From assembly GCF_000768315.1 (NCBI RefSeq), contig NZ_AQQX01000002.1:620001-684000 (forward strand): a stretch of 64,000 bases of DNA. The letters are read 5' to 3'. The translations under genes were made by a program, and so were the position numbers. This document shows, piece after piece, positions 1 to 64,000 of the stretch; within the stretch, counting starts at the first letter, position 1; every line of letters starts with the position of its first letter. The notes below the pieces were generated by a model that saw only the letters and a program-made list of their open reading frames with translations, ran no database searches and was not told the origin of the DNA. This stretch comes from Pseudooceanicola atlanticus (GTDB lineage Bacteria > Pseudomonadota > Alphaproteobacteria > Rhodobacterales > Rhodobacteraceae).

Positions 1-754
1 GGAGGAACGCGACCATTCCACCCGCGTGGCCCTGGCCCCCGGTGTGCCGGCGCAGTTTCACGATGAATTCGTGCGGCGCACGGGAATCCTGCTGCTTGAT
101 GCCTTCGGATCGACCGAGTCGAACAATGTCATCCAGACCGAGGCGGATATCCTGCGCCCCGGTATGATCGGGCGGATCACCAAGGGGTTCGATGCCCGCG
201 TGGTGGACGAATTCGACAACGAGGTGCCCGACGGGACTTCGGGCGAGTTGCTGTTGCGAGCAGACAAGCCAAACGCCTTTGCCCACGGCTATTTCGGGAT
301 GCCGGACAAGACCGTGGAGACCTGGCAGAACCTGTGGCTGCATACCGGCGACCGCGTGGTGCGCGATGGCGAGGGCTATTACCGGTTCGTCGACCGGATC
401 AAGGAAACCATCCGACGGCGGGGCGAGAACATCTCGTCCTACGAGGTCGAACAGGGCGTTCTGAGCCATCCTTCGGTTTCGACCGCCGCGGTCTTTCCCG
501 TGGCATCGGAACTGGCAGAAGACGAGGTCATGGTCGCCATCGTCCTGAAAGAAGGCGCGACGCTCGACCCCGAGGCGCTGATCCGCCATTGCGAAGACCG
601 TCTGCCCTATTACTCGATCCCCCGTTTCGTCGACATACGGACCGAACTGCCACGCACCGAGAACGGCAAGATCCAGAAGTTCAAACTGCGCGAGGAAGGT
701 GTCACCGACACCACCTGGGACCGCGAGGCCGCAGGGGTCACCCTGCGCCGCTGA
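1..754 (+). CDS. ATP-dependent acyl-CoA ligase, 3' part (gene starts before the window)
   Basis: C-terminal part of an AMP-forming acyl-CoA synthetase of the ANL superfamily. The frame is open from base 2, upstream of any start, so the gene begins outside the window. Visible are the GSTESNN segment of the adenylate-binding region, LHTGD (the Asp that contacts the ribose), a GENIS segment after the hinge, and the C-terminal GKIQKFKLR motif with the family's catalytic lysine. The style resembles carnitine/crotonobetaine-CoA ligase-type (CaiC-like) enzymes, but the acid substrate cannot be told from this part. Its place beside aromatic catabolism and acid transporters suggests it activates the imported or an intermediate carboxylate; that is inference. 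Confidence 0.9.
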   Translation, partial: EERDHSTRVALAPGVPAQFHDEFVRRTGILLLDAFGSTESNNVIQTEADILRPGMIGRITKGFDARVVDEFDNEVPDGTSGELLLRADKPNAFAHGYFGMPDKTVETWQNLWLHTGDRVVRDGEGYYRFVDRIKETIRRRGENISSYEVEQGVLSHPSVSTAAVFPVASELAEDEVMVAIVLKEGATLDPEALIRHCEDRLPYYSIPRFVDIRTELPRTENGKIQKFKLREEGVTDTTWDREAAGVTLRR

Positions 755-758
755 CGCC

Positions 759-802
759 GGATCGCGTCGCGATCCTATGCCCGGCGACCTATGGGCGCCG
801 GG
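759..802 (+). terminator. Two hairpins after the acyl-CoA ligase, possible terminator
   Basis: Two perfect inverted repeats lie in tandem after the ligase stop codon. The first is GGATCGCG-T-CGCGATCC (759-775). The second is CCCGGCG, a 9-base loop, then CGCCGGG (780-802). Neither is followed by a T run, so intrinsic termination is uncertain. They fit the gap that separates the ligase from the next promoter region. Confidence 0.35.
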
Positions 803-911
803 ATCAAAAGCTACACGTTCAAAACACTGAATCACCCTGAACGCCGCGCCATTACGCGCGAATCCCTTTATTCGTGCGAGTGTCACAGATTCTTCTTGCA
901 ATATTTATTTC

Positions 912-928
912 ATACTTAAAGGTATACA
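912..928 (+). promoter_or_regulatory. Imperfect AT-rich palindrome upstream of the GntR gene (possible operator)
   Basis: The stretch ATACTTAAAGGTATACA has dyad symmetry (ATAC...GTAT outer arms, and a GTATAC core at 922-927). It lies 17 bp before the ATG of the FCD-type GntR regulator. FCD regulators often bind GT...AC palindromes and regulate themselves, so this is a reasonable candidate. The match is only partial. Confidence 0.3.
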
Positions 929-944
929 GAGAAACCCAGCGTGG

Positions 945-1670
945 ATGCTCATGTACATTCCTTTGCGCAAGAAAACGGAACCGCTTGGCAACATGGTCTA
1001 CAAGGACCTGCTGGATGATCTTGTCATGCACAGGCGGTCGGCGGGCGACCGGCTGATCGAGGCCGAGATCGCAAGGGCCCTGGACGTGTCCCGCACCCCG
1101 GTCCGCGAAGCGTTGAGCCGCCTGGAAAAGGACGGGCTGATCGAAAGCGTCCGGCCGACCGGCTACGTCGTTGTGCATCCGTCGATGGAAGACGTCCGCG
1201 ACATCTTCGAAATTCGCCGCGCGCTGGAACCCGTCGCCTTTGCCACGGTCGTGGCGCAGGCCCGGGACGAGGACATGGCCCGCTTCAGGCGCCTGCACGG
1301 GGCGGTCATCGCTTCGACCACGCCGGAGGAATCGGCGCAGGCGAATCGTGCCTTCCGCGCCTTCTGGTTCGATCGCATCCGGAACGACCGGATGCGCGAG
1401 ACGCTGGTGCGCTTTCACCTTCAGGTGCACCTGGTCCGCGCCGCGACCCTGCATTCCGCAGAGGGGCGCAAGGCGGCCGGAGAGGGCACCGCGCGGCTGT
1501 TGGCCGCTTTCGAGAACCGAGACACCGACATGGCCCACGCGGCCATGCAGGATTTTGTGGATGCCGCCCTGTCGTTCTTCGAACAGGCCGATGCGGAACG
1601 CATTCTGCAAGCCCCTCCCGCGTCCGAAAGGACCGGGCAAGACCCGATGGCCAGCAACAAGGTCGGTTAG
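945..1670 (+). CDS. GntR family transcriptional regulator, FCD subfamily
   Basis: A 241-residue repressor-type regulator. Residues about 15-80 form a winged helix-turn-helix; RTPVREALSRLEKDGLIE (from about residue 50) is the highly conserved GntR recognition-helix region. Residues about 88-220 are the helical FCD effector domain, which usually binds an organic acid with a metal. Another possible start is Met17, just before VYKDLL. The gene sits 32 bp upstream of the TRAP transporter operon, so it most likely controls uptake and oxidation of that transporter's substrate. The family assignment is sure; the ligand is unknown. Confidence 0.92.
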   Translation: MLMYIPLRKKTEPLGNMVYKDLLDDLVMHRRSAGDRLIEAEIARALDVSRTPVREALSRLEKDGLIESVRPTGYVVVHPSMEDVRDIFEIRRALEPVAFATVVAQARDEDMARFRRLHGAVIASTTPEESAQANRAFRAFWFDRIRNDRMRETLVRFHLQVHLVRAATLHSAEGRKAAGEGTARLLAAFENRDTDMAHAAMQDFVDAALSFFEQADAERILQAPPASERTGQDPMASNKVG

Positions 1671-1702
1671 CGACCGGGCCGCTTCAACACTGTGAGGACC
1701 AA

Positions 1703-2695
1703 ATGAAGAATTACAGCTTTCTCAAAGGCGTCGCCGCCGCAGCCCTGATCGGGATTTCGGCGTCCGCTGCCTCGGCCCAGGAGATCATCCGCGCCGTCAC
1801 TTTCACCCCTGCCCAGGTGTCGTTTTCCAAGAACTTCATGAAGTTCGTGGACCTGGTGAACGAACGCGGTGAAGGCGTCGTCCAGATCCAGGTGATCGGC
1901 GGCCCCGAGGTCATCCCGAACGAACGCATGGGCGAAGCCCAGATGAACGGCATCGCGGACATGTTCCTTCTGCCCGCCGGTTTGTACCTGAACCTGGTGC
2001 CCGAGGGCGAAGCCTTTGCCGGCTCCAACCTGGACCCGATGACCACCCGTGAAAACGGCGGCCTGGAGCTGGTGAACAAGGCCTATCACGAGAAGGCCAA
2101 CACCCATATCCTGGCCCATGTCGATGGCGGCGCCGGGTTCCACCTTTGGACCACCGAACGCCCCGGCACCACCGAGGACGGCCAAGTCGACCTGTCGGGT
2201 CTGCGCCTGCGCACCTCGCCGCTTTACCGTGCATTCTTTGAGGAACTCGGCGCGACCATCGTGGTCCAGGCCGCGGGCGAGGTCTACACCTCTCTCGAGC
2301 GTGGCGTCGTCGACGGCACCGGCTACCCGATCTCGGGCATCCGCGACTTTGGCTGGGACAAGTTCATCAAGTACCGGATCGATCCGGGCTTCTTCCAGAC
2401 CGACGTTCTGATCTCCATCAACCTGGACACCTGGAACGGCCTTTCCGACGAAGCCAAGGAAATCGTCAACCAGGCCGCCATCGATCACGAGATCGCCTCC
2501 TACGAAGCCGAGAAAGAGCTGATCGAAACCGAAACCAAGGCCATGGCCGAAGGCGGGATCGAAACGATCACTTTGGAAGGCGAACAGGCCGACCTGTTCC
2601 TGACCAAGGCCTACGACATCGCATGGGCTCGCCTGAAAGAGCGTGACCCGACGATGCATGACGAACTGAAAGAGCTCTTCTTCGAAGACTTCTGA
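1703..2695 (+). CDS. TRAP transporter substrate-binding protein, DctP family
   Basis: A 330-residue periplasmic solute receptor for a Na+-driven TRAP importer. It begins with a Sec signal peptide ending ASAASAQ near residue 26. The mature part has the DctP fold, including the SGLRLRTSPLYRAF segment that carries the arginine which in this family usually clamps the substrate carboxylate, and GEVYTSLERGVVDG, the characteristic helix. The two permease genes follow after a strong hairpin. The ligand is probably a carboxylic acid, as the genes next to it encode acid-metabolising enzymes. Confidence 0.94.
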   Translation: MKNYSFLKGVAAAALIGISASAASAQEIIRAVTFTPAQVSFSKNFMKFVDLVNERGEGVVQIQVIGGPEVIPNERMGEAQMNGIADMFLLPAGLYLNLVPEGEAFAGSNLDPMTTRENGGLELVNKAYHEKANTHILAHVDGGAGFHLWTTERPGTTEDGQVDLSGLRLRTSPLYRAFFEELGATIVVQAAGEVYTSLERGVVDGTGYPISGIRDFGWDKFIKYRIDPGFFQTDVLISINLDTWNGLSDEAKEIVNQAAIDHEIASYEAEKELIETETKAMAEGGIETITLEGEQADLFLTKAYDIAWARLKERDPTMHDELKELFFEDF

Positions 2696-2703
2696 TCCGA
2701 GTT

Positions 2704-2732
2704 CCGGGCGGGCGCCGCATGGCCCCGCCCGG
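2704..2732 (+). terminator. Intercistronic hairpin between dctP-like and dctQ-like genes
   Basis: A perfect 9-bp stem, CCGGGCGGG / CCCGCCCGG with an 11-base loop, starts 8 bp after the binding-protein stop and is followed by TCCCCCTTT. Such hairpins often protect or partly terminate the transcript so that the binding protein is made in excess over the membrane subunits. The stem is seen directly; the effect is inferred. Confidence 0.55.
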
Positions 2733-2804
2733 TCCCCCTTTGATTTCACTCCGCCTGTTCCCTCCGGCGACCGCCTCTCACTTCCAGACGCGAAGGACCC
2801 CACG

Positions 2805-3317
2805 ATGCGCCCGATGCTCCAATTGATCGACCTGATATCGAAACTGCTGTTCGTGCTGGGCTGCCTGCTGGTCCTGGCGATCGTCTTTATCGTGAATTAC
2901 GACGTGCTGTCCCGGAACCTGGGCCTGCCGACCGCGATCTGGGCGGTGAACACGGTGGAATACGCGATGCTGCACCTGACCTTCCTGGTGCTGCCCTACC
3001 TCGTGATGACGCGCGGCCATGTCTTCGTCGGTATTCTGCTGACCTACATGCCCGAGCGGATGCGCAAGGGGTGGGAAACCGCGCTGCACATCATTTCGGC
3101 CGCGATCTGCTTCTACATGACCTGGTACAGCCTCGATTCCTTCCTGAAGGGTTGGGCCGACGGCAGCTACGAGGTGCGCGCCTACGACATGCCCATGTGG
3201 GGTGTCTATTCGACCATGCCTATCGGGTTCTTCTTTGGCGGGCTTCAGTTCCTCGCCTTCCTGCCCAAGGGCCAGAGCTTCTTCGATGCCAGCGCTGACG
3301 CGCATGCCGGCCTTTAA
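2805..3317 (+). CDS. TRAP transporter small permease subunit, DctQ family
   Basis: A 170-residue membrane protein with four predicted hydrophobic helices (first around residues 10-32, SKLLFVLGCLLVLAIVFIV; last near residues 133-152). This size and topology are typical of DctQ. It pairs with the large permease encoded 15 bp downstream and forms the membrane part of the importer whose receptor is encoded just upstream. Sequence is poorly conserved in this family, so identification relies on topology and gene order. Confidence 0.9.
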   Translation: MRPMLQLIDLISKLLFVLGCLLVLAIVFIVNYDVLSRNLGLPTAIWAVNTVEYAMLHLTFLVLPYLVMTRGHVFVGILLTYMPERMRKGWETALHIISAAICFYMTWYSLDSFLKGWADGSYEVRAYDMPMWGVYSTMPIGFFFGGLQFLAFLPKGQSFFDASADAHAGL

Positions 3318-3332
3318 GGAAAGAACACGACC

Positions 3333-4646
3333 ATGATGGACTGGACCCTTTCGATTGCAATTCTCATCGGCGGCCTGCTGCTGTCCATGGGGATCGGCCT
3401 GCCGGTGGCGCTCGGCTTTCTGGTGATCAACGTCATCGGCACCTATTTCTTCATGGGTGGCGAGCGCGGCATCACCCAGATGGTCGCCAACGCCACCATG
3501 GCCGTGTCGACCTATTCGCTGGCCCCGGTGCCGCTCTTCCTGGTGATGGGATCGCTGTTCTTCCATTCGGGCCTGGCCCGGCGGGTGCTGGACGCGATCG
3601 ACGTGCTGATCGGCCGCCTGCCGGCGCGCCTGTCCTACCTGACCGTGACCTCAGGCACCGTGTTCGCGGCGCTGTCGGGATCGTCGCTGGCCAATACCGG
3701 CATGCTGGGCACGCTGATGGTGCCCGAGATGGTCAAGCGCGGCTACAAGAAGCATATGGCGATCGGGCCGATCCTGGGCTCGGGCGGCCTTGCCGTGATC
3801 ATTCCGCCCTCCACCCTTGCGGTTCTCTTCGGCTCGCTCGCGCGAATCGACATCGGCGGGCTGCTGGTTGCCGGTCTCATCCCCGGCGTGATCCTGGCGA
3901 TCTTCTACGCGATCCTGATCTTCGTTCAGTCCAAGATCGATCCCGATGCCGCGCCGATGTACGATTACGTGCCCAAGCCCGTCAGCGAGCGGATCAAGAT
4001 TTTCTGCCGGGATATCCTGCCGATGGCGGCGATCATCTTTGCCGTGGTCGGGTCGATCCTGACCGGCGTGGCCACCCCGACCGAAAGCGGCGCGCTTGGC
4101 ATCCTCGCCGTTGCCGTGCTGGCGCTGATCTTCAAGGCGCTGGACTTCAAGGCGATCAGCACCGCGATCACCGATGCGGCCCGCGTGACCGGCATGACCT
4201 TCCTGCTGATCACCGCCTCGTCGACCTTTGCGCAGCTGCTGGCGTTTTCCGGCGCTTCGGCCGGGTTCGTCCGCTGGGCAACGTCACTGGAGATGGGGCC
4301 GACGCAGACCCTGCTGATCATGGCGCTGATCCTGCTGATCCTCGGCATGTTCATGGACCAGGTGTCGATGATGCTGATCACGCTGCCCATCTTCGTGCCG
4401 CTGGCCATGTCGCTGCAATTCGACATGATCTGGTGGGGCCTGATCATGCTGCTGATGCTGGAGGTCAGCTTTACCACCCCGCCTTTTGGCCTGCTGCTGT
4501 TCGTGATGCACGGTGTCAGTCCGAAAGGCACGACCCTGCAGGAAGTTGCGCGCGCGGCCTTGCCGTATATCGCCTGCGTCTTCCTGCTGGTTGCCCTGGT
4601 GATCGCCTTCCCGATCCTTGCGACGTTCATCCCGTCGCTGATGTAG
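3333..4646 (+). CDS. TRAP transporter large permease subunit, DctM family
   Basis: A 437-residue polytopic inner-membrane protein with about a dozen hydrophobic helices, the expected length for DctM. Typical family features are SGSSLANTGMLGTLMVPEM in the first half, the SGGLAVIIPPS-type hairpin, the TPTESGALG segment and GMFMDQVSMMLITLPIF in the second half; the polar stretches are thought to form the Na+ and substrate sites. It completes the TRAP operon (receptor, small permease, large permease). The oxidase gene follows after 58 bp. Confidence 0.95.
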   Translation: MMDWTLSIAILIGGLLLSMGIGLPVALGFLVINVIGTYFFMGGERGITQMVANATMAVSTYSLAPVPLFLVMGSLFFHSGLARRVLDAIDVLIGRLPARLSYLTVTSGTVFAALSGSSLANTGMLGTLMVPEMVKRGYKKHMAIGPILGSGGLAVIIPPSTLAVLFGSLARIDIGGLLVAGLIPGVILAIFYAILIFVQSKIDPDAAPMYDYVPKPVSERIKIFCRDILPMAAIIFAVVGSILTGVATPTESGALGILAVAVLALIFKALDFKAISTAITDAARVTGMTFLLITASSTFAQLLAFSGASAGFVRWATSLEMGPTQTLLIMALILLILGMFMDQVSMMLITLPIFVPLAMSLQFDMIWWGLIMLLMLEVSFTTPPFGLLLFVMHGVSPKGTTLQEVARAALPYIACVFLLVALVIAFPILATFIPSLM

Positions 4647-4704
4647 GCGCCCAAACAATGAAGGACCTGTTGAGAATGTACTGCCCGACCTCGGGGGCCC
4701 GCGC

Positions 4705-6105
4705 ATGAGCGGCTTCGTCGAAACACTGATTGACCGCTTCGGACCGTCCGTCGTGACGGCCGGGGCGGAAAGCCCCGAGAAGTACCACCATGACTGGGCC
4801 GGCCTGGCACCTGTCGTGCCGCTGGCCCTCGTTCGTCCCCGCACCACCGAGGAGGTGTCGGAGATCATGGCGGCCTGCCACTCCGAGGGTGTGCCGGTTG
4901 TGCCGCAGGGCGGGCTGACCGGGATTTCCGGCGGCGCGCATCCGGTGGCGCGCGGCATCGTCCTGAGCCTTGAGAAACTCGACCGGATCGAGGGTATCGA
5001 CACCGATGCCGGCACATTGATCGCGGGGGCCGGCGTTGTCCTGGAAACCGCGCAGGAGGCCGCGCGGGACAAGGGCCTGTTCCTGGGCATCGACATCGGA
5101 TCGCGCGGGTCCTGCCAGCTGGGCGGGGTGCTGGCCACCAATGCCGGCGGCAACACCGTGGTACGTTACGGCATGGCGCGGGATCACGTGCTGGGCCTCG
5201 AGGTTGTTTTGGCCGACGGCACCGTCATCGACGGCATGAACACCATGCTCAAGAACAATGCGGCACTGGACCTGAAACACCTGTTCATCGGGACCGAGGG
5301 GCTGCTGGGCATCATCACCCGCTGCGTGCTGCGGCTGCATCCGCTGCCGCCCGCCAAGGAAACCGCCTTTGTCGGCTGTGGCGGCACGTCCGAGGTGATC
5401 GGCCTTTTGCGGACGGCACGGGAAACGCTTGGTCCGATGCTGTCGAGTTTCGAGGTCATGTGGCCCAGCTTCTTCGACATCATGTCGGAGGGTACGGGGC
5501 TGGGATCGCCACTGGCAGGCAAGCACGGCGCCTATGTCATCATCGAGGCCACCGGGTTCGACAAGGAAGGCACCCGAACGGCCGTGGAGACATTGCTGGA
5601 GAAAGCGTTCGAGGATGGGCTGGTCGGCGATGGCGTCATCGCGAATTCGGTCAAGGAGGAACGCGCGCTCTGGGCCGTGCGGGAAAGCCCGGCGGAATAC
5701 GAAAGGGTGCTGGGCCCGGTGATCCCCTTCGACGTCGGGATCCCCATCGGCAAGATGGACGAGGCCGTGACACGGATCGAGGCCGAGGTTCATGCGCTGT
5801 TCCCCTCGGCGCGGACGCTATCCTACGGGCATATCGGGGATTCCAACCTGCATGTCGTGATCAACGTGCCCGAGGCCGGACAGAACCAGCCCGAGAAAGA
5901 GATCAAGGCCTGCGTCTACGGCATCACCCGCGACCTGGGCGGCACGGTTTCGGCGGAACATGGCATCGGCGCGATAAAGCGCGATTACCTGGGCTATTCC
6001 CGCAGCGCCGATGAGATCGCGGTGATGCGCGGCATCAAGCAGGTGATGGACCCCAAGGGCATCCTGAACCCCGGAAAGAGCTTTGACGAAGGGCAGGCTG
6101 CATGA
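4705..6105 (+). CDS. FAD-linked oxidase (GlcD / D-2-hydroxyacid dehydrogenase type)
   Basis: A 466-residue flavoprotein. An N-terminal PCMH/FAD_binding_4 domain (about residues 38-215) contains PQGGLTGISGGA and GSRGSCQLGGVLATNAGGN, which bind the FAD pyrophosphate. A C-terminal FAD-oxidase domain carries YGHIGDSNLH and SAEHGIGAIKRDYL, the conserved histidines of the glycolate oxidase / D-lactate / D-2-hydroxyglutarate dehydrogenase group. It probably oxidises a 2-hydroxy acid to the 2-oxo acid, passing electrons to a flavoprotein or quinone. It follows the TRAP genes and overlaps the aldolase gene by 4 bp, so oxidation and aldol cleavage are probably consecutive steps. The exact substrate is unknown. 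Confidence 0.9.
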   Translation: MSGFVETLIDRFGPSVVTAGAESPEKYHHDWAGLAPVVPLALVRPRTTEEVSEIMAACHSEGVPVVPQGGLTGISGGAHPVARGIVLSLEKLDRIEGIDTDAGTLIAGAGVVLETAQEAARDKGLFLGIDIGSRGSCQLGGVLATNAGGNTVVRYGMARDHVLGLEVVLADGTVIDGMNTMLKNNAALDLKHLFIGTEGLLGIITRCVLRLHPLPPAKETAFVGCGGTSEVIGLLRTARETLGPMLSSFEVMWPSFFDIMSEGTGLGSPLAGKHGAYVIIEATGFDKEGTRTAVETLLEKAFEDGLVGDGVIANSVKEERALWAVRESPAEYERVLGPVIPFDVGIPIGKMDEAVTRIEAEVHALFPSARTLSYGHIGDSNLHVVINVPEAGQNQPEKEIKACVYGITRDLGGTVSAEHGIGAIKRDYLGYSRSADEIAVMRGIKQVMDPKGILNPGKSFDEGQAA

Positions 6106-6854
6106 CCTCGCTTCGCCGCAAGGTGCAGGAACGGGCGCCCCTGCGTGGCCCATTCCTGTCGATCCCGTCGGCCATGACCGCCGAGATCGTCGCCGGGGCC
6201 GGACCGGATTTCCTGTGCATCGACACCGAACACAGCCCGATCAGCGATGCGGTAATGACGGACATGATCCGCGCCGCCGACGTGGCTGGCCTGCCCGCGT
6301 TGGTGCGGGTGCGCGGGCTGTCGGGGCAGAATATCGCCGCCGCGCTGGATGCCGGGGCCTGCGGGGTCCTGGTGCCGCATGTCTCGACTGCCGAAGAGGC
6401 GCGCGCCGTCGTGCGCTATGCGCGTTTCCCGCCCGAAGGGTGCCGCGGCGCCGGACCGGGGCGCGCGGCCGGTTACCTGCGGGACATTCCGGGCTACATC
6501 GCCCGCGCCCGCCAGGACACACTCGTGATGGTCCAGATCGAGACCATGACCGCCATCGAAAACCTGGCAGAGATCATCGCCGTGCCTGGCATCGACCTGA
6601 TCCTCGTCGGCCCGGGCGACCTGGGTGTCGACCTGGCCGCCCGCGGATCGGACAAGAGCGTGGACGAGGTCATTCCCGGCATTCTCGACACTGCCCGGGC
6701 GGCGGATATGCCGGTTGGCATCTTCTCGCCCGACCGCGACAGCTCGGCCCGGTGGCTGGAGCAGCTGTCCTTCGTCATCGAAGGATCGGACGCGATGTAC
6801 CTGTCTCTGGCGACAGATGCCGCCTTTGCACCGCTCAAGACCGGAAAGACCTGA
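6102..6854 (+). CDS. HpcH/HpaI family aldolase
   Basis: A 250-residue class II (metal-dependent) pyruvate-type aldolase with the usual TIM-barrel length. Visible are FLCIDTEHSPIS, LVRVRG, GVLVPHVSTAEEA, the metal-ligand Glu in MVQIETMTAIEN and Asp in LVGPGDLGVDL. The family cleaves 4-hydroxy-2-oxo acids to pyruvate (or a relative) plus an aldehyde. The ATG overlaps the stop of the oxidase gene (ATGA), which indicates translational coupling. The oxidase could supply its 2-oxo acid substrate. Function at family level is secure; the true substrate is not. Confidence 0.9.
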   Translation: MTSLRRKVQERAPLRGPFLSIPSAMTAEIVAGAGPDFLCIDTEHSPISDAVMTDMIRAADVAGLPALVRVRGLSGQNIAAALDAGACGVLVPHVSTAEEARAVVRYARFPPEGCRGAGPGRAAGYLRDIPGYIARARQDTLVMVQIETMTAIENLAEIIAVPGIDLILVGPGDLGVDLAARGSDKSVDEVIPGILDTARAADMPVGIFSPDRDSSARWLEQLSFVIEGSDAMYLSLATDAAFAPLKTGKT

Positions 6855-6856
6855 AT

Positions 6857-7453
6857 ATGGACCACCGCTTTTTCGATTTCGACGCGACCGATCCCGTCGA
6901 ACGCTACCGCCTCATGGCCAATTCCGTGACCCCGCGCCCGGTGGCCTTCGTCACGAGCGTCAGCCCGGAGGGCGTCGCGAATGCGGCACCGTTTTCCTTT
7001 TTCGGTCTGCTGAGCCACGATCCTGCGACACTGGCCATCGGAATCGAACCGCGGCTGGACGGGCGGCGCAAGGATACCGCGCACAACATCCTGAAAACCG
7101 GTATCTTCACGGTGCATATCGCCGATCATGCGCTGACCGCGCAGATGGATGCCTGTGGCGCGCCGGTCGAACCGGGCGAGGACGAGCTGTCCCTGAACGG
7201 CATTCCGACGGTTCCCGGCACGGCAATCGACATCCCCCGGATCGCCACGGCTCCCGTGGCGATGGAATGCCGCCTGCACACGACGCTTGAGCTGGGTCCG
7301 GCGCGGGACATCGTGGTCGGCACCATCGTCGGGTTCCACCTGCGCGAGGACGCGATCACCGCAGAGGGCCGCATCGACCAGACGATCCTCGACACGGTCG
7401 GTCGGGTGGGCGCCATGAGCTATGCCACCACGCGGGACCGGTTCCAGCCCTGA
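6857..7453 (+). CDS. Flavin reductase-like protein (FMN-binding split barrel)
   Basis: A 198-residue protein of the flavin reductase / DIM6-NTAB family. PRPVAFVTSVSPEGVANAAPFSFFGLLSHDPATL is the characteristic FMN-binding beta-barrel entrance (quoted here in part as PRPVAFVTSVSPEG). I start it at the ATG at 6857, 2 bp after the aldolase stop; a longer open frame upstream merely overlaps the aldolase gene. Members supply reduced flavin to a monooxygenase or act directly as FMN enzymes. No partner monooxygenase is adjacent; the nearest one in this cluster has its own reductase, so the role here is open. Confidence 0.85.
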   Translation: MDHRFFDFDATDPVERYRLMANSVTPRPVAFVTSVSPEGVANAAPFSFFGLLSHDPATLAIGIEPRLDGRRKDTAHNILKTGIFTVHIADHALTAQMDACGAPVEPGEDELSLNGIPTVPGTAIDIPRIATAPVAMECRLHTTLELGPARDIVVGTIVGFHLREDAITAEGRIDQTILDTVGRVGAMSYATTRDRFQP

Positions 7454-7468
7454 CGACCGGACGGTTTA

Positions 7469-7486
7469 TACTTCAGATCTAAAGTA
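7469..7486. promoter_or_regulatory. 18-bp near-perfect palindrome (candidate operator A)
   Basis: TACTTCAGATCTAAAGTA is symmetric except for one position pair (TACTT-C-AGATCT-A-AAGTA). Length and symmetry suit a MarR- or GntR-type dimer. It lies 16 bp after the flavin reductase-like gene and about 290 bp before the cyclase start. Confidence 0.4.
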
Positions 7487-7712
7487 ATTTTACCGTATCG
7501 CGGGCGCCTGCGATGCGCTCCGAAGGGATTCGGGCGCGCGATATGTCTGCAAAACGACCGAAAATCCGCCCTCTCTGCACAATTATTTTGCACATATTTG
7601 CAACGCGGATCCTGCGGGATCCGCGAATTTCCTTTATTCCGTTGGGGTTGCTGCACTGCCGCATGATTTGCAGTGCAGGTGCGGCGGAAAAAAAGCTTTG
7701 AACTTGAAGCAG

Positions 7713-7743
7713 AAAAGTACATGCATTTGCATATCTTACTTTT
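7713..7743. promoter_or_regulatory. Nested palindrome upstream of the cyclase gene (candidate operator B)
   Basis: Outer arms AAAAGTA (7713-7719) and TACTTTT (7737-7743) enclose a perfect inner palindrome ATGCA-TT-TGCAT (7721-7732). It ends 34 bp before the cyclase ATG, a usual place for repressor binding. The outer arms repeat the half-site seen at 7469-7486. A MarR gene is encoded two genes downstream, which makes it a plausible binder; this is inference. Confidence 0.4.
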
Positions 7744-7777
7744 TAGAAACCAAAGACATCGACAGAGGGAGACCACC

Positions 7778-8572
7778 ATGACCGCCAAGGATACCCTGGC
7801 TCAGCTGGCAGGCGCACTGCTCGACGGATCGATCAAGATCGTCGATTGCACGGCCCCGCTCGGCCCCAAGACACCGCTGTTGAAGCTGCCGGACGAAATC
7901 GCCGACCAGACCCCGCCGATCGAGATTCATCCGATCTCGAAATACGGTGACCGTGGTCCGTTCTGGGCGTGGAACTGGCTGAAGCTCGGTGAACATTCCG
8001 GCACCCATTACGACGCGCCGCATCACTGGATCACCGGCAAGGATTACCCGGACGGATCGGTGGACACGATCAATCCGCAGTACTTCATGGCGCCCGCGAA
8101 CGTCATCGACTGTTCCGCCGAAAGCGCTGCGGATCCGGACTTCCTTCTGACCGTGGATCACGTGAAGGCCTGGGAGGCCGAGCACGGCGAGATCAAGGAA
8201 GGTGAGTGGGTGCTGATGCGCACCGACTGGGACCAGTACAACACCGACGAGGACAAGTTCCTGAACGCGGACGAGAATGGCCCCCACACCCCCGGGCCGA
8301 CCGCAGAGGTCATCCAGTACCTGATGGAAGACCGCAAGGCGCTTGGCTGGGGGTCGCAGTGCATCGGTACCGATGCGGGCGCCGCCGGTGGGTTCGAAAT
8401 CCCCTTCCCCGCGCACAACCTGCTGCACAAGCACAACCGCTACGGCCTGGCCTCGCTGACCAACCTCAAGGAGCTTCCGGCCAAGGGCGCGATCCTGGTG
8501 ACCGCACCGCTGAAGATCGTCGAAGGCACCGGGTCCCCGATCCGCGCCATCGCCATGGTTCCGGCGGCCTGA
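7778..8572 (+). CDS. Cyclase-family metal-dependent hydrolase (isatin hydrolase / kynurenine formamidase-like)
   Basis: A 264-residue protein of the cyclase (PF04199) family. The signature HSGTHYDAPHHW places His73, His77, Asp79 and His83 in the order expected for the Mn/Zn ligands; another conserved His-rich helix occurs near FPAHNLLHKHN. Family members hydrolyse cyclic or formyl amides: kynurenine formamidase acts on N-formylkynurenine and isatin hydrolase opens isatin to isatinate. I begin at the ATG at 7778, preceded by GAGGGAGA; a longer open frame upstream lacks such a site. The neighbours (IorAB-like enzyme, aminobenzoyl-CoA-type hydroxylase) favour an indole or anthranilate substrate, but the sequence alone does not settle it. 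Confidence 0.85.
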   Translation: MTAKDTLAQLAGALLDGSIKIVDCTAPLGPKTPLLKLPDEIADQTPPIEIHPISKYGDRGPFWAWNWLKLGEHSGTHYDAPHHWITGKDYPDGSVDTINPQYFMAPANVIDCSAESAADPDFLLTVDHVKAWEAEHGEIKEGEWVLMRTDWDQYNTDEDKFLNADENGPHTPGPTAEVIQYLMEDRKALGWGSQCIGTDAGAAGGFEIPFPAHNLLHKHNRYGLASLTNLKELPAKGAILVTAPLKIVEGTGSPIRAIAMVPAA

Positions 8573-8575
8573 GCC

Positions 8576-10141
8576 ATGTCCAACGCAGTCGATATCGCCA
8601 TCGTCGGGTCGGGGATCAATGCCCTGACCGCCGGCGCAATGCTGGCAAAGGCCGGCAAGCGCGTCGCGCTTTTTGAACGCGAGGATGTCGCGGGTGGCTG
8701 CATGCGGACCGAAGACATGGCCGAGGGGGTCAGCCATGATCCCCTCGCCACCACTTTCGTGCTTTGGGTCACGGGTGCCGCGCATGGCGCGCTTGGCGAA
8801 GACCTGGCCCGGCACGGTGTCGAATTCTGTGCGACCGATACGCCGACCGGCGTGCTGATGCCCGACGGGCAGGCGCTGGTCTACAAGATGGATCGGAGCG
8901 CCAATGTCGCGGCCTTCAACGCGGTGTCCGACGGCGATGGCCAGCAACTGGCCGCCGATCTGGACACGTTCGGGGCCAATGCGAACCTGCTGTTCGGGCT
9001 GATGGGCGGCGATCCGTGGTCGAAATCCACCGCCAAGCTGATGGCCAAGGAAGCCTGGTCGCGGGGCCCGCGCGGGCTGGCCGCGACGATGGGTGACGCG
9101 CTGCAATCCATGCGCGGCTGGCTGGAAACCTCTTTCGACGGCGACCTGACCCGCGCGCTCTGGGCGCCGTGGTGCCTGCATGCGGGCCTTGGCCCCGAAG
9201 CCGCGTTTTCCGGGCAGATGGGCCAGGTGATCGGCTTTGCGCTGGAGGCCGCGGGCGCGCCCGTCGTCAAGGGAGGCGCGGCTCAGATGGTCCGCGGACT
9301 GGTCGCGATCATCGAGGAAAACGGCGGCACGGTCCGCTGCGGGGCTGAAGTCGCCGAAATCACGACCTCGGGTGACCGGGTCACCGGGCTGGTCCTGACG
9401 GGCGGAGAGAAGATCGCCGCCGACAAGGTTCTGGCCTCGGTCACGCCGCATCAGCTCTATGAACGCCTGGCGCCGGCGACCGACCGCGCCGAAGATTTGC
9501 GCAAGTACCGCTATGGCCGCGGCGACTTCCAGCTGCATTACGTGCTGGACGGCGATGTCGACTGGACCACGCCGGGTCTGGAAAACGTGCAGCTGCTGCA
9601 CATGACGCCGGGTCTGGACGGTGTGTCCAAGGCCGTCAACGAGGCCGAGCGCGGCCTGCTGCCCGAAGTGCCCACGATCTGCGTCGGCCAACCCTGCGCC
9701 GCCGATCCGTCCCGTGCACATAAGGGCAAGAGCGTGCTGTGGCTTCAGCTGCCCGAAGCGCCGCGCATGGTGAAGGGCGATGCTGCCGGCACCATCGACA
9801 CGCCGGAAAACGGCGAATGGACCGACACCCTCCGCGAAGCCTATGCCGACCGGATCGAGGACATCCTCGCCAACCATATCCGCGATTTCAAATCCCGGAT
9901 CGTGACCCGCCGCGCTCTGTCGCCTGCCGACCTGGAAGGCATGAACATGAACCTGGTCGGCGGCGATCCATACGGTGGCGCATGCACGCTGGAGCAGTTC
10001 TTCCTGTGGCGCCCGTTTTCCGACAGCAAGCGCCACGGCACGGATATCAAGGGCCTGTACCATATCGGCGCCTCGACGCATCCGGGTCCCGGCCTTTCGG
10101 GGGGATCCGGCTTCCTCATCGCCAAGGAGCTTGGTGCATGA
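8576..10141 (+). CDS. NAD(P)/FAD-dependent oxidoreductase, phytoene desaturase-like (copy 1)
   Basis: A 521-residue flavoprotein. IAIVGSGINALTAGAML at the N-terminus is the Rossmann GxGxxG dinucleotide motif, followed by the acidic FER at the end of the second strand and GGCMRTE. The C-terminal GLYHIGASTHPGPGLSGGSG closes the FAD site, as in the amine oxidase / phytoene desaturase superfamily. No carotenoid genes are present, so carotenoid synthesis is unlikely. A clear paralogue is encoded at 14,979-16,523. It starts 3 bp after the cyclase and overlaps the MarR gene by 4 bp. It probably dehydrogenates a catabolic intermediate; the reaction is unknown. Confidence 0.85.
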   Translation: MSNAVDIAIVGSGINALTAGAMLAKAGKRVALFEREDVAGGCMRTEDMAEGVSHDPLATTFVLWVTGAAHGALGEDLARHGVEFCATDTPTGVLMPDGQALVYKMDRSANVAAFNAVSDGDGQQLAADLDTFGANANLLFGLMGGDPWSKSTAKLMAKEAWSRGPRGLAATMGDALQSMRGWLETSFDGDLTRALWAPWCLHAGLGPEAAFSGQMGQVIGFALEAAGAPVVKGGAAQMVRGLVAIIEENGGTVRCGAEVAEITTSGDRVTGLVLTGGEKIAADKVLASVTPHQLYERLAPATDRAEDLRKYRYGRGDFQLHYVLDGDVDWTTPGLENVQLLHMTPGLDGVSKAVNEAERGLLPEVPTICVGQPCAADPSRAHKGKSVLWLQLPEAPRMVKGDAAGTIDTPENGEWTDTLREAYADRIEDILANHIRDFKSRIVTRRALSPADLEGMNMNLVGGDPYGGACTLEQFFLWRPFSDSKRHGTDIKGLYHIGASTHPGPGLSGGSGFLIAKELGA

Positions 10142-10584
10142 TCGACCGGCCCGAAGAGCTTGAGGAATTCACGCCCTACCTGATGAACCGGATCATGGCC
10201 CGGTACAACAAGGGTGTGGAATCCTCTCTCAAGGAGGTTGGCGTGACCGTCGCGCAGATGCGTGCGCTGGCCGTCCTTGCCGAAGGCGGGCCCTGCACGA
10301 TCAATGAATTGTCGGTTCTGACCGTCATCAAGCAATCCACGCTGTCGCGCACACTGGACGGAATGGAAAAGGCCGGCCTGATCCTGCGATCCGCGCAGGA
10401 AGGCGACAACCGCTACCGGATGATCAGCCTGACCGACGAGGGCGAAACCGCCTACCGGGCGGCCTGGCCTGCCATGCTGGCGATGCAGGACACGATGCTG
10501 AAGCCACTGGACCAGACCGAACGCCACACCCTGAACGCCATCCTGCTGCGGGTGCTCTACGACATCCGCCACCACGATTTCTGA
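10138..10584 (+). CDS. MarR family transcriptional regulator
   Basis: A 148-residue winged-helix regulator. The ATG overlaps the stop of the preceding oxidoreductase gene (ATGA). INELSVLTVIKQSTLSRTLDGMEKAGLI is the helix-turn-helix (residues about 55-85), and the following DNRYRMISLTDEG is the wing. MarR proteins typically repress aromatic catabolic operons and release DNA on binding the aromatic acid or its CoA thioester. Being inside the operon suggests local autoregulation, possibly at the palindromes before the cyclase gene. Confidence 0.9.
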   Translation: MIDRPEELEEFTPYLMNRIMARYNKGVESSLKEVGVTVAQMRALAVLAEGGPCTINELSVLTVIKQSTLSRTLDGMEKAGLILRSAQEGDNRYRMISLTDEGETAYRAAWPAMLAMQDTMLKPLDQTERHTLNAILLRVLYDIRHHDF

Positions 10585-10629
10585 AGACCGACTGCCAAGG
10601 CCCCCTCTCCTCAGCCACAGGACCAGATC

Positions 10630-11229
10630 ATGAAACGCACCCTCCTGACCGCCGCACTTGCCCTTTTCCCCGCCCTGACCCCTGTCCTTTCCCAGGCCGA
10701 GGGCCTGCCGGGAATGCGCGGTGTCGATCATATCGGCATGACCGTGCCCGACCTTGGCGAGGCCGTGACTTTTTTCAGCGACGTTCTGGGCTGCACCGAA
10801 GTGACCGGCTTCGGCCCCTTGTCGGACCCCGAGGGCACCTTCATGCAGGACCTGCTGGGCGTCGATCCCAAGGCAGTGATCGAAAAGGTCACGCTGATGC
10901 GCTGCGGGTTTGGTGCGAACCTTGAACTGTTCCAGTACAGCGCGCCCGATCAGGCCACGATCACCCAGAAGAACAGCGATATCGGCGCCCATCACATCGG
11001 TATCTATGTCGACGATATCGACGCCGCCGTCGCCTACCTGGACGAGAAGGGCGTGCGCCACAACTGGGGCCCGCTGCCCGTAAGCGACGGCCCGACCGCG
11101 GGCCAGTCGATCATCTATTTCTACGCCCCCTGGGGCCTGCAGCTTGAGGCCATCAGCTATCCCGATGGCATGGCCTACGAGGCGGAGGCGGACACGGTCC
11201 TGTGGTCGCCCAAGGCCCCTGCAGAATAA
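10630..11229 (+). CDS. VOC (glyoxalase/bleomycin resistance) superfamily protein with signal peptide
   Basis: A 199-residue protein. Residues 1-23 form a Sec signal peptide (positive MKR, hydrophobic core, cleavage near SQA-EG). The rest is two beta-alpha-beta-beta-beta modules of the vicinal oxygen chelate fold: RGVDHIGMTVPDLGEAV gives the first metal-ligand His, HHIGIYVDDIDAAV the second, and GLQLEAISYP the terminal Glu region. VOC enzymes are usually cytoplasmic dioxygenases, isomerases or lyases, so an exported member in a catabolic operon is odd. It lies between the MarR gene and the IorA-like gene on the same strand. The reaction is unknown. Confidence 0.82.
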   Translation: MKRTLLTAALALFPALTPVLSQAEGLPGMRGVDHIGMTVPDLGEAVTFFSDVLGCTEVTGFGPLSDPEGTFMQDLLGVDPKAVIEKVTLMRCGFGANLELFQYSAPDQATITQKNSDIGAHHIGIYVDDIDAAVAYLDEKGVRHNWGPLPVSDGPTAGQSIIYFYAPWGLQLEAISYPDGMAYEAEADTVLWSPKAPAE

Positions 11230-11266
11230 CCCGAAACAACCAGCCTGAACCGGAAAGGAGACACCA

Positions 11267-13411
11267 ATGGCCGAACGTTCGTTTGCCAAGGAAGTCCAGA
11301 AACTGAAGAAAGGCGATGGAGAGACCTTCACCGGCGAGGGGATCCTCGCCATCACCAAGGCCCTGCTTGAAAACGGCGTCGGCTATGTCGGCGGTTACCA
11401 GGGGTCGCCCATCTCTCACCTGATGGACGTGCTGGCCGATGCGCAGGAGATCCTGGGCGAGCTTGGCGTGCATTTCGAAGCCTCCGCATCCGAAGCGACG
11501 GCGACCGCAATGCTGGCGGCCTCGGTTCATTACCCGACCCGTGGCGCGGTAACCTACAAATCCGTCGTCGGTACCAACGTGGCCTCGGACGCGCTGTCGA
11601 ACCTGGCATCCGGCGGCGTGACCGGCGGCTCGATCATCATCGTCGGCGAGGATTACGGCGAAGGATCGTCGATCATGCAGGAGCGGACCTACGCCTTCGC
11701 GATGAAGAGCCAGGTCTGGATGCTGGACCCGCGCCCCAACCTGCCGACCATCGTCAAGACAGTGGGCGACGCGTTCGAGCTGTCCGAAGCCTCGAACACG
11801 CCGGTCATGCTGCAAGTCGGCATCCGGTCCTGCCACGTCCATGGCAGCTTTACCGCGTCGGACAACAAGCGGCCGGAACTGACCGTGTCGGACGCACTGG
11901 AAAACCCCAAGCGGAAGCTGGACCGCATCGTCCTGCCCCCCGCCACGTACATCCACGAACAGGAAAAGCTGACCAAGCGCCGCCCCGCGGCCGAGGAATT
12001 CATTCTGGAGCGCGGCATCAACGAACGTTTCGGCACCCCCGCCTCCAAGATCGGGCTCGTCATCACCGGTGGCAGCTACAACACCGTGATCCGGGCGCTG
12101 AACCGTCTGGACCTGGCCGATATCTACGGCGACACGCAGATCGACATCCTGTGCCTGAACTGCGTCTACCCGCTGGTGGACAGCCAGATCCTGGACTTCT
12201 GCGAGGGCAAGGATGCCGTGCTGGTCGTCGAGGAAGGCTTCCCCAACTATATCGAACAGCAGATCTCTCACGTGCTCTACAAGGCCGGGAAGTCGATCAA
12301 GCTGGAAGGCAAGGGCAAGCTGCCGATGGGCGGCGAATATACCGGCCAGGTGATGGTCGATGGCCTCGCAGAGTTCCTGCAGGATCACGCGCCGGGTCTG
12401 CTGCCAGTCACCAAGGTGGCCACGAACGAGGAACCGGTCGCCATTCCGGACTTGACCGACACGCTGCCGGCGCGTCCGCCGGGATTCTGCACCGGCTGCC
12501 CGGAGCGCCCGATCTTTGCCGCGACCAAGCTGGTCGAGGAAGAGCTGGGCGAGCATCACATCTCCTCCGATATCGGGTGCCACCTGTTCTCGATCATGCC
12601 GCCCTTCGACCTGGGCGCCACGACGATGGGCTACGGGCTGGGCCCGGCCTCCGCTTCGGCCTTCCGCAACGAGAAGAAGGGCGGACGCCGGTCAATATCT
12701 TTCGTGGGCGATGGCGGGTTCTGGCATAACGGCCTGACCTCGTCGATCGGCAACGCGGTCTTCAACAAGTCCGACAACGTCATCATCATCGTCGACAATT
12801 ACTATTCGGCGGCAACGGGCGGGCAGGATATCCTGTCGTCCCGCGCGACGAACAAGACCAAGGAAACACAGCATTCCATCGTCGATGCGGTGAAGGGCAT
12901 GGGCGTCAAATGGGTCCGGCATATCGACCGCACCTATGACGTCACCAAGATGCGCGACACCCTGACCGAGGCACTGACCACCCCCGAAGAGGGGCCCAAG
13001 GTCATCGTCGCCTCGTCGGAATGCATGCTGAACAAACAGCGCCGCGTGAAGCCCGAGATGGCCAAGGCGGTCAAGGATGGCAAGCGCGTGGTGAAGCCCC
13101 GCTTTGGCGTCGACGAGGACGTCTGCACCGGCGACCACGCCTGCATGCGCCTGTCGGGCTGCCCGTCGCTGTCGGTCAAGGATACCGGCGATCCGCTGCG
13201 CGACGATCCGGTCGCCTCGATCGACCAGACCTGTGTCGGATGCGGCAATTGCGGCGAGGTGGCGGATGCCGCCGTGCTCTGCCCGTCCTTCTACCAGGCC
13301 GAGGTCGTGTCGAACCCGACCGAACGGGAAAAGCGCAGCGCCAGCCGGTCGCAGCGCCTGATGGGCTGGCTGCAATCGCGTCGTGACGCCAAACGCATCG
13401 TCTACGCCTGA
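11267..13411 (+). CDS. Indolepyruvate ferredoxin oxidoreductase-like, alpha subunit (TPP enzyme)
   Basis: A 714-residue thiamine-diphosphate enzyme of the 2-oxoacid:ferredoxin oxidoreductase superfamily. The N-terminal pyrimidine-binding domain contains FEASASEATATAMLAAS; the TPP/Mg motif GDGGFW (about residue 481) with the downstream NNYYSA-like VDNYYSAATGG follows. The C-terminus carries ferredoxin-like cysteines: C-X5-C-X5-C-P near residue 620 and CVGCGNC plus a later CP near 655-670. The family converts arylpyruvates (for example indolepyruvate) oxidatively to aryl-acetyl-CoA. A strong AAAGGAG site precedes the ATG. The partner subunit starts 12 bp downstream. Whether indolepyruvate is the true substrate is unproven. 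Confidence 0.88.
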   Translation: MAERSFAKEVQKLKKGDGETFTGEGILAITKALLENGVGYVGGYQGSPISHLMDVLADAQEILGELGVHFEASASEATATAMLAASVHYPTRGAVTYKSVVGTNVASDALSNLASGGVTGGSIIIVGEDYGEGSSIMQERTYAFAMKSQVWMLDPRPNLPTIVKTVGDAFELSEASNTPVMLQVGIRSCHVHGSFTASDNKRPELTVSDALENPKRKLDRIVLPPATYIHEQEKLTKRRPAAEEFILERGINERFGTPASKIGLVITGGSYNTVIRALNRLDLADIYGDTQIDILCLNCVYPLVDSQILDFCEGKDAVLVVEEGFPNYIEQQISHVLYKAGKSIKLEGKGKLPMGGEYTGQVMVDGLAEFLQDHAPGLLPVTKVATNEEPVAIPDLTDTLPARPPGFCTGCPERPIFAATKLVEEELGEHHISSDIGCHLFSIMPPFDLGATTMGYGLGPASASAFRNEKKGGRRSISFVGDGGFWHNGLTSSIGNAVFNKSDNVIIIVDNYYSAATGGQDILSSRATNKTKETQHSIVDAVKGMGVKWVRHIDRTYDVTKMRDTLTEALTTPEEGPKVIVASSECMLNKQRRVKPEMAKAVKDGKRVVKPRFGVDEDVCTGDHACMRLSGCPSLSVKDTGDPLRDDPVASIDQTCVGCGNCGEVADAAVLCPSFYQAEVVSNPTEREKRSASRSQRLMGWLQSRRDAKRIVYA

Positions 13412-13423
13412 GGAGATGACGGC

Positions 13424-14974
13424 ATGAACATTCCAGTCCAACCGATCATCGCCCGCCGGTCCCCCGGCCCGGATGGCGAGAAGATCATCACCCTCGCGGC
13501 ACTGGCTGTCGGCGGACAGGGCGGCGGCGTCCTGACCGACTGGATTGTCGCGGTAGCCGAGGCGAACGGCTACCGCGCGCAGTCCACCTCCGTGGCCGGT
13601 GTGGCGCAGCGGACGGGCGCCACGATCTACTATGTCGAGATGTGCCGCGATACCGGTCGCATGCCGGTCTTTGCCCTGTCGCCCGCCATCGGCGATGTCG
13701 ATATCCTTATGGCGTCCGAGTTGATGGAAGGCGGGCGCGCCATCATGCGGGGCTTTGTCACGCCGGGGCGGACCACCATGATCGCCTCGACCCACCGGAT
13801 CCCTGCCGTGGCCGAGAAGATCGCCCCCGGCGATGGCCGCGCCAACGGCCCCGAAGTGATCGAGGCCATGGGCATTGCCGCCGACAAGGTCGTCGCCTTC
13901 GACATGGAAACCGTGGCCAAGGACGCGGGGTCGGTCATCTCCTCCTCGCTTCTGGGGGCGCTGGCCGGGTCGGGTGCCCTGCCCTTTCCGCGCGAAAGCT
14001 ATGAAGAGGTCATCCGCAAGTCGGGCCGCGGGGTCGAGGCCTCACTGAAGGCTTTCCGTGACGCCTGTGACATCGCCGAGGGCAAGACCGCCGTGCCGGT
14101 CCTGCCACCCGAGCCGGTCAAGCCGGCCCCGAACCTCGTCGTACCGGACAAGCTGAAGAAGAAATGGGCCAAACTTGAGGCCCGCATCGCAGCCCTGCCC
14201 ACACCGGCCCAGGAAATGGCGATGCTGGGGCTGCAGAAGGTCGTCGATTACCAGGACGTGAAATACGGCGCGCAATATCTGGACATGGTCGAACAGGTGG
14301 CGGCGCTGGATGCCGAACCCTACGACATGACCTCCAATGCGGCCAAGTATTGCGCCCGTGCGCTTTGCTATGACGACTTGATCCGCGTCGCCGACATCAA
14401 GACCCGCGCCACCCGGATGGACCGCGTGAAGGGCGAGGTCGCGGTGCAGGACGGACAGGTCCTGATGCTGACGGAATATTTCCACCCTAGGTTCGAGGAA
14501 TTCGCAACCACCCTGCCCCGCCCGATCGGACGCTGGGTGCAATCCCGCAAGGGGTTCGAGGCTTGGTATGGCCGCAATCTGGACAAGGGCCGGCGCATCC
14601 GCACCGACAGCATCCGGGGCTTCCTGATGCTGTGGACCGTGTCCTCGCTGCGCCCGATGCGCCGCCGCCTGCTGCGCCATCGGTCCGAGATGGATCACGT
14701 TGATGCCTGGTTCGCCAAGGTGCTGGAGACGGCAAAGACCGACCGCGCGCTCGCGGCCGAGCTGCTGGCGAACTACCGGCTGATCAAGGGCTATTCCGAC
14801 ACCCATGCGCGCGGCCTGTCCAAGTTCGCCCGCGTGATGGAGGCGCTGGACATGCTGAAGGGCCGCGACGACGCCGCCGATTGGATGCGCCGCCTGCGCA
14901 CCGCCGCGCTGGACGACGTGAAGGGCGAGAAACTGGATGGCGCGCTAGCGACAGTGCGCAGCTTTGCGGGGTAA
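13424..14974 (+). CDS. Indolepyruvate oxidoreductase-like, beta subunit family
   Basis: A 516-residue partner of the upstream TPP subunit. Residues about 20-220 form the gamma/catalytic domain of 2-oxoacid oxidoreductases, with AVGGQGGGVLTDWIV and AGVAQRTGATIYYVEM. Residues about 225-516 are an extra helical C-terminal domain of the kind found in proteobacterial long-form beta subunits (archaeal IorB is only about 200 residues). It is coupled to the alpha subunit gene (12-bp gap with a GAGGAG-type site) and is followed after 4 bp by the second FAD oxidoreductase. It presumably transfers electrons to, and CoA onto, the acyl product. Confidence 0.86.
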   Translation: MNIPVQPIIARRSPGPDGEKIITLAALAVGGQGGGVLTDWIVAVAEANGYRAQSTSVAGVAQRTGATIYYVEMCRDTGRMPVFALSPAIGDVDILMASELMEGGRAIMRGFVTPGRTTMIASTHRIPAVAEKIAPGDGRANGPEVIEAMGIAADKVVAFDMETVAKDAGSVISSSLLGALAGSGALPFPRESYEEVIRKSGRGVEASLKAFRDACDIAEGKTAVPVLPPEPVKPAPNLVVPDKLKKKWAKLEARIAALPTPAQEMAMLGLQKVVDYQDVKYGAQYLDMVEQVAALDAEPYDMTSNAAKYCARALCYDDLIRVADIKTRATRMDRVKGEVAVQDGQVLMLTEYFHPRFEEFATTLPRPIGRWVQSRKGFEAWYGRNLDKGRRIRTDSIRGFLMLWTVSSLRPMRRRLLRHRSEMDHVDAWFAKVLETAKTDRALAAELLANYRLIKGYSDTHARGLSKFARVMEALDMLKGRDDAADWMRRLRTAALDDVKGEKLDGALATVRSFAG

Positions 14975-14978
14975 CGAC

Positions 14979-16523
14979 ATGGGCGGTCAGGTTGTCATCA
15001 TCGGATCGGGGATCAACGGTCTTGTCGCCGGGGCGGAACTGGCCGCGGGCGGTAAATCCGTCCTGATCCTGGAACGCGGCCCGACCCCGGGCGGCGCCGT
15101 CCGCACCGAGGAACTGACCCTGCCGGGGTACCGCCACGACGTGGCCGCGATGAACCTGTCGATGTTCGCCGGGTCCGCCTTCATGGCCGCGCATGGCGAA
15201 GAGATGGGCAAGCACGGGTTCGAACTGGTCCCGATCCAGCGGCCCTTCGCCCAGGCCCTGACGCCGGGCGATTACGTCGGGATCTCGACCGATGTCGAGG
15301 AAACCCTCGCGACCTTTGCCTCCGACGCGGACAAAGCGGCCTGGCGTCAGCTGATGGCCGATTTCCCCGAACGCGTGGCCGGGGTCGGCGGTCTGCTGGG
15401 CACGCCGATGCGGCGCGGCCCGCTGGCCAAGTTCCTGTGGTCGACCTGGCGCCGCCTTGGGACTGCCGGCACGCTTGAGCTGGCGCAATTCCTCATGACC
15501 TCGCCCCGCGACTGGCTGACCGGAACCTTCGAGGACGAGCGCCTGATCGCGGCCCTGTCCTCATGGGGTATGCACCTGGATTTCGCACCCGATGTCGCGG
15601 GCGGAGCGATCTTTCCCTATCTCGAAGCGATGGCCGGACAGGCCATGGGCATGGTGATCGGCAAGGGCGGCGCGGATACCGTGACAAACGCCCTGGTCGC
15701 AATGATCGAGGTCCATGGTGGGCGGATCGAATGCAACACCGAGGTCACCGCAATCCGCCATGCCGGCGGCAAGGTGACCGGGGTCGAGGCCGGTGGCCGC
15801 ACGATCAACTCCGACACCGTGCTGGCCGGTCTGGCCCCAAAGCATCTGGCGCGACTGATGGGCCCCTCGGGCAATGCGCGGTTCGACAAGGGCCTGACCA
15901 CGTTCCGCCATGCGCCGGGCACCATGATGCTGCACCTTGCGGTAGATGGGCCGGTGCCGTGGAAGGCCGAAGCGCTTGGCCAGTTCGCCTATGTCCATAT
16001 CGGGTCCTCCATCGACACAGCCGCGCAGACCTATGCCCAGGCCAAGGCGGGCCTGCTGCCCGCGACGCCGGTTCTGGTCGTCGGCCAGCCCTCGGTCTTC
16101 GATCCGAGCCGCGCGCCCGAAGGCAAGCAGACGCTCTGGGTGCAGGTCCGCGTGGTACCGGCCGAGATCCGGGGCGATGCCGCGGGTCAGATCGACGCCA
16201 CCGACTGGGACGCCGTGAAACCTGCGATGACCGAACGGGTGCTCGACCTGATCGAGGCGCAGGCGCCTGGCATACGCGACCGTATCCTCGGGCAGCACGC
16301 CGTGTCGCCGCTGGATCTGGAGGCCGAGAACCCGAACCTCGTGGGCGGCGATCAGCTCTGCGGGTCGCACCACATGTCACAGAATTTCCTCTTCCGTCCG
16401 GTCCGCGGCTTTGCCGACGGAACGACCCCGGTGAAGGGGCTGCACATGATCGGTGCAGCCTGCTGGCCCGGGGCCGGGACCGGGGCGGGGTCCGGCCATT
16501 TCACGGCGCAGGCTCTGTCATGA
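14979..16523 (+). CDS. NAD(P)/FAD-dependent oxidoreductase, phytoene desaturase-like (copy 2)
   Basis: A 514-residue paralogue of the protein encoded at 8,576-10,141. Shared features are the N-terminal VVIIGSGINGLVAGAEL dinucleotide motif, PGGAVRTEE, the near-identical NPNLVGGD segment before the C-terminus and the FAD-closing GLHMIGAACWPGAGTGAGSG. I start at the ATG at 14,979, 4 bp after the IorB-like stop; a TTG start at 14,964 would overlap that gene. The two paralogues bracket the IorAB-like pair, which suggests two similar dehydrogenations or a heteromeric enzyme. The substrate is unknown. Confidence 0.85.
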   Translation: MGGQVVIIGSGINGLVAGAELAAGGKSVLILERGPTPGGAVRTEELTLPGYRHDVAAMNLSMFAGSAFMAAHGEEMGKHGFELVPIQRPFAQALTPGDYVGISTDVEETLATFASDADKAAWRQLMADFPERVAGVGGLLGTPMRRGPLAKFLWSTWRRLGTAGTLELAQFLMTSPRDWLTGTFEDERLIAALSSWGMHLDFAPDVAGGAIFPYLEAMAGQAMGMVIGKGGADTVTNALVAMIEVHGGRIECNTEVTAIRHAGGKVTGVEAGGRTINSDTVLAGLAPKHLARLMGPSGNARFDKGLTTFRHAPGTMMLHLAVDGPVPWKAEALGQFAYVHIGSSIDTAAQTYAQAKAGLLPATPVLVVGQPSVFDPSRAPEGKQTLWVQVRVVPAEIRGDAAGQIDATDWDAVKPAMTERVLDLIEAQAPGIRDRILGQHAVSPLDLEAENPNLVGGDQLCGSHHMSQNFLFRPVRGFADGTTPVKGLHMIGAACWPGAGTGAGSGHFTAQALS

Positions 16524-16585
16524 AACAACCAACTCACCCACAGAATCCGGCAAACCGGATCACCTCAATCCAACAGGAGCGATAA

Positions 16586-18121
16586 ATGACCAACTACCCT
16601 CTCTCCCGACGCAGCTTTCTGGGCGCGTCCTCGGCCCTGGCGGCACTGGCCGCTTCGGGTCTTTCGGTGTCCGCCCAGAGCGGCAGCAACCTGACCATCG
16701 CCTACAACATTCCGGTTCTCAGCTGGGACCCGACCACCGGCCCCGCCGCCGTGAACCCGGTGCTGCAATCCTACTACCTTGCCGTGTTCGACCGTTTCGT
16801 CGGCCAGAAGCCCGACCTGTCCTTCGAACCCGGTCTGCTGACCGACTGGGGTTTCTCGGAAGACAAGTCGACCATCACCATGACCGTCCGCGAAGGCGTG
16901 AAGTGGCACAACGGCGACGACTTCACCCCCGAGGACATCGTCTGGTCGCTGGAACGCGCCGGCAATCCCGAAACCGGCAACCCGATCCAGTTCGTCTGGG
17001 GCAAGTTCGGCAACTACCGGATCGACGGCCAGACCATCACCGCCGATGTGCTGGAATTCGAACCGACCCTGTTCAAATGGATGGCCTTCTTGACCGGCTA
17101 CGTCCTGCCCAAGAAATACTACGAGGAAGTCGGCGCCGAGGGCTTCGAGAAAGCCCCGATCGGGACCGGCCCCTACATGGTCGACGCCATGGAACAGGGC
17201 GCCTATGTCCGCCTGAAGGCCTTCCCCGATTACTGGGGTGAAAAGCCCGATTTCGAGACTGTGACGATCAAGTTCGTGACCGACGCGGCATCGCGCGTCG
17301 CCGAGGTGGAATCCGGGTCCTCGGACGTGACGGTGAACATGCCCTACGAGGATTACGACCGCCTGATCGCCAAGGACGGCCTGTCCGGTGAGGCGATCCC
17401 GATCACCGATATCGGCATGATCTTCCTGAACGATATCGAGGTGATGACCGACAAGAACGTCCGTCTTGCCGCCCACCACGCCATCGACAAGCAGCTGATC
17501 ATCGACCGCCTGCTGCGCGGCTACGGCGTGCCGCTAGCCACGCTGGAAGCACCCGGCTACGCGGCCTATGACGAAAGCATCACCTTCGACTACGACCCCG
17601 ACAAGGCGGTCGAGCTGCTGGCGGCCTCGGGTTACTCCACCGAGAACCCGGTGAAGTTCACCATCCAGACGACCCGCGGCTTCAAGCCCAAGGATTACGA
17701 GATGATCCAGGCCATCGTCGGCATGTGGCGCAAGGTGGGTATCGAGGCCGAGATCGAAGTCTACGAGATCGCCAAGCACTACGAGCTGCGCGCGACCGAC
17801 ACCCTGGCCCCGGCGGCGTTCTACAACTGGGGTAACTCGATCGGCGATCCGTCGACTTCGACCGGGTTCGCGATGTTCGGCCCCTCGCCCCACTCCGTCT
17901 GGGATACGCCCGACCTGATCGAAAAGATCGCCCCGCTGTTCGGCGAAGCCGACGAAGAGGCGCGGATCCAGGGCTACAAGGACGTGTCGAAATACATCAC
18001 CGAGCAGGGCTATGTCATTCCGCTGCTGCAATACGTGATGCCCATCGTCTATGCCGACAGCGTCAGCGTCACGCCCTACACCTCGGGCGACCTGCTGCCG
18101 CAGGCGATTTCCCAGGCTTGA
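16586..18121 (+). CDS. ABC transporter substrate-binding protein, family 5 (DppA/OppA type), Tat-exported
   Basis: A 511-residue periplasmic receptor. The N-terminus MTNYPLSRRSFLGASS carries a twin-arginine motif (SRRSFL, residues 7-12), so it is probably exported folded by Tat. The mature part has family-5 features: YYLAVFDRFVG, REGVKWHNGDDFTPEDIVWSLER (shown in part), and APIGTGPYMV. An AGGAG site lies before the ATG. The permeases and ATPases follow. Family 5 binds peptides, but members also bind other organic solutes, so the ligand could be part of this catabolic cluster. Confidence 0.93.
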   Translation: MTNYPLSRRSFLGASSALAALAASGLSVSAQSGSNLTIAYNIPVLSWDPTTGPAAVNPVLQSYYLAVFDRFVGQKPDLSFEPGLLTDWGFSEDKSTITMTVREGVKWHNGDDFTPEDIVWSLERAGNPETGNPIQFVWGKFGNYRIDGQTITADVLEFEPTLFKWMAFLTGYVLPKKYYEEVGAEGFEKAPIGTGPYMVDAMEQGAYVRLKAFPDYWGEKPDFETVTIKFVTDAASRVAEVESGSSDVTVNMPYEDYDRLIAKDGLSGEAIPITDIGMIFLNDIEVMTDKNVRLAAHHAIDKQLIIDRLLRGYGVPLATLEAPGYAAYDESITFDYDPDKAVELLAASGYSTENPVKFTIQTTRGFKPKDYEMIQAIVGMWRKVGIEAEIEVYEIAKHYELRATDTLAPAAFYNWGNSIGDPSTSTGFAMFGPSPHSVWDTPDLIEKIAPLFGEADEEARIQGYKDVSKYITEQGYVIPLLQYVMPIVYADSVSVTPYTSGDLLPQAISQA

Positions 18122-18142
18122 TCTGACGATCCAAGACCATAA

Positions 18143-18166
18143 CCCGGGCCGATCCGTCGGCCCGGG
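18143..18166 (+). terminator. Strong stem-loop after the binding-protein gene (terminator or attenuator)
   Basis: A perfect 10-bp stem CCCGGGCCGA / TCGGCCCGGG with a TCCG loop is followed by ATTATTTT. This is the best intrinsic-terminator-like structure in the window. It lies between the receptor gene and its permease genes, so partial termination would make more receptor than membrane subunits. Confidence 0.75.
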
Positions 18167-18184
18167 ATTATTTTCCGAGGTCCC

Positions 18185-19192
18185 ATGTTACTCAAGACAC
18201 TCATCACCCGCCTGCTGACGATGATCGTGACCCTGTTCGGGGTTGCTGTCGTCGTCTTTACCCTTGTCCGCGTCGCACCCGGCAACCCGATTGCCATGAT
18301 GCTGCCGCCCGGCGCCTCGGAAGAGGACATCGCCCGGCTGACGGCGCTATACGGGTTCGACAAGAGCCTCGTGCAGCAGTTCTTCATCTGGCTGGGCGGC
18401 GTCGTCCAGGGCGATTTCGGAACCTCGATCACGCTGCGCCAACCGGTGGATCAGCTGGTCCTGTCCCGGCTTCCCGCGACGCTGGAGCTGGCCGCGATGG
18501 CGCTGGTTATCGCACTGCTGCTGGGGGGCACCGTCGCCGTGCTGGGCGCGCGCAACCGCGGCACCGGGACCGAGGTCGGGCTGGACCTGACCAGCGGCGC
18601 GGTGCTGTCGATCCCCGATTTCCTCTGGGGTCTGATCTTCGTGTTGATCTTTGGCGTGCTCTGGCCGGTCCTTGCGATCTCGGGCCGGATCGACCCGCGG
18701 ATCGAGTTCGACTTCGCCACCAATTTCTATCTGATTGAAGGCCTACTGCGTGGCCGGTTCGACGTGGTCGGATCGACCCTGTCGCACATGGTCATGCCGG
18801 CCATGTCCCTGGCCCTGCCGCTGGCCGCGATGATCGCGCAGCTGCTGAAGCAGAACCTCAAGGGAGAGCTGGTCCAGGACTACGCCACCATCGCACGGGT
18901 CCGCGGGTTTTCCGAAACCACCGTGATCCTGCGTGAGGCGCTGCGCAACGCGGCGCTGCCGACCATCGCGCTGGTCGGGGTGCAGTTCACCTTCCTGATC
19001 GGCGGCACCGTGATCGTCGAACGGCTGTTTGCCTACGAGGGCCTCGGCAACATGGCCATCGACGCCGTCATCAACCGCGACCTGCCGCTGATCCAGGGGA
19101 TCGTTCTGCTGTTCGCCGCGATCTTCATCATGATCAACCTCATCGTCGATCTGTCCTATACCCTTCTGAACCCGAGGCTCCGTCATGGCTGA
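18185..19192 (+). CDS. ABC transporter permease, DppB/OppB type
   Basis: A 335-residue inner-membrane permease with six predicted helices. The N-terminus (LLTMIVTLFGVAVVVFTLVRVAPGNP, in part) and the GDFGTSI segment are typical of DppB. The cytoplasmic EAA loop is seen as YATIARVRGFSETTVILREALRNA (in part), which docks on the ATPases. It overlaps the next permease gene by 8 bp. It forms the channel with the downstream DppC-type subunit. Confidence 0.94.
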   Translation: MLLKTLITRLLTMIVTLFGVAVVVFTLVRVAPGNPIAMMLPPGASEEDIARLTALYGFDKSLVQQFFIWLGGVVQGDFGTSITLRQPVDQLVLSRLPATLELAAMALVIALLLGGTVAVLGARNRGTGTEVGLDLTSGAVLSIPDFLWGLIFVLIFGVLWPVLAISGRIDPRIEFDFATNFYLIEGLLRGRFDVVGSTLSHMVMPAMSLALPLAAMIAQLLKQNLKGELVQDYATIARVRGFSETTVILREALRNAALPTIALVGVQFTFLIGGTVIVERLFAYEGLGNMAIDAVINRDLPLIQGIVLLFAAIFIMINLIVDLSYTLLNPRLRHG

Positions 19193-20048
19193 GGCATCCA
19201 CCGCCCCCCGCGCCCGGCATGGCTCCGGGCTGAACCTGCGGCTCTGGCTGCCGCTCTCCTGGGTCACGCTGCTTGTCGTGGTCGCCGTCTTCGCCCGGTG
19301 GATCGCCCCGCATGATCCGCTGGCCCAGGACCTGCTGCTGGAACGCCTGCCGCCCTTCTTCATGTCCGGATCCGAGCCGGGCTATTGGCTGGGCACCGAC
19401 AGCCTGGGCCGGGATGTGCTGTCACGCATGATCTACGGCGCGCAGATCGCACTGTTCGTCAGCGTCATCGCCGCCTCTGCCACCTGCGTCTTCGGGTCGG
19501 TCCTGGGCATGCTGGCCGGCTATTACGGCGGCTGGGCCGAGCGCATCATCTCGCGCCTCGTGGACATCTGGATGGCGTTTCCGCCGGTCCTGTTCGCGGT
19601 GCTGCTGGTCGCGGTGATGGGCACCGGCCTGACCTCTGTCATCGCTGCCATCGCCCTGATCGACTGGACCCGCTTTGCCCGCGTGGTGCGGGCCGAGACG
19701 CTGGTCCAGACCCGGATGGATTACGTGGACAGCGCCCGGATCGGCGGTGCGCGTCGTGCCTCGACCCTGTGGACCGAGATTCTGCCCAACGTTCTGCCCA
19801 CGATCATCGCGCTGCTGATGCTGGAAATGGGCATCGCCATCATCGTCGAGGCGATCCTGAGCTTCGTGAACCTGTCGATCTCGACCGACGATCCGACCTG
19901 GGGGTCGATGATCGCGGAAGGCCGCAACGCCATCCATTTCGCCTGGTGGGTTCTGCTGTTCCCACTGATCGCTCTTTTCTTCAGCGTGCTGAGCTTCTCG
20001 GTGCTGGGTGAAGGTCTGCGTCAACGTTTCGATCCGGTGCTGCAATGA
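19185..20048 (+). CDS. ABC transporter permease, DppC/OppC type
   Basis: A 287-residue inner-membrane permease, the usual length for DppC. Family features are the N-terminal helix followed by WIAPHDPLAQD, GTDSLGRDVLSRMIYG (the DppC signature) and the EAA-loop DYVDSARIGGARRAS. Overlapping starts and stops with both neighbours (8 bp upstream, 4 bp downstream) show tight translational coupling in the importer operon. Confidence 0.94.
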   Translation: MAEASTAPRARHGSGLNLRLWLPLSWVTLLVVVAVFARWIAPHDPLAQDLLLERLPPFFMSGSEPGYWLGTDSLGRDVLSRMIYGAQIALFVSVIAASATCVFGSVLGMLAGYYGGWAERIISRLVDIWMAFPPVLFAVLLVAVMGTGLTSVIAAIALIDWTRFARVVRAETLVQTRMDYVDSARIGGARRASTLWTEILPNVLPTIIALLMLEMGIAIIVEAILSFVNLSISTDDPTWGSMIAEGRNAIHFAWWVLLFPLIALFFSVLSFSVLGEGLRQRFDPVLQ

Positions 20049-20926
20049 CCAGAACTGTCCTTGATATCATGAACCTGACGGTCAACCTGCCGAACCGCAC
20101 CCGGATTTTGCGCGATGTGTCGCTCAGCCTGGAGCCCGGAGAGGTCCGGGCCCTGGTCGGCGAAAGCGGCGCGGGCAAGTCGATGATCGGCAAGGCCGTT
20201 CTGGGCATCCTGCCGCCCAAGGTGCGCATTTCGGAAGGCGAGATCCTTCTCGACAACGAACATCTGGGCGCGATGACCCCGGTCACCCGGCGCAACACGG
20301 TGGCGCGGATGTCGGCGCTGATCCCGCAGGATCCGCTCACCGCGCTCAACCCGCTGCGCAAGATCGGGCCGCAGATCGTCGACCCGTTGCGCCGCATCCA
20401 TGGCTGGAGCGCCGACAAGGCCCGCGCCCGCGCCCTCGAGCTGCTGGACCGCGTGCATATCCGGGCGCCGGAGCGCGTTATGGCAAGCTATCCGCACGAA
20501 TTGTCCGGTGGGATGCGTCAGCGTATCCTGATCGCCGCCGCCTTTGCCCCGTCGCCCCGCTTGATCGTCGCCGACGAACCGACCACGGCGTTGGACGTGA
20601 CGGTGCAGAAGGAAATCCTAAAGCTGATCCGCGAATTGCAGCGCGAGACCGGAACGGCCGTGCTTTTCGTCACCCATGACATGGGCGTGGTCGCGAAGAT
20701 CAGCCAGAAAGTCACCGTGTTGTTTGCCGGCAAGGTGATGGAGGACGCCCCGACCGAGCAGGTCTTCTCCGGTGCCGCCCATCCCTATACCCGCGCCCTG
20801 ATCAACGCGACGCCCAGTTCGGCCGATCCCTCGCGCAGCTTTACCCCGGTTCCGGCACAGCTGGTGGCGGACCTGCACCGCGAGATCGCCCAAGACGACC
20901 ACCTCTACATGACGGTGACATCATGA
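20045..20926 (+). CDS. ABC transporter ATP-binding protein, DppD/OppD type
   Basis: A 293-residue ATPase. Walker A is GESGAGKS (about residue 39), the signature is LSGGMRQRI, and Walker B is [12 protein letters not shown]. The C-terminal oligopeptide-transport extension is short and lacks the cysteine cluster found in many DppD proteins, so an Fe-S cluster is unlikely. It overlaps its neighbours by 4 bp on both sides and forms the heterodimeric motor with the next protein. Confidence 0.93.
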
Positions 20927-21735
20927 CCGCAACACCGTTCTTTTCCGTTCGCAACCTGCACCTGTCCTTTGCCGACCGGGCGCACAAGCCGCTATTCGGT
21001 CCTGCGCCACGGATCGAGGTCCTGAAGGGCCTCGACCTCGATATCGGCGAGGGGCGGATCACCGGCATCGTCGGGGAATCCGGGTCGGGCAAGTCGACGC
21101 TTGGCCGGGTGCTGGTGCGTCTGCTCGACCCCGATAGCGGCAACGTCATGTTCAAGGGTCAGGACATCGCAGGACTTGACGAAGAGGCGCTGCGCCCGTT
21201 GCGTCGCGACCTGCAGATGATCTTCCAGGATCCGATGTCGTCGCTGAACCCGCGCCACAAGGTCTGGCGTATCATCGCGCAGCCGATGAAACGCTACGGT
21301 CTGGGCGGGACCCGCGAACAGGCGACCGAGGCGCTGGTCCGTGTCGGCCTGCCGGCCGAGTTCGGCGACCGCTTTCCGCATCAATTGTCCGGCGGTCAAC
21401 GCCAGCGCGTCGGGATCGCTAGGGCCATTGCAGTCGGTCCCAGCTTTATCCTGGCGGACGAGATCGTGTCGGGCCTGGACGTGTCCAGCCAGGCACATGT
21501 GCTGATGCTGCTAAGCAAGCTCGCGAAGGAGATGGGCCTGACCGTCGCCTTCATCAGCCATGACCTGTCAGTGATCCGTCATCTCTGCGACGACGTGATC
21601 GTGCTGGACCACGGCGTGATCGTCGACAACGGCCCGGTCGAGCAGGTCTTCGACGATCCGCAATCCGACGTTACCCGCAAATTGCTGGCGGCGATCCCGT
21701 TGCCGGAAATGGACGATACCTGGTTCGAGCGCTGA
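20923..21735 (+). CDS. ABC transporter ATP-binding protein, DppF/OppF type
   Basis: A 270-residue ATPase with Walker [10 protein letters not shown], signature [15 protein letters not shown] and Walker [13 protein letters not shown]; the Ile-Val in place of Pro-Thr after the Walker B Glu is a common OppF variant. It is the last gene of the importer operon. Its stop codon directly abuts the stop of the convergent flavin reductase gene, with no room for an intergenic terminator. Confidence 0.93.
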
Positions 21736-22254
21736 TCAGGCGCTCGCCCTCAGGCCGTGGAATCGTGACCGGGCATAGACCAGCGACTGACGTTCGGGGG
21801 CGAGACAGACCTCGACGATGCGGCCGATAAAGACGGAATGACTGCCCACGGTGTTCTGTCCGTCCACCACGCAGGAGATCGAGGCCAGGGCCGAGGTCAG
21901 CCGGGGCTGGCCGCCACGGCATTCGATCCAATCGCCCTCAAGGAACTTGTCGGCCCCGACCACGCCGGTCGCCCCGGCAAAGCGCAGGGCGAGGTCCTGA
22001 TCCTCGTCGGACAGGAGCTGCACGCTGAACCGCCCGTTTTCCGCAATCGCGTCGCAGGTTCCGCTGGAGGTATTCACGCAGACCATGAGGCTGGGCGGGC
22101 TGTCGGTGAGCGAGCAGACCGCCGTGGCGGTCAGACCACGGCGATCACCGCCAGCGCCGGTGGTGATCAGTGTGACCGCACCGGCAAACAGCCCCATGGT
22201 GCTGCGGAATTCATCCTTCGAGATCATGTCGGGCAGGTCGGTTGGCGTGGTCAT
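21736..22254 (-). CDS. Flavin reductase of a two-component monooxygenase (HpaC-like)
   Basis: A 172-residue FMN/FAD reductase. MGLFAGAVTLITTGAGGDRRGLTATAVCSLTDSPPSLMVCVN (in part) is the flavin-binding signature of the HpaC/HsaB/NtaB group, and GSHSVFIGRIV is the typical C-terminal strand. It lies 1 bp after the LysR gene and downstream of the monooxygenase at 23,194-24,396 on the same strand. It most likely reduces free flavin with NAD(P)H for that oxygenase. Confidence 0.92.
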   Translation of the reverse strand: MTTPTDLPDMISKDEFRSTMGLFAGAVTLITTGAGGDRRGLTATAVCSLTDSPPSLMVCVNTSSGTCDAIAENGRFSVQLLSDEDQDLALRFAGATGVVGADKFLEGDWIECRGGQPRLTSALASISCVVDGQNTVGSHSVFIGRIVEVCLAPERQSLVYARSRFHGLRASA

Positions 22255-22255
22255 G

Positions 22256-23170
22256 TCAGGCCTCCATCTGTGTCAGGAGCAGCTCGTAGAGCCATGTGAG
22301 GGCAGCGTCGGATGAGAAGGCTTGTCCGACCCAGAAACTTACGTCGAATGTAGGAACGCCGAAGGGCAGTTCCAGATGATCGAATTCCCTGTGCCGGTTC
22401 ATCATCCGACAGACTGAATGCGGGAACAGAGCCACGAAATCCGTCCGCCGAAGGATCTCGGGCACGATGGTGAAATGGTCGAGCTGCGCCACCGTGCGAT
22501 AGCGTATCCCGAGGTCGTCGATGAACTGCCGTGCCATCCGGTAACCGGTCGCGTCGCGGCCCACGTCGATGAAGCTGAGGCCGGCAAAGGACTCGGCTGT
22601 CCAGGGCTGGCGGGTCAGCGGGTGATCGGCCCGGAACAGGCAGACGATCTTGTCGTTCAGAACCGGGCGCGCGACGGCGCCGGTCTGTTCAAGGCCCGGC
22701 TGATATCCGATCGCGGCATCGACCCGACCCGTCCGCAACGCGGCGCCCAGGTCATCCGGCGCGATGCGCATGGATTGCACGCTGGCCTGCGGGGCCACCG
22801 AATGCAGCGCCGCGATCAGCCGGGGCAGGATCACGTATTCGCCGGTATCTGTCATCGCCACCCGGAACTGCCGGTCCGACGTTGCCGGTTCGAACTGCCG
22901 CGAGGCCTGCATCGTGTCGCCGACCAGTCGCATCACCTGTTCGAAGGCGGGGCGCAGGGCGATAGCGGTCTGCGACGGCTCCATCCCGTTGCCCACCCGC
23001 ACGAAGAGCGGATCACCGAATTCATCCCGCAAGCGCCGCAAGGCGTGGCTGACCGCGGGTTGGGTCAACCCCAGCCGGTTGGCTGCCTGGGTCAGGTTGC
23101 CGCTCTCGCTGATCGCAAGGAACACCTTGATCAGGTTCAGATCGAAGCGATGCAGCGCGGCGTTGTCCAT
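22256..23170 (-). CDS. LysR family transcriptional regulator
   Basis: A 304-residue LysR-type regulator. The N-terminal helix-turn-helix includes SGNLTQAANRLGLTQPAVSHALRRLRDEFGDPLFVR (in part), residues about 18-55; the rest is the periplasmic-binding-protein-like effector domain. It is sandwiched, on the same strand, between a monooxygenase gene (23 bp upstream) and its flavin reductase gene (1 bp downstream). That arrangement implies cotranscription and autoregulation of the three-gene unit. The inducer is probably the monooxygenase substrate or product. Confidence 0.93.
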   Translation of the reverse strand: MDNAALHRFDLNLIKVFLAISESGNLTQAANRLGLTQPAVSHALRRLRDEFGDPLFVRVGNGMEPSQTAIALRPAFEQVMRLVGDTMQASRQFEPATSDRQFRVAMTDTGEYVILPRLIAALHSVAPQASVQSMRIAPDDLGAALRTGRVDAAIGYQPGLEQTGAVARPVLNDKIVCLFRADHPLTRQPWTAESFAGLSFIDVGRDATGYRMARQFIDDLGIRYRTVAQLDHFTIVPEILRRTDFVALFPHSVCRMMNRHREFDHLELPFGVPTFDVSFWVGQAFSSDAALTWLYELLLTQMEA

Positions 23171-23193
23171 GGCGGGCGTCCGGTCCCCTTGAA

Positions 23194-24396
23194 TCAGGGA
23201 TAGCCGCGCGGCGGTTCCAGCCCGGCCAGAACGCGTCCGGCCGATTCCATCGTCATGTCGGTCACGGCGGCATGCTGGGTCACCACCATCGCGTCGCGCA
23301 TGTGGCGCTGCATCTCGCTTTTCTTGCTAATGACGCCCATGCCGGAAATCCGGTAGGCCTTCTGGACGATGGCCGCACCCTTGTGCGCCGCATTGGTCGC
23401 GCTGATGCGCAGCAGGTTGGTCTGGTCCAGTGACACCGGATCACCCTTGAGCAGGCTGTCCCAGGCCTCTTCCGCCGCCTCGTAGAAGAACGCACGGGCC
23501 GAGCGCAGATCGGCCTCGCATTCGGCCAGGCCGGACAGGAAGTAACCTCGGTCGCACAGGCGCGAGTGGCCTACCATGATCTTGGCCGCGCCGGACACGG
23601 ATTTGGCATATTCGATGGCCGCCCGCGCCAGGCCAAGATTGCAGGCAGCGTGGACCTGCGCCTGGTAGGCCAGCGCCGGATATTTATAGAGCGGTTCGTC
23701 GATCACGCCGGGCGCGCCGCGCTCGCAGATCCACATGTCGGAATAGAACTTGTCGGTGACCTTTGTGTCGTGGCTGCCTGTGCCCTGCATGCCCGAGACG
23801 TCCCAGGTTTCGATGATCTCGACCTCGTCTGCCGGGGCGACGGCCATCATCACGGTCGGCACGTCATCGGGGCCTGCGCCTTCGGCATGTCCCGCGATGC
23901 CGACGCCGATCCAGTCCGCACCCATGCAGCCGGAGGCGAATTTCCACTGGCCGGTGACGTTCCAGCCGCCATCGACGCGCGTTGCCTCCTGCACCGGGTG
24001 CAGACCGCCGGCGAAGACCTGGTCAGGGCCGTTCGCATACATGATTTCCTGCGCTTCGACCGGCAGAGCGGCGGTATAGGTGTTGGCAGACCCGAAGGCC
24101 GACACCCAGGCGGCAGAGCCGTCGACGGTGCCGATCTTGTCGACCATCTTGAGGAAATGATGCGGGGCCATCGCATCGCCACCGAACATCGTCGGCGTGG
24201 CGGAACGGAAGATTCGCGCCTTCTTCATCAGGTCTATGACGTCGCGCGGAATGTGGCGGATGGTTTCGAACTGGTCGCGGCGGGCCTTGATCTCGGCCAG
24301 GAGGGTTTCGAATTCAGGGGTTTCCGTCAGTTTGGAGAAATCGACGGTCTCTGCCGCTTCGGCGCTTTTCAGCGGTGTCTTCTCTGCGATGGTCAT
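23194..24396 (-). CDS. Acyl-CoA dehydrogenase-fold flavin monooxygenase (group D, two-component)
   Basis: A 400-residue protein of the acyl-CoA dehydrogenase fold. GTVDGSAAWVSAFGSANTY, WNVTGQWKFASGCMGADW and GSHDTKVTD are hallmarks of the flavin-dependent hydroxylases related to HsaA, HpaB-like enzymes, dibenzothiophene DszC and indole-3-acetate IacA/indole IndA. Such enzymes take reduced flavin from a separate reductase; an HpaC-like reductase is encoded two genes downstream. The catalytic Glu of true acyl-CoA dehydrogenases is not evident. In this neighbourhood, hydroxylation of an indole or phenolic ring is plausible; the substrate is not provable from sequence. Confidence 0.87.
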   Translation of the reverse strand: MTIAEKTPLKSAEAAETVDFSKLTETPEFETLLAEIKARRDQFETIRHIPRDVIDLMKKARIFRSATPTMFGGDAMAPHHFLKMVDKIGTVDGSAAWVSAFGSANTYTAALPVEAQEIMYANGPDQVFAGGLHPVQEATRVDGGWNVTGQWKFASGCMGADWIGVGIAGHAEGAGPDDVPTVMMAVAPADEVEIIETWDVSGMQGTGSHDTKVTDKFYSDMWICERGAPGVIDEPLYKYPALAYQAQVHAACNLGLARAAIEYAKSVSGAAKIMVGHSRLCDRGYFLSGLAECEADLRSARAFFYEAAEEAWDSLLKGDPVSLDQTNLLRISATNAAHKGAAIVQKAYRISGMGVISKKSEMQRHMRDAMVVTQHAAVTDMTMESAGRVLAGLEPPRGYP

Positions 24397-24458
24397 GTTG
24401 CGTTCCCTTGCTGGATCATCAAAACCTGCGACGCAGATGTCAATTACACAAATTCATA

Positions 24459-24473
24459 ATCCTAATTCAGGAT
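24459..24473. promoter_or_regulatory. Palindrome ATCCT-N5-AGGAT, candidate LysR site
   Basis: ATCCTAATTCAGGAT is a perfect 5-5-5 inverted repeat whose flanks (CATA / ATG) extend the symmetry with one skipped base. It fits the loose LysR ATC-N9-GAT pattern. It lies 63 bp upstream of the monooxygenase ATG, in the usual position for a LysR recognition site. AATTC is also directly repeated (24,451 and 24,464). Confidence 0.45.
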
Positions 24474-24750
24474 ATGCGGAATAGTTATACCTACGCCATA
24501 ACCCCAAGAATAACGCGCGCTGTGGCCGTTGACCTGCGTAAGCAGCGAACCATCTCTCTCGGGACATGCACGATCTTTGGGCGCGGTTGAGACAAGTCTG
24601 TCGCCCGAAAGTCATATTTGCTTCGCACCTAAACAAAATGGGTTTGGGTGTATCCTGCTGCCAAAGAGCGCCATTTTCGCCCTAAATCCCAGATTTCCTG
24701 TTACATTGTCCAACCAGGCCAATGCCAACTTGACTCGCTCCGTGCGATTT

Positions 24751-24772
24751 TACTTTATACTTGAAATACTTT
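24751..24772. promoter_or_regulatory. TACTT triple repeat before the salicylyl-CoA hydroxylase-type gene
   Basis: The sequence reads TACTTTATACTTGAAATACTTT and holds three copies of TACTT spaced 7 and 9 bases apart. It lies about 45 bp upstream of the ATG at 24,817. The same half-site occurs at 7,469-7,486 and 7,713-7,743. It could be a regulator site or simply part of an AT-rich promoter. Confidence 0.3.
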
Positions 24773-24816
24773 TCCGACTCGCTATCCTGAAATCATCAAA
24801 CAGGGAACCATTAGCC

Positions 24817-27098
<2,282 letters not shown>

Positions 27099-27102
<4 letters not shown>

Positions 27103-27842
27103 GCCTCGCCGGTAAAACGGCATTCGTCACGGGTGGCGGCTCCGGCGTCGGGGCCGCCATCGCGTCTGCGCTGGCCGCCGAAGGCGCCAGCGTGACGATC
27201 TGCGGGCGCAGGCAAGCCCCGCTGGACGACATGGCCGCCAGGCATCCTGGCATCACCGGCACGGTCTGCGACATTACCGACGAAGCCGCCATTTCGGACG
27301 CAATCGCCAAGGCCACCCCGGATATCGTGATCGCCAATGCCGGCGCATCGGAAAGCGCGCCGTTCACCCGGACCGAGCTGGCCGCATTCCAGCGCATGGT
27401 CGACGTGAACCTGACCGGCACCTTTCTGACCCTGCGCGAGGGCGCGAAGGCGATGAAGGACAAGCCTTGGGGCCGTCTGATCGCCATCGCCTCGACCGCC
27501 GGGCTGAAGGGCTATCCCTATGTCGCGCCCTATGCCGCCGCAAAGCATGGCGTCGTGGGCATGGTGAAATCCGTCGCGCTGGAACTGGTGCGCAAGGGGA
27601 TCACCGCCAATGCCGTCTGCCCCGGTTTCCTGGATACCGAAATGACGGAACAATCGATCACAAACATCGTCGAAAAGACCGGCCGCACCCGGGAAGAAGC
27701 CCGCGCCTCGCTGGAAGCGACCAACCCGATGCACCGGCTCGTTCCGCCCGAAGACGTCGCTCAGGCCGTTCTATGGCTGTGCGGGCCGGGCAGCGACATG
27801 GTCACCGGCCAATGCATTTCCGTGTCTGGAGGCGAAACATGA
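27099..27842 (+). CDS. Short-chain dehydrogenase/reductase
   Basis: A 247-residue classical SDR. The cofactor motif TGGGSGVG is at residues 11-18, the NAG at 80-82, and the catalytic residues are Ser132, Tyr145 and Lys149 (YAAAK). GRRQ after the second strand suggests NADP(H). It overlaps the hydroxylase gene and the thioesterase gene by 4 bp each. It probably oxidises or reduces the alicyclic or hydroxyacyl-CoA product of the upstream enzyme. Confidence 0.9.
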
Positions 27843-28288
27843 CCGAGCGGTTCGTCCTCAGCCGCCAGATCGAGTTCAACCATTGCGACCCGGCCGGCAT
27901 GGTTTTCTACCCGCGCTATTTCGAAATGATCTCGGCCACGGTGGAACGTTTTCTCGCCGACGAGATCGATTATGGCTGGACCACGATGGGCGCGAGTACC
28001 GGCGGCTTCGGCACCCCTATGGGGCAGATCGACGTCCGGTTTTCCAATCCGTCCTACCTGGGTGAGTGGCTGGATTTCAGCCTGGTGATCAAACGGCTTG
28101 GCCGCGCGTCGGCCACGTTCGAGATAACCTGTAGTGGCGATGGCAAGACACGGTTTGTCTGCAACGCCACGATCGTGCATGCGGAAACCGGTGGCGGCAA
28201 GTCGCAGCCCTGGCCGGATGCCGCGCGTACCCGTATGACCCGTTTCCTTGATGCATCAGAAGACCCCGAGATGAGGACACCCGCATGA
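27839..28288 (+). CDS. Acyl-CoA thioesterase, 4-hydroxybenzoyl-CoA thioesterase-like hotdog fold
   Basis: A 149-residue hotdog protein. NHCDPAGMVFYPRYFEM holds the catalytic Asp17 of the 4-hydroxybenzoyl-CoA/YbgC-type thioesterases, followed by the long hotdog helix. It is in a four-gene overlapping operon and would release CoA from an aromatic or ring-modified acyl-CoA, either a main pathway step or a safety valve that frees trapped CoA. The start at 27,839 is fixed by the ATGA overlap. Confidence 0.9.
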   Translation: MTERFVLSRQIEFNHCDPAGMVFYPRYFEMISATVERFLADEIDYGWTTMGASTGGFGTPMGQIDVRFSNPSYLGEWLDFSLVIKRLGRASATFEITCSGDGKTRFVCNATIVHAETGGGKSQPWPDAARTRMTRFLDASEDPEMRTPA

Positions 28289-28698
28289 CCGCCCTGACCC
28301 CCCATACTTTCCTGCAACCGGACGGCTGGGTGCCCGCAAAGGGCTATGCCAATGGGATCCTGGCAGAGGGCCGCATGGTGTTCACCGGCGGGCTTGTCGG
28401 CTGGAACGAAAACCAGGAATGGATCGAGACGGATATGGTCGGGCAGTTCCGCCAGACCCTGAAGAACATCGTCGCCGTCCTGGCCGAGGCGGGTGCCAAG
28501 CCCGAACACCTTGTGCGGCTGACCTGGTACATCACTGACAAGGCCGAGTATAACAACAACCTCAAGGCCTTCGGCGCCGCCTATCGCGAGGTTATCGGCC
28601 GCCACTTCCCCGCCATGGCCGTCGTGCAGGTCGTCGCCCTGATGGAAGACGAGGCCCGGGTCGAGATCGAGGCCACCGCGGTCGTCCCCGAGGCATGA
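28285..28698 (+). CDS. RidA family protein (enamine/imine deaminase)
   Basis: A 137-residue member of the YjgF/YER057c/UK114 family. VFTGGLVGWNENQEW and QTLKNIVAVLAEAGAKPEHLVRLTWYITD (in part) are typical; the conserved Arg is in the EARVEIEATAVV strand. Family members hydrolyse reactive enamines/imines to ketones with release of ammonia, or act as aminomuconate/aminoacrylate deaminase-like enzymes. Coupling by ATGA to a putative 2-aminobenzoyl-CoA pathway suggests it removes the former anthranilate nitrogen from the dearomatised ring; this is inference. Confidence 0.9.
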   Translation: MTALTPHTFLQPDGWVPAKGYANGILAEGRMVFTGGLVGWNENQEWIETDMVGQFRQTLKNIVAVLAEAGAKPEHLVRLTWYITDKAEYNNNLKAFGAAYREVIGRHFPAMAVVQVVALMEDEARVEIEATAVVPEA

Positions 28699-28705
28699 TC
28701 CCAGG

Positions 28706-28724
28706 CGCTCCCCTAGCGGGAGCG
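28706..28724 (+). terminator. Stem-loop after ridA-like gene
   Basis: A perfect 7-bp stem CGCTCCC / GGGAGCG with a five-base loop begins 7 bp after the RidA stop. It lacks a T run but sits at the end of a tight operon and before a separately promoted MarR gene. Confidence 0.45.
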
Positions 28725-28848
28725 TCGCAAGAACGCCACGTCGACAAGGCCGTGTGGCCCTGACAGGGGGCCGCGCGGCCTTTACTCATCGGTTCGAATG
28801 GTTGATACCCGAAATAACGCATCTTAAAATTGTGAGAGGTCGCGGTCC

Positions 28849-29346
28849 ATGGAAGACACGGCACCGAATTTTCAGCACTCCGACCGGATCGCGGTCGACC
28901 GGCTTCGTCTGTGGCTGCAGATGCTGAAGGCCGTTCGTCATGTCGAGGGCGTGCTGAGAGAGCGGCTTCGTTCGGGCTATGACACGACCCTGCCGCGCTT
29001 CGACGTGCTGGCCGCGCTGCATGCCCAGCCCGAAGGCATGAAGATGAGCGAACTGTCCCAGCACCTGATCGTGTCCAATGGCAATGTCACCGGCGTGGTC
29101 GACCGACTGGTCGCCGATGGCCTCGCCGAACGGCAGAGCCTGGCCACCGACCGCCGCGCCATCGTCGTCCGCATCACCGAAACCGGCCGCGCCCTGATGG
29201 ATGACATGGCCGCCGCACACATGACCTGGATCAACGATATGTTCGGCAGCGTGTCCGAGGCCGACGCGGCCCGCGGCATGTCGATCATGCTGGATATCCG
29301 TCACGGCACCCAGACAAGCGACGAGAAGCAATCCGCCACGGGCTGA
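28849..29346 (+). CDS. MarR family transcriptional regulator
   Basis: A 165-residue winged-helix regulator. ETTL-free core: MKMSELSQHLIVSNGNVTGVVDRLVADGLAERQ (in part) is the helix-turn-helix (residues about 63-95), followed by the wing DRRAIVVRITETG. It lies 150 bp after the RidA gene with its own AT-rich upstream region. MarR proteins of this kind often control aminobenzoate or hydroxycinnamate CoA pathways, with the CoA thioester as inducer. It is distinct from the MarR encoded at 10,138. Confidence 0.9.
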   Translation: MEDTAPNFQHSDRIAVDRLRLWLQMLKAVRHVEGVLRERLRSGYDTTLPRFDVLAALHAQPEGMKMSELSQHLIVSNGNVTGVVDRLVADGLAERQSLATDRRAIVVRITETGRALMDDMAAAHMTWINDMFGSVSEADAARGMSIMLDIRHGTQTSDEKQSATG

Positions 29347-29392
29347 CGCTTCTCGGAAACCCCCCGGTGATGTCTGACAGCGCGGTCACCTG

Positions 29393-29412
29393 ACGCTGCT
29401 TCATGGCAGCGT
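29393..29412 (+). terminator. Stem-loop downstream of the MarR gene
   Basis: The stem ACGCTGC / GCAGCGT with a six-base loop is followed by a second small inverted repeat ACCAA-CCGGT-TTGGT and then GGTTTT. It probably ends transcription before the next, unrelated, operon. Confidence 0.45.
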
Positions 29413-29500
29413 ACCAACCGGTTTGGTGGTTTTCAGGCTGTCTGCTATCCTTCCGCCATTGGTAATTTGGATCCGGCCCTGAAACGCCGGGCTATTTCGC

Positions 29501-30478
29501 ATGACGGATGGCAGGTTCCCCTTGGTACTGGCGGCATGGCTGGTCCTTCCCGTGCAGCTCCACGCGCAACCCGCGGGCGAGCTTGTCCCCGTTCCGCCAA
29601 TCCCGACCACGCCCGGCGTCATGTTGGACACCCCCGCACCGATCATCGTGCCGCCGACCGTTTTGCCCAGCCCCGGCATCAGCGTGCCCGACATTGCCAT
29701 GCCGACGATTCCCGAGATGCCCGACGTGAACGGCCAAGGCTGGACGGGCGACCCGGTCGGGCTGCAACTGCGCTATTCCGCCGAGGTCGCGTTGTCGTCG
29801 TTACGGATGCAATTCGAACTCAGCAGCAAGTCCTTCGACCTCTGGCTGGGGCAGGAAGACCCGATCGCAAGTCGGGTCGAACCGTGGCGTCTGCGTCATC
29901 GTGAAATCCTGGCAGAGCTTCATGCACAACTGGCCGCCCATTCCCCACCAAAAACCGATCGCGTCGACACGGAGAACCTTAAGGCTCTGCTCGAGCAGGT
30001 CAAACAGGACGGCCTTCGGATGGAGGAAACCTTCAAACATGTCGACGCACGGCTGGATGCCCTGGCGGACCGGCGCGTTGCGTATTGCGAGGCGCAGCGG
30101 ACGGACCTCTTCATGGGCTGCATGCATTTCGAGCCCGAACCTGTCGCGGCCATCCCCGCAGGCCCGGATATTCTGGGTCTCTTCGACCAGACGCTGATCC
30201 GGACCTTCAACTTCGGCACCGTCACCCCGGTAGAGCTGACGGTGCTGACCTTTGATGAGGGTCGGTGGATTCGGTCGGAGGACCCGCAACTGCGCTACGG
30301 CAAACCCTTCCTGGTGGAGGTGGAATTCGACAAACCGACCAGCGCGAGATTTTTCGAAGTACCGCTGCGCTATTCCGAGGATCGCAGCCGCAGCGTCCGT
30401 GTCTTTGCGACATCGGACGCGCCGGAGATTTTCCGCTCGGGCCCCGTCATCCTGGATGATCCGAAGAGGAAGGAATGA
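29501..30478 (+). CDS. Exported protein of unknown function, proline-rich N-terminus
   Basis: Not recognised. 325 residues. A Sec signal peptide (residues about 1-23, ending QLHAQ) is followed by a proline-rich, low-complexity stretch to about residue 78 with repeated short PxxPxxP runs. A helical, charged central part (about 85-200; EILAELHAQL, LKALLEQVKQDG) looks able to form a coiled coil and contains Cys at YCEAQRTDLFMGC. The last 100 residues read as beta strands (FGTVTPVELTVLTF, KPFLVEVEFDKP). Its stop overlaps the start of the next gene (AATGA), so the two products are made together and probably act together in the periplasm or outside the cell. Confidence 0.8.
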   Translation: MTDGRFPLVLAAWLVLPVQLHAQPAGELVPVPPIPTTPGVMLDTPAPIIVPPTVLPSPGISVPDIAMPTIPEMPDVNGQGWTGDPVGLQLRYSAEVALSSLRMQFELSSKSFDLWLGQEDPIASRVEPWRLRHREILAELHAQLAAHSPPKTDRVDTENLKALLEQVKQDGLRMEETFKHVDARLDALADRRVAYCEAQRTDLFMGCMHFEPEPVAAIPAGPDILGLFDQTLIRTFNFGTVTPVELTVLTFDEGRWIRSEDPQLRYGKPFLVEVEFDKPTSARFFEVPLRYSEDRSRSVRVFATSDAPEIFRSGPVILDDPKRKE

Positions 30479-32724
30479 TGCGCCCCGTTATCCTTGCCTT
30501 GCTTGGAACGCTGCTTGCGGGCTTGCCCGCCATTGCCAATCCGGTGACCGAAGCGCGGGCCGCTTACCTGGCAGAGGACGCGCGGCAGGCTGATCTTGCG
30601 AAACGGATCAGGACGCTTGAGCAGCAGATCGAGGAAGCCGAGACGCGACAGAAGACACTGACCCAGACACGCGCCGATCTTGTCGCGCGGGTAGAGGTGC
30701 AGCGTGACAAGCTGCTGCAACTGGATACCGGCTATGCCGGCGCCATCCGCTGGCGCGGCCGCGAGCAAGCGATCCTCCAGGGCCGCTGGAAGGAGATGCT
30801 CGATAACCCCCGCGTCTTTGCACGGGCCGAGGTCAATCAGACCCGCCAGGCGCTGGCCACCCTGTCGACAGAGATAGCCGAACTGACCGCCAAACGCGCC
30901 GCGCTGCGCCCGGAGTTGGACAAGCGGAACGAGGCGTTGCAAGCGGCGGAGTTGGACGCGGATCACACAGCCGAGGTTACCAGCCTGGATGCCGACATTT
31001 TTGACATGCGGACGCGGCTGGACCTGCTGCGTCGGGGGGTGGCCGACAGCCTGAAGGCGCAGGAGGCCGCGTTCGAAGCATTCCGCACGGCCTCGGACGA
31101 GACGTTGCCGCCGGTTGTCGACAAGGTCCGCGTGATCGGGCCAGACGGTGTGGTCTTCGAAGCCGCCTGGGCACCCGACACCCTGCCGCAGAAGGCCGCA
31201 GACCGGTACTGTGGCTTGCCGCCCGTGAAGGGCAGCAGCGCCGAAACAGCCCCGGCCGATCCCGCACAAATGCGACTTGCCCGGGACATGGCGGAGATGG
31301 AGGCGACGCGGCGCACGGCCGAGGACACGATCAAGCGCAATGACGAGGTCATCGAGGAGCTGACCAAGCAGATCCGGGCCTACAACGACCAACAGATCGC
31401 TTTGAACACCCGCTTCGCGACGCTCTACAAGGAAATTGGCGAGTTGGAAAACACCAACCTCGCGATTGCGACCGTCATCGATATCGGCGTCGTCATCGCC
31501 GAGGTCGCCCTGACCGGCGGCGCGGCGACCGTGGCGCGCAAGGGGGCAGAGCTGGGCGTCGATGCCCTGGGCAAGATCACCGCCCGCGAATTGCGAAAAC
31601 AGGTGGGCGACCGGGTCAGCCGCCAATTGCACGGCAAGGCGATCGACGTGGCGCGCCGCGAATTCCTGGACGAAGCCAGCCGCCGCACCCGCATCACCGT
31701 GCAGATCCGCGGGGCCGAAGCGATCCGTAAGGAGGCAGCAGAACTGTTCGATGACGTCGCGCAGGAGGCCTTTCGCGAACACCTGAACAAGCTGACAACG
31801 GCTACGGTGGGCCGCGCCCTTGTGCGCAAGAAGGTCGCGGCGATGGCGGCCGATGCCGCGCCAGCCATGCAAGGAACGGCCGGTCTGCGCGCCGCCAAGA
31901 GCCTGGCAACCGATACGGTCGAGGGCGGGTTCGACAAGCTGGTCGGGTTCGCGGCCTACAAGGGCTACGAAAGGCTGCAGGCCTCGGGCAAGGATTGGAA
32001 GCGCGTCGCGACGGGTCTGCGCAGTCTCAAGCCGAACACGTTGCGTGATCTGGTGCCGGACAGCCCGGCGGATGTGGTAGGCATCGTCGGGGCGACCGCA
32101 AAGGCCGCCTTTGCATATAGTGTCGGTTTGGAAATCGACGAACGAACGCGCGAGGCCGCGACGATCACGGCGCAATACGGTGCCATCTACAAGATCAACG
32201 AAGAGATGTTCGTGAACCGCCTCGAATTGCGGAAAAAGAACTCTGAACTGGCCGATATGTCGGCCCGGGCGGAGGAAGAGCTGAATGCGATCCGAAAGGG
32301 GCTGCGCACCAATCGCCGGCTGGTCATCCTGGAAGATGCCGGGTTGAGCGACATGGACGCGGCACATCAGCTGGAGGTCACGTTCTCCAAACCGCTTGGA
32401 CAGGCACCGCAGCTGAACGTTGGCGGGATCGCTTTGACGGTCGAGGGTCAGGGCCCGGTCGGTAGCACCGTCTGGACCGCTGCGTTGCCGATGGAGCGGT
32501 TGAAGGACCGGACGGAGGAACAGAGCATCGCGATCGAAGGCGAAGATGCAGGTGGGCAAGGCGTCGACAGCTCTCCGGCCAGCCTGAACCTGCCGAAACT
32601 GTCGGAGGACGGCATGCACTTCTACGATCCGGGCATCGACGAATGCTATCGCCTGCCGATCAAGCCGGGGGATCCGCTGATCCTTGAATTCGAGGGGCTG
32701 AAAGCCGAATTCAAGATCCGGTAG
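30475..32724 (+). CDS. Large exported coiled-coil protein of unknown function
   Basis: Not recognised. 749 residues. Residues 1-21 are a signal peptide (ending PAIA). Residues about 25-200 are strongly coiled-coil (IRTLEQQIEEAETRQKTL, and heptad-rich following helices), and a second coiled-coil begins near 285. A small-residue hydrophobic stretch (about 325-355, IATVIDIGVVIAEVALTGG) could insert into a membrane; another lies near 535. Then come basic helices, and the last 130 residues look like a beta domain (LEVTFSKPLGQAPQLNV). It is translationally coupled to the upstream exported protein. Function cannot be assigned. Confidence 0.8.
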   Translation: MMRPVILALLGTLLAGLPAIANPVTEARAAYLAEDARQADLAKRIRTLEQQIEEAETRQKTLTQTRADLVARVEVQRDKLLQLDTGYAGAIRWRGREQAILQGRWKEMLDNPRVFARAEVNQTRQALATLSTEIAELTAKRAALRPELDKRNEALQAAELDADHTAEVTSLDADIFDMRTRLDLLRRGVADSLKAQEAAFEAFRTASDETLPPVVDKVRVIGPDGVVFEAAWAPDTLPQKAADRYCGLPPVKGSSAETAPADPAQMRLARDMAEMEATRRTAEDTIKRNDEVIEELTKQIRAYNDQQIALNTRFATLYKEIGELENTNLAIATVIDIGVVIAEVALTGGAATVARKGAELGVDALGKITARELRKQVGDRVSRQLHGKAIDVARREFLDEASRRTRITVQIRGAEAIRKEAAELFDDVAQEAFREHLNKLTTATVGRALVRKKVAAMAADAAPAMQGTAGLRAAKSLATDTVEGGFDKLVGFAAYKGYERLQASGKDWKRVATGLRSLKPNTLRDLVPDSPADVVGIVGATAKAAFAYSVGLEIDERTREAATITAQYGAIYKINEEMFVNRLELRKKNSELADMSARAEEELNAIRKGLRTNRRLVILEDAGLSDMDAAHQLEVTFSKPLGQAPQLNVGGIALTVEGQGPVGSTVWTAALPMERLKDRTEEQSIAIEGEDAGGQGVDSSPASLNLPKLSEDGMHFYDPGIDECYRLPIKPGDPLILEFEGLKAEFKIR

Positions 32725-32859
32725 ATGGACCCCCAGCTGACGCCGTTTCGGCTCTATTGGGGCGCCACGCCGCCCATGACACCGTGCCCCTGATGGCGCG
32801 CGATTGAAATTCGCGGTGACGAGGGCTACAGAACCCCCAGACCGCAAAGGATATCGCGC

Positions 32860-33474
32860 GTGACCAACCATCTTTACAAACGTGACCTGCCCGAGGGGCT
32901 GGATCTTGGGCCCGTCGTGGCGATTGATTGCGAGACGATGGGTCTGAACCCGCATCGCGACAGGCTCTGCGTGGTGCAGATGTCGGGGGGCGACGGCCAT
33001 TCGCATATCGTGCAGATCGAGAAGGGTCAGACCGAGGCCCCGAACCTCTGCGCGATGCTGACCGATGCAAAGGTACTGAAGCTGTTCCACTTCGGCCGTT
33101 TCGACATTGCCGCGCTGTTCAACACATTCGGCGCGCTGACCGCTCCGGTCTATTGCACCAAGATCGCCAGCCGGCTGGTGCGGACCTACACGGACCGCCA
33201 CGGACTGAAGAACCTGACCCAGGAGTTGATCGGTGTGGACCTGTCCAAACAGCAGCAGAGCTCTGACTGGGGGGCGGCAGACCTGACGGACGCGCAACTG
33301 GATTACGCGGCCTCCGACGTTCTCTACCTGCACCGGTTGCGCGAAGAACTGGACAAGCGGCTGGCCCGCGAGGGCCGCACCCATGTGGCGCAGGCCTGTT
33401 TCGATTTCCTGCCGATGCGCGCGCAGCTGGACCTGATGGGCTGGCCCGACACCGACATCTTCGCCCATTCATGA
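32860..33474 (+). CDS. rnd: Ribonuclease D, short form
   Basis: A 204-residue DEDDy 3'-5' exoribonuclease domain: Asp23 and Glu25 in AIDCETMGL, Asp in GRFDIAALF, and Tyr/Asp in LDYAASDVLYLHRL. The HRDC domains of E. coli RNase D (about 375 residues) are missing, as is usual for alphaproteobacterial short forms. The start is GTG, with AAAGGA upstream. It probably matures the 3' ends of tRNA and other stable RNAs. It overlaps the isomerase gene by 4 bp. Confidence 0.9.
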   Translation: MTNHLYKRDLPEGLDLGPVVAIDCETMGLNPHRDRLCVVQMSGGDGHSHIVQIEKGQTEAPNLCAMLTDAKVLKLFHFGRFDIAALFNTFGALTAPVYCTKIASRLVRTYTDRHGLKNLTQELIGVDLSKQQQSSDWGAADLTDAQLDYAASDVLYLHRLREELDKRLAREGRTHVAQACFDFLPMRAQLDLMGWPDTDIFAHS

Positions 33475-34430
33475 GCGCCGCCACCGATACCGCCCGCCGG
33501 GTCATCCGGACCGAGGCCGACGCCCTGACAACCCTGGCCGACACGATCGACGGCGGCTTTGAAGAGGCCGTGCAGGTAATGCTGGCCGCCAAGGGCCGGA
33601 TCATCGTCTGTGGCATGGGCAAATCTGGGCATATCGCGCGCAAGATCGCGGCCACCCTCGCCTCGACCGGGACGCCCGCGCAATTCGTGCACCCGGCAGA
33701 GGCAAGCCATGGCGATCTGGGCATGCTGACCAAGGACGATGTCGTTCTGGTCCTGTCCAATAGCGGCGAGACGCCGGAACTGGCCGACGTGATCGGCTAT
33801 ACCCGCCGGTTCCACATCCCGATGATCGGGGTCGCTTCGCGCGCCGGATCGACGCTGCTGCAACAATCCGACATCGCGCTGGTCCTGCCCCCCGCGCCCG
33901 AGGCCTGCGGCACGGGCGTGGTTCCGACGACCTCGACGACGATGACGCTGGCCCTTGGCGATGCGCTGGCCGTGGCGCTGATGGAACATCGCCAGTTCAC
34001 GGCCGAGCATTTCCGCGAATTCCACCCCGGCGGCAAACTGGGCGCCATGCTGAGCCGTGTGCGCGACCTGATGCATCGCGACGCCGCGCTGCCACTTGTC
34101 ACCGGCGACACGCCCATGGCCGAGGCACTGCTGGAAATCAGCCGCAAGGGCTTTGGCGTGGTCGGCGTGACCGATGCCGATGGTCGTCTGACCGGGATCA
34201 TCACCGATGGTGACCTTCGTCGCCACATGGAAGGCCTGCTGGATCACAAAGCCGCCGAGGTCATGACGGCCGCCCCCCGCACCATCGCCCCCGATGCGCT
34301 GGCCGAAGAGGCCGTAGGCGTCATGAACGATCGCAAGATCACCTGCCTCTTCGTGCTGGACCCGGATGGGGACGGCGCTGCCGAAGGGCTACTGCACATC
34401 CATGATTGCCTGCGGGTCGGACTGGGCTGA
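33471..34430 (+). CDS. kdsD: Arabinose-5-phosphate isomerase (KpsF/GutQ/KdsD family)
   Basis: A 319-residue enzyme that converts ribulose 5-phosphate to arabinose 5-phosphate, the first step to KDO for lipopolysaccharide. Residues about 1-200 are a SIS domain (IIVCGMGKSGHIARKIAATLASTG in part; VLVLSNSGETPEL; PTTSTTMTLALGDALA), and the rest two CBS repeats (DLMHRDAALPLV, GIITDGDLRRHM). Its neighbours are the Lpt genes, consistent with LPS assembly; kdsB is encoded at 46,379. Confidence 0.93.
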   Translation: MSAATDTARRVIRTEADALTTLADTIDGGFEEAVQVMLAAKGRIIVCGMGKSGHIARKIAATLASTGTPAQFVHPAEASHGDLGMLTKDDVVLVLSNSGETPELADVIGYTRRFHIPMIGVASRAGSTLLQQSDIALVLPPAPEACGTGVVPTTSTTMTLALGDALAVALMEHRQFTAEHFREFHPGGKLGAMLSRVRDLMHRDAALPLVTGDTPMAEALLEISRKGFGVVGVTDADGRLTGIITDGDLRRHMEGLLDHKAAEVMTAAPRTIAPDALAEEAVGVMNDRKITCLFVLDPDGDGAAEGLLHIHDCLRVGLG

Positions 34431-35038
34431 TGGCCAGATCGCAGGACGGCTATTCGCGGCTGGTCGGATGGTTGAAGATCGTTCTGCCGCTGGGCGCGCT
34501 TGCGCTGCTGTCGACGGTGTTCCTGTTGTCGCGCACGCAAGAGGCCACCCAGGACTTGCCCTATGCCGAGGTCGAGGTCGGCGATGACGGGCTGGTGGAA
34601 AGGGTTCTGAACCCGACCTTTGCAGGCGCGACGGAGAATGGCGACCTGATCGCCTTTGTCGCCGAAACCGCGCGGCCCGTCGGCCAGGGACTGAACCGGT
34701 TGCGGGCGATGGAGTTCAGCGGACGTGTCGACCTGACCACCGGAAGCTCGATCACCTTCGAATCCGACACTGCCTTCGTCGACCAACCCGAGGACGAGGC
34801 GCGACTGACCGGCAGCGTGGTGATCGCCTCATCAACCGGGTACCGCGCGGAAACCGAAGCCCTGACCACCAAACTGACCCGTATCCAGGCTGAAACAGAC
34901 GGGGAAGTCGTGGCGACCGGCCCCTTCGGCCGCTTCACAGCCGGTAAGATGGTCGTGACCACGATCGGGAACGGGCCTGACGTGGACATGGTTTTCACCG
35001 ACGGCGTTAAGCTGATATACAACTCGAGGTCTGAGTGA
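34430..35038 (+). CDS. lptC: LPS export ABC transporter periplasmic protein LptC
   Basis: A 202-residue protein with one N-terminal membrane anchor (about residues 15-33, LPLGALALLSTVFLLS) and a periplasmic beta-jellyroll domain. It connects the LptBFG ATPase/permease to the LptA bridge. The ATG shares its A with the TGA stop of kdsD, and LptA follows after 10 bp. Sequence conservation in this family is low; context makes the call firm. Confidence 0.88.
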   Translation: MARSQDGYSRLVGWLKIVLPLGALALLSTVFLLSRTQEATQDLPYAEVEVGDDGLVERVLNPTFAGATENGDLIAFVAETARPVGQGLNRLRAMEFSGRVDLTTGSSITFESDTAFVDQPEDEARLTGSVVIASSTGYRAETEALTTKLTRIQAETDGEVVATGPFGRFTAGKMVVTTIGNGPDVDMVFTDGVKLIYNSRSE

Positions 35039-35048
35039 GGATTTTAGG

Positions 35049-35528
35049 ATGAAACGCATTTCCCTGGCCTTGGCGAGCCTTATGGTTCTCCTGCCTGTCC
35101 TCGCTCTGGCGCAGGCGACGGCCTTCGGCTCCGGTGGGGCCGATCCCGATGCGCCCGTCGAGGTGGAGAGCGACAGCCTGAGCGTCAACCAGGGCGATGG
35201 CACCGCCGAATTCATGGGCAATGTAGTGATTATCCAGGGAGATATGCGCCTGGGCGCGCCCCGGGTCCTTGTCGTCTACGACGAAAACGGCGAACGCATC
35301 CAGAGGCTGGAAGCCACCGGCGGCGTGACGCTGGTATCCGGTGAGGACGCAGCCGAAGCGGAACGGGCGGATTACGATATCGACAACGGCATGGTGGTGA
35401 TGCGGGGCAATGTTCTTCTGGTTCAGGGTGAGTCGACCCTTGAATCACAGCAGATGACGGTCGATCTGAACGCCGGTACGGCGCAGATGGACGGGCGTGT
35501 CCGGACGCTGCTGAACCAAAGGAACTGA
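35049..35528 (+). CDS. lptA: LPS transport periplasmic protein LptA
   Basis: A 159-residue OstA-like protein with a Sec signal peptide (ending ALAQA near residue 22). VEVESDSLSVNQGDGTAEFMGNVVIIQGDMRL (in part) is the typical LptA beta-strand start, and the strands repeat to the C-terminus. LptA polymerises into the periplasmic bridge that carries LPS to LptD. It lies between lptC and lptB in the conserved order. Confidence 0.92.
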   Translation: MKRISLALASLMVLLPVLALAQATAFGSGGADPDAPVEVESDSLSVNQGDGTAEFMGNVVIIQGDMRLGAPRVLVVYDENGERIQRLEATGGVTLVSGEDAAEAERADYDIDNGMVVMRGNVLLVQGESTLESQQMTVDLNAGTAQMDGRVRTLLNQRN

Positions 35529-35530
35529 CC

Positions 35531-36289
35531 TTGGCCCGACCCGACCTTCAACTTCATACCGGCGATCAGGGATTGCGCATCGACCATCTGCGCAAATCCT
35601 ATCGCAAGCGCGTCGTGATCCGCGACGTGACGATGAAGGTCGACCAGGGCGAGGTTGCGGCCCTTCTGGGACCGAACGGATCGGGCAAGACGACGACCTT
35701 CTACGCTGTTGCGGGCCTAGTCGTGCCCGAGGGCGGCAAGGTCACCGTGGACGGGCGCGATGTGACCAGCCTGCCGATGTATCGGCGGGCCCGGCTGGGT
35801 ATCGGCTACTTGCCGCAGGAAATGTCGATCTTTCGCGGCCTGTCGGTCGAGGACAACATCTCGGCGATTCTCGACATCACCCATGCGGACCGTCACAAGC
35901 GGCGGGAGCGGCTGGAAGAGCTGTTGTCCGAGTTTTCGATCGAGCATCTGCGCCGCGCCCCAGCCCTGGCCCTGTCGGGTGGTGAGCGACGCCGGGTTGA
36001 AATTGCCCGCTGCCTGGCCGCGGATCCGAAATACCTGCTGCTGGACGAACCTTTTGCCGGGGTCGACCCGATCTCGGTCGCGGATATCCGCCACCTTGTC
36101 GCCGATCTGAAGAAGCGGGGAATCGGTGTCCTGATCACCGACCACAACGTGCGTGAAACGCTCGAAATCGTCGATCGCGCCTATATTCTGCACGATGGCA
36201 AGGTCCTGATGTCGGGAACGCCGGACGAAGTGGTGCAAAACGAGAACGTGCGCCGGGTCTACCTGGGCGACAGCTTCCGCATTTCCTGA
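35531..36289 (+). CDS. lptB: LPS export ABC transporter ATP-binding protein LptB
   Basis: A 252-residue ATPase. Walker A is GPNGSGKTT (about residue 47), the signature LSGGERRRVEIARCL, Walker B YLLLDEPFAGVDP, and the H-loop ITDHNVRETL with the typical LptB asparagine-valine-arginine. It powers extraction of LPS from the inner membrane with LptFG. The start is a TTG just 2 bp after the lptA stop, preceded by AGGAAC; the next ATG in frame lies after the first conserved strand. Confidence 0.95.
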   Translation: MARPDLQLHTGDQGLRIDHLRKSYRKRVVIRDVTMKVDQGEVAALLGPNGSGKTTTFYAVAGLVVPEGGKVTVDGRDVTSLPMYRRARLGIGYLPQEMSIFRGLSVEDNISAILDITHADRHKRRERLEELLSEFSIEHLRRAPALALSGGERRRVEIARCLAADPKYLLLDEPFAGVDPISVADIRHLVADLKKRGIGVLITDHNVRETLEIVDRAYILHDGKVLMSGTPDEVVQNENVRRVYLGDSFRIS

Positions 36290-36351
36290 GATTCGCTGCG
36301 CCGCGGCGCGAACTCCTGCAATCTCTTGCCAACCATCGCGCATGAGATCCA

Positions 36352-36384
36352 TTGACAGGTGCCGCCACACTCCCTTCATATAGA
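36352..36384 (+). promoter_or_regulatory. Candidate sigma-70-type promoter for hpf
   Basis: A consensus TTGACA (36,352-36,357) is followed after 17-21 bases by the AT-rich stretch TTCATATAGA. It lies about 160 bp upstream of hpf in the 257-bp gap after lptB, which otherwise shows no gene. Confidence 0.4.
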
Positions 36385-36546
36385 GGTATGACAGGCCTGC
36401 ATCCGCTCCTGATCCTTCAGACAGTTTTCTTGCGAAAATTGCGCGAGATCAACGAGATGCGCCTGTTTTTCCGTAGCATTCGAACCTGAATTCCGGGGGC
36501 TTTCCGCGCCCGGTTCACGTGCGAAGTGTAAAGAAAAGGAGACGGA

Positions 36547-37116
36547 ATGCGTTACGAAGTCACTGGTAAGCATATTGATGTGGGCGAGGCCCTGCAGACC
36601 CACGTCCGAACGGAGCTTGGGTCGGTCATGGAGAAATATTCTCAGCGCCCCACCGACGCCACCGTCATCTTTTCCAAGTCCGGCCACGAATATGTCTGCG
36701 AGGCCACGGTTCACCTCAGCTCTGGGCTGAATGCCGCCGCCAAGGCACATGCCACTGAAATCTATGGCGCTTTTGACGATGCTTGCGAGAAAATGGACAA
36801 GCAGTTGCGCCGCTACAAGCGCCGGTTGAAGGACCATCACAAGGCACGCTCGGAACCTGTTGAACTTTTGGGTGCCTCCTCGTATATCCTCGCCGCGGAG
36901 CAGGACGACGTGGAAGCCGAAGCCGAAACACTGCAGCCGATCATCGTGGCAGAGATGGAGACCAAGATCCCCTCTCTTAGCGTTGGTGAAGCGGTGATGC
37001 AGATGGAGCTTGCAGGTGCGCCGGTTCTCGTGTTCCGAAACGAGGGTAAGGACGGGGTCAACGTCGTATATCGCCGCGATGATGGCAATATCGGCTGGAT
37101 CGACCCGCGCAACTGA
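36547..37116 (+). CDS. hpf: Ribosome hibernation-promoting factor, long form
   Basis: A 189-residue protein. Residues 1-about 100 are the S30AE domain (VTGKHIDVGEALQTHVR, AHATEIYGAFDDACEKMDKQLRRYKRR in part), which binds the 30S decoding site. The C-terminal region about 130-189 (IPSLSVGEAVMQMEL, VYRRDDGNIGWIDPR) is the dimerisation domain that pairs ribosomes into 100S particles. It has a good AAAAGGAG site and is followed by ptsN. Confidence 0.95.
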   Translation: MRYEVTGKHIDVGEALQTHVRTELGSVMEKYSQRPTDATVIFSKSGHEYVCEATVHLSSGLNAAAKAHATEIYGAFDDACEKMDKQLRRYKRRLKDHHKARSEPVELLGASSYILAAEQDDVEAEAETLQPIIVAEMETKIPSLSVGEAVMQMELAGAPVLVFRNEGKDGVNVVYRRDDGNIGWIDPRN

Positions 37117-37122
37117 GCAGAC

Positions 37123-37140
37123 GGGGCCGAAGGGGGCCCC
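37123..37140 (+). terminator. Stem-loop between hpf and ptsN
   Basis: The stem GGGGCC / GGCCCC with loop GAAGGG is followed by TTAAG. It is too short of Ts for a strong terminator and may attenuate read-through from hpf into ptsN. Confidence 0.4.
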
Positions 37141-37161
37141 TTAAGCTCCACGGTAGGGTAC

Positions 37162-37626
37162 ATGAATCTTTCAGAGATCCTGAGACCCGAGGCAATCAAG
37201 GTGGTTGCCTCGGCGTCGTCGAAGAAGCGTTTGTTGCATGACATCGGCGAGCTCGCCCATGGTGTCTATGGCTACGACTCCACCCTCGTGATCGAGGCGT
37301 TGATGGAGCGTGAGAGCCTGGGCCCGACCGGCGTGGGCAATGGCGTGGCCCTGCCCCATGCGCGCCTGGCCGAGGTGACCGACATGTCGGCCGCCTTCAT
37401 TCTGCTGGAAAAGCCCGTGAATTTCGACGCGGTCGACCGCCAGCCCGTCGACGTCGTGATGGCCTTGTTCGCGCCCGAAGCCGCAGGTGTGGAACATCTG
37501 AAGGCGCTGGCGCTGGTGTCACGTACCCTGCGCAGTGCCGACCTGTGCAACAAGCTGCGGGCGAACCATGATCCGGCGACGCTCTATGCTCTGCTGACGC
37601 AGGATCAGAATACCCAGGCTGCCTGA
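37162..37626 (+). CDS. ptsN: PTS IIA-like nitrogen regulatory protein PtsN
   Basis: A 154-residue PTS EIIA (fructose/mannitol type) domain. The phosphorylated His is in GVALPHARLAEV. EIIA-Ntr is the output protein of the nitrogen PTS (EI-Ntr and NPr) and controls potassium transport and metabolic regulators rather than sugar uptake. The hpf-ptsN pair is a conserved proteobacterial arrangement, here without rpoN. Confidence 0.93.
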   Translation: MNLSEILRPEAIKVVASASSKKRLLHDIGELAHGVYGYDSTLVIEALMERESLGPTGVGNGVALPHARLAEVTDMSAAFILLEKPVNFDAVDRQPVDVVMALFAPEAAGVEHLKALALVSRTLRSADLCNKLRANHDPATLYALLTQDQNTQAA

Positions 37627-37638
37627 CGGTAGCTCATT

Positions 37639-37670
37639 GGTCCTGACGGCCCCGCGCTCGGGTCAGGACC
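37639..37670. terminator. Stem-loop between convergent ptsN and sulfotransferase genes
   Basis: A perfect 9-bp stem GGTCCTGAC / GTCAGGACC with a 14-base loop, followed on the plus strand by GTTT. It overlaps the last codons of the minus-strand sulfotransferase gene and probably acts in both directions. Confidence 0.6.
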
Positions 37671-39090
37671 GTTTCCAGGGGCCATATCCGAACATCATGT
37701 AATCCCGCGTGTAGACGGAGTTCACCTTCTGCTCGATCTCGTCGTCATAAACGGCGTGAAGCGGATGCGGTGTGTCCTCGGGCGCGGCATCTGGGGCCGT
37801 GGGCGACGGATGGCCGACCATCTTGGCCAGCATCGGCAATTGCGTCTGCATGTCTTCTTCGCGCACGACCATGTCCGGCAGCGCGAAGGTGGCGGTGCCT
37901 TCTATCACCACGCATTGCGAGGCCCAGGTCTGATCGATCCGGATCGAGGTCTGCCCGGCCAAGTTGGCCTGCAGGAAATCCAGGAACAGCTTGAACGCCT
38001 CGCGGTGCTGGTTGAGCGTGTAGGTCCCCTTGTCGTTCCGCGCCGGGATCGGCAGTTTGTATTTCTGCCGAAGGGTCTGGCGGATTTCACCGAAGGACCC
38101 TTTCCCGGTACTGACGATCCGGTTGCAGAACACCGAATGGGCCCGCGCGACAGGATGCCGGATAACGCTGAAGGACCGATGCCCCTTGTTGCGGCGTTTC
38201 CACTGCCGCAGCGTCCGCTGGGTGAATTTCGCGGTCAGATCACCGGGTTCGGCAGAGTCGAGATCGGACAGCCAAAGCTCGATCTGGTGGTCTAGCTCAC
38301 CACGGACGGGAATGTAGAGCAGCGGCGTCTGCACGGCCGCCAGATACGCCGGAACGTTGGCGCCACGGCGGGGTTCGAAATTCGGTGTCCGGTTCAGGTT
38401 GAACCGGTCAAGACGTGCCAGCGCCGCCTCCATCTCGGGGAAGTTTTCGACCTTTTCCGACACGGGCGCAGGATTCTGGCGTTTGAGCTTGTCATCCAGT
38501 TTGTCCAGCTGATCCGCCTGCCCCAGCCAGCTGGCCAGCCCGTTCATCACCGCGACATCCTGCAGGTCTTCATACGCCACGTAGAACGCCGTCTGCCCTG
38601 TGGTCTGCAGTGCATTCAACAGACGGACCTGGAAGTTTTGCAGGTTCTGCATGTGGGTCTGGAATTCGTCGGCATCGAATTCAGCCTGGGCATCCTTGCG
38701 GCGGCGCACATCGGTCAGTTTCCACTGACCCGTCGCCTGCGCGATCTTCCAACTGACATAGCTGTCGACCGGGTTGCGCGTCAGCACGATCTTGGCGCAG
38801 CGGGGATCCTTGAGCGCGATGTCCAGAACCCGGAGGTCGTGGTCATGGAAGAAGCGGAAACCACACAGCCCGTCGGCGGCCTTGATCGTGTTGATCAAGT
38901 GTTTCGGGTCCGCCTCGCGTTGATCCATGGTGACGCCAAGGCAGTCATCCTTGTTCGGATAGCCGATGAAATGCGGGTTGAACGCTTCGCCCAGGCAGGA
39001 CAGGCCGGGAAAGGCATTCAGGTTCGCTTCCAGGAAATTGGATCCTGTCCGCATTTCGGCGAAGACGATGAAATAGTCGAAATCCGGCAT
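37663..39090 (-). CDS. Double-domain sulfotransferase
   Basis: A 475-residue protein. The N-terminal half (about 1-240) is a Stf0/NodH-type sulfotransferase: FAEMRTGSNFLEANL (residues 10-24) is the 5'-phosphosulfate loop for PAPS and VLTRNPVDSYVSW (102-114) the 3'-phosphate motif. The C-terminal half (about 255-475) resembles a second sulfotransferase: LLYIPVRGELDHQIE sits where the first loop should be, without its Lys/Thr/Ser pattern, while FSVIRHPVARAHSVF (307-321) is a good 3'-phosphate motif. The stop of the next upstream glycosyltransferase gene abuts its start. It probably sulfates a glycan made by this locus. Confidence 0.82.
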   Translation of the reverse strand: MPDFDYFIVFAEMRTGSNFLEANLNAFPGLSCLGEAFNPHFIGYPNKDDCLGVTMDQREADPKHLINTIKAADGLCGFRFFHDHDLRVLDIALKDPRCAKIVLTRNPVDSYVSWKIAQATGQWKLTDVRRRKDAQAEFDADEFQTHMQNLQNFQVRLLNALQTTGQTAFYVAYEDLQDVAVMNGLASWLGQADQLDKLDDKLKRQNPAPVSEKVENFPEMEAALARLDRFNLNRTPNFEPRRGANVPAYLAAVQTPLLYIPVRGELDHQIELWLSDLDSAEPGDLTAKFTQRTLRQWKRRNKGHRSFSVIRHPVARAHSVFCNRIVSTGKGSFGEIRQTLRQKYKLPIPARNDKGTYTLNQHREAFKLFLDFLQANLAGQTSIRIDQTWASQCVVIEGTATFALPDMVVREEDMQTQLPMLAKMVGHPSPTAPDAAPEDTPHPLHAVYDDEIEQKVNSVYTRDYMMFGYGPWKRS

Positions 39091-40797
39091 TTATTTCTTC
39101 ACCAAGTAGGGTTTGCGTTGTCGGCTGGGCGGGATCGCATCCAGGTTCGGTTCCACTGGAAAATCGCCCATCAGATAGGGGTGCATGCCCTGGTTCTTGA
39201 GGTTCTGCAGGAATTGCCCAAATCCCGCGAGGTTCACCATCTTCGGCGCCTCGCTGAGGCGGCGGGCATTCTTGGCACCCAGATCGTCGATGATGTTCTG
39301 CAAAGGCTCCATCGGGGCTTCGACAAATTCGGCCATGGTCCAGATGCGTGTACGGGCCTTGCAATGGGTCGAGCGTAGCTTGTCCAGGAACAGCGTTTCG
39401 ATCTTCTGCAGGGCTGCGGCTTCGGCGCGCAATTCCGAGAAATTGCGGTTCGACATGAAGAGCGGCACGGCCCAGGCACCGGAAATGACAGAGATCTGCG
39501 CATTGGGATCACGCGCCATTGTCCAAGCGGCTTCCTGGTTGTCACTGGGGCCGAACTGGAAGCACTGGCGTTCCCCGCGCGTGTTCCAGATCAGGTTCGT
39601 CAGGAAGGAGCGGGGCCGGTAATCACGGATCGCCGCACTAGCACTGAGCGCGCCATGGATCACCGGCTGGTCGGCGGAAAATTCGACCCTATTCCGCGCA
39701 TAGACATGGCCATGCACCTTGCAGCCCGTCGACCGGGCGAGCCATGCCTCGAAATCCTCGAAGAGCTCGGAAAAGCCCTGAAAGACGGAATACTTGGCCC
39801 CGGTGAGCCCGTTCTCCCAACTGGGATGCGGGAACCGCGACTGCATGTAGAGGCCGGGTCGTCCGCGCGTCCGCCGCTCGACCGCCTTGGAAAAGATGCG
39901 GTCAATCTTGCCCGGGTTGGGTTCGGTCCGTTTCAACGCGTGATCCGCGTCGGTCAGAAAGGCATCGTAGAGCCGGTTCGCCTTGGGCCAGATCTTGCGC
40001 GCGACGAAACAATCGGAGCGGCGCAGCAACTGCAGGTGGTCGTCGTAGAAGATATGCGGTTTGCCCTGGAAATCGAACTTCGACAGGGTCAGGGACCGGC
40101 TTTCGATATGGGTGGAATAGAGCCGCGAGAGCGTCTGGAAATAACTTTCGTCCGGGATCCAGACGCGGCGGAAGAACGTGTCATAGGCCGATCTTTCCGG
40201 GTCTTCGAGAATCGCGGAGAGCGTCTGGCGGGTCAGGCACCACCATTGCGACCCCATATGCGGCACGATCCCGTGGGGCATGCGCCGGCGAATTCCGAGA
40301 CGCCGCTGCAATTCGACATAGCGATCGAAGAGGAAACGGTTCTTCTTCCACGCAAAGGGGAAGCGCAGGGTAAATCGTTCACTGTCCAGCCCGCCCACGG
40401 TCCAGGGGACGTCGGCGGTGGTGGCGCTTTCGATGAAATCGGTGCGGGGACGATCGGAAAGGTAGTCGATCAGCTCCTGCACCGGGCGCAATGGCAGGCA
40501 GGAACCAGAGGCCAGGTAGACATGCCGCACCTCGGGAAATTCACGCAGCATCATCTCGCTCGCGGACTGGGTGGCGGCCACGATGCCCCAGGTGCCCCAT
40601 TCACAGCGATGGCGTTGCGAAAACTTGATGATCGGAACGTCGGACAGCGCCTTGCGGAACTTCTGGAACGTCTTGCGGGGCACATTGACGTCGGCATGGA
40701 TCACGACCGGACAGCCCGACGCCGCCCAATGCCGCGCCACCTGTTCGGCACGCCCGAGCGCCGTATGGACCAGCATGACGATGCCGACGCTGCTCAT
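39091..40797 (-). CDS. Core-2/I-branching beta-1,6-N-acetylglucosaminyltransferase-like glycosyltransferase
   Basis: A 568-residue protein. The first about 270 residues follow the GT14 pattern: IVMLVHTALGRAEQVARH, VVIHADVNVP, VYLASGSCLPLRP and the catalytic-region WIPDESYFQTL. The remaining about 290 residues are a domain I do not recognise, seen with such enzymes in related marine bacteria. It transfers a sugar (GlcNAc or xylose in known families) to a glycan. It overlaps the GT2-like gene by 4 bp and directly abuts the sulfotransferase gene, so the three act on one product. Confidence 0.82.
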   Translation of the reverse strand: MSSVGIVMLVHTALGRAEQVARHWAASGCPVVIHADVNVPRKTFQKFRKALSDVPIIKFSQRHRCEWGTWGIVAATQSASEMMLREFPEVRHVYLASGSCLPLRPVQELIDYLSDRPRTDFIESATTADVPWTVGGLDSERFTLRFPFAWKKNRFLFDRYVELQRRLGIRRRMPHGIVPHMGSQWWCLTRQTLSAILEDPERSAYDTFFRRVWIPDESYFQTLSRLYSTHIESRSLTLSKFDFQGKPHIFYDDHLQLLRRSDCFVARKIWPKANRLYDAFLTDADHALKRTEPNPGKIDRIFSKAVERRTRGRPGLYMQSRFPHPSWENGLTGAKYSVFQGFSELFEDFEAWLARSTGCKVHGHVYARNRVEFSADQPVIHGALSASAAIRDYRPRSFLTNLIWNTRGERQCFQFGPSDNQEAAWTMARDPNAQISVISGAWAVPLFMSNRNFSELRAEAAALQKIETLFLDKLRSTHCKARTRIWTMAEFVEAPMEPLQNIIDDLGAKNARRLSEAPKMVNLAGFGQFLQNLKNQGMHPYLMGDFPVEPNLDAIPPSRQRKPYLVKK

Positions 40798-41804
40798 GCC
40801 CAGTTCCCCTTGGACATGAGCCCGAGAATCTCAAGCTGGCGCCAGTTGATGTATTTTTCGGACCACTTGCACCAAAGCTCTGGATCGTCGCGCATCAGGT
40901 CAGCATAGGCGCGGTATTCGACCGAAGCAGCGTAGTGCTGCTTCCTCTCCAGTTCTTCCTTGGCCTTGGCGCTGAACGTGTCCAGGAACTTGGTGTGCAA
41001 CAGCAGGCCACTGGCCTTTTCGCCGCCCCATTCGTCATAAACCTGGTTCAGACCGCGCGGTAACAGCATGTGGGTCGAGCTGACGAAGGCATAGCGGCGG
41101 TCCCATTTCACCAGCGGGATCTTGTTGAGCGCGGGGGCCTTGGCGGGGTCTTCCGGGAAGAAGACCCGCATCCGAGGACCACCCTGGATCCACAGGTTGC
41201 CAAACCGCGCGTTCTTTTGGATCAGGTAATTGCCGCTGTCGAACCAAGAGGCGATTTCCAGCGGGTTCTGCCCCTCGATATAGGGTTCGGCGTCGATACG
41301 GCCCTTGGGGTACATGTCCAGCAGCATCGCGGCGAAGGATTTGATCGACGACGCGTCCAGCCAGTCGGTCAGCGCCTGGATGGGGCGCGTGTCACAGAAC
41401 GGGTAAACGAAGAATTCATCGGGATCGACAGTCAGCGTCCAATGGCCATGGCCGTAGCGCATCAACAGCCAGTTGATCCAATCCATGCCGAAGCGCGCGC
41501 GCTTATAGCCCTTTGCCGTGTGCCAGACCGAACAATCGGGCTGATCGGCGAGGTAGGCAGCGGTGCCGTCATCACTGTCATTGTCGACGAACAGGAAGTG
41601 CTGCACCCCGAGGTCGCGGTAATATTCGAGGAAATAGGGCAACCGCACCCGTTCGTTCCGGGCTGTACAGAACAACAGCATGTCGTTGCGCCGGATTTGG
41701 CGCGTGCGATTGGCAACAGATTTGAGTTCGCGCCTTTTGCGAACGGCACGTATCAGCCAGCGACGGCGTTGCACCCGAAGGCGATATGACGAAACAAAGC
41801 TCAA
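40794..41804 (-). CDS. Glycosyltransferase, GT2/GT92-like
   Basis: A 336-residue glycosyltransferase. LLFCTARNERVRLPYFLEYYRDLG and FLFVDNDSDDGTAAYL form the nucleotide-sugar Rossmann start, and LTVDPDEFF is the DxD metal motif. The listed start is a TTG preceded by a G-rich stretch; the ATG at 41,681, right at the first conserved strand, is an alternative that would remove a basic 41-residue N-terminus. Its product feeds the same surface glycan. Confidence 0.8.
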   Translation of the reverse strand: MSFVSSYRLRVQRRRWLIRAVRKRRELKSVANRTRQIRRNDMLLFCTARNERVRLPYFLEYYRDLGVQHFLFVDNDSDDGTAAYLADQPDCSVWHTAKGYKRARFGMDWINWLLMRYGHGHWTLTVDPDEFFVYPFCDTRPIQALTDWLDASSIKSFAAMLLDMYPKGRIDAEPYIEGQNPLEIASWFDSGNYLIQKNARFGNLWIQGGPRMRVFFPEDPAKAPALNKIPLVKWDRRYAFVSSTHMLLPRGLNQVYDEWGGEKASGLLLHTKFLDTFSAKAKEELERKQHYAASVEYRAYADLMRDDPELWCKWSEKYINWRQLEILGLMSKGNWA

Positions 41805-41853
41805 CGCCCGCCCTTCTCGACCAGTGGCACCGGTTCCTCGGGGTCGGCCATTA

Positions 41854-43167
41854 TCAGATCATCTTTAAGACAATCTTGAAATGCTCTTCCCAAGTCGGGG
41901 GTTGGAAATCCTCCATCCCCTTGGCGCCTGCCTGTCTGTCCTCAATCAGGCTCTTAACGGCCTCTTTCCAAGAATAGCTGTCGTCGGGCGCCAGGTAAAC
42001 TGGCAAATCTTTCAAGACCTCGTAAACAGACGGAAGATTCGTACTGACAACAGGGGTCTGAAGGGCGGCGGCCTCGATCGGTGGCAGGCCATAGCCTTCG
42101 GCAAAACTGGGGAACAGCAGCGCCTGTGAGCGCGCCAGCAGCGCAGCAACGGCGCGGTCGTTAAGGTCGCCCCATTCAAAGACATCGCGCCCCATCATCG
42201 GGGAATTGTCGAGCTTGTTGAAAACCTTTTCGTTCAACCAGCCGCGTTTACCGCAGATGCCCAGAACGGGTTTCGGGCCATCCGCCTCGCTCCAGTTTTC
42301 CCAGATATCGAGTAGCAACGCGTGGTTCTTGCGCGGCTCGATCGTGCCGACGGTCAGAAACAGCGGTCGGTCCGGCGGAAGGTCGGCCGGCAACGCGACC
42401 GGATCGGGACGCGGCTGTTCGACCCCCAAATGGGCGACATGAATCGGAGGAATGTGAATGGGTGGATGCTTGTCGTCATCCTCCTCGTCGTCGTCTTTCT
42501 TCTTCCGGTCCTGCTTGGCGATACGGATCATGTTCCGTTCGACGTCCGCCGCGGTCTTTTCTGAGTTCACGATCACGAGGTCCGCATAATCCATGACGCG
42601 GCGAAGCTGACCGCGGAACCGCGAGACGGAATCAGCCCGGCAATAGTCCGGAAAATCCAACGGGATCGTGTCATGCAACATGACGGTGATCCGCGACCGG
42701 CCACTTTCCGACACCGCCTTCAGCGTGTTGTCCGTCAGATTGGAATGACCGATATTGAGGTAGGTGAAGCCTTCGGGGATATCCTCGAGCAGCTTTGCCA
42801 GGTTCTTGCCCATGACCTTTGAATGCGCCAGCCGCCAAAGATCGCTTTGCGCCTTGCGCTGATCGGTAGAAAGGTTACGGGCGAACAACGTCAGCAGCTT
42901 GGGCGACCCCCAGGGCGTGCGCCCCCGCAGACGGTGAAAAAACGACGTCATGCCGTTCCGGTCCAGCAGCACATAGCCCATGGCCACACGTGCAAGCCCC
43001 CAAAGCGGCGTCTCGCGTTCCAGTAATTCGCGGATATAGGCAAGCTCTACCCGGTCGACACCAGTTGGCAGACGTCCCGCGCGGCTGGCCAGACGCGTGA
43101 TGTCCAGCAGTCGCACGGGGGGGACGCTATTTTTCGTAGTGGCCACTCTGATGCCACCGCCACGCAT
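41854..43167 (-). CDS. Glycosyltransferase family 4 (GT-B) protein
   Basis: A 437-residue GT-B enzyme. VGTIEPRKNHALLLDIW and the E-x7-E region SFAEGYGLPPIEAAALQTPVV are typical of retaining GT4 transferases. Residues about 218-245 hold an odd charged insert (KKKDDDEEDDDKHPPIH) just before the linker to the second domain. The ATG at 43,167 lies 41 bp inside galE; a GTG at 43,146 would reduce the overlap to 20 bp. The donor sugar is unknown; UDP sugars from GalE/GalU are candidates. Confidence 0.88.
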   Translation of the reverse strand: MRGGGIRVATTKNSVPPVRLLDITRLASRAGRLPTGVDRVELAYIRELLERETPLWGLARVAMGYVLLDRNGMTSFFHRLRGRTPWGSPKLLTLFARNLSTDQRKAQSDLWRLAHSKVMGKNLAKLLEDIPEGFTYLNIGHSNLTDNTLKAVSESGRSRITVMLHDTIPLDFPDYCRADSVSRFRGQLRRVMDYADLVIVNSEKTAADVERNMIRIAKQDRKKKDDDEEDDDKHPPIHIPPIHVAHLGVEQPRPDPVALPADLPPDRPLFLTVGTIEPRKNHALLLDIWENWSEADGPKPVLGICGKRGWLNEKVFNKLDNSPMMGRDVFEWGDLNDRAVAALLARSQALLFPSFAEGYGLPPIEAAALQTPVVSTNLPSVYEVLKDLPVYLAPDDSYSWKEAVKSLIEDRQAGAKGMEDFQPPTWEEHFKIVLKMI

Positions 43168-44110
43168 CGGCGATCATCTGGTCCAGCGTCGACCGGGTCG
43201 GGCTCCAGCCCAGTTCGGACTTGGCCCGGGTAGACCCGGACACCAGCTTGGTGCAGTCGCCGGGCCGTCGCGGCCCTTCCTTGTAAGGCACGGCCCTGTT
43301 GGTGACCGTACGGGATTGATCGATCACCTCACGCACCGAAAAACCGGACCCGGTGCCGAGGTTGAAGACGCGGCTACGCTTGCCGCCGGACAGCCACCGG
43401 AGACCCAGAACATGCGCATCGACCAGGTCACAGACATGGACGTAATCGCGGATACAGGTGCCATCGGGAGTATCGTAATCGGTACCGAACACCGTCAGGG
43501 CGTCACGCTTGCCGTCGATGGCGTCCAGCATCAGGGGGATCAGGTGGGTCTCGGGGCGATGATACTCTCCCACCTCGCCATCCGGATCGGCCCCCGCCAC
43601 GTTGAAATACCGGAAGATCACGTGACGCAGCCCGAAGGCGGCCTCGAAATCGCGCAGCATGTCCTCGATCGCGCGCTTGGACGCGCCGTAGGAATTGATC
43701 GGCTGCTGGACGCTGTTTTCATCCAGCACCACGTTGTCCTGATCGCCATAGGTCGCGCAGGTCGAGGAAAAGACGAAGTTCATGCAACCCGCCTCGACAG
43801 CCGCCTCGATCAGGTGGCGGGACCCCTCGACATTGTTGCGCCAGTAGAGGCCCGGGTTGGTCATGCTTTCGCCGACGAGGCTGAGAGCGGCGAAATGCAT
43901 CACCGCAATCGGTTCGTACTTGGCGAAAACGGAATCCAGACGCGTGCGATCCAGCAGGTCGCCTTGTTCGAAGGGCCCGAACTTCACCGCATCGGACCAG
44001 CCGGTCACGAGGCTGTCATAGGTGACCGGTTCGTATCCGGCCGCTCTCAGGGCTTTGCATGCGTGCGAGCCGATATAGCCCGCACCGCCCGTCACCAGAA
44101 CACGATCCAT
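43127..44110 (-). CDS. galE: UDP-glucose 4-epimerase
   Basis: A 327-residue extended SDR. VTGGAGYIGSHACKAL is the NAD motif, FSSTCATYGD carries the catalytic Ser/Thr and SYGASKRA the Tyr-x3-Lys pair. It interconverts UDP-glucose and UDP-galactose. It lies 9 bp after galU, so the pair makes and epimerises the UDP-hexose used by the glycosyltransferases downstream. Confidence 0.95.
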   Translation of the reverse strand: MDRVLVTGGAGYIGSHACKALRAAGYEPVTYDSLVTGWSDAVKFGPFEQGDLLDRTRLDSVFAKYEPIAVMHFAALSLVGESMTNPGLYWRNNVEGSRHLIEAAVEAGCMNFVFSSTCATYGDQDNVVLDENSVQQPINSYGASKRAIEDMLRDFEAAFGLRHVIFRYFNVAGADPDGEVGEYHRPETHLIPLMLDAIDGKRDALTVFGTDYDTPDGTCIRDYVHVCDLVDAHVLGLRWLSGGKRSRVFNLGTGSGFSVREVIDQSRTVTNRAVPYKEGPRRPGDCTKLVSGSTRAKSELGWSPTRSTLDQMIADAWRWHQSGHYEK

Positions 44111-44119
44111 ACCCTCAGA

Positions 44120-45013
44120 TCATTCCGCGGCTTTTTCCATGTTCACGACCTCGCGGAGGTAATCCATCAGGTCGTCACGCAGTTCATCGCGCGACAGGCC
44201 GAAGGACACCGTTGCCTGCAGATAGCCGGACTTGGAGCCGCAATCGAACCGCTGCCCGCGGAAGCGGAACCCGTAAACGTCGCGACCCTCCGTGATCTCG
44301 TGCGCGATGGCATCGGTCAGCTGGATTTCACCACCGGCACCCTGTTCCTTGCGGCTGAGGTTCTTGAGAACCTGCGGCGTCAGGACATAACGCCCGATGA
44401 CGGCCAGGTTGGACGGTGCCTCGCCCTGCTTGGGCTTTTCGACCATACCTTTGACCGACACCATCGAACCGTGGTCTTCCTTGATGTCCAGCACACCGTA
44501 GGAGGACGCTTTTTCGGGCGGGACTTCCATGGCGGCAACCATGTTGCCGGGCCGCTCTTCGAAAGCTTCGACCATCTGCTGCAGGCAAGGCTTTTCAGCG
44601 GCAATGATGTCGTCGGGCAGAAGAACAGCAAAGGGTTCGTTGCCGATCAAACGACGCGCGCACCAGACTGCATGGCCCAGCCCCAGCGGCTTGTGCTGAC
44701 GGATATAGGCAATCGCACCGCTATCCATGTTGGTATTCTTGACGATCTCGAGGATCTCGTCCTTGCCCTTGCGGCGCAGCTCCGACTCGAGCTGGGGCGC
44801 ATGATCGAAGTAATCCTCCAGCGCGCCCTTGCCGCGAGACGTGACGAAGATGAATTCCTTGATCCCGGCAGCGCGAGCTTCGTCGATCGCGTATTGGATC
44901 AGCGGGCGATCCACCAGGGTCATGATTTCTTTGGGAATGGATTTGGTCGCGGGGAGGAAACGGGTCCCCATACCGGCAACTGGGAAAATGGCCTTGGTAA
45001 TCTTGTTCTTCAT
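44120..45013 (-). CDS. galU: UTP-glucose-1-phosphate uridylyltransferase
   Basis: A 297-residue nucleotidyltransferase. FPVAGMGTRFLPATKSIPKE is the nucleotide-binding signature; VEKPKQGEAPSNLAVIGRY follows in the second half. It makes UDP-glucose for glycan synthesis. I use the ATG at 45,013; a GTG one codon upstream is also possible. The 133-bp gap above it (45,017-45,149) likely holds the promoter for galU-galE and the downstream genes. Confidence 0.95.
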   Translation of the reverse strand: MKNKITKAIFPVAGMGTRFLPATKSIPKEIMTLVDRPLIQYAIDEARAAGIKEFIFVTSRGKGALEDYFDHAPQLESELRRKGKDEILEIVKNTNMDSGAIAYIRQHKPLGLGHAVWCARRLIGNEPFAVLLPDDIIAAEKPCLQQMVEAFEERPGNMVAAMEVPPEKASSYGVLDIKEDHGSMVSVKGMVEKPKQGEAPSNLAVIGRYVLTPQVLKNLSRKEQGAGGEIQLTDAIAHEITEGRDVYGFRFRGQRFDCGSKSGYLQATVSFGLSRDELRDDLMDYLREVVNMEKAAE

Positions 45014-45149
45014 CACTCAAACTCGCTGCGTTGCGTGTCGATTATATGTTTCGCACCCGACTATGTCAGATGTTTCGCGCCATGACACCTGAAACCGGCA
45101 AAATTGGGGCTTCTCGCGATGACAAAGCGGGCAACGTCAGGTCAAATGG

Positions 45150-46382
45150 TTAATTCGGTATTCCCCGGACCGCCGCCACGCGCGTCTTCTCACGTTTGAG
45201 GCGTCTTTGAAAGCCGGTTAGGGCAAACCAGGGCTCGGTACGCGCGGACTTGCCCCAAAGACCGCCGGATTGCTCCCATACGCCATCCCGGGTCATCCGG
45301 ACGCGATGAAAAAGCGCCGTCGGGGAAAAGAGAAACAGTGACACGCTATGCCCCTCCTTCGCCTTGCGACGGGCCAAAGCACGCAAGCGTTTACAGGCAA
45401 AGACACGGCCTGCGACCACGGTGCCACGATCCTTCACGCGCGACGCAAAGGGCAGGAACGGAGCCTTGGAATGGGGCAACGCTGGTAACGGCGTCAGGCT
45501 GCGCGTCTCGCCAGCACGAATGCCGTCGCGAAGACGCTGCCGAAGGCGACGGACATCACCCGGTTCAAGCCGTCCTGCGACCATGTGTTCGATCAGGGCG
45601 TCGTTGCGTTCGCGGCAGAACCGCTCGACGACCGAAGCACGTTCAGGTTCCGGGCAGTGGCGACGCAGATAGCAGGCCAGGCTGGCACCGATTTCGAACA
45701 GATCCTTCGGCGCCCGAGACGCGAGACGACGGGCGGACGGGGCAAAGGCGTGATGCACTTCCGCCAGTGGCGCAATCGCAGTGACCCGCCGGGCCTTGGC
45801 CAGACGCATGTTCAGATCGGTTTCATCCAGGTAGAACCGATAGGCCGGATCGAAACCTCCGATCCCGGCCAAGACGTCGCGCCGAAAAGCCATGTTCGTG
45901 CCTTCCGTCTTGATGGCCTGCCCCGCGGGCGGCGTCAGTACGGTCGACCGGGTTTCGTCTATCTGAAGCGGCGTGGCGCGGCCGGTGTGATCTACGCTGT
46001 GGGCTTTCCATTGGAAGGAGATACCGTTGCGCCCCCGGACAAAACCACCGACAGCACTGACCTGCGGGTCCGCAAACGGCGCGACAAGGTTGTTCAGCCA
46101 GGTGGGTTCGGGAATGGCATCATCGTCAATGAAAGCGATGACCTCTCCCGCGGCAACGGCGATACCACGATTGCGGGCTTCGGCGATGTTGGGATCGGCG
46201 AAAGCGACGGTTTTCACTTCATCGCTCATTCGGGCCAGCTTGACCGCCTCCAGCCCCTCCGCATCAGCGACGACCACGATTTCGTAGTTCGGATAGAAAA
46301 GCCGCGACAGGCCGACGAGTGTCAGGACCAGGCTGTCCCGCCGGCCGCGGCTGACGACGACGACGCTGACGGGCAGCGTCAT
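45150..46382 (-). CDS. Glycosyltransferase family 2 protein
   Basis: A 410-residue GT-A enzyme. VSVVVVSRGRRDSLVL begins the fold, VIAFIDDDAIPEP is the DxD motif and FYLDETDLNMRL the acceptor/base region. The last about 130 residues are basic and rich in Arg. The start at 46,382 overlaps the kdsB stop by 4 bp (ATGA); open frame further upstream lies within kdsB. It joins the KDO-activating and PAP-hydrolysing genes to this locus. Confidence 0.87.
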   Translation of the reverse strand: MTLPVSVVVVSRGRRDSLVLTLVGLSRLFYPNYEIVVVADAEGLEAVKLARMSDEVKTVAFADPNIAEARNRGIAVAAGEVIAFIDDDAIPEPTWLNNLVAPFADPQVSAVGGFVRGRNGISFQWKAHSVDHTGRATPLQIDETRSTVLTPPAGQAIKTEGTNMAFRRDVLAGIGGFDPAYRFYLDETDLNMRLAKARRVTAIAPLAEVHHAFAPSARRLASRAPKDLFEIGASLACYLRRHCPEPERASVVERFCRERNDALIEHMVAGRLEPGDVRRLRQRLRDGIRAGETRSLTPLPALPHSKAPFLPFASRVKDRGTVVAGRVFACKRLRALARRKAKEGHSVSLFLFSPTALFHRVRMTRDGVWEQSGGLWGKSARTEPWFALTGFQRRLKREKTRVAAVRGIPN

Positions 46383-47179
46383 GCCATGCCCATCTCGGCC
46401 ATCATCGCCTCGATCCTCGGCACGTCCTCGGGGTTGTTGAGCTCCCAGAACTGACGGCCTTTCGCCTCGACCTCGACACAGAGGACGGGTTGCCCATGGG
46501 CGAGGAAGCGAAGTTGTTCTAGACCCTCGAGTTTTTCCAACTGCGTCTCTTCCCAACTGCCGTATGCCTTCAAGGCATCGGGTCGATAGGCATAGACGCC
46601 GACATGGTGGAAGACGGGGGTCGCGTCGTCATCGGCAAAGGTCTTGCCGGTATAAGGAATGACCTCCTTCGAGAAGTAGAGCGCGCGCCCCGCCTCTCCG
46701 AAGACGGCGGTTGTCCCGCCGACGCGACCTGCGCGGCGGTCTTCAAGGAACCCGTTCAACGCCCGACCGTCGCAGCGCAGCACCGGCGTGGCCATGCCCG
46801 CCCAGTCGGCGCCTTGCAGGCCGGTCAAAAGGTCCTCGACGAACCAATGCGGGGTCAGCGGGGCGTCCCCCTGCAGGTTGACGACCATGTCGAAATCGCC
46901 GCCCAGAACCTCCAGCGCTTCGGCGCAACGTTCGGTGCCATTGCGGCAGGTGTCCGAGGTCATGACGACCTCGGCCCCGAAGGCCTCTGCCGCGTCCCGG
47001 ATCCGGTCATCGTCAGTGGCGACAACGACCCGATCGACACCAGCCACCTGCGAGGCGGCCTCCCACGAGCGCTGGATCAGGCTCTTGGCCTCACCGGTTG
47101 CGCCGGTCAGTGCAACCAGCGGTTTGCCGGGATAACGGGTCGACGCATAGCGCGCCGGGATCACGACAAGCGTGGACAT
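46379..47179 (-). CDS. kdsB: 3-deoxy-manno-octulosonate cytidylyltransferase (CMP-KDO synthetase)
   Basis: A 266-residue enzyme that activates KDO with CTP. VIPARYASTRYPGKPLV is the nucleotide motif, VVATDDDRI and VNLQGDAPL bind substrate and metal. It serves LPS inner core synthesis and, in some bacteria, KDO-containing capsules. It sits directly after cysQ (no gap) and overlaps the GT2 gene. Confidence 0.94.
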   Translation of the reverse strand: MSTLVVIPARYASTRYPGKPLVALTGATGEAKSLIQRSWEAASQVAGVDRVVVATDDDRIRDAAEAFGAEVVMTSDTCRNGTERCAEALEVLGGDFDMVVNLQGDAPLTPHWFVEDLLTGLQGADWAGMATPVLRCDGRALNGFLEDRRAGRVGGTTAVFGEAGRALYFSKEVIPYTGKTFADDDATPVFHHVGVYAYRPDALKAYGSWEETQLEKLEGLEQLRFLAHGQPVLCVEVEAKGRQFWELNNPEDVPRIEAMMAEMGMA

Positions 47180-47977
47180 TCAGGCTTCCTTCAGGACGAC
47201 ATCCGGCGAATAGGCGATGAAGAAGGGGTTGGCGAACCCGTCCTTGCCATAGGTCAGCGGCTGATGATCGTCGAACCGCACCACGCGCCCGCCGGCACCG
47301 GCCAAAACGGCATGGCCCGCGGCGGTGTCCCATTCCATCGTCCGTCCAACGCGCGGATAGATGTCGGCCTCACCCGTGGCGATCAGGCAGAATTTCAGCG
47401 AGGACCCGGCGCTTTTCATGTCCTTGGTGGCATATTTCGAGATGTAATCGTCGGTCGCCTGATCTCGGTGGGATTTGGATGCGACGACGAACAGCGCGTC
47501 GTTGTCGGGCTCGGACACCTTGATCGGCGTCAGGGTTCCGACCTCATCCTTGGAGAACGGTCCCGCCTCTTCGACCGAAGAGCCATCGGCACGGGTGAAG
47601 AACATGCGATCCTTGGCCGGGGCATAGACGACACCGCGCACGGGCACGCCACTTTCGACCCAGGCGATATTCACGGTGAAGTCGCCGCGGCGCTTGATGA
47701 ATTCCTTGGTCCCGTCCAGCGGATCAACGATCAGGAAGGTATCCGCGCGGGTGTCATGGGTGCCCGCCTGTTCCTCGGTGATCAGGATCGCCTCGGGGAA
47801 GGCCTCTTTCAGACCGGCGGAAATCAGGGCATCCGCAGCCTCGTCGGCCTCGGTCACCGGGCTGTCGTCGGATTTGACCTTAATGTCGAAATCGTCGGCA
47901 TTGTAGATCTCCATGATCTTGTCCCCCGCTTCGAGGGCAAGGCGACGCATCACGGTTTCAAGCTTTTCGTAATCCAA
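47180..47977 (-). CDS. cysQ: 3'(2'),5'-bisphosphate nucleotidase CysQ
   Basis: A 265-residue inositol monophosphatase-fold enzyme. LIVDPLDGTKEFI and the C-terminal WDTAAGHAVLAGAGG are the metal-binding motifs. It hydrolyses PAP, the inhibitory by-product of PAPS-using sulfotransferases, to AMP. The start is TTG; it has an AGGAG six bases upstream and no nearer ATG in frame. Its presence with a sulfotransferase in this locus supports sulfation chemistry. Confidence 0.92.
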   Translation of the reverse strand: MDYEKLETVMRRLALEAGDKIMEIYNADDFDIKVKSDDSPVTEADEAADALISAGLKEAFPEAILITEEQAGTHDTRADTFLIVDPLDGTKEFIKRRGDFTVNIAWVESGVPVRGVVYAPAKDRMFFTRADGSSVEEAGPFSKDEVGTLTPIKVSEPDNDALFVVASKSHRDQATDDYISKYATKDMKSAGSSLKFCLIATGEADIYPRVGRTMEWDTAAGHAVLAGAGGRVVRFDDHQPLTYGKDGFANPFFIAYSPDVVLKEA

Positions 47978-48126
47978 AATGTACTCCTGTTGCGGCCCGG
48001 GCGAGGTGCCCTTGGCGTGAATTGCTAACGTCCTCCCGGCTCGTTATGATAAAGACACAAGGGAACAGCAAGAATTCCCTCGCATATTCGGCACCTTCAG
48101 CGCGCTATCGTCAGTAAAGGCCATAC

Positions 48127-48948
48127 ATGTTCCAGAAGAAGGCCCACCGGACCCAAGCTTCCACGATCATCTCGATCCTGGAACTGATCTACCACGCCTC
48201 TGTGAACCAGATCCGGAAAACGCATCGGAATGCGCTTTTCTCGATTGGCGTCAACATGTTGCAGATGATCACCTTCGTGCTTTCCTTCTACGTCATGTTC
48301 GAACTTCTGGGTCTGCGCGGCGCGGCGATCCGGGGCGACTTCCTGCTTTATATCATGTCGGGGATTTTCCTTTACATGACGCATATCAAGACGATGGGCG
48401 CCGTTGCCGGGTCCGGCGATCCGACCGCGCCGATGATGAAACATGCGCCGATGAACACGGCCGTGACCATCGGGGCCGCCGCGATTTCCAGCCTCTACAT
48501 CCAGGTTTTGTCGCTGACCTTGATCCTCTTCGTCTACGACGTCGCCTTTACCCCCTTCACGATCGAGGAACCCATTCCCGCCTTCGGAATGCTGCTGGTC
48601 GCCTGGTTCACCGGGATCGCTGTCGGCATCGTCATGCTGGCGATCAAGCCCTGGTTCCCGACCTTCGTCAGCGTCTTCACCCAGATCTATCAGCGCGCCA
48701 ACATGATCGCGTCCGGCAAGATGTTCGTGGCCAACACCCTGCCCGGCTACATGGTGGCGATGTTCGACTGGAACCCGCTGTTTCATGCGATCGACCAGTG
48801 CCGCGGCTTCGTGTTCATCAACTACACGCCGCGCAATTCCAGCATCGAATACCCGATCTACGTCGGCATCGCGCTGATCATGATTGGGCTGATGGGCGAA
48901 TTTTATACAAGGCGCCATGCCTCTCTGTCCTGGGGGGCAAAGCGATGA
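48127..48948 (+). CDS. ABC-2 type permease, capsule/O-antigen export type (KpsM-like)
   Basis: A 273-residue inner-membrane protein with about six hydrophobic segments, the length of KpsM/Wzm permeases. The N-terminus is cytoplasmic and basic; FLLYIMSGIFLYMTHIK and WFTGIAVGIVMLAIKPWFP are typical membrane parts. It would export a polysaccharide with an ATPase partner, but no ATPase gene is next to it. It diverges from cysQ over a 149-bp promoter region and overlaps the SH3-protein gene by 4 bp. Confidence 0.82.
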   Translation: MFQKKAHRTQASTIISILELIYHASVNQIRKTHRNALFSIGVNMLQMITFVLSFYVMFELLGLRGAAIRGDFLLYIMSGIFLYMTHIKTMGAVAGSGDPTAPMMKHAPMNTAVTIGAAAISSLYIQVLSLTLILFVYDVAFTPFTIEEPIPAFGMLLVAWFTGIAVGIVMLAIKPWFPTFVSVFTQIYQRANMIASGKMFVANTLPGYMVAMFDWNPLFHAIDQCRGFVFINYTPRNSSIEYPIYVGIALIMIGLMGEFYTRRHASLSWGAKR

Positions 48949-49586
48949 TCCGCGGTCTGGTCCTAGGCCTACTGCTGGTCTTTTCCGGCCCCGTCCTGGC
49001 GCAACCGACCCTCCTGCCTGCCCTGCATGACGTGACCGGCGTGGCCGGTGATGACGTTCTCAATATCCGCGAAGCGCCCGATGCCGGATCACCGATCATC
49101 GGCACCCTGGCCCCCGACGCCAAGGGGATCGAGGTGATCGCAACCAACGACACGGAAACCTGGGGTCTGATCAACACCGAAGAGCGTGCGGGCTGGGTGT
49201 CCTTGGCCTACCTCACCGTCCAGCCGGGGCAGGATTTCGGCGATTTTCCTGCGGTTTCCACCTGTTTCGGCACGGAACCCTTCTGGTTCGCGAAACGCGA
49301 GGCCAACGACGGCGATCCCTACTGGGTTTACGAAAGCCCGGATGGTCCGGGGATGAGCCTGTCTGAAGACTGGCGCGACAATGCCGGCGGGCGCCCCGAC
49401 CGGTTCGGTCTGATCCTGGGCGAAGGTGAGACGTCGGGTCACGCAGTGATTGCCCGGGCCAGTTGCAACGACGGCATGTCGGACCGGGAATATGGCCTGA
49501 CCATCGACCTGATCCTACAAGGCGAGGGCGGCGACCAAGACGGGTCGCCACGGCTCTTGTCCGGGTGCTGTCGCCTGGCGCAGTGA
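48945..49586 (+). CDS. Exported SH3-domain protein
   Basis: A 213-residue protein with a signal peptide (ending PVLAQ near residue 20). Residues about 25-92 form a bacterial SH3 domain (DVLNIREAPDAGSPIIGTL; WGLINTEERAGWVSLAYL), which often binds peptidoglycan or peptides. The second half starts with CFGTEPFWF, a motif found in a family of small exported bacterial proteins, and has three more cysteines near the C-terminus (ARASC, GCC). The ATGA overlap with the polysaccharide permease suggests a shared envelope role; this is inference. Confidence 0.82.
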   Translation: MIRGLVLGLLLVFSGPVLAQPTLLPALHDVTGVAGDDVLNIREAPDAGSPIIGTLAPDAKGIEVIATNDTETWGLINTEERAGWVSLAYLTVQPGQDFGDFPAVSTCFGTEPFWFAKREANDGDPYWVYESPDGPGMSLSEDWRDNAGGRPDRFGLILGEGETSGHAVIARASCNDGMSDREYGLTIDLILQGEGGDQDGSPRLLSGCCRLAQ

Positions 49587-49607
49587 CGCGCGATCAGGTC
49601 CAGCCTG

Positions 49608-50834
49608 TCAGCGCATCAGTTCCGGCAGGTCCCCGGTCAGTCCGGCGGCTTCGCGCACAAATCCACGTCGCAAGCCTGGCATCGCATTGATGACCCCCAT
49701 CCCGATATCCCGCGCCGCACGAAGGAACGGATTGTCGTTCGAAAACAGGCGGTTCGACATATCCGTCGCCATGGCAAGCGACGCCGTGTCAAAGCGGCGC
49801 CATTCCTGGTAGCGGCGCAGAACGTCAATCGCGCCGATATCCTCGCCCCTCTGACGTGCCTCCTGCAGGACCTGCGCCAGCGCGCCGATATCCCGCAACC
49901 CGGCGTTCAGCCCCTGCCCCGCAATCGGGTGCATGCCATGCGCCGCGTCGCCCACCAAGGCAAGCCGCGGATCGACGAAGCGCTGCGCAAGGCTGAGGCC
50001 GAGCGGATAGGTGAAGCGTTTCCCGGCCAGGGCGATCTCACCCAGGAAGGTGCCGAAACGCGGGCGCAGAATGTCCAGGTATTGCTCTTCCGGCAGGGCG
50101 TTGACCGCCAGCGCCTGTTCGCGCGTCTCACTCCAGACGATGGAGGACCGATTGCCAGGCAGCGGCAGGATCGCCAATGGTCCGGGCGGCAGAAAGAACT
50201 GGTGCGCGATACCGTCATGCGGCTTTTCATGCTCGATCGCGCAGACCAGTGCGGTCTGGCCGTAATCCCAACCGGTCCGCTTGATCCCGGCCCGTCGCGC
50301 AGTGCCGCTGGACCGCCCGTCACAGCCGATCAGCAACCGCGCCGATTTGACCGCGCCCGAGGCCAGCGTGGCCTGTACGCCATGTTCGTCGATCGCCTGG
50401 TCCGTCACGGTTTCGCCCGCCAGCACGGTGATCGCATCCTGTTCCGCCATGGCGTCGGCCAGGGCGCGACGCAGGTAACGATCCTCGATCATGTGCCCCA
50501 TCGGGCCTTCCTCGATCTCGGCATGGTCGAAATGCATCAGGAAGGGCGACGGCGCCTCTCCGGCCCGGCCATCGGTCACCTTGATCTCCAGCATTGGCTG
50601 GCTTTGATCCGCAACGCGGTCCCAGACCCCGATGCGCCGCAACAGACGGACAGAGGCAAGCGCGAGCGCATAGGAGCGGCCGTCGAAATCTTCGGCGGCG
50701 CGGGTGGTTTCGGGCAACGCGTCGATCACGGTCACACTCAGCCCGGCACGGGCCAGGGCAAGCGCAGTGGCGGGGCCGTTCAGGCCGCCGCCGACAATCA
50801 GGACGTCACTGTCATATCCGGTCTTCGTGTTCAT
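49608..50834 (-). CDS. UbiH/UbiF/COQ6-type FAD-dependent hydroxylase
   Basis: A 408-residue class A monooxygenase. VLIVGGGLNGPATALALARAG is the FAD motif (partly quoted), LIGCDGRSSGTARRAGI carries the DG motif and LVGDAAHGMHPIAGQGLNAG the second FAD motif typical of ubiquinone hydroxylases. It most likely hydroxylates the ring in ubiquinone synthesis. I start at the ATG at 50,834. It is divergent from the amidase gene over 82 bp. Confidence 0.9.
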   Translation of the reverse strand: MNTKTGYDSDVLIVGGGLNGPATALALARAGLSVTVIDALPETTRAAEDFDGRSYALALASVRLLRRIGVWDRVADQSQPMLEIKVTDGRAGEAPSPFLMHFDHAEIEEGPMGHMIEDRYLRRALADAMAEQDAITVLAGETVTDQAIDEHGVQATLASGAVKSARLLIGCDGRSSGTARRAGIKRTGWDYGQTALVCAIEHEKPHDGIAHQFFLPPGPLAILPLPGNRSSIVWSETREQALAVNALPEEQYLDILRPRFGTFLGEIALAGKRFTYPLGLSLAQRFVDPRLALVGDAAHGMHPIAGQGLNAGLRDIGALAQVLQEARQRGEDIGAIDVLRRYQEWRRFDTASLAMATDMSNRLFSNDNPFLRAARDIGMGVINAMPGLRRGFVREAAGLTGDLPELMR

Positions 50835-50916
50835 GGGCTGAACTATGGCGCGAGGGGCGGGATTGTCCATGCGCTCCGGTGCCGCTACCGTCGCGAAAAC
50901 GAACGGAGGGCGGGAC

Positions 50917-52245
50917 ATGGAAGCATGGCGTTGGATGAGCGCATCGGAACTGGGGCGCGGGATCGCAGCCGGAGAGATCGACCCGGTCGATCTGACGGAG
51001 ACCTTTCTGGAGGCCATTGAAAGCCATGAACATACCGACCGCATCTATGCCCGCGTGACCCCCGAACGGGCCCGCGCCGAAGCCGCCGCGGCCTCTGCCC
51101 GCGCCAAGGCCGGCACCCGGAAATCCGCGCTGGACGGTGTTCCGATCTCCTGGAAGGACCTTTTCGATAGCGCCGGCGTCGCGACAGAGGCCGGATCGGC
51201 GCTGCTGGAAGGACGCGTTCCCGAACATGACGCAAAGGTGTTGCAGACCGCAACCGAAGCCGGGCTGGTCTGCCTCGGCAAGACACACATGTCCGAACTC
51301 GCGTTTTCCGGCATCGGCATCAACCCTGTCACCGCGACCCCGCCGAACCGCCATGATCCGGCCTGGGTGCCGGGCGGGTCCTCCTCGGGCGCGGCGGCGT
51401 CGGTGGCCTTTGGCCTGGCCGCCGCTGGCATCGGCAGCGACACGGGCGGGTCGGTCCGCATCCCCTCGGCCTGGAATGACCTTGTCGGGCTCAAGACGAC
51501 TTCGGGCAGGTTGACCCTGGAAGGTGTGGTGCCGCTGTGCCTGCGCTTCGACACGATCGGCCCGCTGTGCCGCAGCGTGGAAGACGCCGCGATGCTGACC
51601 GCCCTGATGGAGGGTACGACGCCCCCAGACCTGCGGGGTGTATCGCTTGCAGGCAAACGCTTTGCCGCCCTGCAAACCTGCGTGCTGGAGGATCTGCGAG
51701 ACGAACCCAAGGCCGCCTACCTGGCCGCCTTGGACCGCCTGCGGGACGCCGGGGTCGAAATCGAACCGATCGAAGCGCCAGAGGTCGACCAGGCCATGGC
51801 GCAATCCGGGATCGCCTTCACCGCCGAAGCCTACGGCCTGTGGCGCGACGTGATCGAAACCGCGCCGGACAAGATGTTTGCCGAAATCCTCGGTCGTTTC
51901 CGGTCCGGCGCGAGCCATTCCGGCCCCGATTATGTCGCCGCCTGGCAGGAAATCGAACAAGCCCGGCGCATCTGGAACACGCGGGTCGCGGGTTATGACG
52001 CCGTGCTGGCGCCAACCGCCCCGATCCTGCCGCCCGACGCAGCGCGGATGCTGGCAGATCACGACTATTACGTGGGCGAGAACCTGATGGCGCTTCGAAA
52101 CACGCGGGTCGGTAACATGCTGGGCCTGTCGGCGCTGACCCTGCCCACCGGCGTTCCGGCCTGCGGGTTGATGCTGCTCGGCAAACCCTATGGCGAAGAG
52201 GCCTTGCTCAGACTGGGCGCCGCCGTGGAGCCTGCGCTGACCTAA
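50917..52245 (+). CDS. Amidase signature family protein
   Basis: A 442-residue amidase. The Ser-cisSer-Lys triad is Lys80 (PISWKDLFD), Ser155 (GGSSSG) and Ser179 (GSDTGGSVR). The family hydrolyses amides and also contains GatA. With no GatB or GatC nearby, and short length, a free-standing amidase is more likely. The ATG at 50,917 is chosen because GGAGGG lies just upstream; a start at 50,845 is less likely. Confidence 0.9.
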   Translation: MEAWRWMSASELGRGIAAGEIDPVDLTETFLEAIESHEHTDRIYARVTPERARAEAAAASARAKAGTRKSALDGVPISWKDLFDSAGVATEAGSALLEGRVPEHDAKVLQTATEAGLVCLGKTHMSELAFSGIGINPVTATPPNRHDPAWVPGGSSSGAAASVAFGLAAAGIGSDTGGSVRIPSAWNDLVGLKTTSGRLTLEGVVPLCLRFDTIGPLCRSVEDAAMLTALMEGTTPPDLRGVSLAGKRFAALQTCVLEDLRDEPKAAYLAALDRLRDAGVEIEPIEAPEVDQAMAQSGIAFTAEAYGLWRDVIETAPDKMFAEILGRFRSGASHSGPDYVAAWQEIEQARRIWNTRVAGYDAVLAPTAPILPPDAARMLADHDYYVGENLMALRNTRVGNMLGLSALTLPTGVPACGLMLLGKPYGEEALLRLGAAVEPALT

Positions 52246-52349
52246 ATGCCACAAAAGGGCATCAGCCCCTCTGCGCCACTGGACGCAAGCTGATGATTTG
52301 GGTACCTTTCTGCCAAACGGGGCGAAAACGATCCCGACTTTGAGGCAGT

Positions 52350-53531
52350 ATGAATATGTTTCCCGAGCGGTTTTCGAACCTTCCGGCCTATGCGTTTCCG
52401 CGCCTTCGTGCGCTATTGGACCCGTATGCGCCGGGCGGAGACGTGGTCAACATGACCATCGGAGAACCAAAACACCCCTTCCCCGCCTGGGTGCCCGAGG
52501 TGCTGGCCGCCAATGTGGACGGCTTTGCCTCCTACCCGCCCAATGACGGTTCGCCCGAGTTGTTGCAGGCGATCTCGGACTGGATTGCGCGCCGCTACGA
52601 CGTGTCGATGCCGCCCGATCAGATCATGACGCTGAACGGATCGCGAGAGGGGCTCTACAACGCGGCGATGGCGCTGTTGCCCGAGACGAAGAACGGCAAG
52701 ACGCCGGTCGTCCTGATCCCGAACCCGTTCTATCAGGTCTACATGATCGGCGCCCTTTCGGTCGCGGCCGAACCGGTTTTCGTCGCTGCGACGCGCCAGA
52801 ACGGCTTCCTGCCCGATTACGGGTCGCTACCTGCCGACGTGCTGGACCGCACCACCGCCGCCTATATCTGTTCCCCGGCCAACCCGCAGGGCGCGGTGGC
52901 TGATCGCGGCTATTGGCGCGACCTGATCGCACTGGCCGAAAAACACGATTTCCGTATATTCAGTGACGAATGTTACTCTGAAATCTACCGCGACACGCCG
53001 CCTCCGGGCATCCTTGAAGTGGCCCAGGAGATGGGCGCAGACCCCGACCGGATCGTGATCTTCCAGTCTCTTTCGAAACGGTCGAACCTGCCCGGGATGC
53101 GGTCGGGTTTCGTGGCCACTGGCCCCGAAGCGATCAAGCGGATGCGCCAGCACCGGGCCTATTCCGGCGCCCCCCTGCCGCTGCCCCTGCAGCGGGTCGC
53201 CGAACGCGCCTGGGCCGACGAAGAGCACGTGATCGAGAACCGCGCGCTCTACCAGGAAAAGTTCCGCATCGCGGACGACATCCTGAACGGCGTGCCCGGC
53301 TACCAGGGCCCCGAAGGCGGGTTTTTCCTCTGGCTGCCGGTCGAGGATGGCGAGGACGCGGCGCTCAGCCTTTGGAAACATGCAGGCATCCGGGTGCTGC
53401 CCGGCGCCTATCTGAGCCGGAAGGTCGACGGCGACATCCCGGGCAAACCGTATATCAGGGTCGCCATGGTGGCCCCAAAAGAAGAGATGGCGCAGGCGCT
53501 GATCACCCTGCGTAACCATCTGTACCAGTGA
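52350..53531 (+). CDS. Aminotransferase class I/II (DapC-like)
   Basis: A 393-residue fold-type I PLP enzyme. YICSPANPQGAV contains the Asn/Pro of the family, FSDECYSEIY the Asp and Tyr that hold PLP, and SLSKRSNLPGMRSGF the Schiff-base Lys. This style resembles N-succinyldiaminopimelate aminotransferase of lysine and peptidoglycan synthesis; other amino-acid aminotransferases cannot be ruled out. It lies 12 bp before ftsK. Confidence 0.88.
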   Translation: MNMFPERFSNLPAYAFPRLRALLDPYAPGGDVVNMTIGEPKHPFPAWVPEVLAANVDGFASYPPNDGSPELLQAISDWIARRYDVSMPPDQIMTLNGSREGLYNAAMALLPETKNGKTPVVLIPNPFYQVYMIGALSVAAEPVFVAATRQNGFLPDYGSLPADVLDRTTAAYICSPANPQGAVADRGYWRDLIALAEKHDFRIFSDECYSEIYRDTPPPGILEVAQEMGADPDRIVIFQSLSKRSNLPGMRSGFVATGPEAIKRMRQHRAYSGAPLPLPLQRVAERAWADEEHVIENRALYQEKFRIADDILNGVPGYQGPEGGFFLWLPVEDGEDAALSLWKHAGIRVLPGAYLSRKVDGDIPGKPYIRVAMVAPKEEMAQALITLRNHLYQ

Positions 53532-53543
53532 GGAAGAAGCAGA

Positions 53544-56500
53544 ATGGCTTTTCAGACACGAGGCGGTGACCCCTTGTTCGGGAACGATATCCAGGAATCC
53601 ATCGAGCGACGCGGCAAGGAACTGGCAGGGTTCGCCCTGATTGCAGTCGGATTGCTCGCGGCGATGATGATCGGCTCCTACACGCCCGACGATCCCTCCT
53701 GGCTGTCTGCCCATGATGCCCCCGTCCAGAACTGGCTGGGACGGCTTGGCGCAACGATTTCCGCTCCGCTCTTCATGGTGATCGGGTCGGGAAGCTGGGC
53801 CATTGCCATCGTGGCCCTGGCCTGGGGCGTGCGCCTTGCGCTGCACCGCGGCGAAGAACGTGCCGTCGGACGACTGATCTTCGCCCCGATCTGGATCGCG
53901 CTTCTGTCGGTCTATGCCTCCACGCTGGTCCCCGGGCAGGACTGGACCCACCGGTTCGGCATGGGTGGGCTGTTCGGCGATACCGTTCTTGGCACCGTTC
54001 TGGGCATTGCACCCGTCGGGCCGAGCTTCGGACTCAAGATGTTCTCGCTCCTGCTAGGTGCCCCGGTCATCGCGCTTGGCCTCTTCGTGACCGGCTTCAC
54101 CAAGGTCGAATTGCGCAAGATCGCCCGCAGCTGCCTGATCGGCCTGATCATGTTCTATGCCGCCGCCATGACCCTGCTGGGCCGTGGCGCAGTCAATGCC
54201 ATGCGGACCGCCGCACATCTTCAGGAAAAGAACCGCGAACGTCGCGAACGCCGCCGGATCGAAGCCGAGGAAAACGCTGCCTGGGCCGAAACTCAGCAGG
54301 CGGCGGCGCCGCAGCAGAGCTGGACCGCCACCTCCTACGATACCGCACCGGTAGCAGAAGATGACTGGGCCGCCCCCGAACCGACCATGACAGCCCCCGC
54401 CAAGAGCGGGATCATGAAGCGTCTGCCCGGCCTGATCCGCCGCGCCGAGCCCGAGGTTCAACCCGAACCGGAACTGGTCGAAACCTATCCGGATGACCAG
54501 AACATCGAGGCGCCGGGCGATGACCGCATCAAGGCCCGCATCGCCGAAATCGTGCGCAGCCGCGTGCGCCAGAGCGGCGTCCAGCCAGTCGAACCGCCGG
54601 CGGACAAGCCGCTGACCAAAGGCCGTGGCCGTGGTCCGCAGCCGCTTGTCGTGGATGCCGGGCAACGTGCGGAACCTCCGCTGACTGCCCCCGCAGCACC
54701 GCAGCGCCCGGCCGAGCCGCCGTTGACCGCGGCCCATGCCGCGCCGCGTGTGACGCCCCAGCCCACCATCGCCGCAGCACCCGCCATTCCGCCGGCGCCC
54801 ACCATTCCCGCCGCGCCGGCAATGCCAGCCCATCACGCCGTCGAGGAGCAGGCAACCGCTCCCATGGCCGAAGACGTGCCGATGGAGCACGAGATCGAAC
54901 AGCCGCAACCGCAGCCGCTTCCCCTGACGCAGCCGCAGCGCGTACAGACGGCGCCGCAGCCCTTGCCCGTGGCCGAACCGCGCCAGCCGCTGGTTCAGCA
55001 CAACATCCGTAAGGCCCCTGCCCCGTCGACCCGCGCCAAGGCAGAGGCGCAGCCGACCCTGCAATTCGAGGAACCGGAGGTCGCCTACGAGCTTCCGCCG
55101 CTCAACCTGCTGGCCGATCCGGCGAACATCCAGCGTCACCACCTGAGTGACGAGGCGCTGGAAGAAAACGCCCGCATGCTGGAGAACGTCCTGGATGATT
55201 ATGGCGTGAAGGGCGAAATCGTTTCGGTCCGCCCCGGTCCCGTCGTTACCATGTACGAACTGGAACCCGCACCGGGCCTCAAGGCGTCGCGTGTCATTGG
55301 CCTGGCCGATGACATCGCGCGATCCATGTCCGCCCTGTCTGCGCGGGTCTCGACCGTGCCGGGCCGTTCGGTCATCGGGATCGAACTACCGAACGAAAAC
55401 CGCGAAATGGTGTCCTTCCGGGAGATCCTGTCGACCCGTGATTACGGTGACGGCAAGCACAAGCTGCCACTGGCGCTTGGCAAGGATATCGGTGGCGATG
55501 CCATGGTCGCTAACCTGGCAAAGATGCCTCACCTGCTGATCGCGGGGACGACCGGCTCGGGTAAGTCCGTGGCCATCAACACGATGATCCTGTCGCTGCT
55601 CTACAAGCTGACGCCGGATGATCTGCGGCTGGTGATGATCGACCCGAAGATGCTGGAACTCAGCGTCTATGACGGCATCCCGCACCTTCTGTCCCCCGTC
55701 GTCACCGACCCCAAGAAGGCGGTCGTGGCCCTGAAATGGGTCGTGGGCGAAATGGAAGAACGCTATCGCAAGATGTCCAAGATGGGTGTGCGCAACATCG
55801 ACGGCTACAACGGCCGGGTCGAGGATGCGCTGTCCAAGGGCGAAATGTTCTCGCGCACCGTGCAGACCGGTTTCGACGACGACACCGGCGAACCGGTCTT
55901 CGAAACCGAGGAAATCCAGCCCCAGAAAATGCCCTACATCGTCGTCATCGTCGACGAGATGGCCGACCTGATGATGGTCGCGGGGAAGGAGATCGAGGCC
56001 TGCATCCAGCGTCTGGCGCAGATGGCCCGTGCCTCGGGCATCCACCTGATCATGGCCACGCAGCGCCCCTCGGTCGACGTGATCACCGGGACGATCAAGG
56101 CGAACTTCCCGACCCGGATTTCCTTCCAGGTGACGTCCAAGATCGACAGCCGCACGATCCTGGGCGAAATGGGCGCCGAACAGCTTCTGGGCATGGGTGA
56201 CATGCTCTACATGGCCGGCGGCGCCAAGATCACCCGCTGCCACGGCCCCTTCGTCAGCGACGAAGAGGTCGAGGAAATCGTGAACCACCTCAAGGCATTC
56301 GGTCCCCCCTCCTATGTCGGCGGCGTGGTCGATGGGCCGGACGAGGACAAGGAAAGCGACATCGACGCGGTTCTGGGCCTGTCCACCGGGGGCAACACCG
56401 ATGGCGAGGACGCGCTGTACGATCAGGCTGTCGCGATCGTGGCGAAGGACCGCAAGTGTTCGACCTCCTACATCCAGCGCAAGCTGGGCATCGGCTACAA

Positions 56501-56600
56501 CAAGGCCGCGCGCCTTGTCGAGCAGATGGAGGAGAACGGCCTCGTCTCTCCGGCGAACCATGTCGGCAAACGCGAGATCCTGGTGCCGGAGCAGCAATAA
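53544..56600 (+). CDS. ftsK: DNA translocase FtsK
   Basis: A 1018-residue protein. Four hydrophobic segments lie in residues about 28-210, followed by a long Pro/Ala/Gln-rich linker (about 220-520) and the RecA-like motor: [15 protein letters not shown] (Walker A, about residue 670), [13 protein letters not shown] (Walker B) and [13 protein letters not shown]. The last about 65 residues ([23 protein letters not shown]) are the winged-helix gamma domain that reads KOPS sequences. It acts at the division septum to segregate chromosome ends. Confidence 0.97.
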
Positions 56601-56681
56601 CGCGCCGGCATCGCGGAACGCTAACCGCTTTGTGAGAGTTAGGCTCTGGTATCGGAAACGACCGGAGCCTAATTGTATTTC

Positions 56682-57281
56682 ATGAAACTCGCACGTCTCT
56701 TTGCCGCTTCGGCCCTGACCCTGTCCCTCGCCGCCCCCGCCATGGCGGAGAAGCTGCCGTTGTCGCAGCTGTCCTCCTACCTGAACGGGATCCAGACGGC
56801 GCAGGCCAAGTTTACCCAGATCTCGGATGACGGCACGGTCGCGACCGGCACGCTGTATATCCGCCGCCCCGGCAAGATGCGGTTCGAATACGATCCGCCC
56901 AACGAATCCTACGTGATCGCAGACCACGGCGCCGTGGGCATCTTCGACAAGAAGGGCGATGAGGCCGTCGAGCAATACCCGCTGCGGCGTACACCCTTGA
57001 ACATCATCCTGGCGGAGAACGTGAATTTCGGTCAGGCCAACATGGTGACCGGCCATCGCGAGGACGGCCCGTCAACCATTGTCCGTGCGCAAGACCCAGA
57101 GAATCCGGAATACGGCTTCATCGACCTTGTCTTCACCGGCGGCCCGGTCGAGCTGCGCCAATGGGTCATTCATGACGATGCAGGTTCGACCACCACCGTG
57201 GTGCTGGGCGACATGCAGACGGGGATGCAGCTGAGCCAGTCGCTCTTCAACTTCCAGGACCGCTACAACCCCGAACGCTGA
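56682..57281 (+). CDS. lolA: Outer-membrane lipoprotein carrier protein LolA
   Basis: A 199-residue periplasmic chaperone that carries lipoproteins to the outer membrane. The signal peptide ends APAMA near residue 19. GTLYIRRPGKMRFEYDPP is the LolA hallmark. The start may instead be the TTG at 56,673: the GGAG at 56,664-56,667 is 5 bases from that TTG but 14 from this ATG. Both starts leave a good signal peptide. ftsK-lolA order is common. Confidence 0.92.
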   Translation: MKLARLFAASALTLSLAAPAMAEKLPLSQLSSYLNGIQTAQAKFTQISDDGTVATGTLYIRRPGKMRFEYDPPNESYVIADHGAVGIFDKKGDEAVEQYPLRRTPLNIILAENVNFGQANMVTGHREDGPSTIVRAQDPENPEYGFIDLVFTGGPVELRQWVIHDDAGSTTTVVLGDMQTGMQLSQSLFNFQDRYNPER

Positions 57282-57863
57282 TCAATCGTAGGGGCACCGC
57301 TGCAGCTGGCCGCGATACATTTCGGCCCGCTGGGCGACACGTGCGGAGACGTCCACCAGCCATGCCTTCTTGCGCCAGGTGCCACGGGCGTAACCCGTGT
57401 GACCGTCGTGATAGGCCAGGTACTGGTTACGCGCATCGGTCATCGGGATACCCAGACGGTCACGCGTCTTGGTCATGTACCAGCCCATGAAATCCGTCGC
57501 GTCGGAGAAGTTGTTGCGGCGGGCCCGGCGATTGCCGGTCTCCTGCCGGTATTCATCCCACGTGCCATCCAGCGCCTGGCTGTAGCCGTAGGCGGAACTC
57601 TGACGACCCATCGGAATGATCCCGAGCGCATAGCGGTGCGGGGTTCGGGCATTACCGTCGAATTTGCTCTCCTGGTGGATCATGGCCATGATCACGTGCT
57701 TCGGAATGCCGTAGCGCCGCTCGACCTTGCGGAGGTGGCGGGCATAGGGCTTGCGTTCCTTCAGGAGAAGACAGGCATTGTCCAGGTTTCGGGGTGATCC
57801 CTTGGGGCCGCCACAGGACGCCACCATCAATAGGATCAACACGGCGCTCAGCGCTCTCATCAT
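57282..57863 (-). CDS. Lipoprotein with transglycosylase (SLT) domain
   Basis: A 193-residue protein. The N-terminus VLILLMVASCGG has a lipobox with Cys at residue about 18. The SLT lysozyme-like core is AMIHQESKFDGNAR with the catalytic Glu, and YGYSQALDGTWDEYRQ. It probably cleaves peptidoglycan from the outer or inner membrane. The gene abuts lolA tail to tail with no gap. I start at 57,863; open frame continues slightly upstream. Confidence 0.87.
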   Translation of the reverse strand: MMRALSAVLILLMVASCGGPKGSPRNLDNACLLLKERKPYARHLRKVERRYGIPKHVIMAMIHQESKFDGNARTPHRYALGIIPMGRQSSAYGYSQALDGTWDEYRQETGNRRARRNNFSDATDFMGWYMTKTRDRLGIPMTDARNQYLAYHDGHTGYARGTWRKKAWLVDVSARVAQRAEMYRGQLQRCPYD

Positions 57864-57953
57864 CTGCTTCTTGCCTCGTTCTGTCGTGTCTAACGCACTT
57901 TGCGAAGATTTTAGCAAACTACGCGCGGTGGTTGAAATGACAAATTGGTGGGG

Positions 57954-58835
57954 TCAGAGCAAAACCGCGAGGATAAGCGGGATTGCAACAACCGAAAGAA
58001 GCGTCGAAACCACGACAAGACCCGCAACCGCCTGCCCGTCCGCGCCGTATTTCTCGGCCAGCAGGTAGGAGGTCACGGCGACCGGCGTTGCGATCTGAAG
58101 CACCAGCACGGCAAAGGCCGTGTCATCCAGCTTGAAGAACACGCCGACGCCCCATGCGATGGCGACACAGACGATCACCTTGACCACGGCCATCACGACG
58201 GCAACCGCCATACGGCCGGGAGTCAGCCGGGCCACGGCCACGCCCAGAGTGATCAGCATGATCGGAATGGCCATCTGCCCGATCAGCTCGAGCGTGTTGG
58301 TCAGGAAGCGCGGGGTTTCCCAGCCTTGCCACAGGAAGATGCCGCCAAGCACGGTGCCCCAGACCAGCGGCTCTTTCACGGCCTTCATCACCGACCCGCC
58401 GCCCGACACGATCCAGATCCCGTAGGTAAACGACCAGATCGCCATCACGGCAAAAACCACCACTGCATAGCCCAGCCCTGTTTCACCAAACGCAAACAGC
58501 GCCAGAGGCAGGCCAAGGTTGCCGGTATTGCCGAAAATCAGCGGCGCCTGGTAGGTCCGCTGGTCATAGCCGAAGACCTTCAGGCCGACGGCGACAACCA
58601 CCGTCAGAACCCCGTAGGCCACGACCGAGGCCAGCGACAACGCGGTCAGCGCGGAGGGATCGATATTGGTTCTCATGAGGGAGACGAAGATCAGGCAGGG
58701 CACCGAAAGCGTCATCGCCAGACGGGTCACGAATTCGACCCGATATTCGAACCCAGCCTTCACCCAGCCAAAGCCGATCGCGGCAAGAATAAAGACGGGT
58801 GCCACGATTTCGAGCACTGTAAAGGCAAGGTTCAC
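57954..58835 (-). CDS. AEC family transporter (auxin efflux carrier superfamily)
   Basis: A 293-residue membrane protein with about ten hydrophobic helices in two repeats, the normal length for AEC carriers. SVPCLIFVSLMRTNID and GNTGNLGLPLALFAFGE are family-type segments; the asparagine-rich GNTGN lies at the crossover. Family members export malonate, malate and similar anions. The start is GTG with AGGGA upstream; no ATG is near. Confidence 0.88.
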   Translation of the reverse strand: MNLAFTVLEIVAPVFILAAIGFGWVKAGFEYRVEFVTRLAMTLSVPCLIFVSLMRTNIDPSALTALSLASVVAYGVLTVVVAVGLKVFGYDQRTYQAPLIFGNTGNLGLPLALFAFGETGLGYAVVVFAVMAIWSFTYGIWIVSGGGSVMKAVKEPLVWGTVLGGIFLWQGWETPRFLTNTLELIGQMAIPIMLITLGVAVARLTPGRMAVAVVMAVVKVIVCVAIAWGVGVFFKLDDTAFAVLVLQIATPVAVTSYLLAEKYGADGQAVAGLVVVSTLLSVVAIPLILAVLL

Positions 58836-58918
58836 AGATTGTTTCCCTATTTTTCCGTTACAAAATTGGACATTTAGAGGATGCTGGGTCTAGTAGTGGC
58901 GTAAGGGGGCCGCAAGCC

Positions 58919-59245
58919 ATGCTGAAGACACGCGCCAAATATTATCTGGGCCAGGTCGTGCGTCACAAGAAGCACCCGTTCCGGGGTGTGGTATTCGACG
59001 TCGACCCCGAATTCAATAACACCGAAGAATGGTATGATGCGATACCCGAAGAGGCTCGCCCCTCTCGGGAACAGCCGTTTTACCACCTTCTGGCCGAAAA
59101 CGATCAAAGCTACTACGTGGCCTACGTTTCCGAACAGAACCTGGTGGCAGATTATTCGGGTGAACCGGTGGATCACCCTGATATTCCCGAATTGTTCGGG
59201 TCGTTTTCAGACGGGTCCTACGCGCTGCACTTCCAGCTGAACTGA
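58919..59245 (+). CDS. hspQ: Heat shock protein HspQ
   Basis: A 108-residue protein of the HspQ/YccV hemimethylated-DNA-binding-like family: AKYYLGQVVRHKKHPFRGVVFDVDPEF and PFYHLLAENDQ (quoted in part). In E. coli HspQ is a specificity factor of Lon and affects DnaA. It has a separate promoter region (58,836-58,918) divergent from the AEC gene. Confidence 0.93.
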   Translation: MLKTRAKYYLGQVVRHKKHPFRGVVFDVDPEFNNTEEWYDAIPEEARPSREQPFYHLLAENDQSYYVAYVSEQNLVADYSGEPVDHPDIPELFGSFSDGSYALHFQLN

Positions 59246-59251
59246 CCGGTC

Positions 59252-59267
59252 GGGGGCCATAGCCCCC
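59252..59267. terminator. Stem-loop between hspQ and the gamma-glutamyltransferase gene
   Basis: A perfect 6-bp stem GGGGGC / GCCCCC with loop CATA lies between the convergent stops and touches the minus-strand stop. It can serve both directions. Confidence 0.5.
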
Positions 59268-60845
59268 TCAGTACCCAATCGCACATCCATCCTTGCGAGA
59301 ATCCGAGCCGGCCTCGAGCCAGCCATTGTCATGGATCCGTATCGCCTGGGAGCCGCCGATGGCTTCGTCCGGGATCATCACGTTATGGCCCATGTCGGCC
59401 AGCGCCTGATGCACCTCGGGGGCATAGCCGCGTTCCACGTTCAGCCGGTCCGACAGCGCAAAGGCACGGGGCGCGTCCATGGCGGCCTGCGGGTCCATGC
59501 CGAAATCGACGATATTGGACAGGAACCGCGCATGCCCATTGGCCTGGTAAGCGCCACCCATCACGCCGAAGGGCATCAGGACCTTGCCGTCGCGCTTCAG
59601 CATCCCGGGGATGATCGTGTGCATGGGGCGCTTGCCCGGCGCCATCTCGTTCGCGTGGCCCGGCGCCAGGGAGAAGCCCGAGCCGCGGTTCTGCAGCAAA
59701 GTTCCGAACTTGGGCGTCGCGATGCCCGATCCGAAGCCACGGAAGATCGAATAGATCAGCGACACGGACATCCGATCGCGGTCCACGACCGTGATGTAGA
59801 TCGTGTCTTTGTGCACCTCTTCGGACAATTCGGTCAGCGTGGCCGTCGCGCGGCGCGGGTCGATCAGGCGCGCCAGCTTCGCGCCGGTCTCCGGGTCCAG
59901 CATGTGATCCAGCCGCGTCATGTGATCCGCATCGGCAAGGAAGCGGTTGCGCGTGTCATAGGCCAGGCGCGTCGCCTCGGCCTCGATATGGGCGCGGTCC
60001 GCACCGAAGGGATCCATAGAGGCGATATCGAACTGCGCCAGGATGTTGGATAGCAGAATCGCGGTCGCACCCTGGCCGTTCGGCGGATGCTCCCACAGCT
60101 CGACCCCGTGATAGGTGCCGCTGACCGGGTCGGTTTCAGTGCCGCGATGGCTGGCGAAATCCTCAAGGTCATGCGGCCCGCCGAGCGCCTTGAGCGTGTC
60201 GACCATGTCTTCGGCAACTTCGCCTTCGTAGAACCCCTTGGGTCCGTCGCGGACGACGCGGCGCAGCACCTCTGCCTGACCGGGCAGGCGCAGGATATCG
60301 CCGGGCTTGGGCATGCGGCCCCAGGGCAGGTAGTGGCGTTTCGCCTCTTCGGTCAGGGCGAAACCCTTGTATTCGTAGTCCCAGACGACCCGGGGCGCCA
60401 TGGGCACGCCGTTTTCCATGTAATGGATCGCGGGCTCCATCACCGCATCGAGGTCGCGCCGACCCCAGAGCGCATGCATGCGACAGAACCCTTCGACCGC
60501 GCCGGGAATGGTAACGGCCAACGGGTCCTCGGCCGGGACGGATGTCAGACCGCGATCACGCAGCACCTGCGGATTGGCCCCGGCAGGCGCGCGGCCTGAG
60601 CCGTTGAAGCCCAGAATATCCTCGGACCCCGCAGGCGAAATAAGCGCGAAGCAATCGCCCCCCAGACCGGTCATCGGCGGTTCACACAGCCCCATGACGG
60701 CCGCGCCCGCAAGGGCCGCGTCCATAGCGTTGCCGCCGTCGCGCAGGGTCTGAACGGCGATCTGTGCCGATAGCGGATGCGAGGTGGCGCAAATGCCGTT
60801 CTCGAACCAGACGGGGGACCGCCCCGGAAGATGAAAATCACGCAT
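59268..60845 (-). CDS. Gamma-glutamyltransferase family protein
   Basis: A 525-residue Ntn-hydrolase proenzyme. The nucleophilic Thr of autoprocessing is in HKDTIYITVVDRDRM; FGVMGGAYQANGHARFL and GSQAIRIHDNGW belong to the small subunit. No signal peptide is visible, unlike secreted GGT, so it may work in the cytoplasm, as cephalosporin acylase-like and related members do. It probably hydrolyses a gamma-glutamyl or similar amide. Confidence 0.9.
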   Translation of the reverse strand: MRDFHLPGRSPVWFENGICATSHPLSAQIAVQTLRDGGNAMDAALAGAAVMGLCEPPMTGLGGDCFALISPAGSEDILGFNGSGRAPAGANPQVLRDRGLTSVPAEDPLAVTIPGAVEGFCRMHALWGRRDLDAVMEPAIHYMENGVPMAPRVVWDYEYKGFALTEEAKRHYLPWGRMPKPGDILRLPGQAEVLRRVVRDGPKGFYEGEVAEDMVDTLKALGGPHDLEDFASHRGTETDPVSGTYHGVELWEHPPNGQGATAILLSNILAQFDIASMDPFGADRAHIEAEATRLAYDTRNRFLADADHMTRLDHMLDPETGAKLARLIDPRRATATLTELSEEVHKDTIYITVVDRDRMSVSLIYSIFRGFGSGIATPKFGTLLQNRGSGFSLAPGHANEMAPGKRPMHTIIPGMLKRDGKVLMPFGVMGGAYQANGHARFLSNIVDFGMDPQAAMDAPRAFALSDRLNVERGYAPEVHQALADMGHNVMIPDEAIGGSQAIRIHDNGWLEAGSDSRKDGCAIGY

Positions 60846-61201
60846 GTCTGCTCCTCCCCTGATTTGGTTCGGGCATCATAGGCATCTTGTCGTCGGGGGA
60901 AAGCTGTAGACCTCGGCGCCACGCACTGGGTGGGGGCTGTATTGACGCGACGCCGAGGGAAGCCATGCAGCTACCCTGTTTTTATCGCCTTGGTTTCGGG
61001 CGCAGGTTGGTTCCCAATGGGGCAATTTCAGGACGTTTCAGAGTTTCGCATCTTCAATCCGACACATTTCAAGTGCCTGTTCTATCTAGAGAAACGATAG
61101 TTTCTGATATCCAAACAATGCTTTGATTATACAGCGACTGGTGAGCGATGTCCGCCAGATCCTACGCGGATCAGCGTCAGTTCTGACGCTACCTTCGAGA
61201 A
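60846..61201. other. 356-bp intergenic region without a gene
   Basis: No credible gene. An open frame at 60,887-61,126 has no coding character. It holds the promoter of the gamma-glutamyltransferase gene and two inverted repeats: AGAAAC-GATA-GTTTCT (61,091-61,106) and AGCGTCAG-TT-CTGACGCT (61,173-61,190), the latter just after the kinase gene end and possibly a weak terminator. Confidence 0.55.
61091..61106. repeat. Perfect 6-4-6 inverted repeat
   Basis: AGAAACGATAGTTTCT lies alone in an AT-rich stretch, about 245 bp before the gamma-glutamyltransferase start. It could be a regulator site; nothing shows which. Confidence 0.35.
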
Positions 61202-61669
61202 TCAGTCTAGCGCGACGGCCAGCCGAAAGGACAGGACGTTCCGACCCCGATCCCGGCGATAGACGATGTTATGTGCCAGGCCCCCGATCAGGAACCAGCC
61301 AAATCCGCCTTCAGGCACTAGGGCGGCGTGATCCTTGGGGCTTTGATCAGGGTGCAGCGGGATGCGCCCTTCGGGCATCGGAACGCCGTTGTCAGTGATG
61401 CGGATATGCAGACCATTGCCGCTGAGCACCCAATGCAGTTCGATCCGGCCATCATCACGGCCCAGATAGGCATGTTCGACGATGTTGTTCAGCGCCTCGG
61501 CCACGACCAGTTCGACAGAGCCAAGTTCTTCGTCGGCCATGTGCAGCGGCGCCAACTGGTCCAGCAGCTCTTCCAGGGCATGGCGGACTTCCATCGGATC
61601 CGACACCAGCGACACACTGGCATTCGTTGCGACGGGTCGTTGCGATATCTGGCGATCAGGAAATGTCAT
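61202..61669 (-). CDS. Anti-sigma factor-like serine kinase (RsbW/SpoIIAB family)
   Basis: A 155-residue GHKL ATPase. The N-box is ELVVAEALNNIVEHAY, the G1 box ITDNGVPMP and the G2 box PEGGFGWFLIGGLA. Such kinases phosphorylate a STAS antagonist on Ser and bind a target when the antagonist is modified. It is encoded 26 bp after the STAS gene. No sigma factor or PP2C phosphatase is close by. Confidence 0.9.
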   Translation of the reverse strand: MTFPDRQISQRPVATNASVSLVSDPMEVRHALEELLDQLAPLHMADEELGSVELVVAEALNNIVEHAYLGRDDGRIELHWVLSGNGLHIRITDNGVPMPEGRIPLHPDQSPKDHAALVPEGGFGWFLIGGLAHNIVYRRDRGRNVLSFRLAVALD

Positions 61670-61695
61670 CCTGTCGGCCCCCTCCCGAACTCGGA

Positions 61696-62034
61696 TCAGC
61701 AGGCGCGGTCCTGCAGGGCGGACTCGGCCGATTGGTGGATCGTGAACACGGTATCCATACGGGTCAGACGAAACACTTTTTCGACATTCGGCATCAGTCC
61801 GGACAGATCGAGCGAAACGCCGTCCGGCATCTGTTTCATTGACGCCACGATCGCGCCCAACCCGCTGGAATCAATGAAATCGACCTCTGACAGGTCCAGT
61901 ACCGTGCGGGTCGCCGCATCCGCGGTCAGGTCGCGCATGCGATCCTTGAACCGGATGGCGACGGCCGCATCGATGCGAGGTTCACCCACGCGGATGATCA
62001 AGCAATCTCCGATCCGTTCCGATGTCAGGTTCAT
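61696..62034 (-). CDS. STAS-domain anti-anti-sigma factor-like protein
   Basis: A 112-residue STAS domain. LSEVDFIDSSGLGAIVASM holds the conserved Ser that the partner kinase phosphorylates. Together with the next gene it makes a partner-switching module controlling an unseen target (sigma factor or diguanylate cyclase-type output). Confidence 0.92.
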   Translation of the reverse strand: MNLTSERIGDCLIIRVGEPRIDAAVAIRFKDRMRDLTADAATRTVLDLSEVDFIDSSGLGAIVASMKQMPDGVSLDLSGLMPNVEKVFRLTRMDTVFTIHQSAESALQDRAC

Positions 62035-62125
62035 GCCGGTCTCCGATATCAGGCTCTGATTGCGAACAACGCTAGACGTTATTCGTTACCATCCGGTATT
62101 CATGCCCCAAACATGGAGGATCATC

Positions 62126-63298
62126 ATGCAAGAGGTAGTCATCGCCGGCGCCGCCCGGACACCGATGGGCGGGTTCCAGGGCAGCTTTGACGGCGTGGAG
62201 GCCGCGCAACTGGGCGGCACCGCGATCCGCGCCGCACTGGATGCAGCCGGGACAAAAACCGTCGACGAGGTCCTGATGGGCTGCGTCCTGCCGGCGGGCC
62301 AGGGTCAGGCGCCTGCGCGTCAGGCCGGCTTTGCCGCGGGTCTGGGCGAAGACGTCCCCGCCACGACGCTCAACAAGATGTGCGGGTCGGGCATGAAGGC
62401 CGCCATGATGGCCTGGGATCAGCTGGCGCTTGGCCGGGCCCAGGTGATGGTCGCAGGCGGCATGGAAAGCATGACCAACGCGCCCTACCTGCTGCCCAAG
62501 ATGCGCAACGGCGCGCGGATCGGCCACCAGGAGGTCAAGGACCACATGTTCCTCGACGGTCTGGAGGACGCCTATGACAAGGGTCGCCTGATGGGCACCT
62601 TCGCCGAAGATTGCGCAGAAGCGTTCCAGTTCACCCGCGAGGCCCAGGACGAATACGCGCTGAAATCCTTGCAGAATGCGCTCGACGCGCAGAAGTCCGG
62701 TGCATTTGATGGCGAAATCACCCCGGTCACCCTTCAGACCCGCAAGGGCGAGGTCACCGTGGCCGAGGACGAACAGCCCGGTGCAGCCCGCCCCGACAAA
62801 ATCCCCCAGCTGAAGCCGGCCTTCCGCAAGGACGGCACGGTCACCGCCGCCAATTCCTCGTCGATCTCGGACGGGGCAGCGGCGCTTGTCCTGGCCACCC
62901 GTGGCGCGGCCGAAGCACAGGGCATGCCGATCCGTGCCCGCATCCTGGGTCATGCCAGCCATGCACAGGCCCCCGCGCTCTTCCCGACCGCTCCGGTGCC
63001 AGCGGCGCAAAAACTGCTGTCCTCCATCGGCTGGACCATCGACGATGTCGACCTTTGGGAGGTCAACGAGGCCTTTGCCGTCGTACCCATGGCCTTCATG
63101 CAGGAAATGGGCCTGTCCCGCGACAAGGTGAACATCAATGGCGGCGCCTGCGCGCTTGGCCACCCCATCGGCGCATCCGGTGCGCGGATCATGGTGACCC
63201 TGCTCAACGCTCTGGAAAAGCACGACCTGAAGCGCGGGATTGCAGCCATCTGCATCGGTGGCGGCGAGGGCACAGCCATCGCGATCGAACGCGTCTGA
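62126..63298 (+). CDS. Acetyl-CoA C-acyltransferase (thiolase)
   Basis: A 390-residue thiolase. Cys86 in LNKMCGSGMKAAM is the nucleophile, His in NGGACALGHPIGASGAR and Cys in AICIGGGEGTA complete the site. Length fits acetoacetyl-CoA/biosynthetic-type thiolases (PhaA/AtoB group), used in ketone body or PHA metabolism or in the last step of beta-oxidation. GGAGGA lies five bases before the ATG at 62,126. The thiolase at this spot could also receive acyl-CoAs from the catabolic region. Confidence 0.92.
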   Translation: MQEVVIAGAARTPMGGFQGSFDGVEAAQLGGTAIRAALDAAGTKTVDEVLMGCVLPAGQGQAPARQAGFAAGLGEDVPATTLNKMCGSGMKAAMMAWDQLALGRAQVMVAGGMESMTNAPYLLPKMRNGARIGHQEVKDHMFLDGLEDAYDKGRLMGTFAEDCAEAFQFTREAQDEYALKSLQNALDAQKSGAFDGEITPVTLQTRKGEVTVAEDEQPGAARPDKIPQLKPAFRKDGTVTAANSSSISDGAAALVLATRGAAEAQGMPIRARILGHASHAQAPALFPTAPVPAAQKLLSSIGWTIDDVDLWEVNEAFAVVPMAFMQEMGLSRDKVNINGGACALGHPIGASGARIMVTLLNALEKHDLKRGIAAICIGGGEGTAIAIERV

Positions 63299-63308
63299 AC
63301 AACCGAAA

Positions 63309-63330
63309 CGGGCGGGGCCAACCCCGCCCG
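63309..63330 (+). terminator. Stem-loop between the thiolase and the GAF-domain gene
   Basis: A perfect 9-bp stem CGGGCGGGG / CCCCGCCCG with loop CCAA, without a following T run. It starts 10 bp after the thiolase stop and may partly terminate or stabilise its message. Confidence 0.5.
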
Positions 63331-63348
63331 CATCCAAGGAGGTCCGCA

Positions 63349-63810
63349 ATGCGCGTCGACTATGCCACGCTGTCCAAGACCATCGCCTCGCTCACCGAAG
63401 GGGAAACCGACGAGGTCGCGTTGATGGCAACGATGGCCTGTGAAATCCATCATTCGGACGACAGGTTCGACTGGACCGGGTTCTACCGCGTGACCGAGCC
63501 GGAGGTGCTGAAGATCGGTCCTTATCAGGGCGGTCATGGCTGCTTGGTCATCCCCTTTGCGCGTGGAGTCTGCGGCGCTGCCGCGCGCACCGGTGAAACA
63601 CAGCTTGTACCGGACGTGGATGCCTTTCCCGGCCATATTGCCTGCGCGTCCTCCACCCGCTCCGAACTCGTGATCCCCGTGAGGAACGGCACCGGGGACA
63701 TCATCGCCGTGCTCGACATTGACAGCGATCGCCCCGACGCCTTCACAGCCGAGGATGCCGACGCACTGACCGCGATCCTGGACGCCACGTTTGCGCGCGA
63801 ACTGGTCTGA
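63349..63810 (+). CDS. Free methionine-(R)-sulfoxide reductase, GAF-domain type
   Basis: A 153-residue single GAF domain. Cysteines at 65, 75 and 99 (GCLVIP, GVCGAA, IACASS) have the same spacing (10 and 24) as the three catalytic and resolving cysteines of E. coli fRMsr. It reduces free Met-R-sulfoxide with thioredoxin. The ATG at 63,349 has AAGGAGG upstream. Confidence 0.9.
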   Translation: MRVDYATLSKTIASLTEGETDEVALMATMACEIHHSDDRFDWTGFYRVTEPEVLKIGPYQGGHGCLVIPFARGVCGAAARTGETQLVPDVDAFPGHIACASSTRSELVIPVRNGTGDIIAVLDIDSDRPDAFTAEDADALTAILDATFARELV

Positions 63811-63838
63811 GAGACAGCCCGCCAGGAAGGGAAACGAA

Positions 63839-64000
63839 ATGCTCAAGGGTTCCTGCCTCTGCCAGGGCATCCGCTTCACTGTCAGCGGCCCGGTTCAGGG
63901 ACCTTCGGTCTGCCATTGCACGCAATGTCGCAAGCTGTCGGGGTTTGCCTGGTCGTCGGCCTATGCGCCTGCCACGGCGATCGATATCAACGGTGACGTG
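63839..64000 (+). CDS. GFA family protein (5' end; runs past the window)
   Basis: The first 54 codons of a zinc-binding GFA-fold protein. CLCQGIRFTV and CHCTQCRKLSGF are the cysteine pairs that bind zinc in this family (glutathione-dependent formaldehyde-activating enzyme-like). The specific role is unknown; many members do not act on formaldehyde. GGAAGG lies a few bases before the ATG. Confidence 0.9.
   Translation, partial: MLKGSCLCQGIRFTVSGPVQGPSVCHCTQCRKLSGFAWSSAYAPATAIDINGDV

What the first reader, a model, noticed from the sequence alone, without database searches (positions are those of the whole stretch)
1..29346. Possible catabolic supercluster for an indolic or N-aromatic compound ending in CoA-bound aminobenzoate chemistry
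Seen together on about 29 kb: an IorAB-like 2-oxoacid oxidoreductase, an isatin hydrolase/kynurenine formamidase-type cyclase, a two-component flavin monooxygenase of the group that includes indole-acting IacA/IndA, a fused monooxygenase/OYE enzyme of the 2-aminobenzoyl-CoA type, RidA, a thioesterase and acyl-CoA ligase, two importers and four regulators (GntR, LysR, two MarR). Established knowledge of these families allows a chain: indole acid, hydroxylated indole, isatin, isatinate, anthranilate, 2-aminobenzoyl-CoA, dearomatised ring. I did not find a gene for every step, and the order of steps is inference.
Basis: partly seen in the sequence, partly recalled or inferred. Interest (0 to 1): 0.72.

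Follow-up and report, generated by a model that had tools for sequence, protein, structure and literature searches.

The report
Isatin-to-aminobenzoyl-CoA catabolic supercluster
A marine-type bacterium carries a run of genes that probably breaks down indole-like compounds through isatin, and gene neighbourhoods in relatives suggest a shortcut in which opened isatin is attached to coenzyme A directly instead of passing through free anthranilate.

Summary
In detail: every named gene is present, and the unit starts about 5 kb upstream of the window. The cyclase at 7,778-8,572 is an isatin hydrolase (4j0n, E 1.6e-123); a second cyclase upstream matches isatin hydrolase A. The fused enzyme passes its family's curated cut-off.

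The conserved core is isatin hydrolase-MarR-IorA-IorB. In 341 genomes of the order, this IorA and the isatin hydrolase family co-occur (49 of 52 against 1 of 289), and 51 of 52 IorA genomes carry the fused enzyme (86 of 289 others do).

Best explanation: IorAB oxidatively decarboxylates isatinate, a 2-oxo acid, straight to 2-aminobenzoyl-CoA. The only 3 of 137 genomes with the fused enzyme but no dedicated CoA ligase all have the linked cluster. Against it: 8 of 22 relative loci with the fused enzyme do hold such a ligase.

IorA/IorB mark the known iad auxin locus, but no iadE was found here, so this is a variant. The step is inferred; the imported substrate is uncertain.

The parts
2..754 (+). 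C-terminal part of an ATP-dependent acyl-CoA ligase (gene begins upstream at C12:619060)
   Evidence: NF004808 PRK06155 420 bits on the fragment; AMP-binding_C
945..1670 (+). GntR/FCD regulator
   Evidence: Pfam GntR and FCD
1703..4646 (+). TRAP transporter DctP-DctQ-DctM
   Evidence: Pfam DctQ, DctM; DctP by position and by a 75% match to the annotated solute receptor gene of pLA6_001
4705..6105 (+). GlcD-like FAD oxidase (2-hydroxy acid type)
   Evidence: TIGR00387 252 bits, below cut-off 567.9; Pfam FAD_binding_4 and FAD-oxidase_C
6102..6854 (+). HpcH/HpaI-type aldolase
   Evidence: Pfam HpcH_HpaI 106.4 bits
6857..7453 (+). flavin-reductase-like ORF; assignment by eye only
   Evidence: no NCBIfam match at 1e-20, Pfam not asked; 55% match beside an HsaA-like gene in Rhizobium rhizoryzae
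7719..7734 (.). operator-like palindrome ACATGCATTTGCATAT upstream of isatin hydrolase
   Evidence: only place in the window with up to 4 mismatches to ATATGCATTTGCATAT, both strands; at the same place in relatives
7778..8572 (+). isatin hydrolase (B type)
   Evidence: PDB 4j0n isatin hydrolase B E=1.6e-123
8576..10141 (+). phytoene-desaturase-like FAD oxidoreductase 1
   Evidence: TIGR02734 123 bits, below cut-off 238; 4dgk E 1e-11
10138..10584 (+). MarR regulator 1
   Evidence: Pfam MarR_2; PDB 3cjn E 3.5e-28, 7kym E 1.6e-21
10630..11229 (+). VOC (glyoxalase-fold) protein
   Evidence: Pfam Glyoxalase_4
11267..13411 (+). IorA: TPP and Fe-S subunit of a 2-oxoacid oxidoreductase, proposed isatinate-specific
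   Evidence: TIGR03336 294.8 bits, below cut-off 650.9; G481-D482-G483, N511 and seven cysteines invariant in 12 aligned sequences
13424..14974 (+). IorB: POR gamma domain plus DUF6537
   Evidence: NF006179 669 bits, cut-off 348; Pfam POR, DUF6537
14964..16523 (+). phytoene-desaturase-like FAD oxidoreductase 2
   Evidence: TIGR02734 129.5 bits, below cut-off
16586..21735 (+). Opp-type ABC importer, five genes
   Evidence: SBP_bac_5, BPD_transp_1, ABC_tran
21736..22254 (-). flavin reductase
   Evidence: Pfam Flavin_Reduct 127 bits
22256..23170 (-). LysR regulator
   Evidence: Pfam LysR_substrate, HTH_1
23194..24396 (-). HsaA-like two-component flavin monooxygenase; optional member
   Evidence: NF045629 146 bits, below cut-off 450; PDB 7f70 E 2e-47
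24752..24767 (.). operator-like inverted repeat ACTTTATACTTGAAAT upstream of the fused enzyme
   Evidence: alignment of 11 upstream regions, two of them the same genome; found once on the plus strand of the window with a strict pattern
24817..27102 (+). fused FAD monooxygenase/OYE enzyme, 2-aminobenzoyl-CoA monooxygenase/reductase type (ACMR)
   Evidence: NF006101 1213.8 bits, cut-off 1078; Pfam Oxidored_FMN and FAD_binding_3
27099..27842 (+). SDR dehydrogenase
   Evidence: Pfam adh_short
27839..28288 (+). thioesterase (4HBT-like)
   Evidence: Pfam 4HBT_2
28285..28698 (+). RidA-family enamine/imine deaminase
   Evidence: Pfam Ribonuc_L-PSP
28849..29346 (+). MarR regulator 2
   Evidence: Pfam MarR_2; PDB 3boq E 3.6e-19

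Best explanation
The window holds a catabolic locus whose core turns isatin into 2-aminobenzoyl-CoA. Isatin hydrolase opens isatin to isatinate (2-aminophenylglyoxylate), which is a 2-oxo acid. IorAB, a specialised 2-oxoacid oxidoreductase, then removes CO2 oxidatively and attaches CoA, giving 2-aminobenzoyl-CoA without free anthranilate and without ATP. The fused monooxygenase/reductase dearomatises this thioester; RidA and the SDR process the resulting enamine and keto groups, and the thioesterase rescues CoA. MarR1 is placed to control the isatin hydrolase-IorAB-Opp operon and MarR2 the ACMR operon, each with its own operator-like repeat. Upstream modules feed isatin: just outside the window, ligase plus thiolase/OB-fold proteins resembling iadFGH, which would release acetyl-CoA; inside it, TRAP-GlcD-HpaI, which would oxidise a 2-hydroxy side chain and release pyruvate by retro-aldol cleavage of a dioxindolyl-pyruvate. 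Shown: gene identities, conserved order, co-occurrence. Inferred: the IorAB reaction, the side-chain chemistry, the roles of RidA, SDR and thioesterase, the regulators' targets and the imported substrate.
For: Both cyclases match solved isatin hydrolases. In 341 genomes of the order, IorA (>=64% identity, 52 genomes) co-occurs with the isatin hydrolase family in 49 of 52, against 1 of 289; starts lie within 10 kb in 40 of 52 and within 30 kb in 46 of 52. Full-length ACMR is in 51 of 52 IorA genomes and 86 of 289 others, and within 30 kb of IorA in 16 of 51. A minimal operon isatin hydrolase-MarR-IorA-IorB is annotated in Paracoccus sp. SMMA_5_TC and appears in the labelled maps of G155 and G042. 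In 20 hand-picked ACMR loci of IorA-free genomes a dedicated ligase is labelled at 70% or more in 17, including the two whose ACMR falls in the window's own clade (G158, G168). The five order-sample genomes with that ACMR clade beside IorAB (G000, G303, G223, G084, G157) have no such ligase in the cluster: it is on another contig in G000 and G223 and absent in the other three. These three are the only ones of 137 ACMR genomes without it; their best other ligases are 31-33% identical. Out of sample, Pacificibacter marinus (L081) also lacks it at E 1e-60. Azospirillum thermophilum has IorAB-iadCDEF-SDR-ACMR-SDR-ECH-ACAD-thioesterase-RidA in one run without that ligase. The genome has a separate canonical fused indolepyruvate oxidoreductase (1474 bits, C34). 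Four loci of a more distant IorA clade (49-53%) show no isatin hydrolase label in the 20 kb fetched.
Against: No enzyme was assayed. In Variovorax the nine genes iadC-K2, without iadA/iadB, restored anthranilate formation from IAA (preprint PMC12633357, passages), so isatinate can reach anthranilate another way. A ligase of the dedicated type (55% or more) lies within the fetched flanks in 9 of 80 IorA loci, among them 8 of the 22 that also hold ACMR (L085, L109 and six Rhizobium-type loci; my count), and in Alloyangia pacifica. The window's own genome keeps it with ECH and ACAD on C44, and 8 of 9 further genomes searched carry one, one of them only 54% alike. So a free-anthranilate route remains possible in most. 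The window's other acyl-CoA ligase (2-754) has no known substrate. Fisher test of ligase absence against IorA presence gives only P = 0.05 (3 genomes), and the genomes are related. 3 of 52 IorA genomes have no isatin hydrolase hit (G089, G184, G289), and one (G184) no full ACMR. Ruegeria pomeroyi's IorAB has no cyclase within 16 kb. G084, G157, G303 and G223 also lack the usual ring-opening enoyl-CoA hydratase above its cut-off, so how their ring is opened is open. IorA is below the IOR_alpha equivalog cut-off.
Confidence: 0.55

Rival explanations
1. Isatinate is first decarboxylated to free anthranilate, as in the published iad scheme, and a CoA ligase then makes 2-aminobenzoyl-CoA; IorAB has another role.
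For: Anthranilate is the reported end product of iad loci (PMC9613470 passages), and iadC-K2 without iadAB suffices for it. 134 of 137 ACMR genomes carry the ligase, including this one on C44; 8 of 22 relative loci with ACMR hold it near IorAB.
Against: IorAB is the conserved partner of isatin hydrolase. Three order-sample genomes plus Pacificibacter marinus have the cluster without the ligase. No decarboxylase is annotated in the minimal operon.
Confidence: 0.3
2. IorAB acts at the top, on indolepyruvate or a related arylpyruvate, giving an indoleacetyl-CoA-type compound that is then oxidised to isatin.
For: The family name; NF006179 match of IorB; a 2-hydroxy acid oxidase (GlcD-like) in the same locus.
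Against: Minimal operons contain only isatin hydrolase, MarR and IorAB. GlcD was found at 50% or more in 1 of 80 loci. A canonical fused IOR exists elsewhere in the genome. IorA scores less than half the IOR_alpha cut-off.
Confidence: 0.15
3. This is an ordinary iad auxin-degradation locus that has lost its oxygenase, the rest being unrelated neighbours.
For: iorA/iorB are stated to be exclusive markers of iad loci (PMC9613470); thiolase, OB-fold/SDR and cyclase like those beside IorAB in G117 lie just upstream.
Against: The isatin hydrolase-PDS-MarR-IorAB-PDS-Opp unit recurs in many genera, mostly without iadD/E in the flanks (iadD/E in 5 of 80, isatin hydrolase in 57 of 80), so it is a module of its own. 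pLA6_001 keeps most of the window set.
Confidence: 0.2

Closest known systems
iad locus for indole-3-acetate degradation (Variovorax, Bradyrhizobium, Achromobacter)
   Same: IorA/IorB markers; MarR genes; isatin as intermediate; ligase, thiolase, SDR and isatin-hydrolase-like genes (here within about 5 kb upstream of the window).
   Different: No Rieske beta subunit (iadE) was detected in the genome; two FAD desaturase-like genes, an Opp importer, TRAP-GlcD-HpaI and an ACMR cluster are present; the proposed end is 2-aminobenzoyl-CoA, not anthranilate.
Isatin hydrolases A and B of Labrenzia aggregata and Ralstonia
   Same: Both types are present: B in the window, A upstream; the HxxxHxDAPxHH stretch is the same as in 4j0n in the printed alignment.
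   Different: Those are single enzymes. The paper searched for context (PMC6117287) had no hit for 'operon' or 'gene cluster'.
2-aminobenzoyl-CoA monooxygenase/reductase cluster (Azoarcus evansii; recalled from general knowledge)
   Same: Fused FAD monooxygenase/OYE enzyme, SDR, thioesterase, RidA.
   Different: No dedicated CoA ligase, enoyl-CoA hydratase or acyl-CoA dehydrogenase in this cluster; those three lie together on C44 without ACMR.
Anaerobic iaa pathway of Aromatoleum, and phenylglyoxylate oxidoreductase (both recalled; iaa is named in PMC9613470)
   Same: iaa also ends at 2-aminobenzoyl-CoA; phenylglyoxylate oxidoreductase does the same kind of chemistry on an unsubstituted arylglyoxylate.
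   Different: As recalled, iaa does not use isatin hydrolase plus IorAB, and the enzymes are of other families; not compared here.

Membership tests
iad auxin-degradation locus | iorA/iorB (iadA/iadB) marker genes | tested here: met
   IorA and IorB at 11267-14974. The same IorA type sits near iadCDE-like genes in Bradyrhizobium loci L135, L140, L154. Marker status from PMC9613470. The Variovorax CL14 IadA itself was not compared.
iad auxin-degradation locus | Rieske oxygenase iadD/iadE | tested here: not met
   PF00866 not found in the genome at E 0.001. The one PF00848 protein lies on C20 away from the locus and was not typed further.
iad auxin-degradation locus | iadF, G, H, I-like ligase, thiolase, dehydrogenase, cyclase | tested here: inconclusive
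   Homologues of the G117 thiolase, OB-fold/SDR and cyclase at 50-62% lie upstream; the ligase is only 32% like the one in G117. Not compared with the Variovorax proteins.
iad auxin-degradation locus | IAA-binding MarR (IadR) | tested here: inconclusive
   Closest solved MarRs 3cjn and 7kym. 7kym belongs to the set of PMC9613470; that it is the Bradyrhizobium protein is by elimination. Ligand binding is not testable here.
isatin hydrolase | sequence relation to characterised enzymes and metal-binding stretch | tested here: met
   4j0n E 1.6e-123 with the HxxxHxDAPxHH stretch the same; second cyclase against 5nnb E 3.9e-106.
isatin hydrolase | Mn-dependent hydrolysis of isatin | not testable with these tools
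   needs an enzyme assay
2-aminobenzoyl-CoA monooxygenase/reductase type (NF006101) | score above the curated cut-off, both domains | tested here: met
   1213.8 bits against 1078; Oxidored_FMN and FAD_binding_3. The NCBIfam name says salicylyl-CoA; that the fused form acts on aminobenzoyl-CoA is recalled, substrate not tested.
indolepyruvate ferredoxin oxidoreductase (TIGR03336 equivalog) | score above the equivalog cut-off | tested here: not met
   294.8 bits against 650.9
HsaA equivalog (NF045629) | score above the cut-off | tested here: not met
   146.2 against 450 bits
IacA indole-acetate monooxygenase | close relation to IacA | not tested
   no IacA sequence was available

The most novel reading that the evidence does not exclude
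The IorA/IorB pair that marks iad and isatin loci is an isatinate:acceptor oxidoreductase (CoA-acylating, decarboxylating), an activity that I found assigned nowhere in my searches. It would join isatin hydrolase to the aminobenzoyl-CoA pathway, bypass free anthranilate, and serve as a common sink into which several entry modules (iadCDE for auxin, indole monooxygenase, GlcD/HpaI for indolic hydroxy acids) plug.
Probability: 0.5. Interest if true: 0.75.

Novelty: new variant of a known kind. Interest (0 to 1): 0.6.

Why it matters
Bacterial breakdown of auxin and indole affects plant growth and marine signalling. The published iad scheme leaves the marker genes iadA/iadB without a role in the passages read. 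A direct step from isatinate to 2-aminobenzoyl-CoA would give them one, save an ATP-dependent activation, fit the presence of the fused ring enzyme in 51 of 52 IorA genomes, and predict that some marine bacteria grow on isatin but not on anthranilate.

Tried and rejected
The ORF 24811-27123 on the minus strand was scanned first and had no family match; the real gene is on the plus strand. PDB comparison of IorA found nothing at 0.01. No paper held all four of indole-3-acetic acid, Roseobacter, catabolism and isatin. A shared operator for both operons was looked for and not seen: the two repeats differ. A strict pattern for the second repeat hit only the window among eight sequences; only the given strand was scanned and the pattern misses variants visible in the alignment, so this says little. 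The idea that the HsaA-like enzyme is a conserved part was dropped as a general claim (0 of 80 at 40% or more) but kept as optional (pLA6_001). Structure prediction was not used, since it would not decide substrate specificity.

Choices that shape the counts: IorA genomes are those at 64% identity or more (52 of the 56 genomes hit; the 4 genomes with only 51-54% hits went to the negative side). ACMR counts 131 genomes over the cut-off plus 6 full-length ones at 995-1026 bits, added by hand. The isatin hydrolase family at E 1e-60 pools A and B types. Ligase presence rests on the four best first-look candidates of each genome; all candidates were scored only in the six genomes. The 80 contig loci are the best 80 of 590, so they lean to close relatives, and 65 of them have full flanks. 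The 20 IorA-free ACMR loci were picked by hand. The ACMR tree took only hits of at least 45% identity and 90% coverage from loci I had fetched; clusters such as L079, L083, L085 and L109, and linked genomes not fetched, are missing from it. Labels in the maps come from one best-hit pass with my own reference proteins; iadC, iadD and iadF references were named from their place in G117 and agree with the annotation in Azospirillum thermophilum.

Full report
What is there. The window is C12:620001-684000 of a 4.94 Mb genome of 47 contigs. An Rfam hit to a Ruegeria cis2 sRNA at 48691-48843 and the kin found point to the Rhodobacterales, but no name was given. All genes of the finding are present. 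The unit is cut by the window start: L006 carries AraC, a thiolase, a protein fusing an OB-fold (ChsH2-like) domain to an SDR, a second cyclase, an EthD-like gene and the start of the acyl-CoA ligase. From 29.5 to 35 kb the few ORFs scanned look unrelated; the rest of the window was not scanned for families.

The cyclases. The window cyclase is an isatin hydrolase by sequence: 4j0n (isatin hydrolase B) at E 1.6e-123, with the metal-binding stretch the same in the printed alignment. The upstream cyclase matches isatin hydrolase A (5nnb, E 3.9e-106).

The conserved core. This IorA (at least 64% identity) is in 52 of 341 genomes of the order. Of these, 49 have an isatin hydrolase family member, against 1 of 289 without IorA; starts lie within 10 kb in 40 of 52 and within 30 kb in 46 of 52. 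Among the best 80 of 590 loci from GTDB contigs, isatin hydrolase (58% or more) is within the fetched flanks in 57 of 80, and an isatin hydrolase label lies within four labelled genes of IorA in 56 of 80. The smallest form is isatin hydrolase-MarR-IorA-IorB, annotated in Paracoccus sp. SMMA_5_TC and seen in the labelled maps of G155 and G042. Four loci of a more distant IorA clade (49-53%) show no isatin hydrolase label in 20 kb. Genomes are related, so the P values overstate independence.

The link to the CoA pathway. A full-length ACMR is in 137 of 341 genomes: 51 of 52 with IorA and 86 of 289 without. It lies within 30 kb of IorA in 16 of 51. On a tree of 43 ACMR proteins the label 'beside IorAB' needs 8 changes, at least 5 of them forced by well-supported branches, so the linkage was gained or lost several times; one row (L099) is a long branch. 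In 20 hand-picked ACMR loci of IorA-free genomes the usual order is ACMR-SDR-MarR-ECH-ACAD-ligase, with that ligase labelled at 70% or more in 17 of 20.

The natural experiment. That ligase is in 135 of 341 genomes and in 134 of the 137 ACMR genomes. The three without it (G084, G157, G303) all have ACMR-SDR-thioesterase-RidA-MarR2 next to isatin hydrolase-MarR1-IorAB; their best other ligase matches are 31-33% identical. Within the same ACMR clade, two IorA-free genomes (G158, G168) keep the ligase in the ACMR locus. Among ACMR genomes generally the contrast is weak (P 0.05), but it is what a ligase-free source of the thioester predicts. Outside the sample, 1 of 9 searched genomes, Pacificibacter marinus (same genus as G157, which by contig L082 is P. 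maritimus), lacks it; 8 of 9 have it, one only 54% alike. Against the reading, a ligase of this type lies in the flanks of 9 of 80 IorA loci, including 8 of the 22 that also hold ACMR: two Alloyangia loci, where it sits beyond the Opp genes, and six Rhizobium-type loci. The window's genome has it on C44 with ECH, ACAD and a MarR2-like gene but no ACMR, so here both routes could run. Azospirillum thermophilum has IorAB, iadCDEF-like genes, an SDR, ACMR, SDR, ECH, ACAD, thioesterase and RidA in one run without that ligase.

Proposed mechanism. Isatinate is a 2-oxo acid attached to an aminobenzene ring. Oxidative decarboxylation with CoA, the chemistry of the 2-oxoacid oxidoreductase family (general knowledge), would turn it into 2-aminobenzoyl-CoA, the substrate recalled for the fused enzyme. 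IorA keeps a GDG motif, N511 and seven cysteines invariant across 12 aligned sequences. A separate canonical fused indolepyruvate oxidoreductase sits on C34, so this pair is free to be special. No assay was done; this step is inference.

Entry modules. Different loci join different front ends to the same core: iadCDE-like Rieske genes (PF00866 at E 0.001 in 28 of 52 IorA genomes, not in this one; beside IorAB with ligase, thiolase, OB-fold/SDR and cyclase in G117, with iadC and iadD named by position); an SDR, a styrene/indole monooxygenase and a flavin reductase in Alloyangia pacifica; two desaturase-like FAD enzymes with an Opp importer (PDS1 in 45 of 80 and OppA in 44 of 80 at 50% or more); TRAP (DctM at 44% or more in 9 of 80, my count). 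GlcD (50% or more) and HpaI (40% or more) are rare (1 and 2 of 80) but are both kept, with TRAP, GntR, LysR and the HsaA-like gene, on plasmid pLA6_001. By chemistry, an HpaI aldolase could cleave dioxindolyl-pyruvate to isatin and pyruvate, and the thiolase/OB-fold pair could cleave dioxindolyl-acetyl-CoA to isatin and acetyl-CoA; both are inference. What this organism eats is therefore uncertain: an indolic acid is the best guess.

Regulation. Upstream of isatin hydrolase a palindrome (ATATGCATTTGCATAT, one mismatch in the window) is conserved at the same place in 12 aligned rows including the window, some of them the same genome twice and G225 degenerate; it occurs once in the window at up to 4 mismatches and not in L006. 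A different repeat precedes ACMR. So the two halves are probably two regulons side by side, one per MarR; which MarR binds which repeat is inference.

Literature. Passages, not whole papers, were seen. [quoted passage not shown] PMC12633357, a preprint: iadC-K2 suffices for anthranilate; no hit for iadA or iadB. Passages also of PMC11630574, PMC10374108, PMC6117287 and PMC8383072. Searches for an isatinate-using oxidoreductase or for the role of iadAB listed nothing that, by title, abstract start or the passages seen, assigns it; supplements and most subscription papers could not be read.

Verdict. It is a variant of the iad/isatin kind with an untested but specific new enzyme step.

Noticed in passing
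L159 (C44:80000-99999): A second cluster with ligase, acyl-CoA dehydrogenase, enoyl-CoA hydratase and a MarR2-like gene but without ACMR or its SDR, as if the ring enzyme had been taken over by the window cluster.
   Followed up: partly
L183 (plasmid pLA6_001) and L184 (Alloyangia pacifica plasmid): Most of the supercluster sits on plasmids in other marine bacteria, so it may move between strains as a unit.
   Followed up: partly
L187, 17998-27466: A Variovorax boronicumulans plasmid has IorAB of a related clade (IorA 56%) with an alpha-hydroxy acid oxidase and an importer; this could be the same chemistry on mandelate-like acids.
   Followed up: no
L186, 16001-21203: Ruegeria pomeroyi megaplasmid: IorA-IorB-thioesterase-MarR-MarR without a nearby cyclase.
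   Followed up: no
window 48691-48843 (-): Rfam Ruegeria cis2 sRNA, 115.6 bits.
   Followed up: no
L006 2372-3784 (-): Another GlcD-like FAD oxidase next to a gamma-glutamyltranspeptidase gene, about 16 kb upstream of the window.
   Followed up: no
window 8576-10141 and 14964-16523: Two desaturase-like FAD enzymes travel with the Opp importer and isatin hydrolase in many genera; their substrate is unknown.
   Followed up: partly
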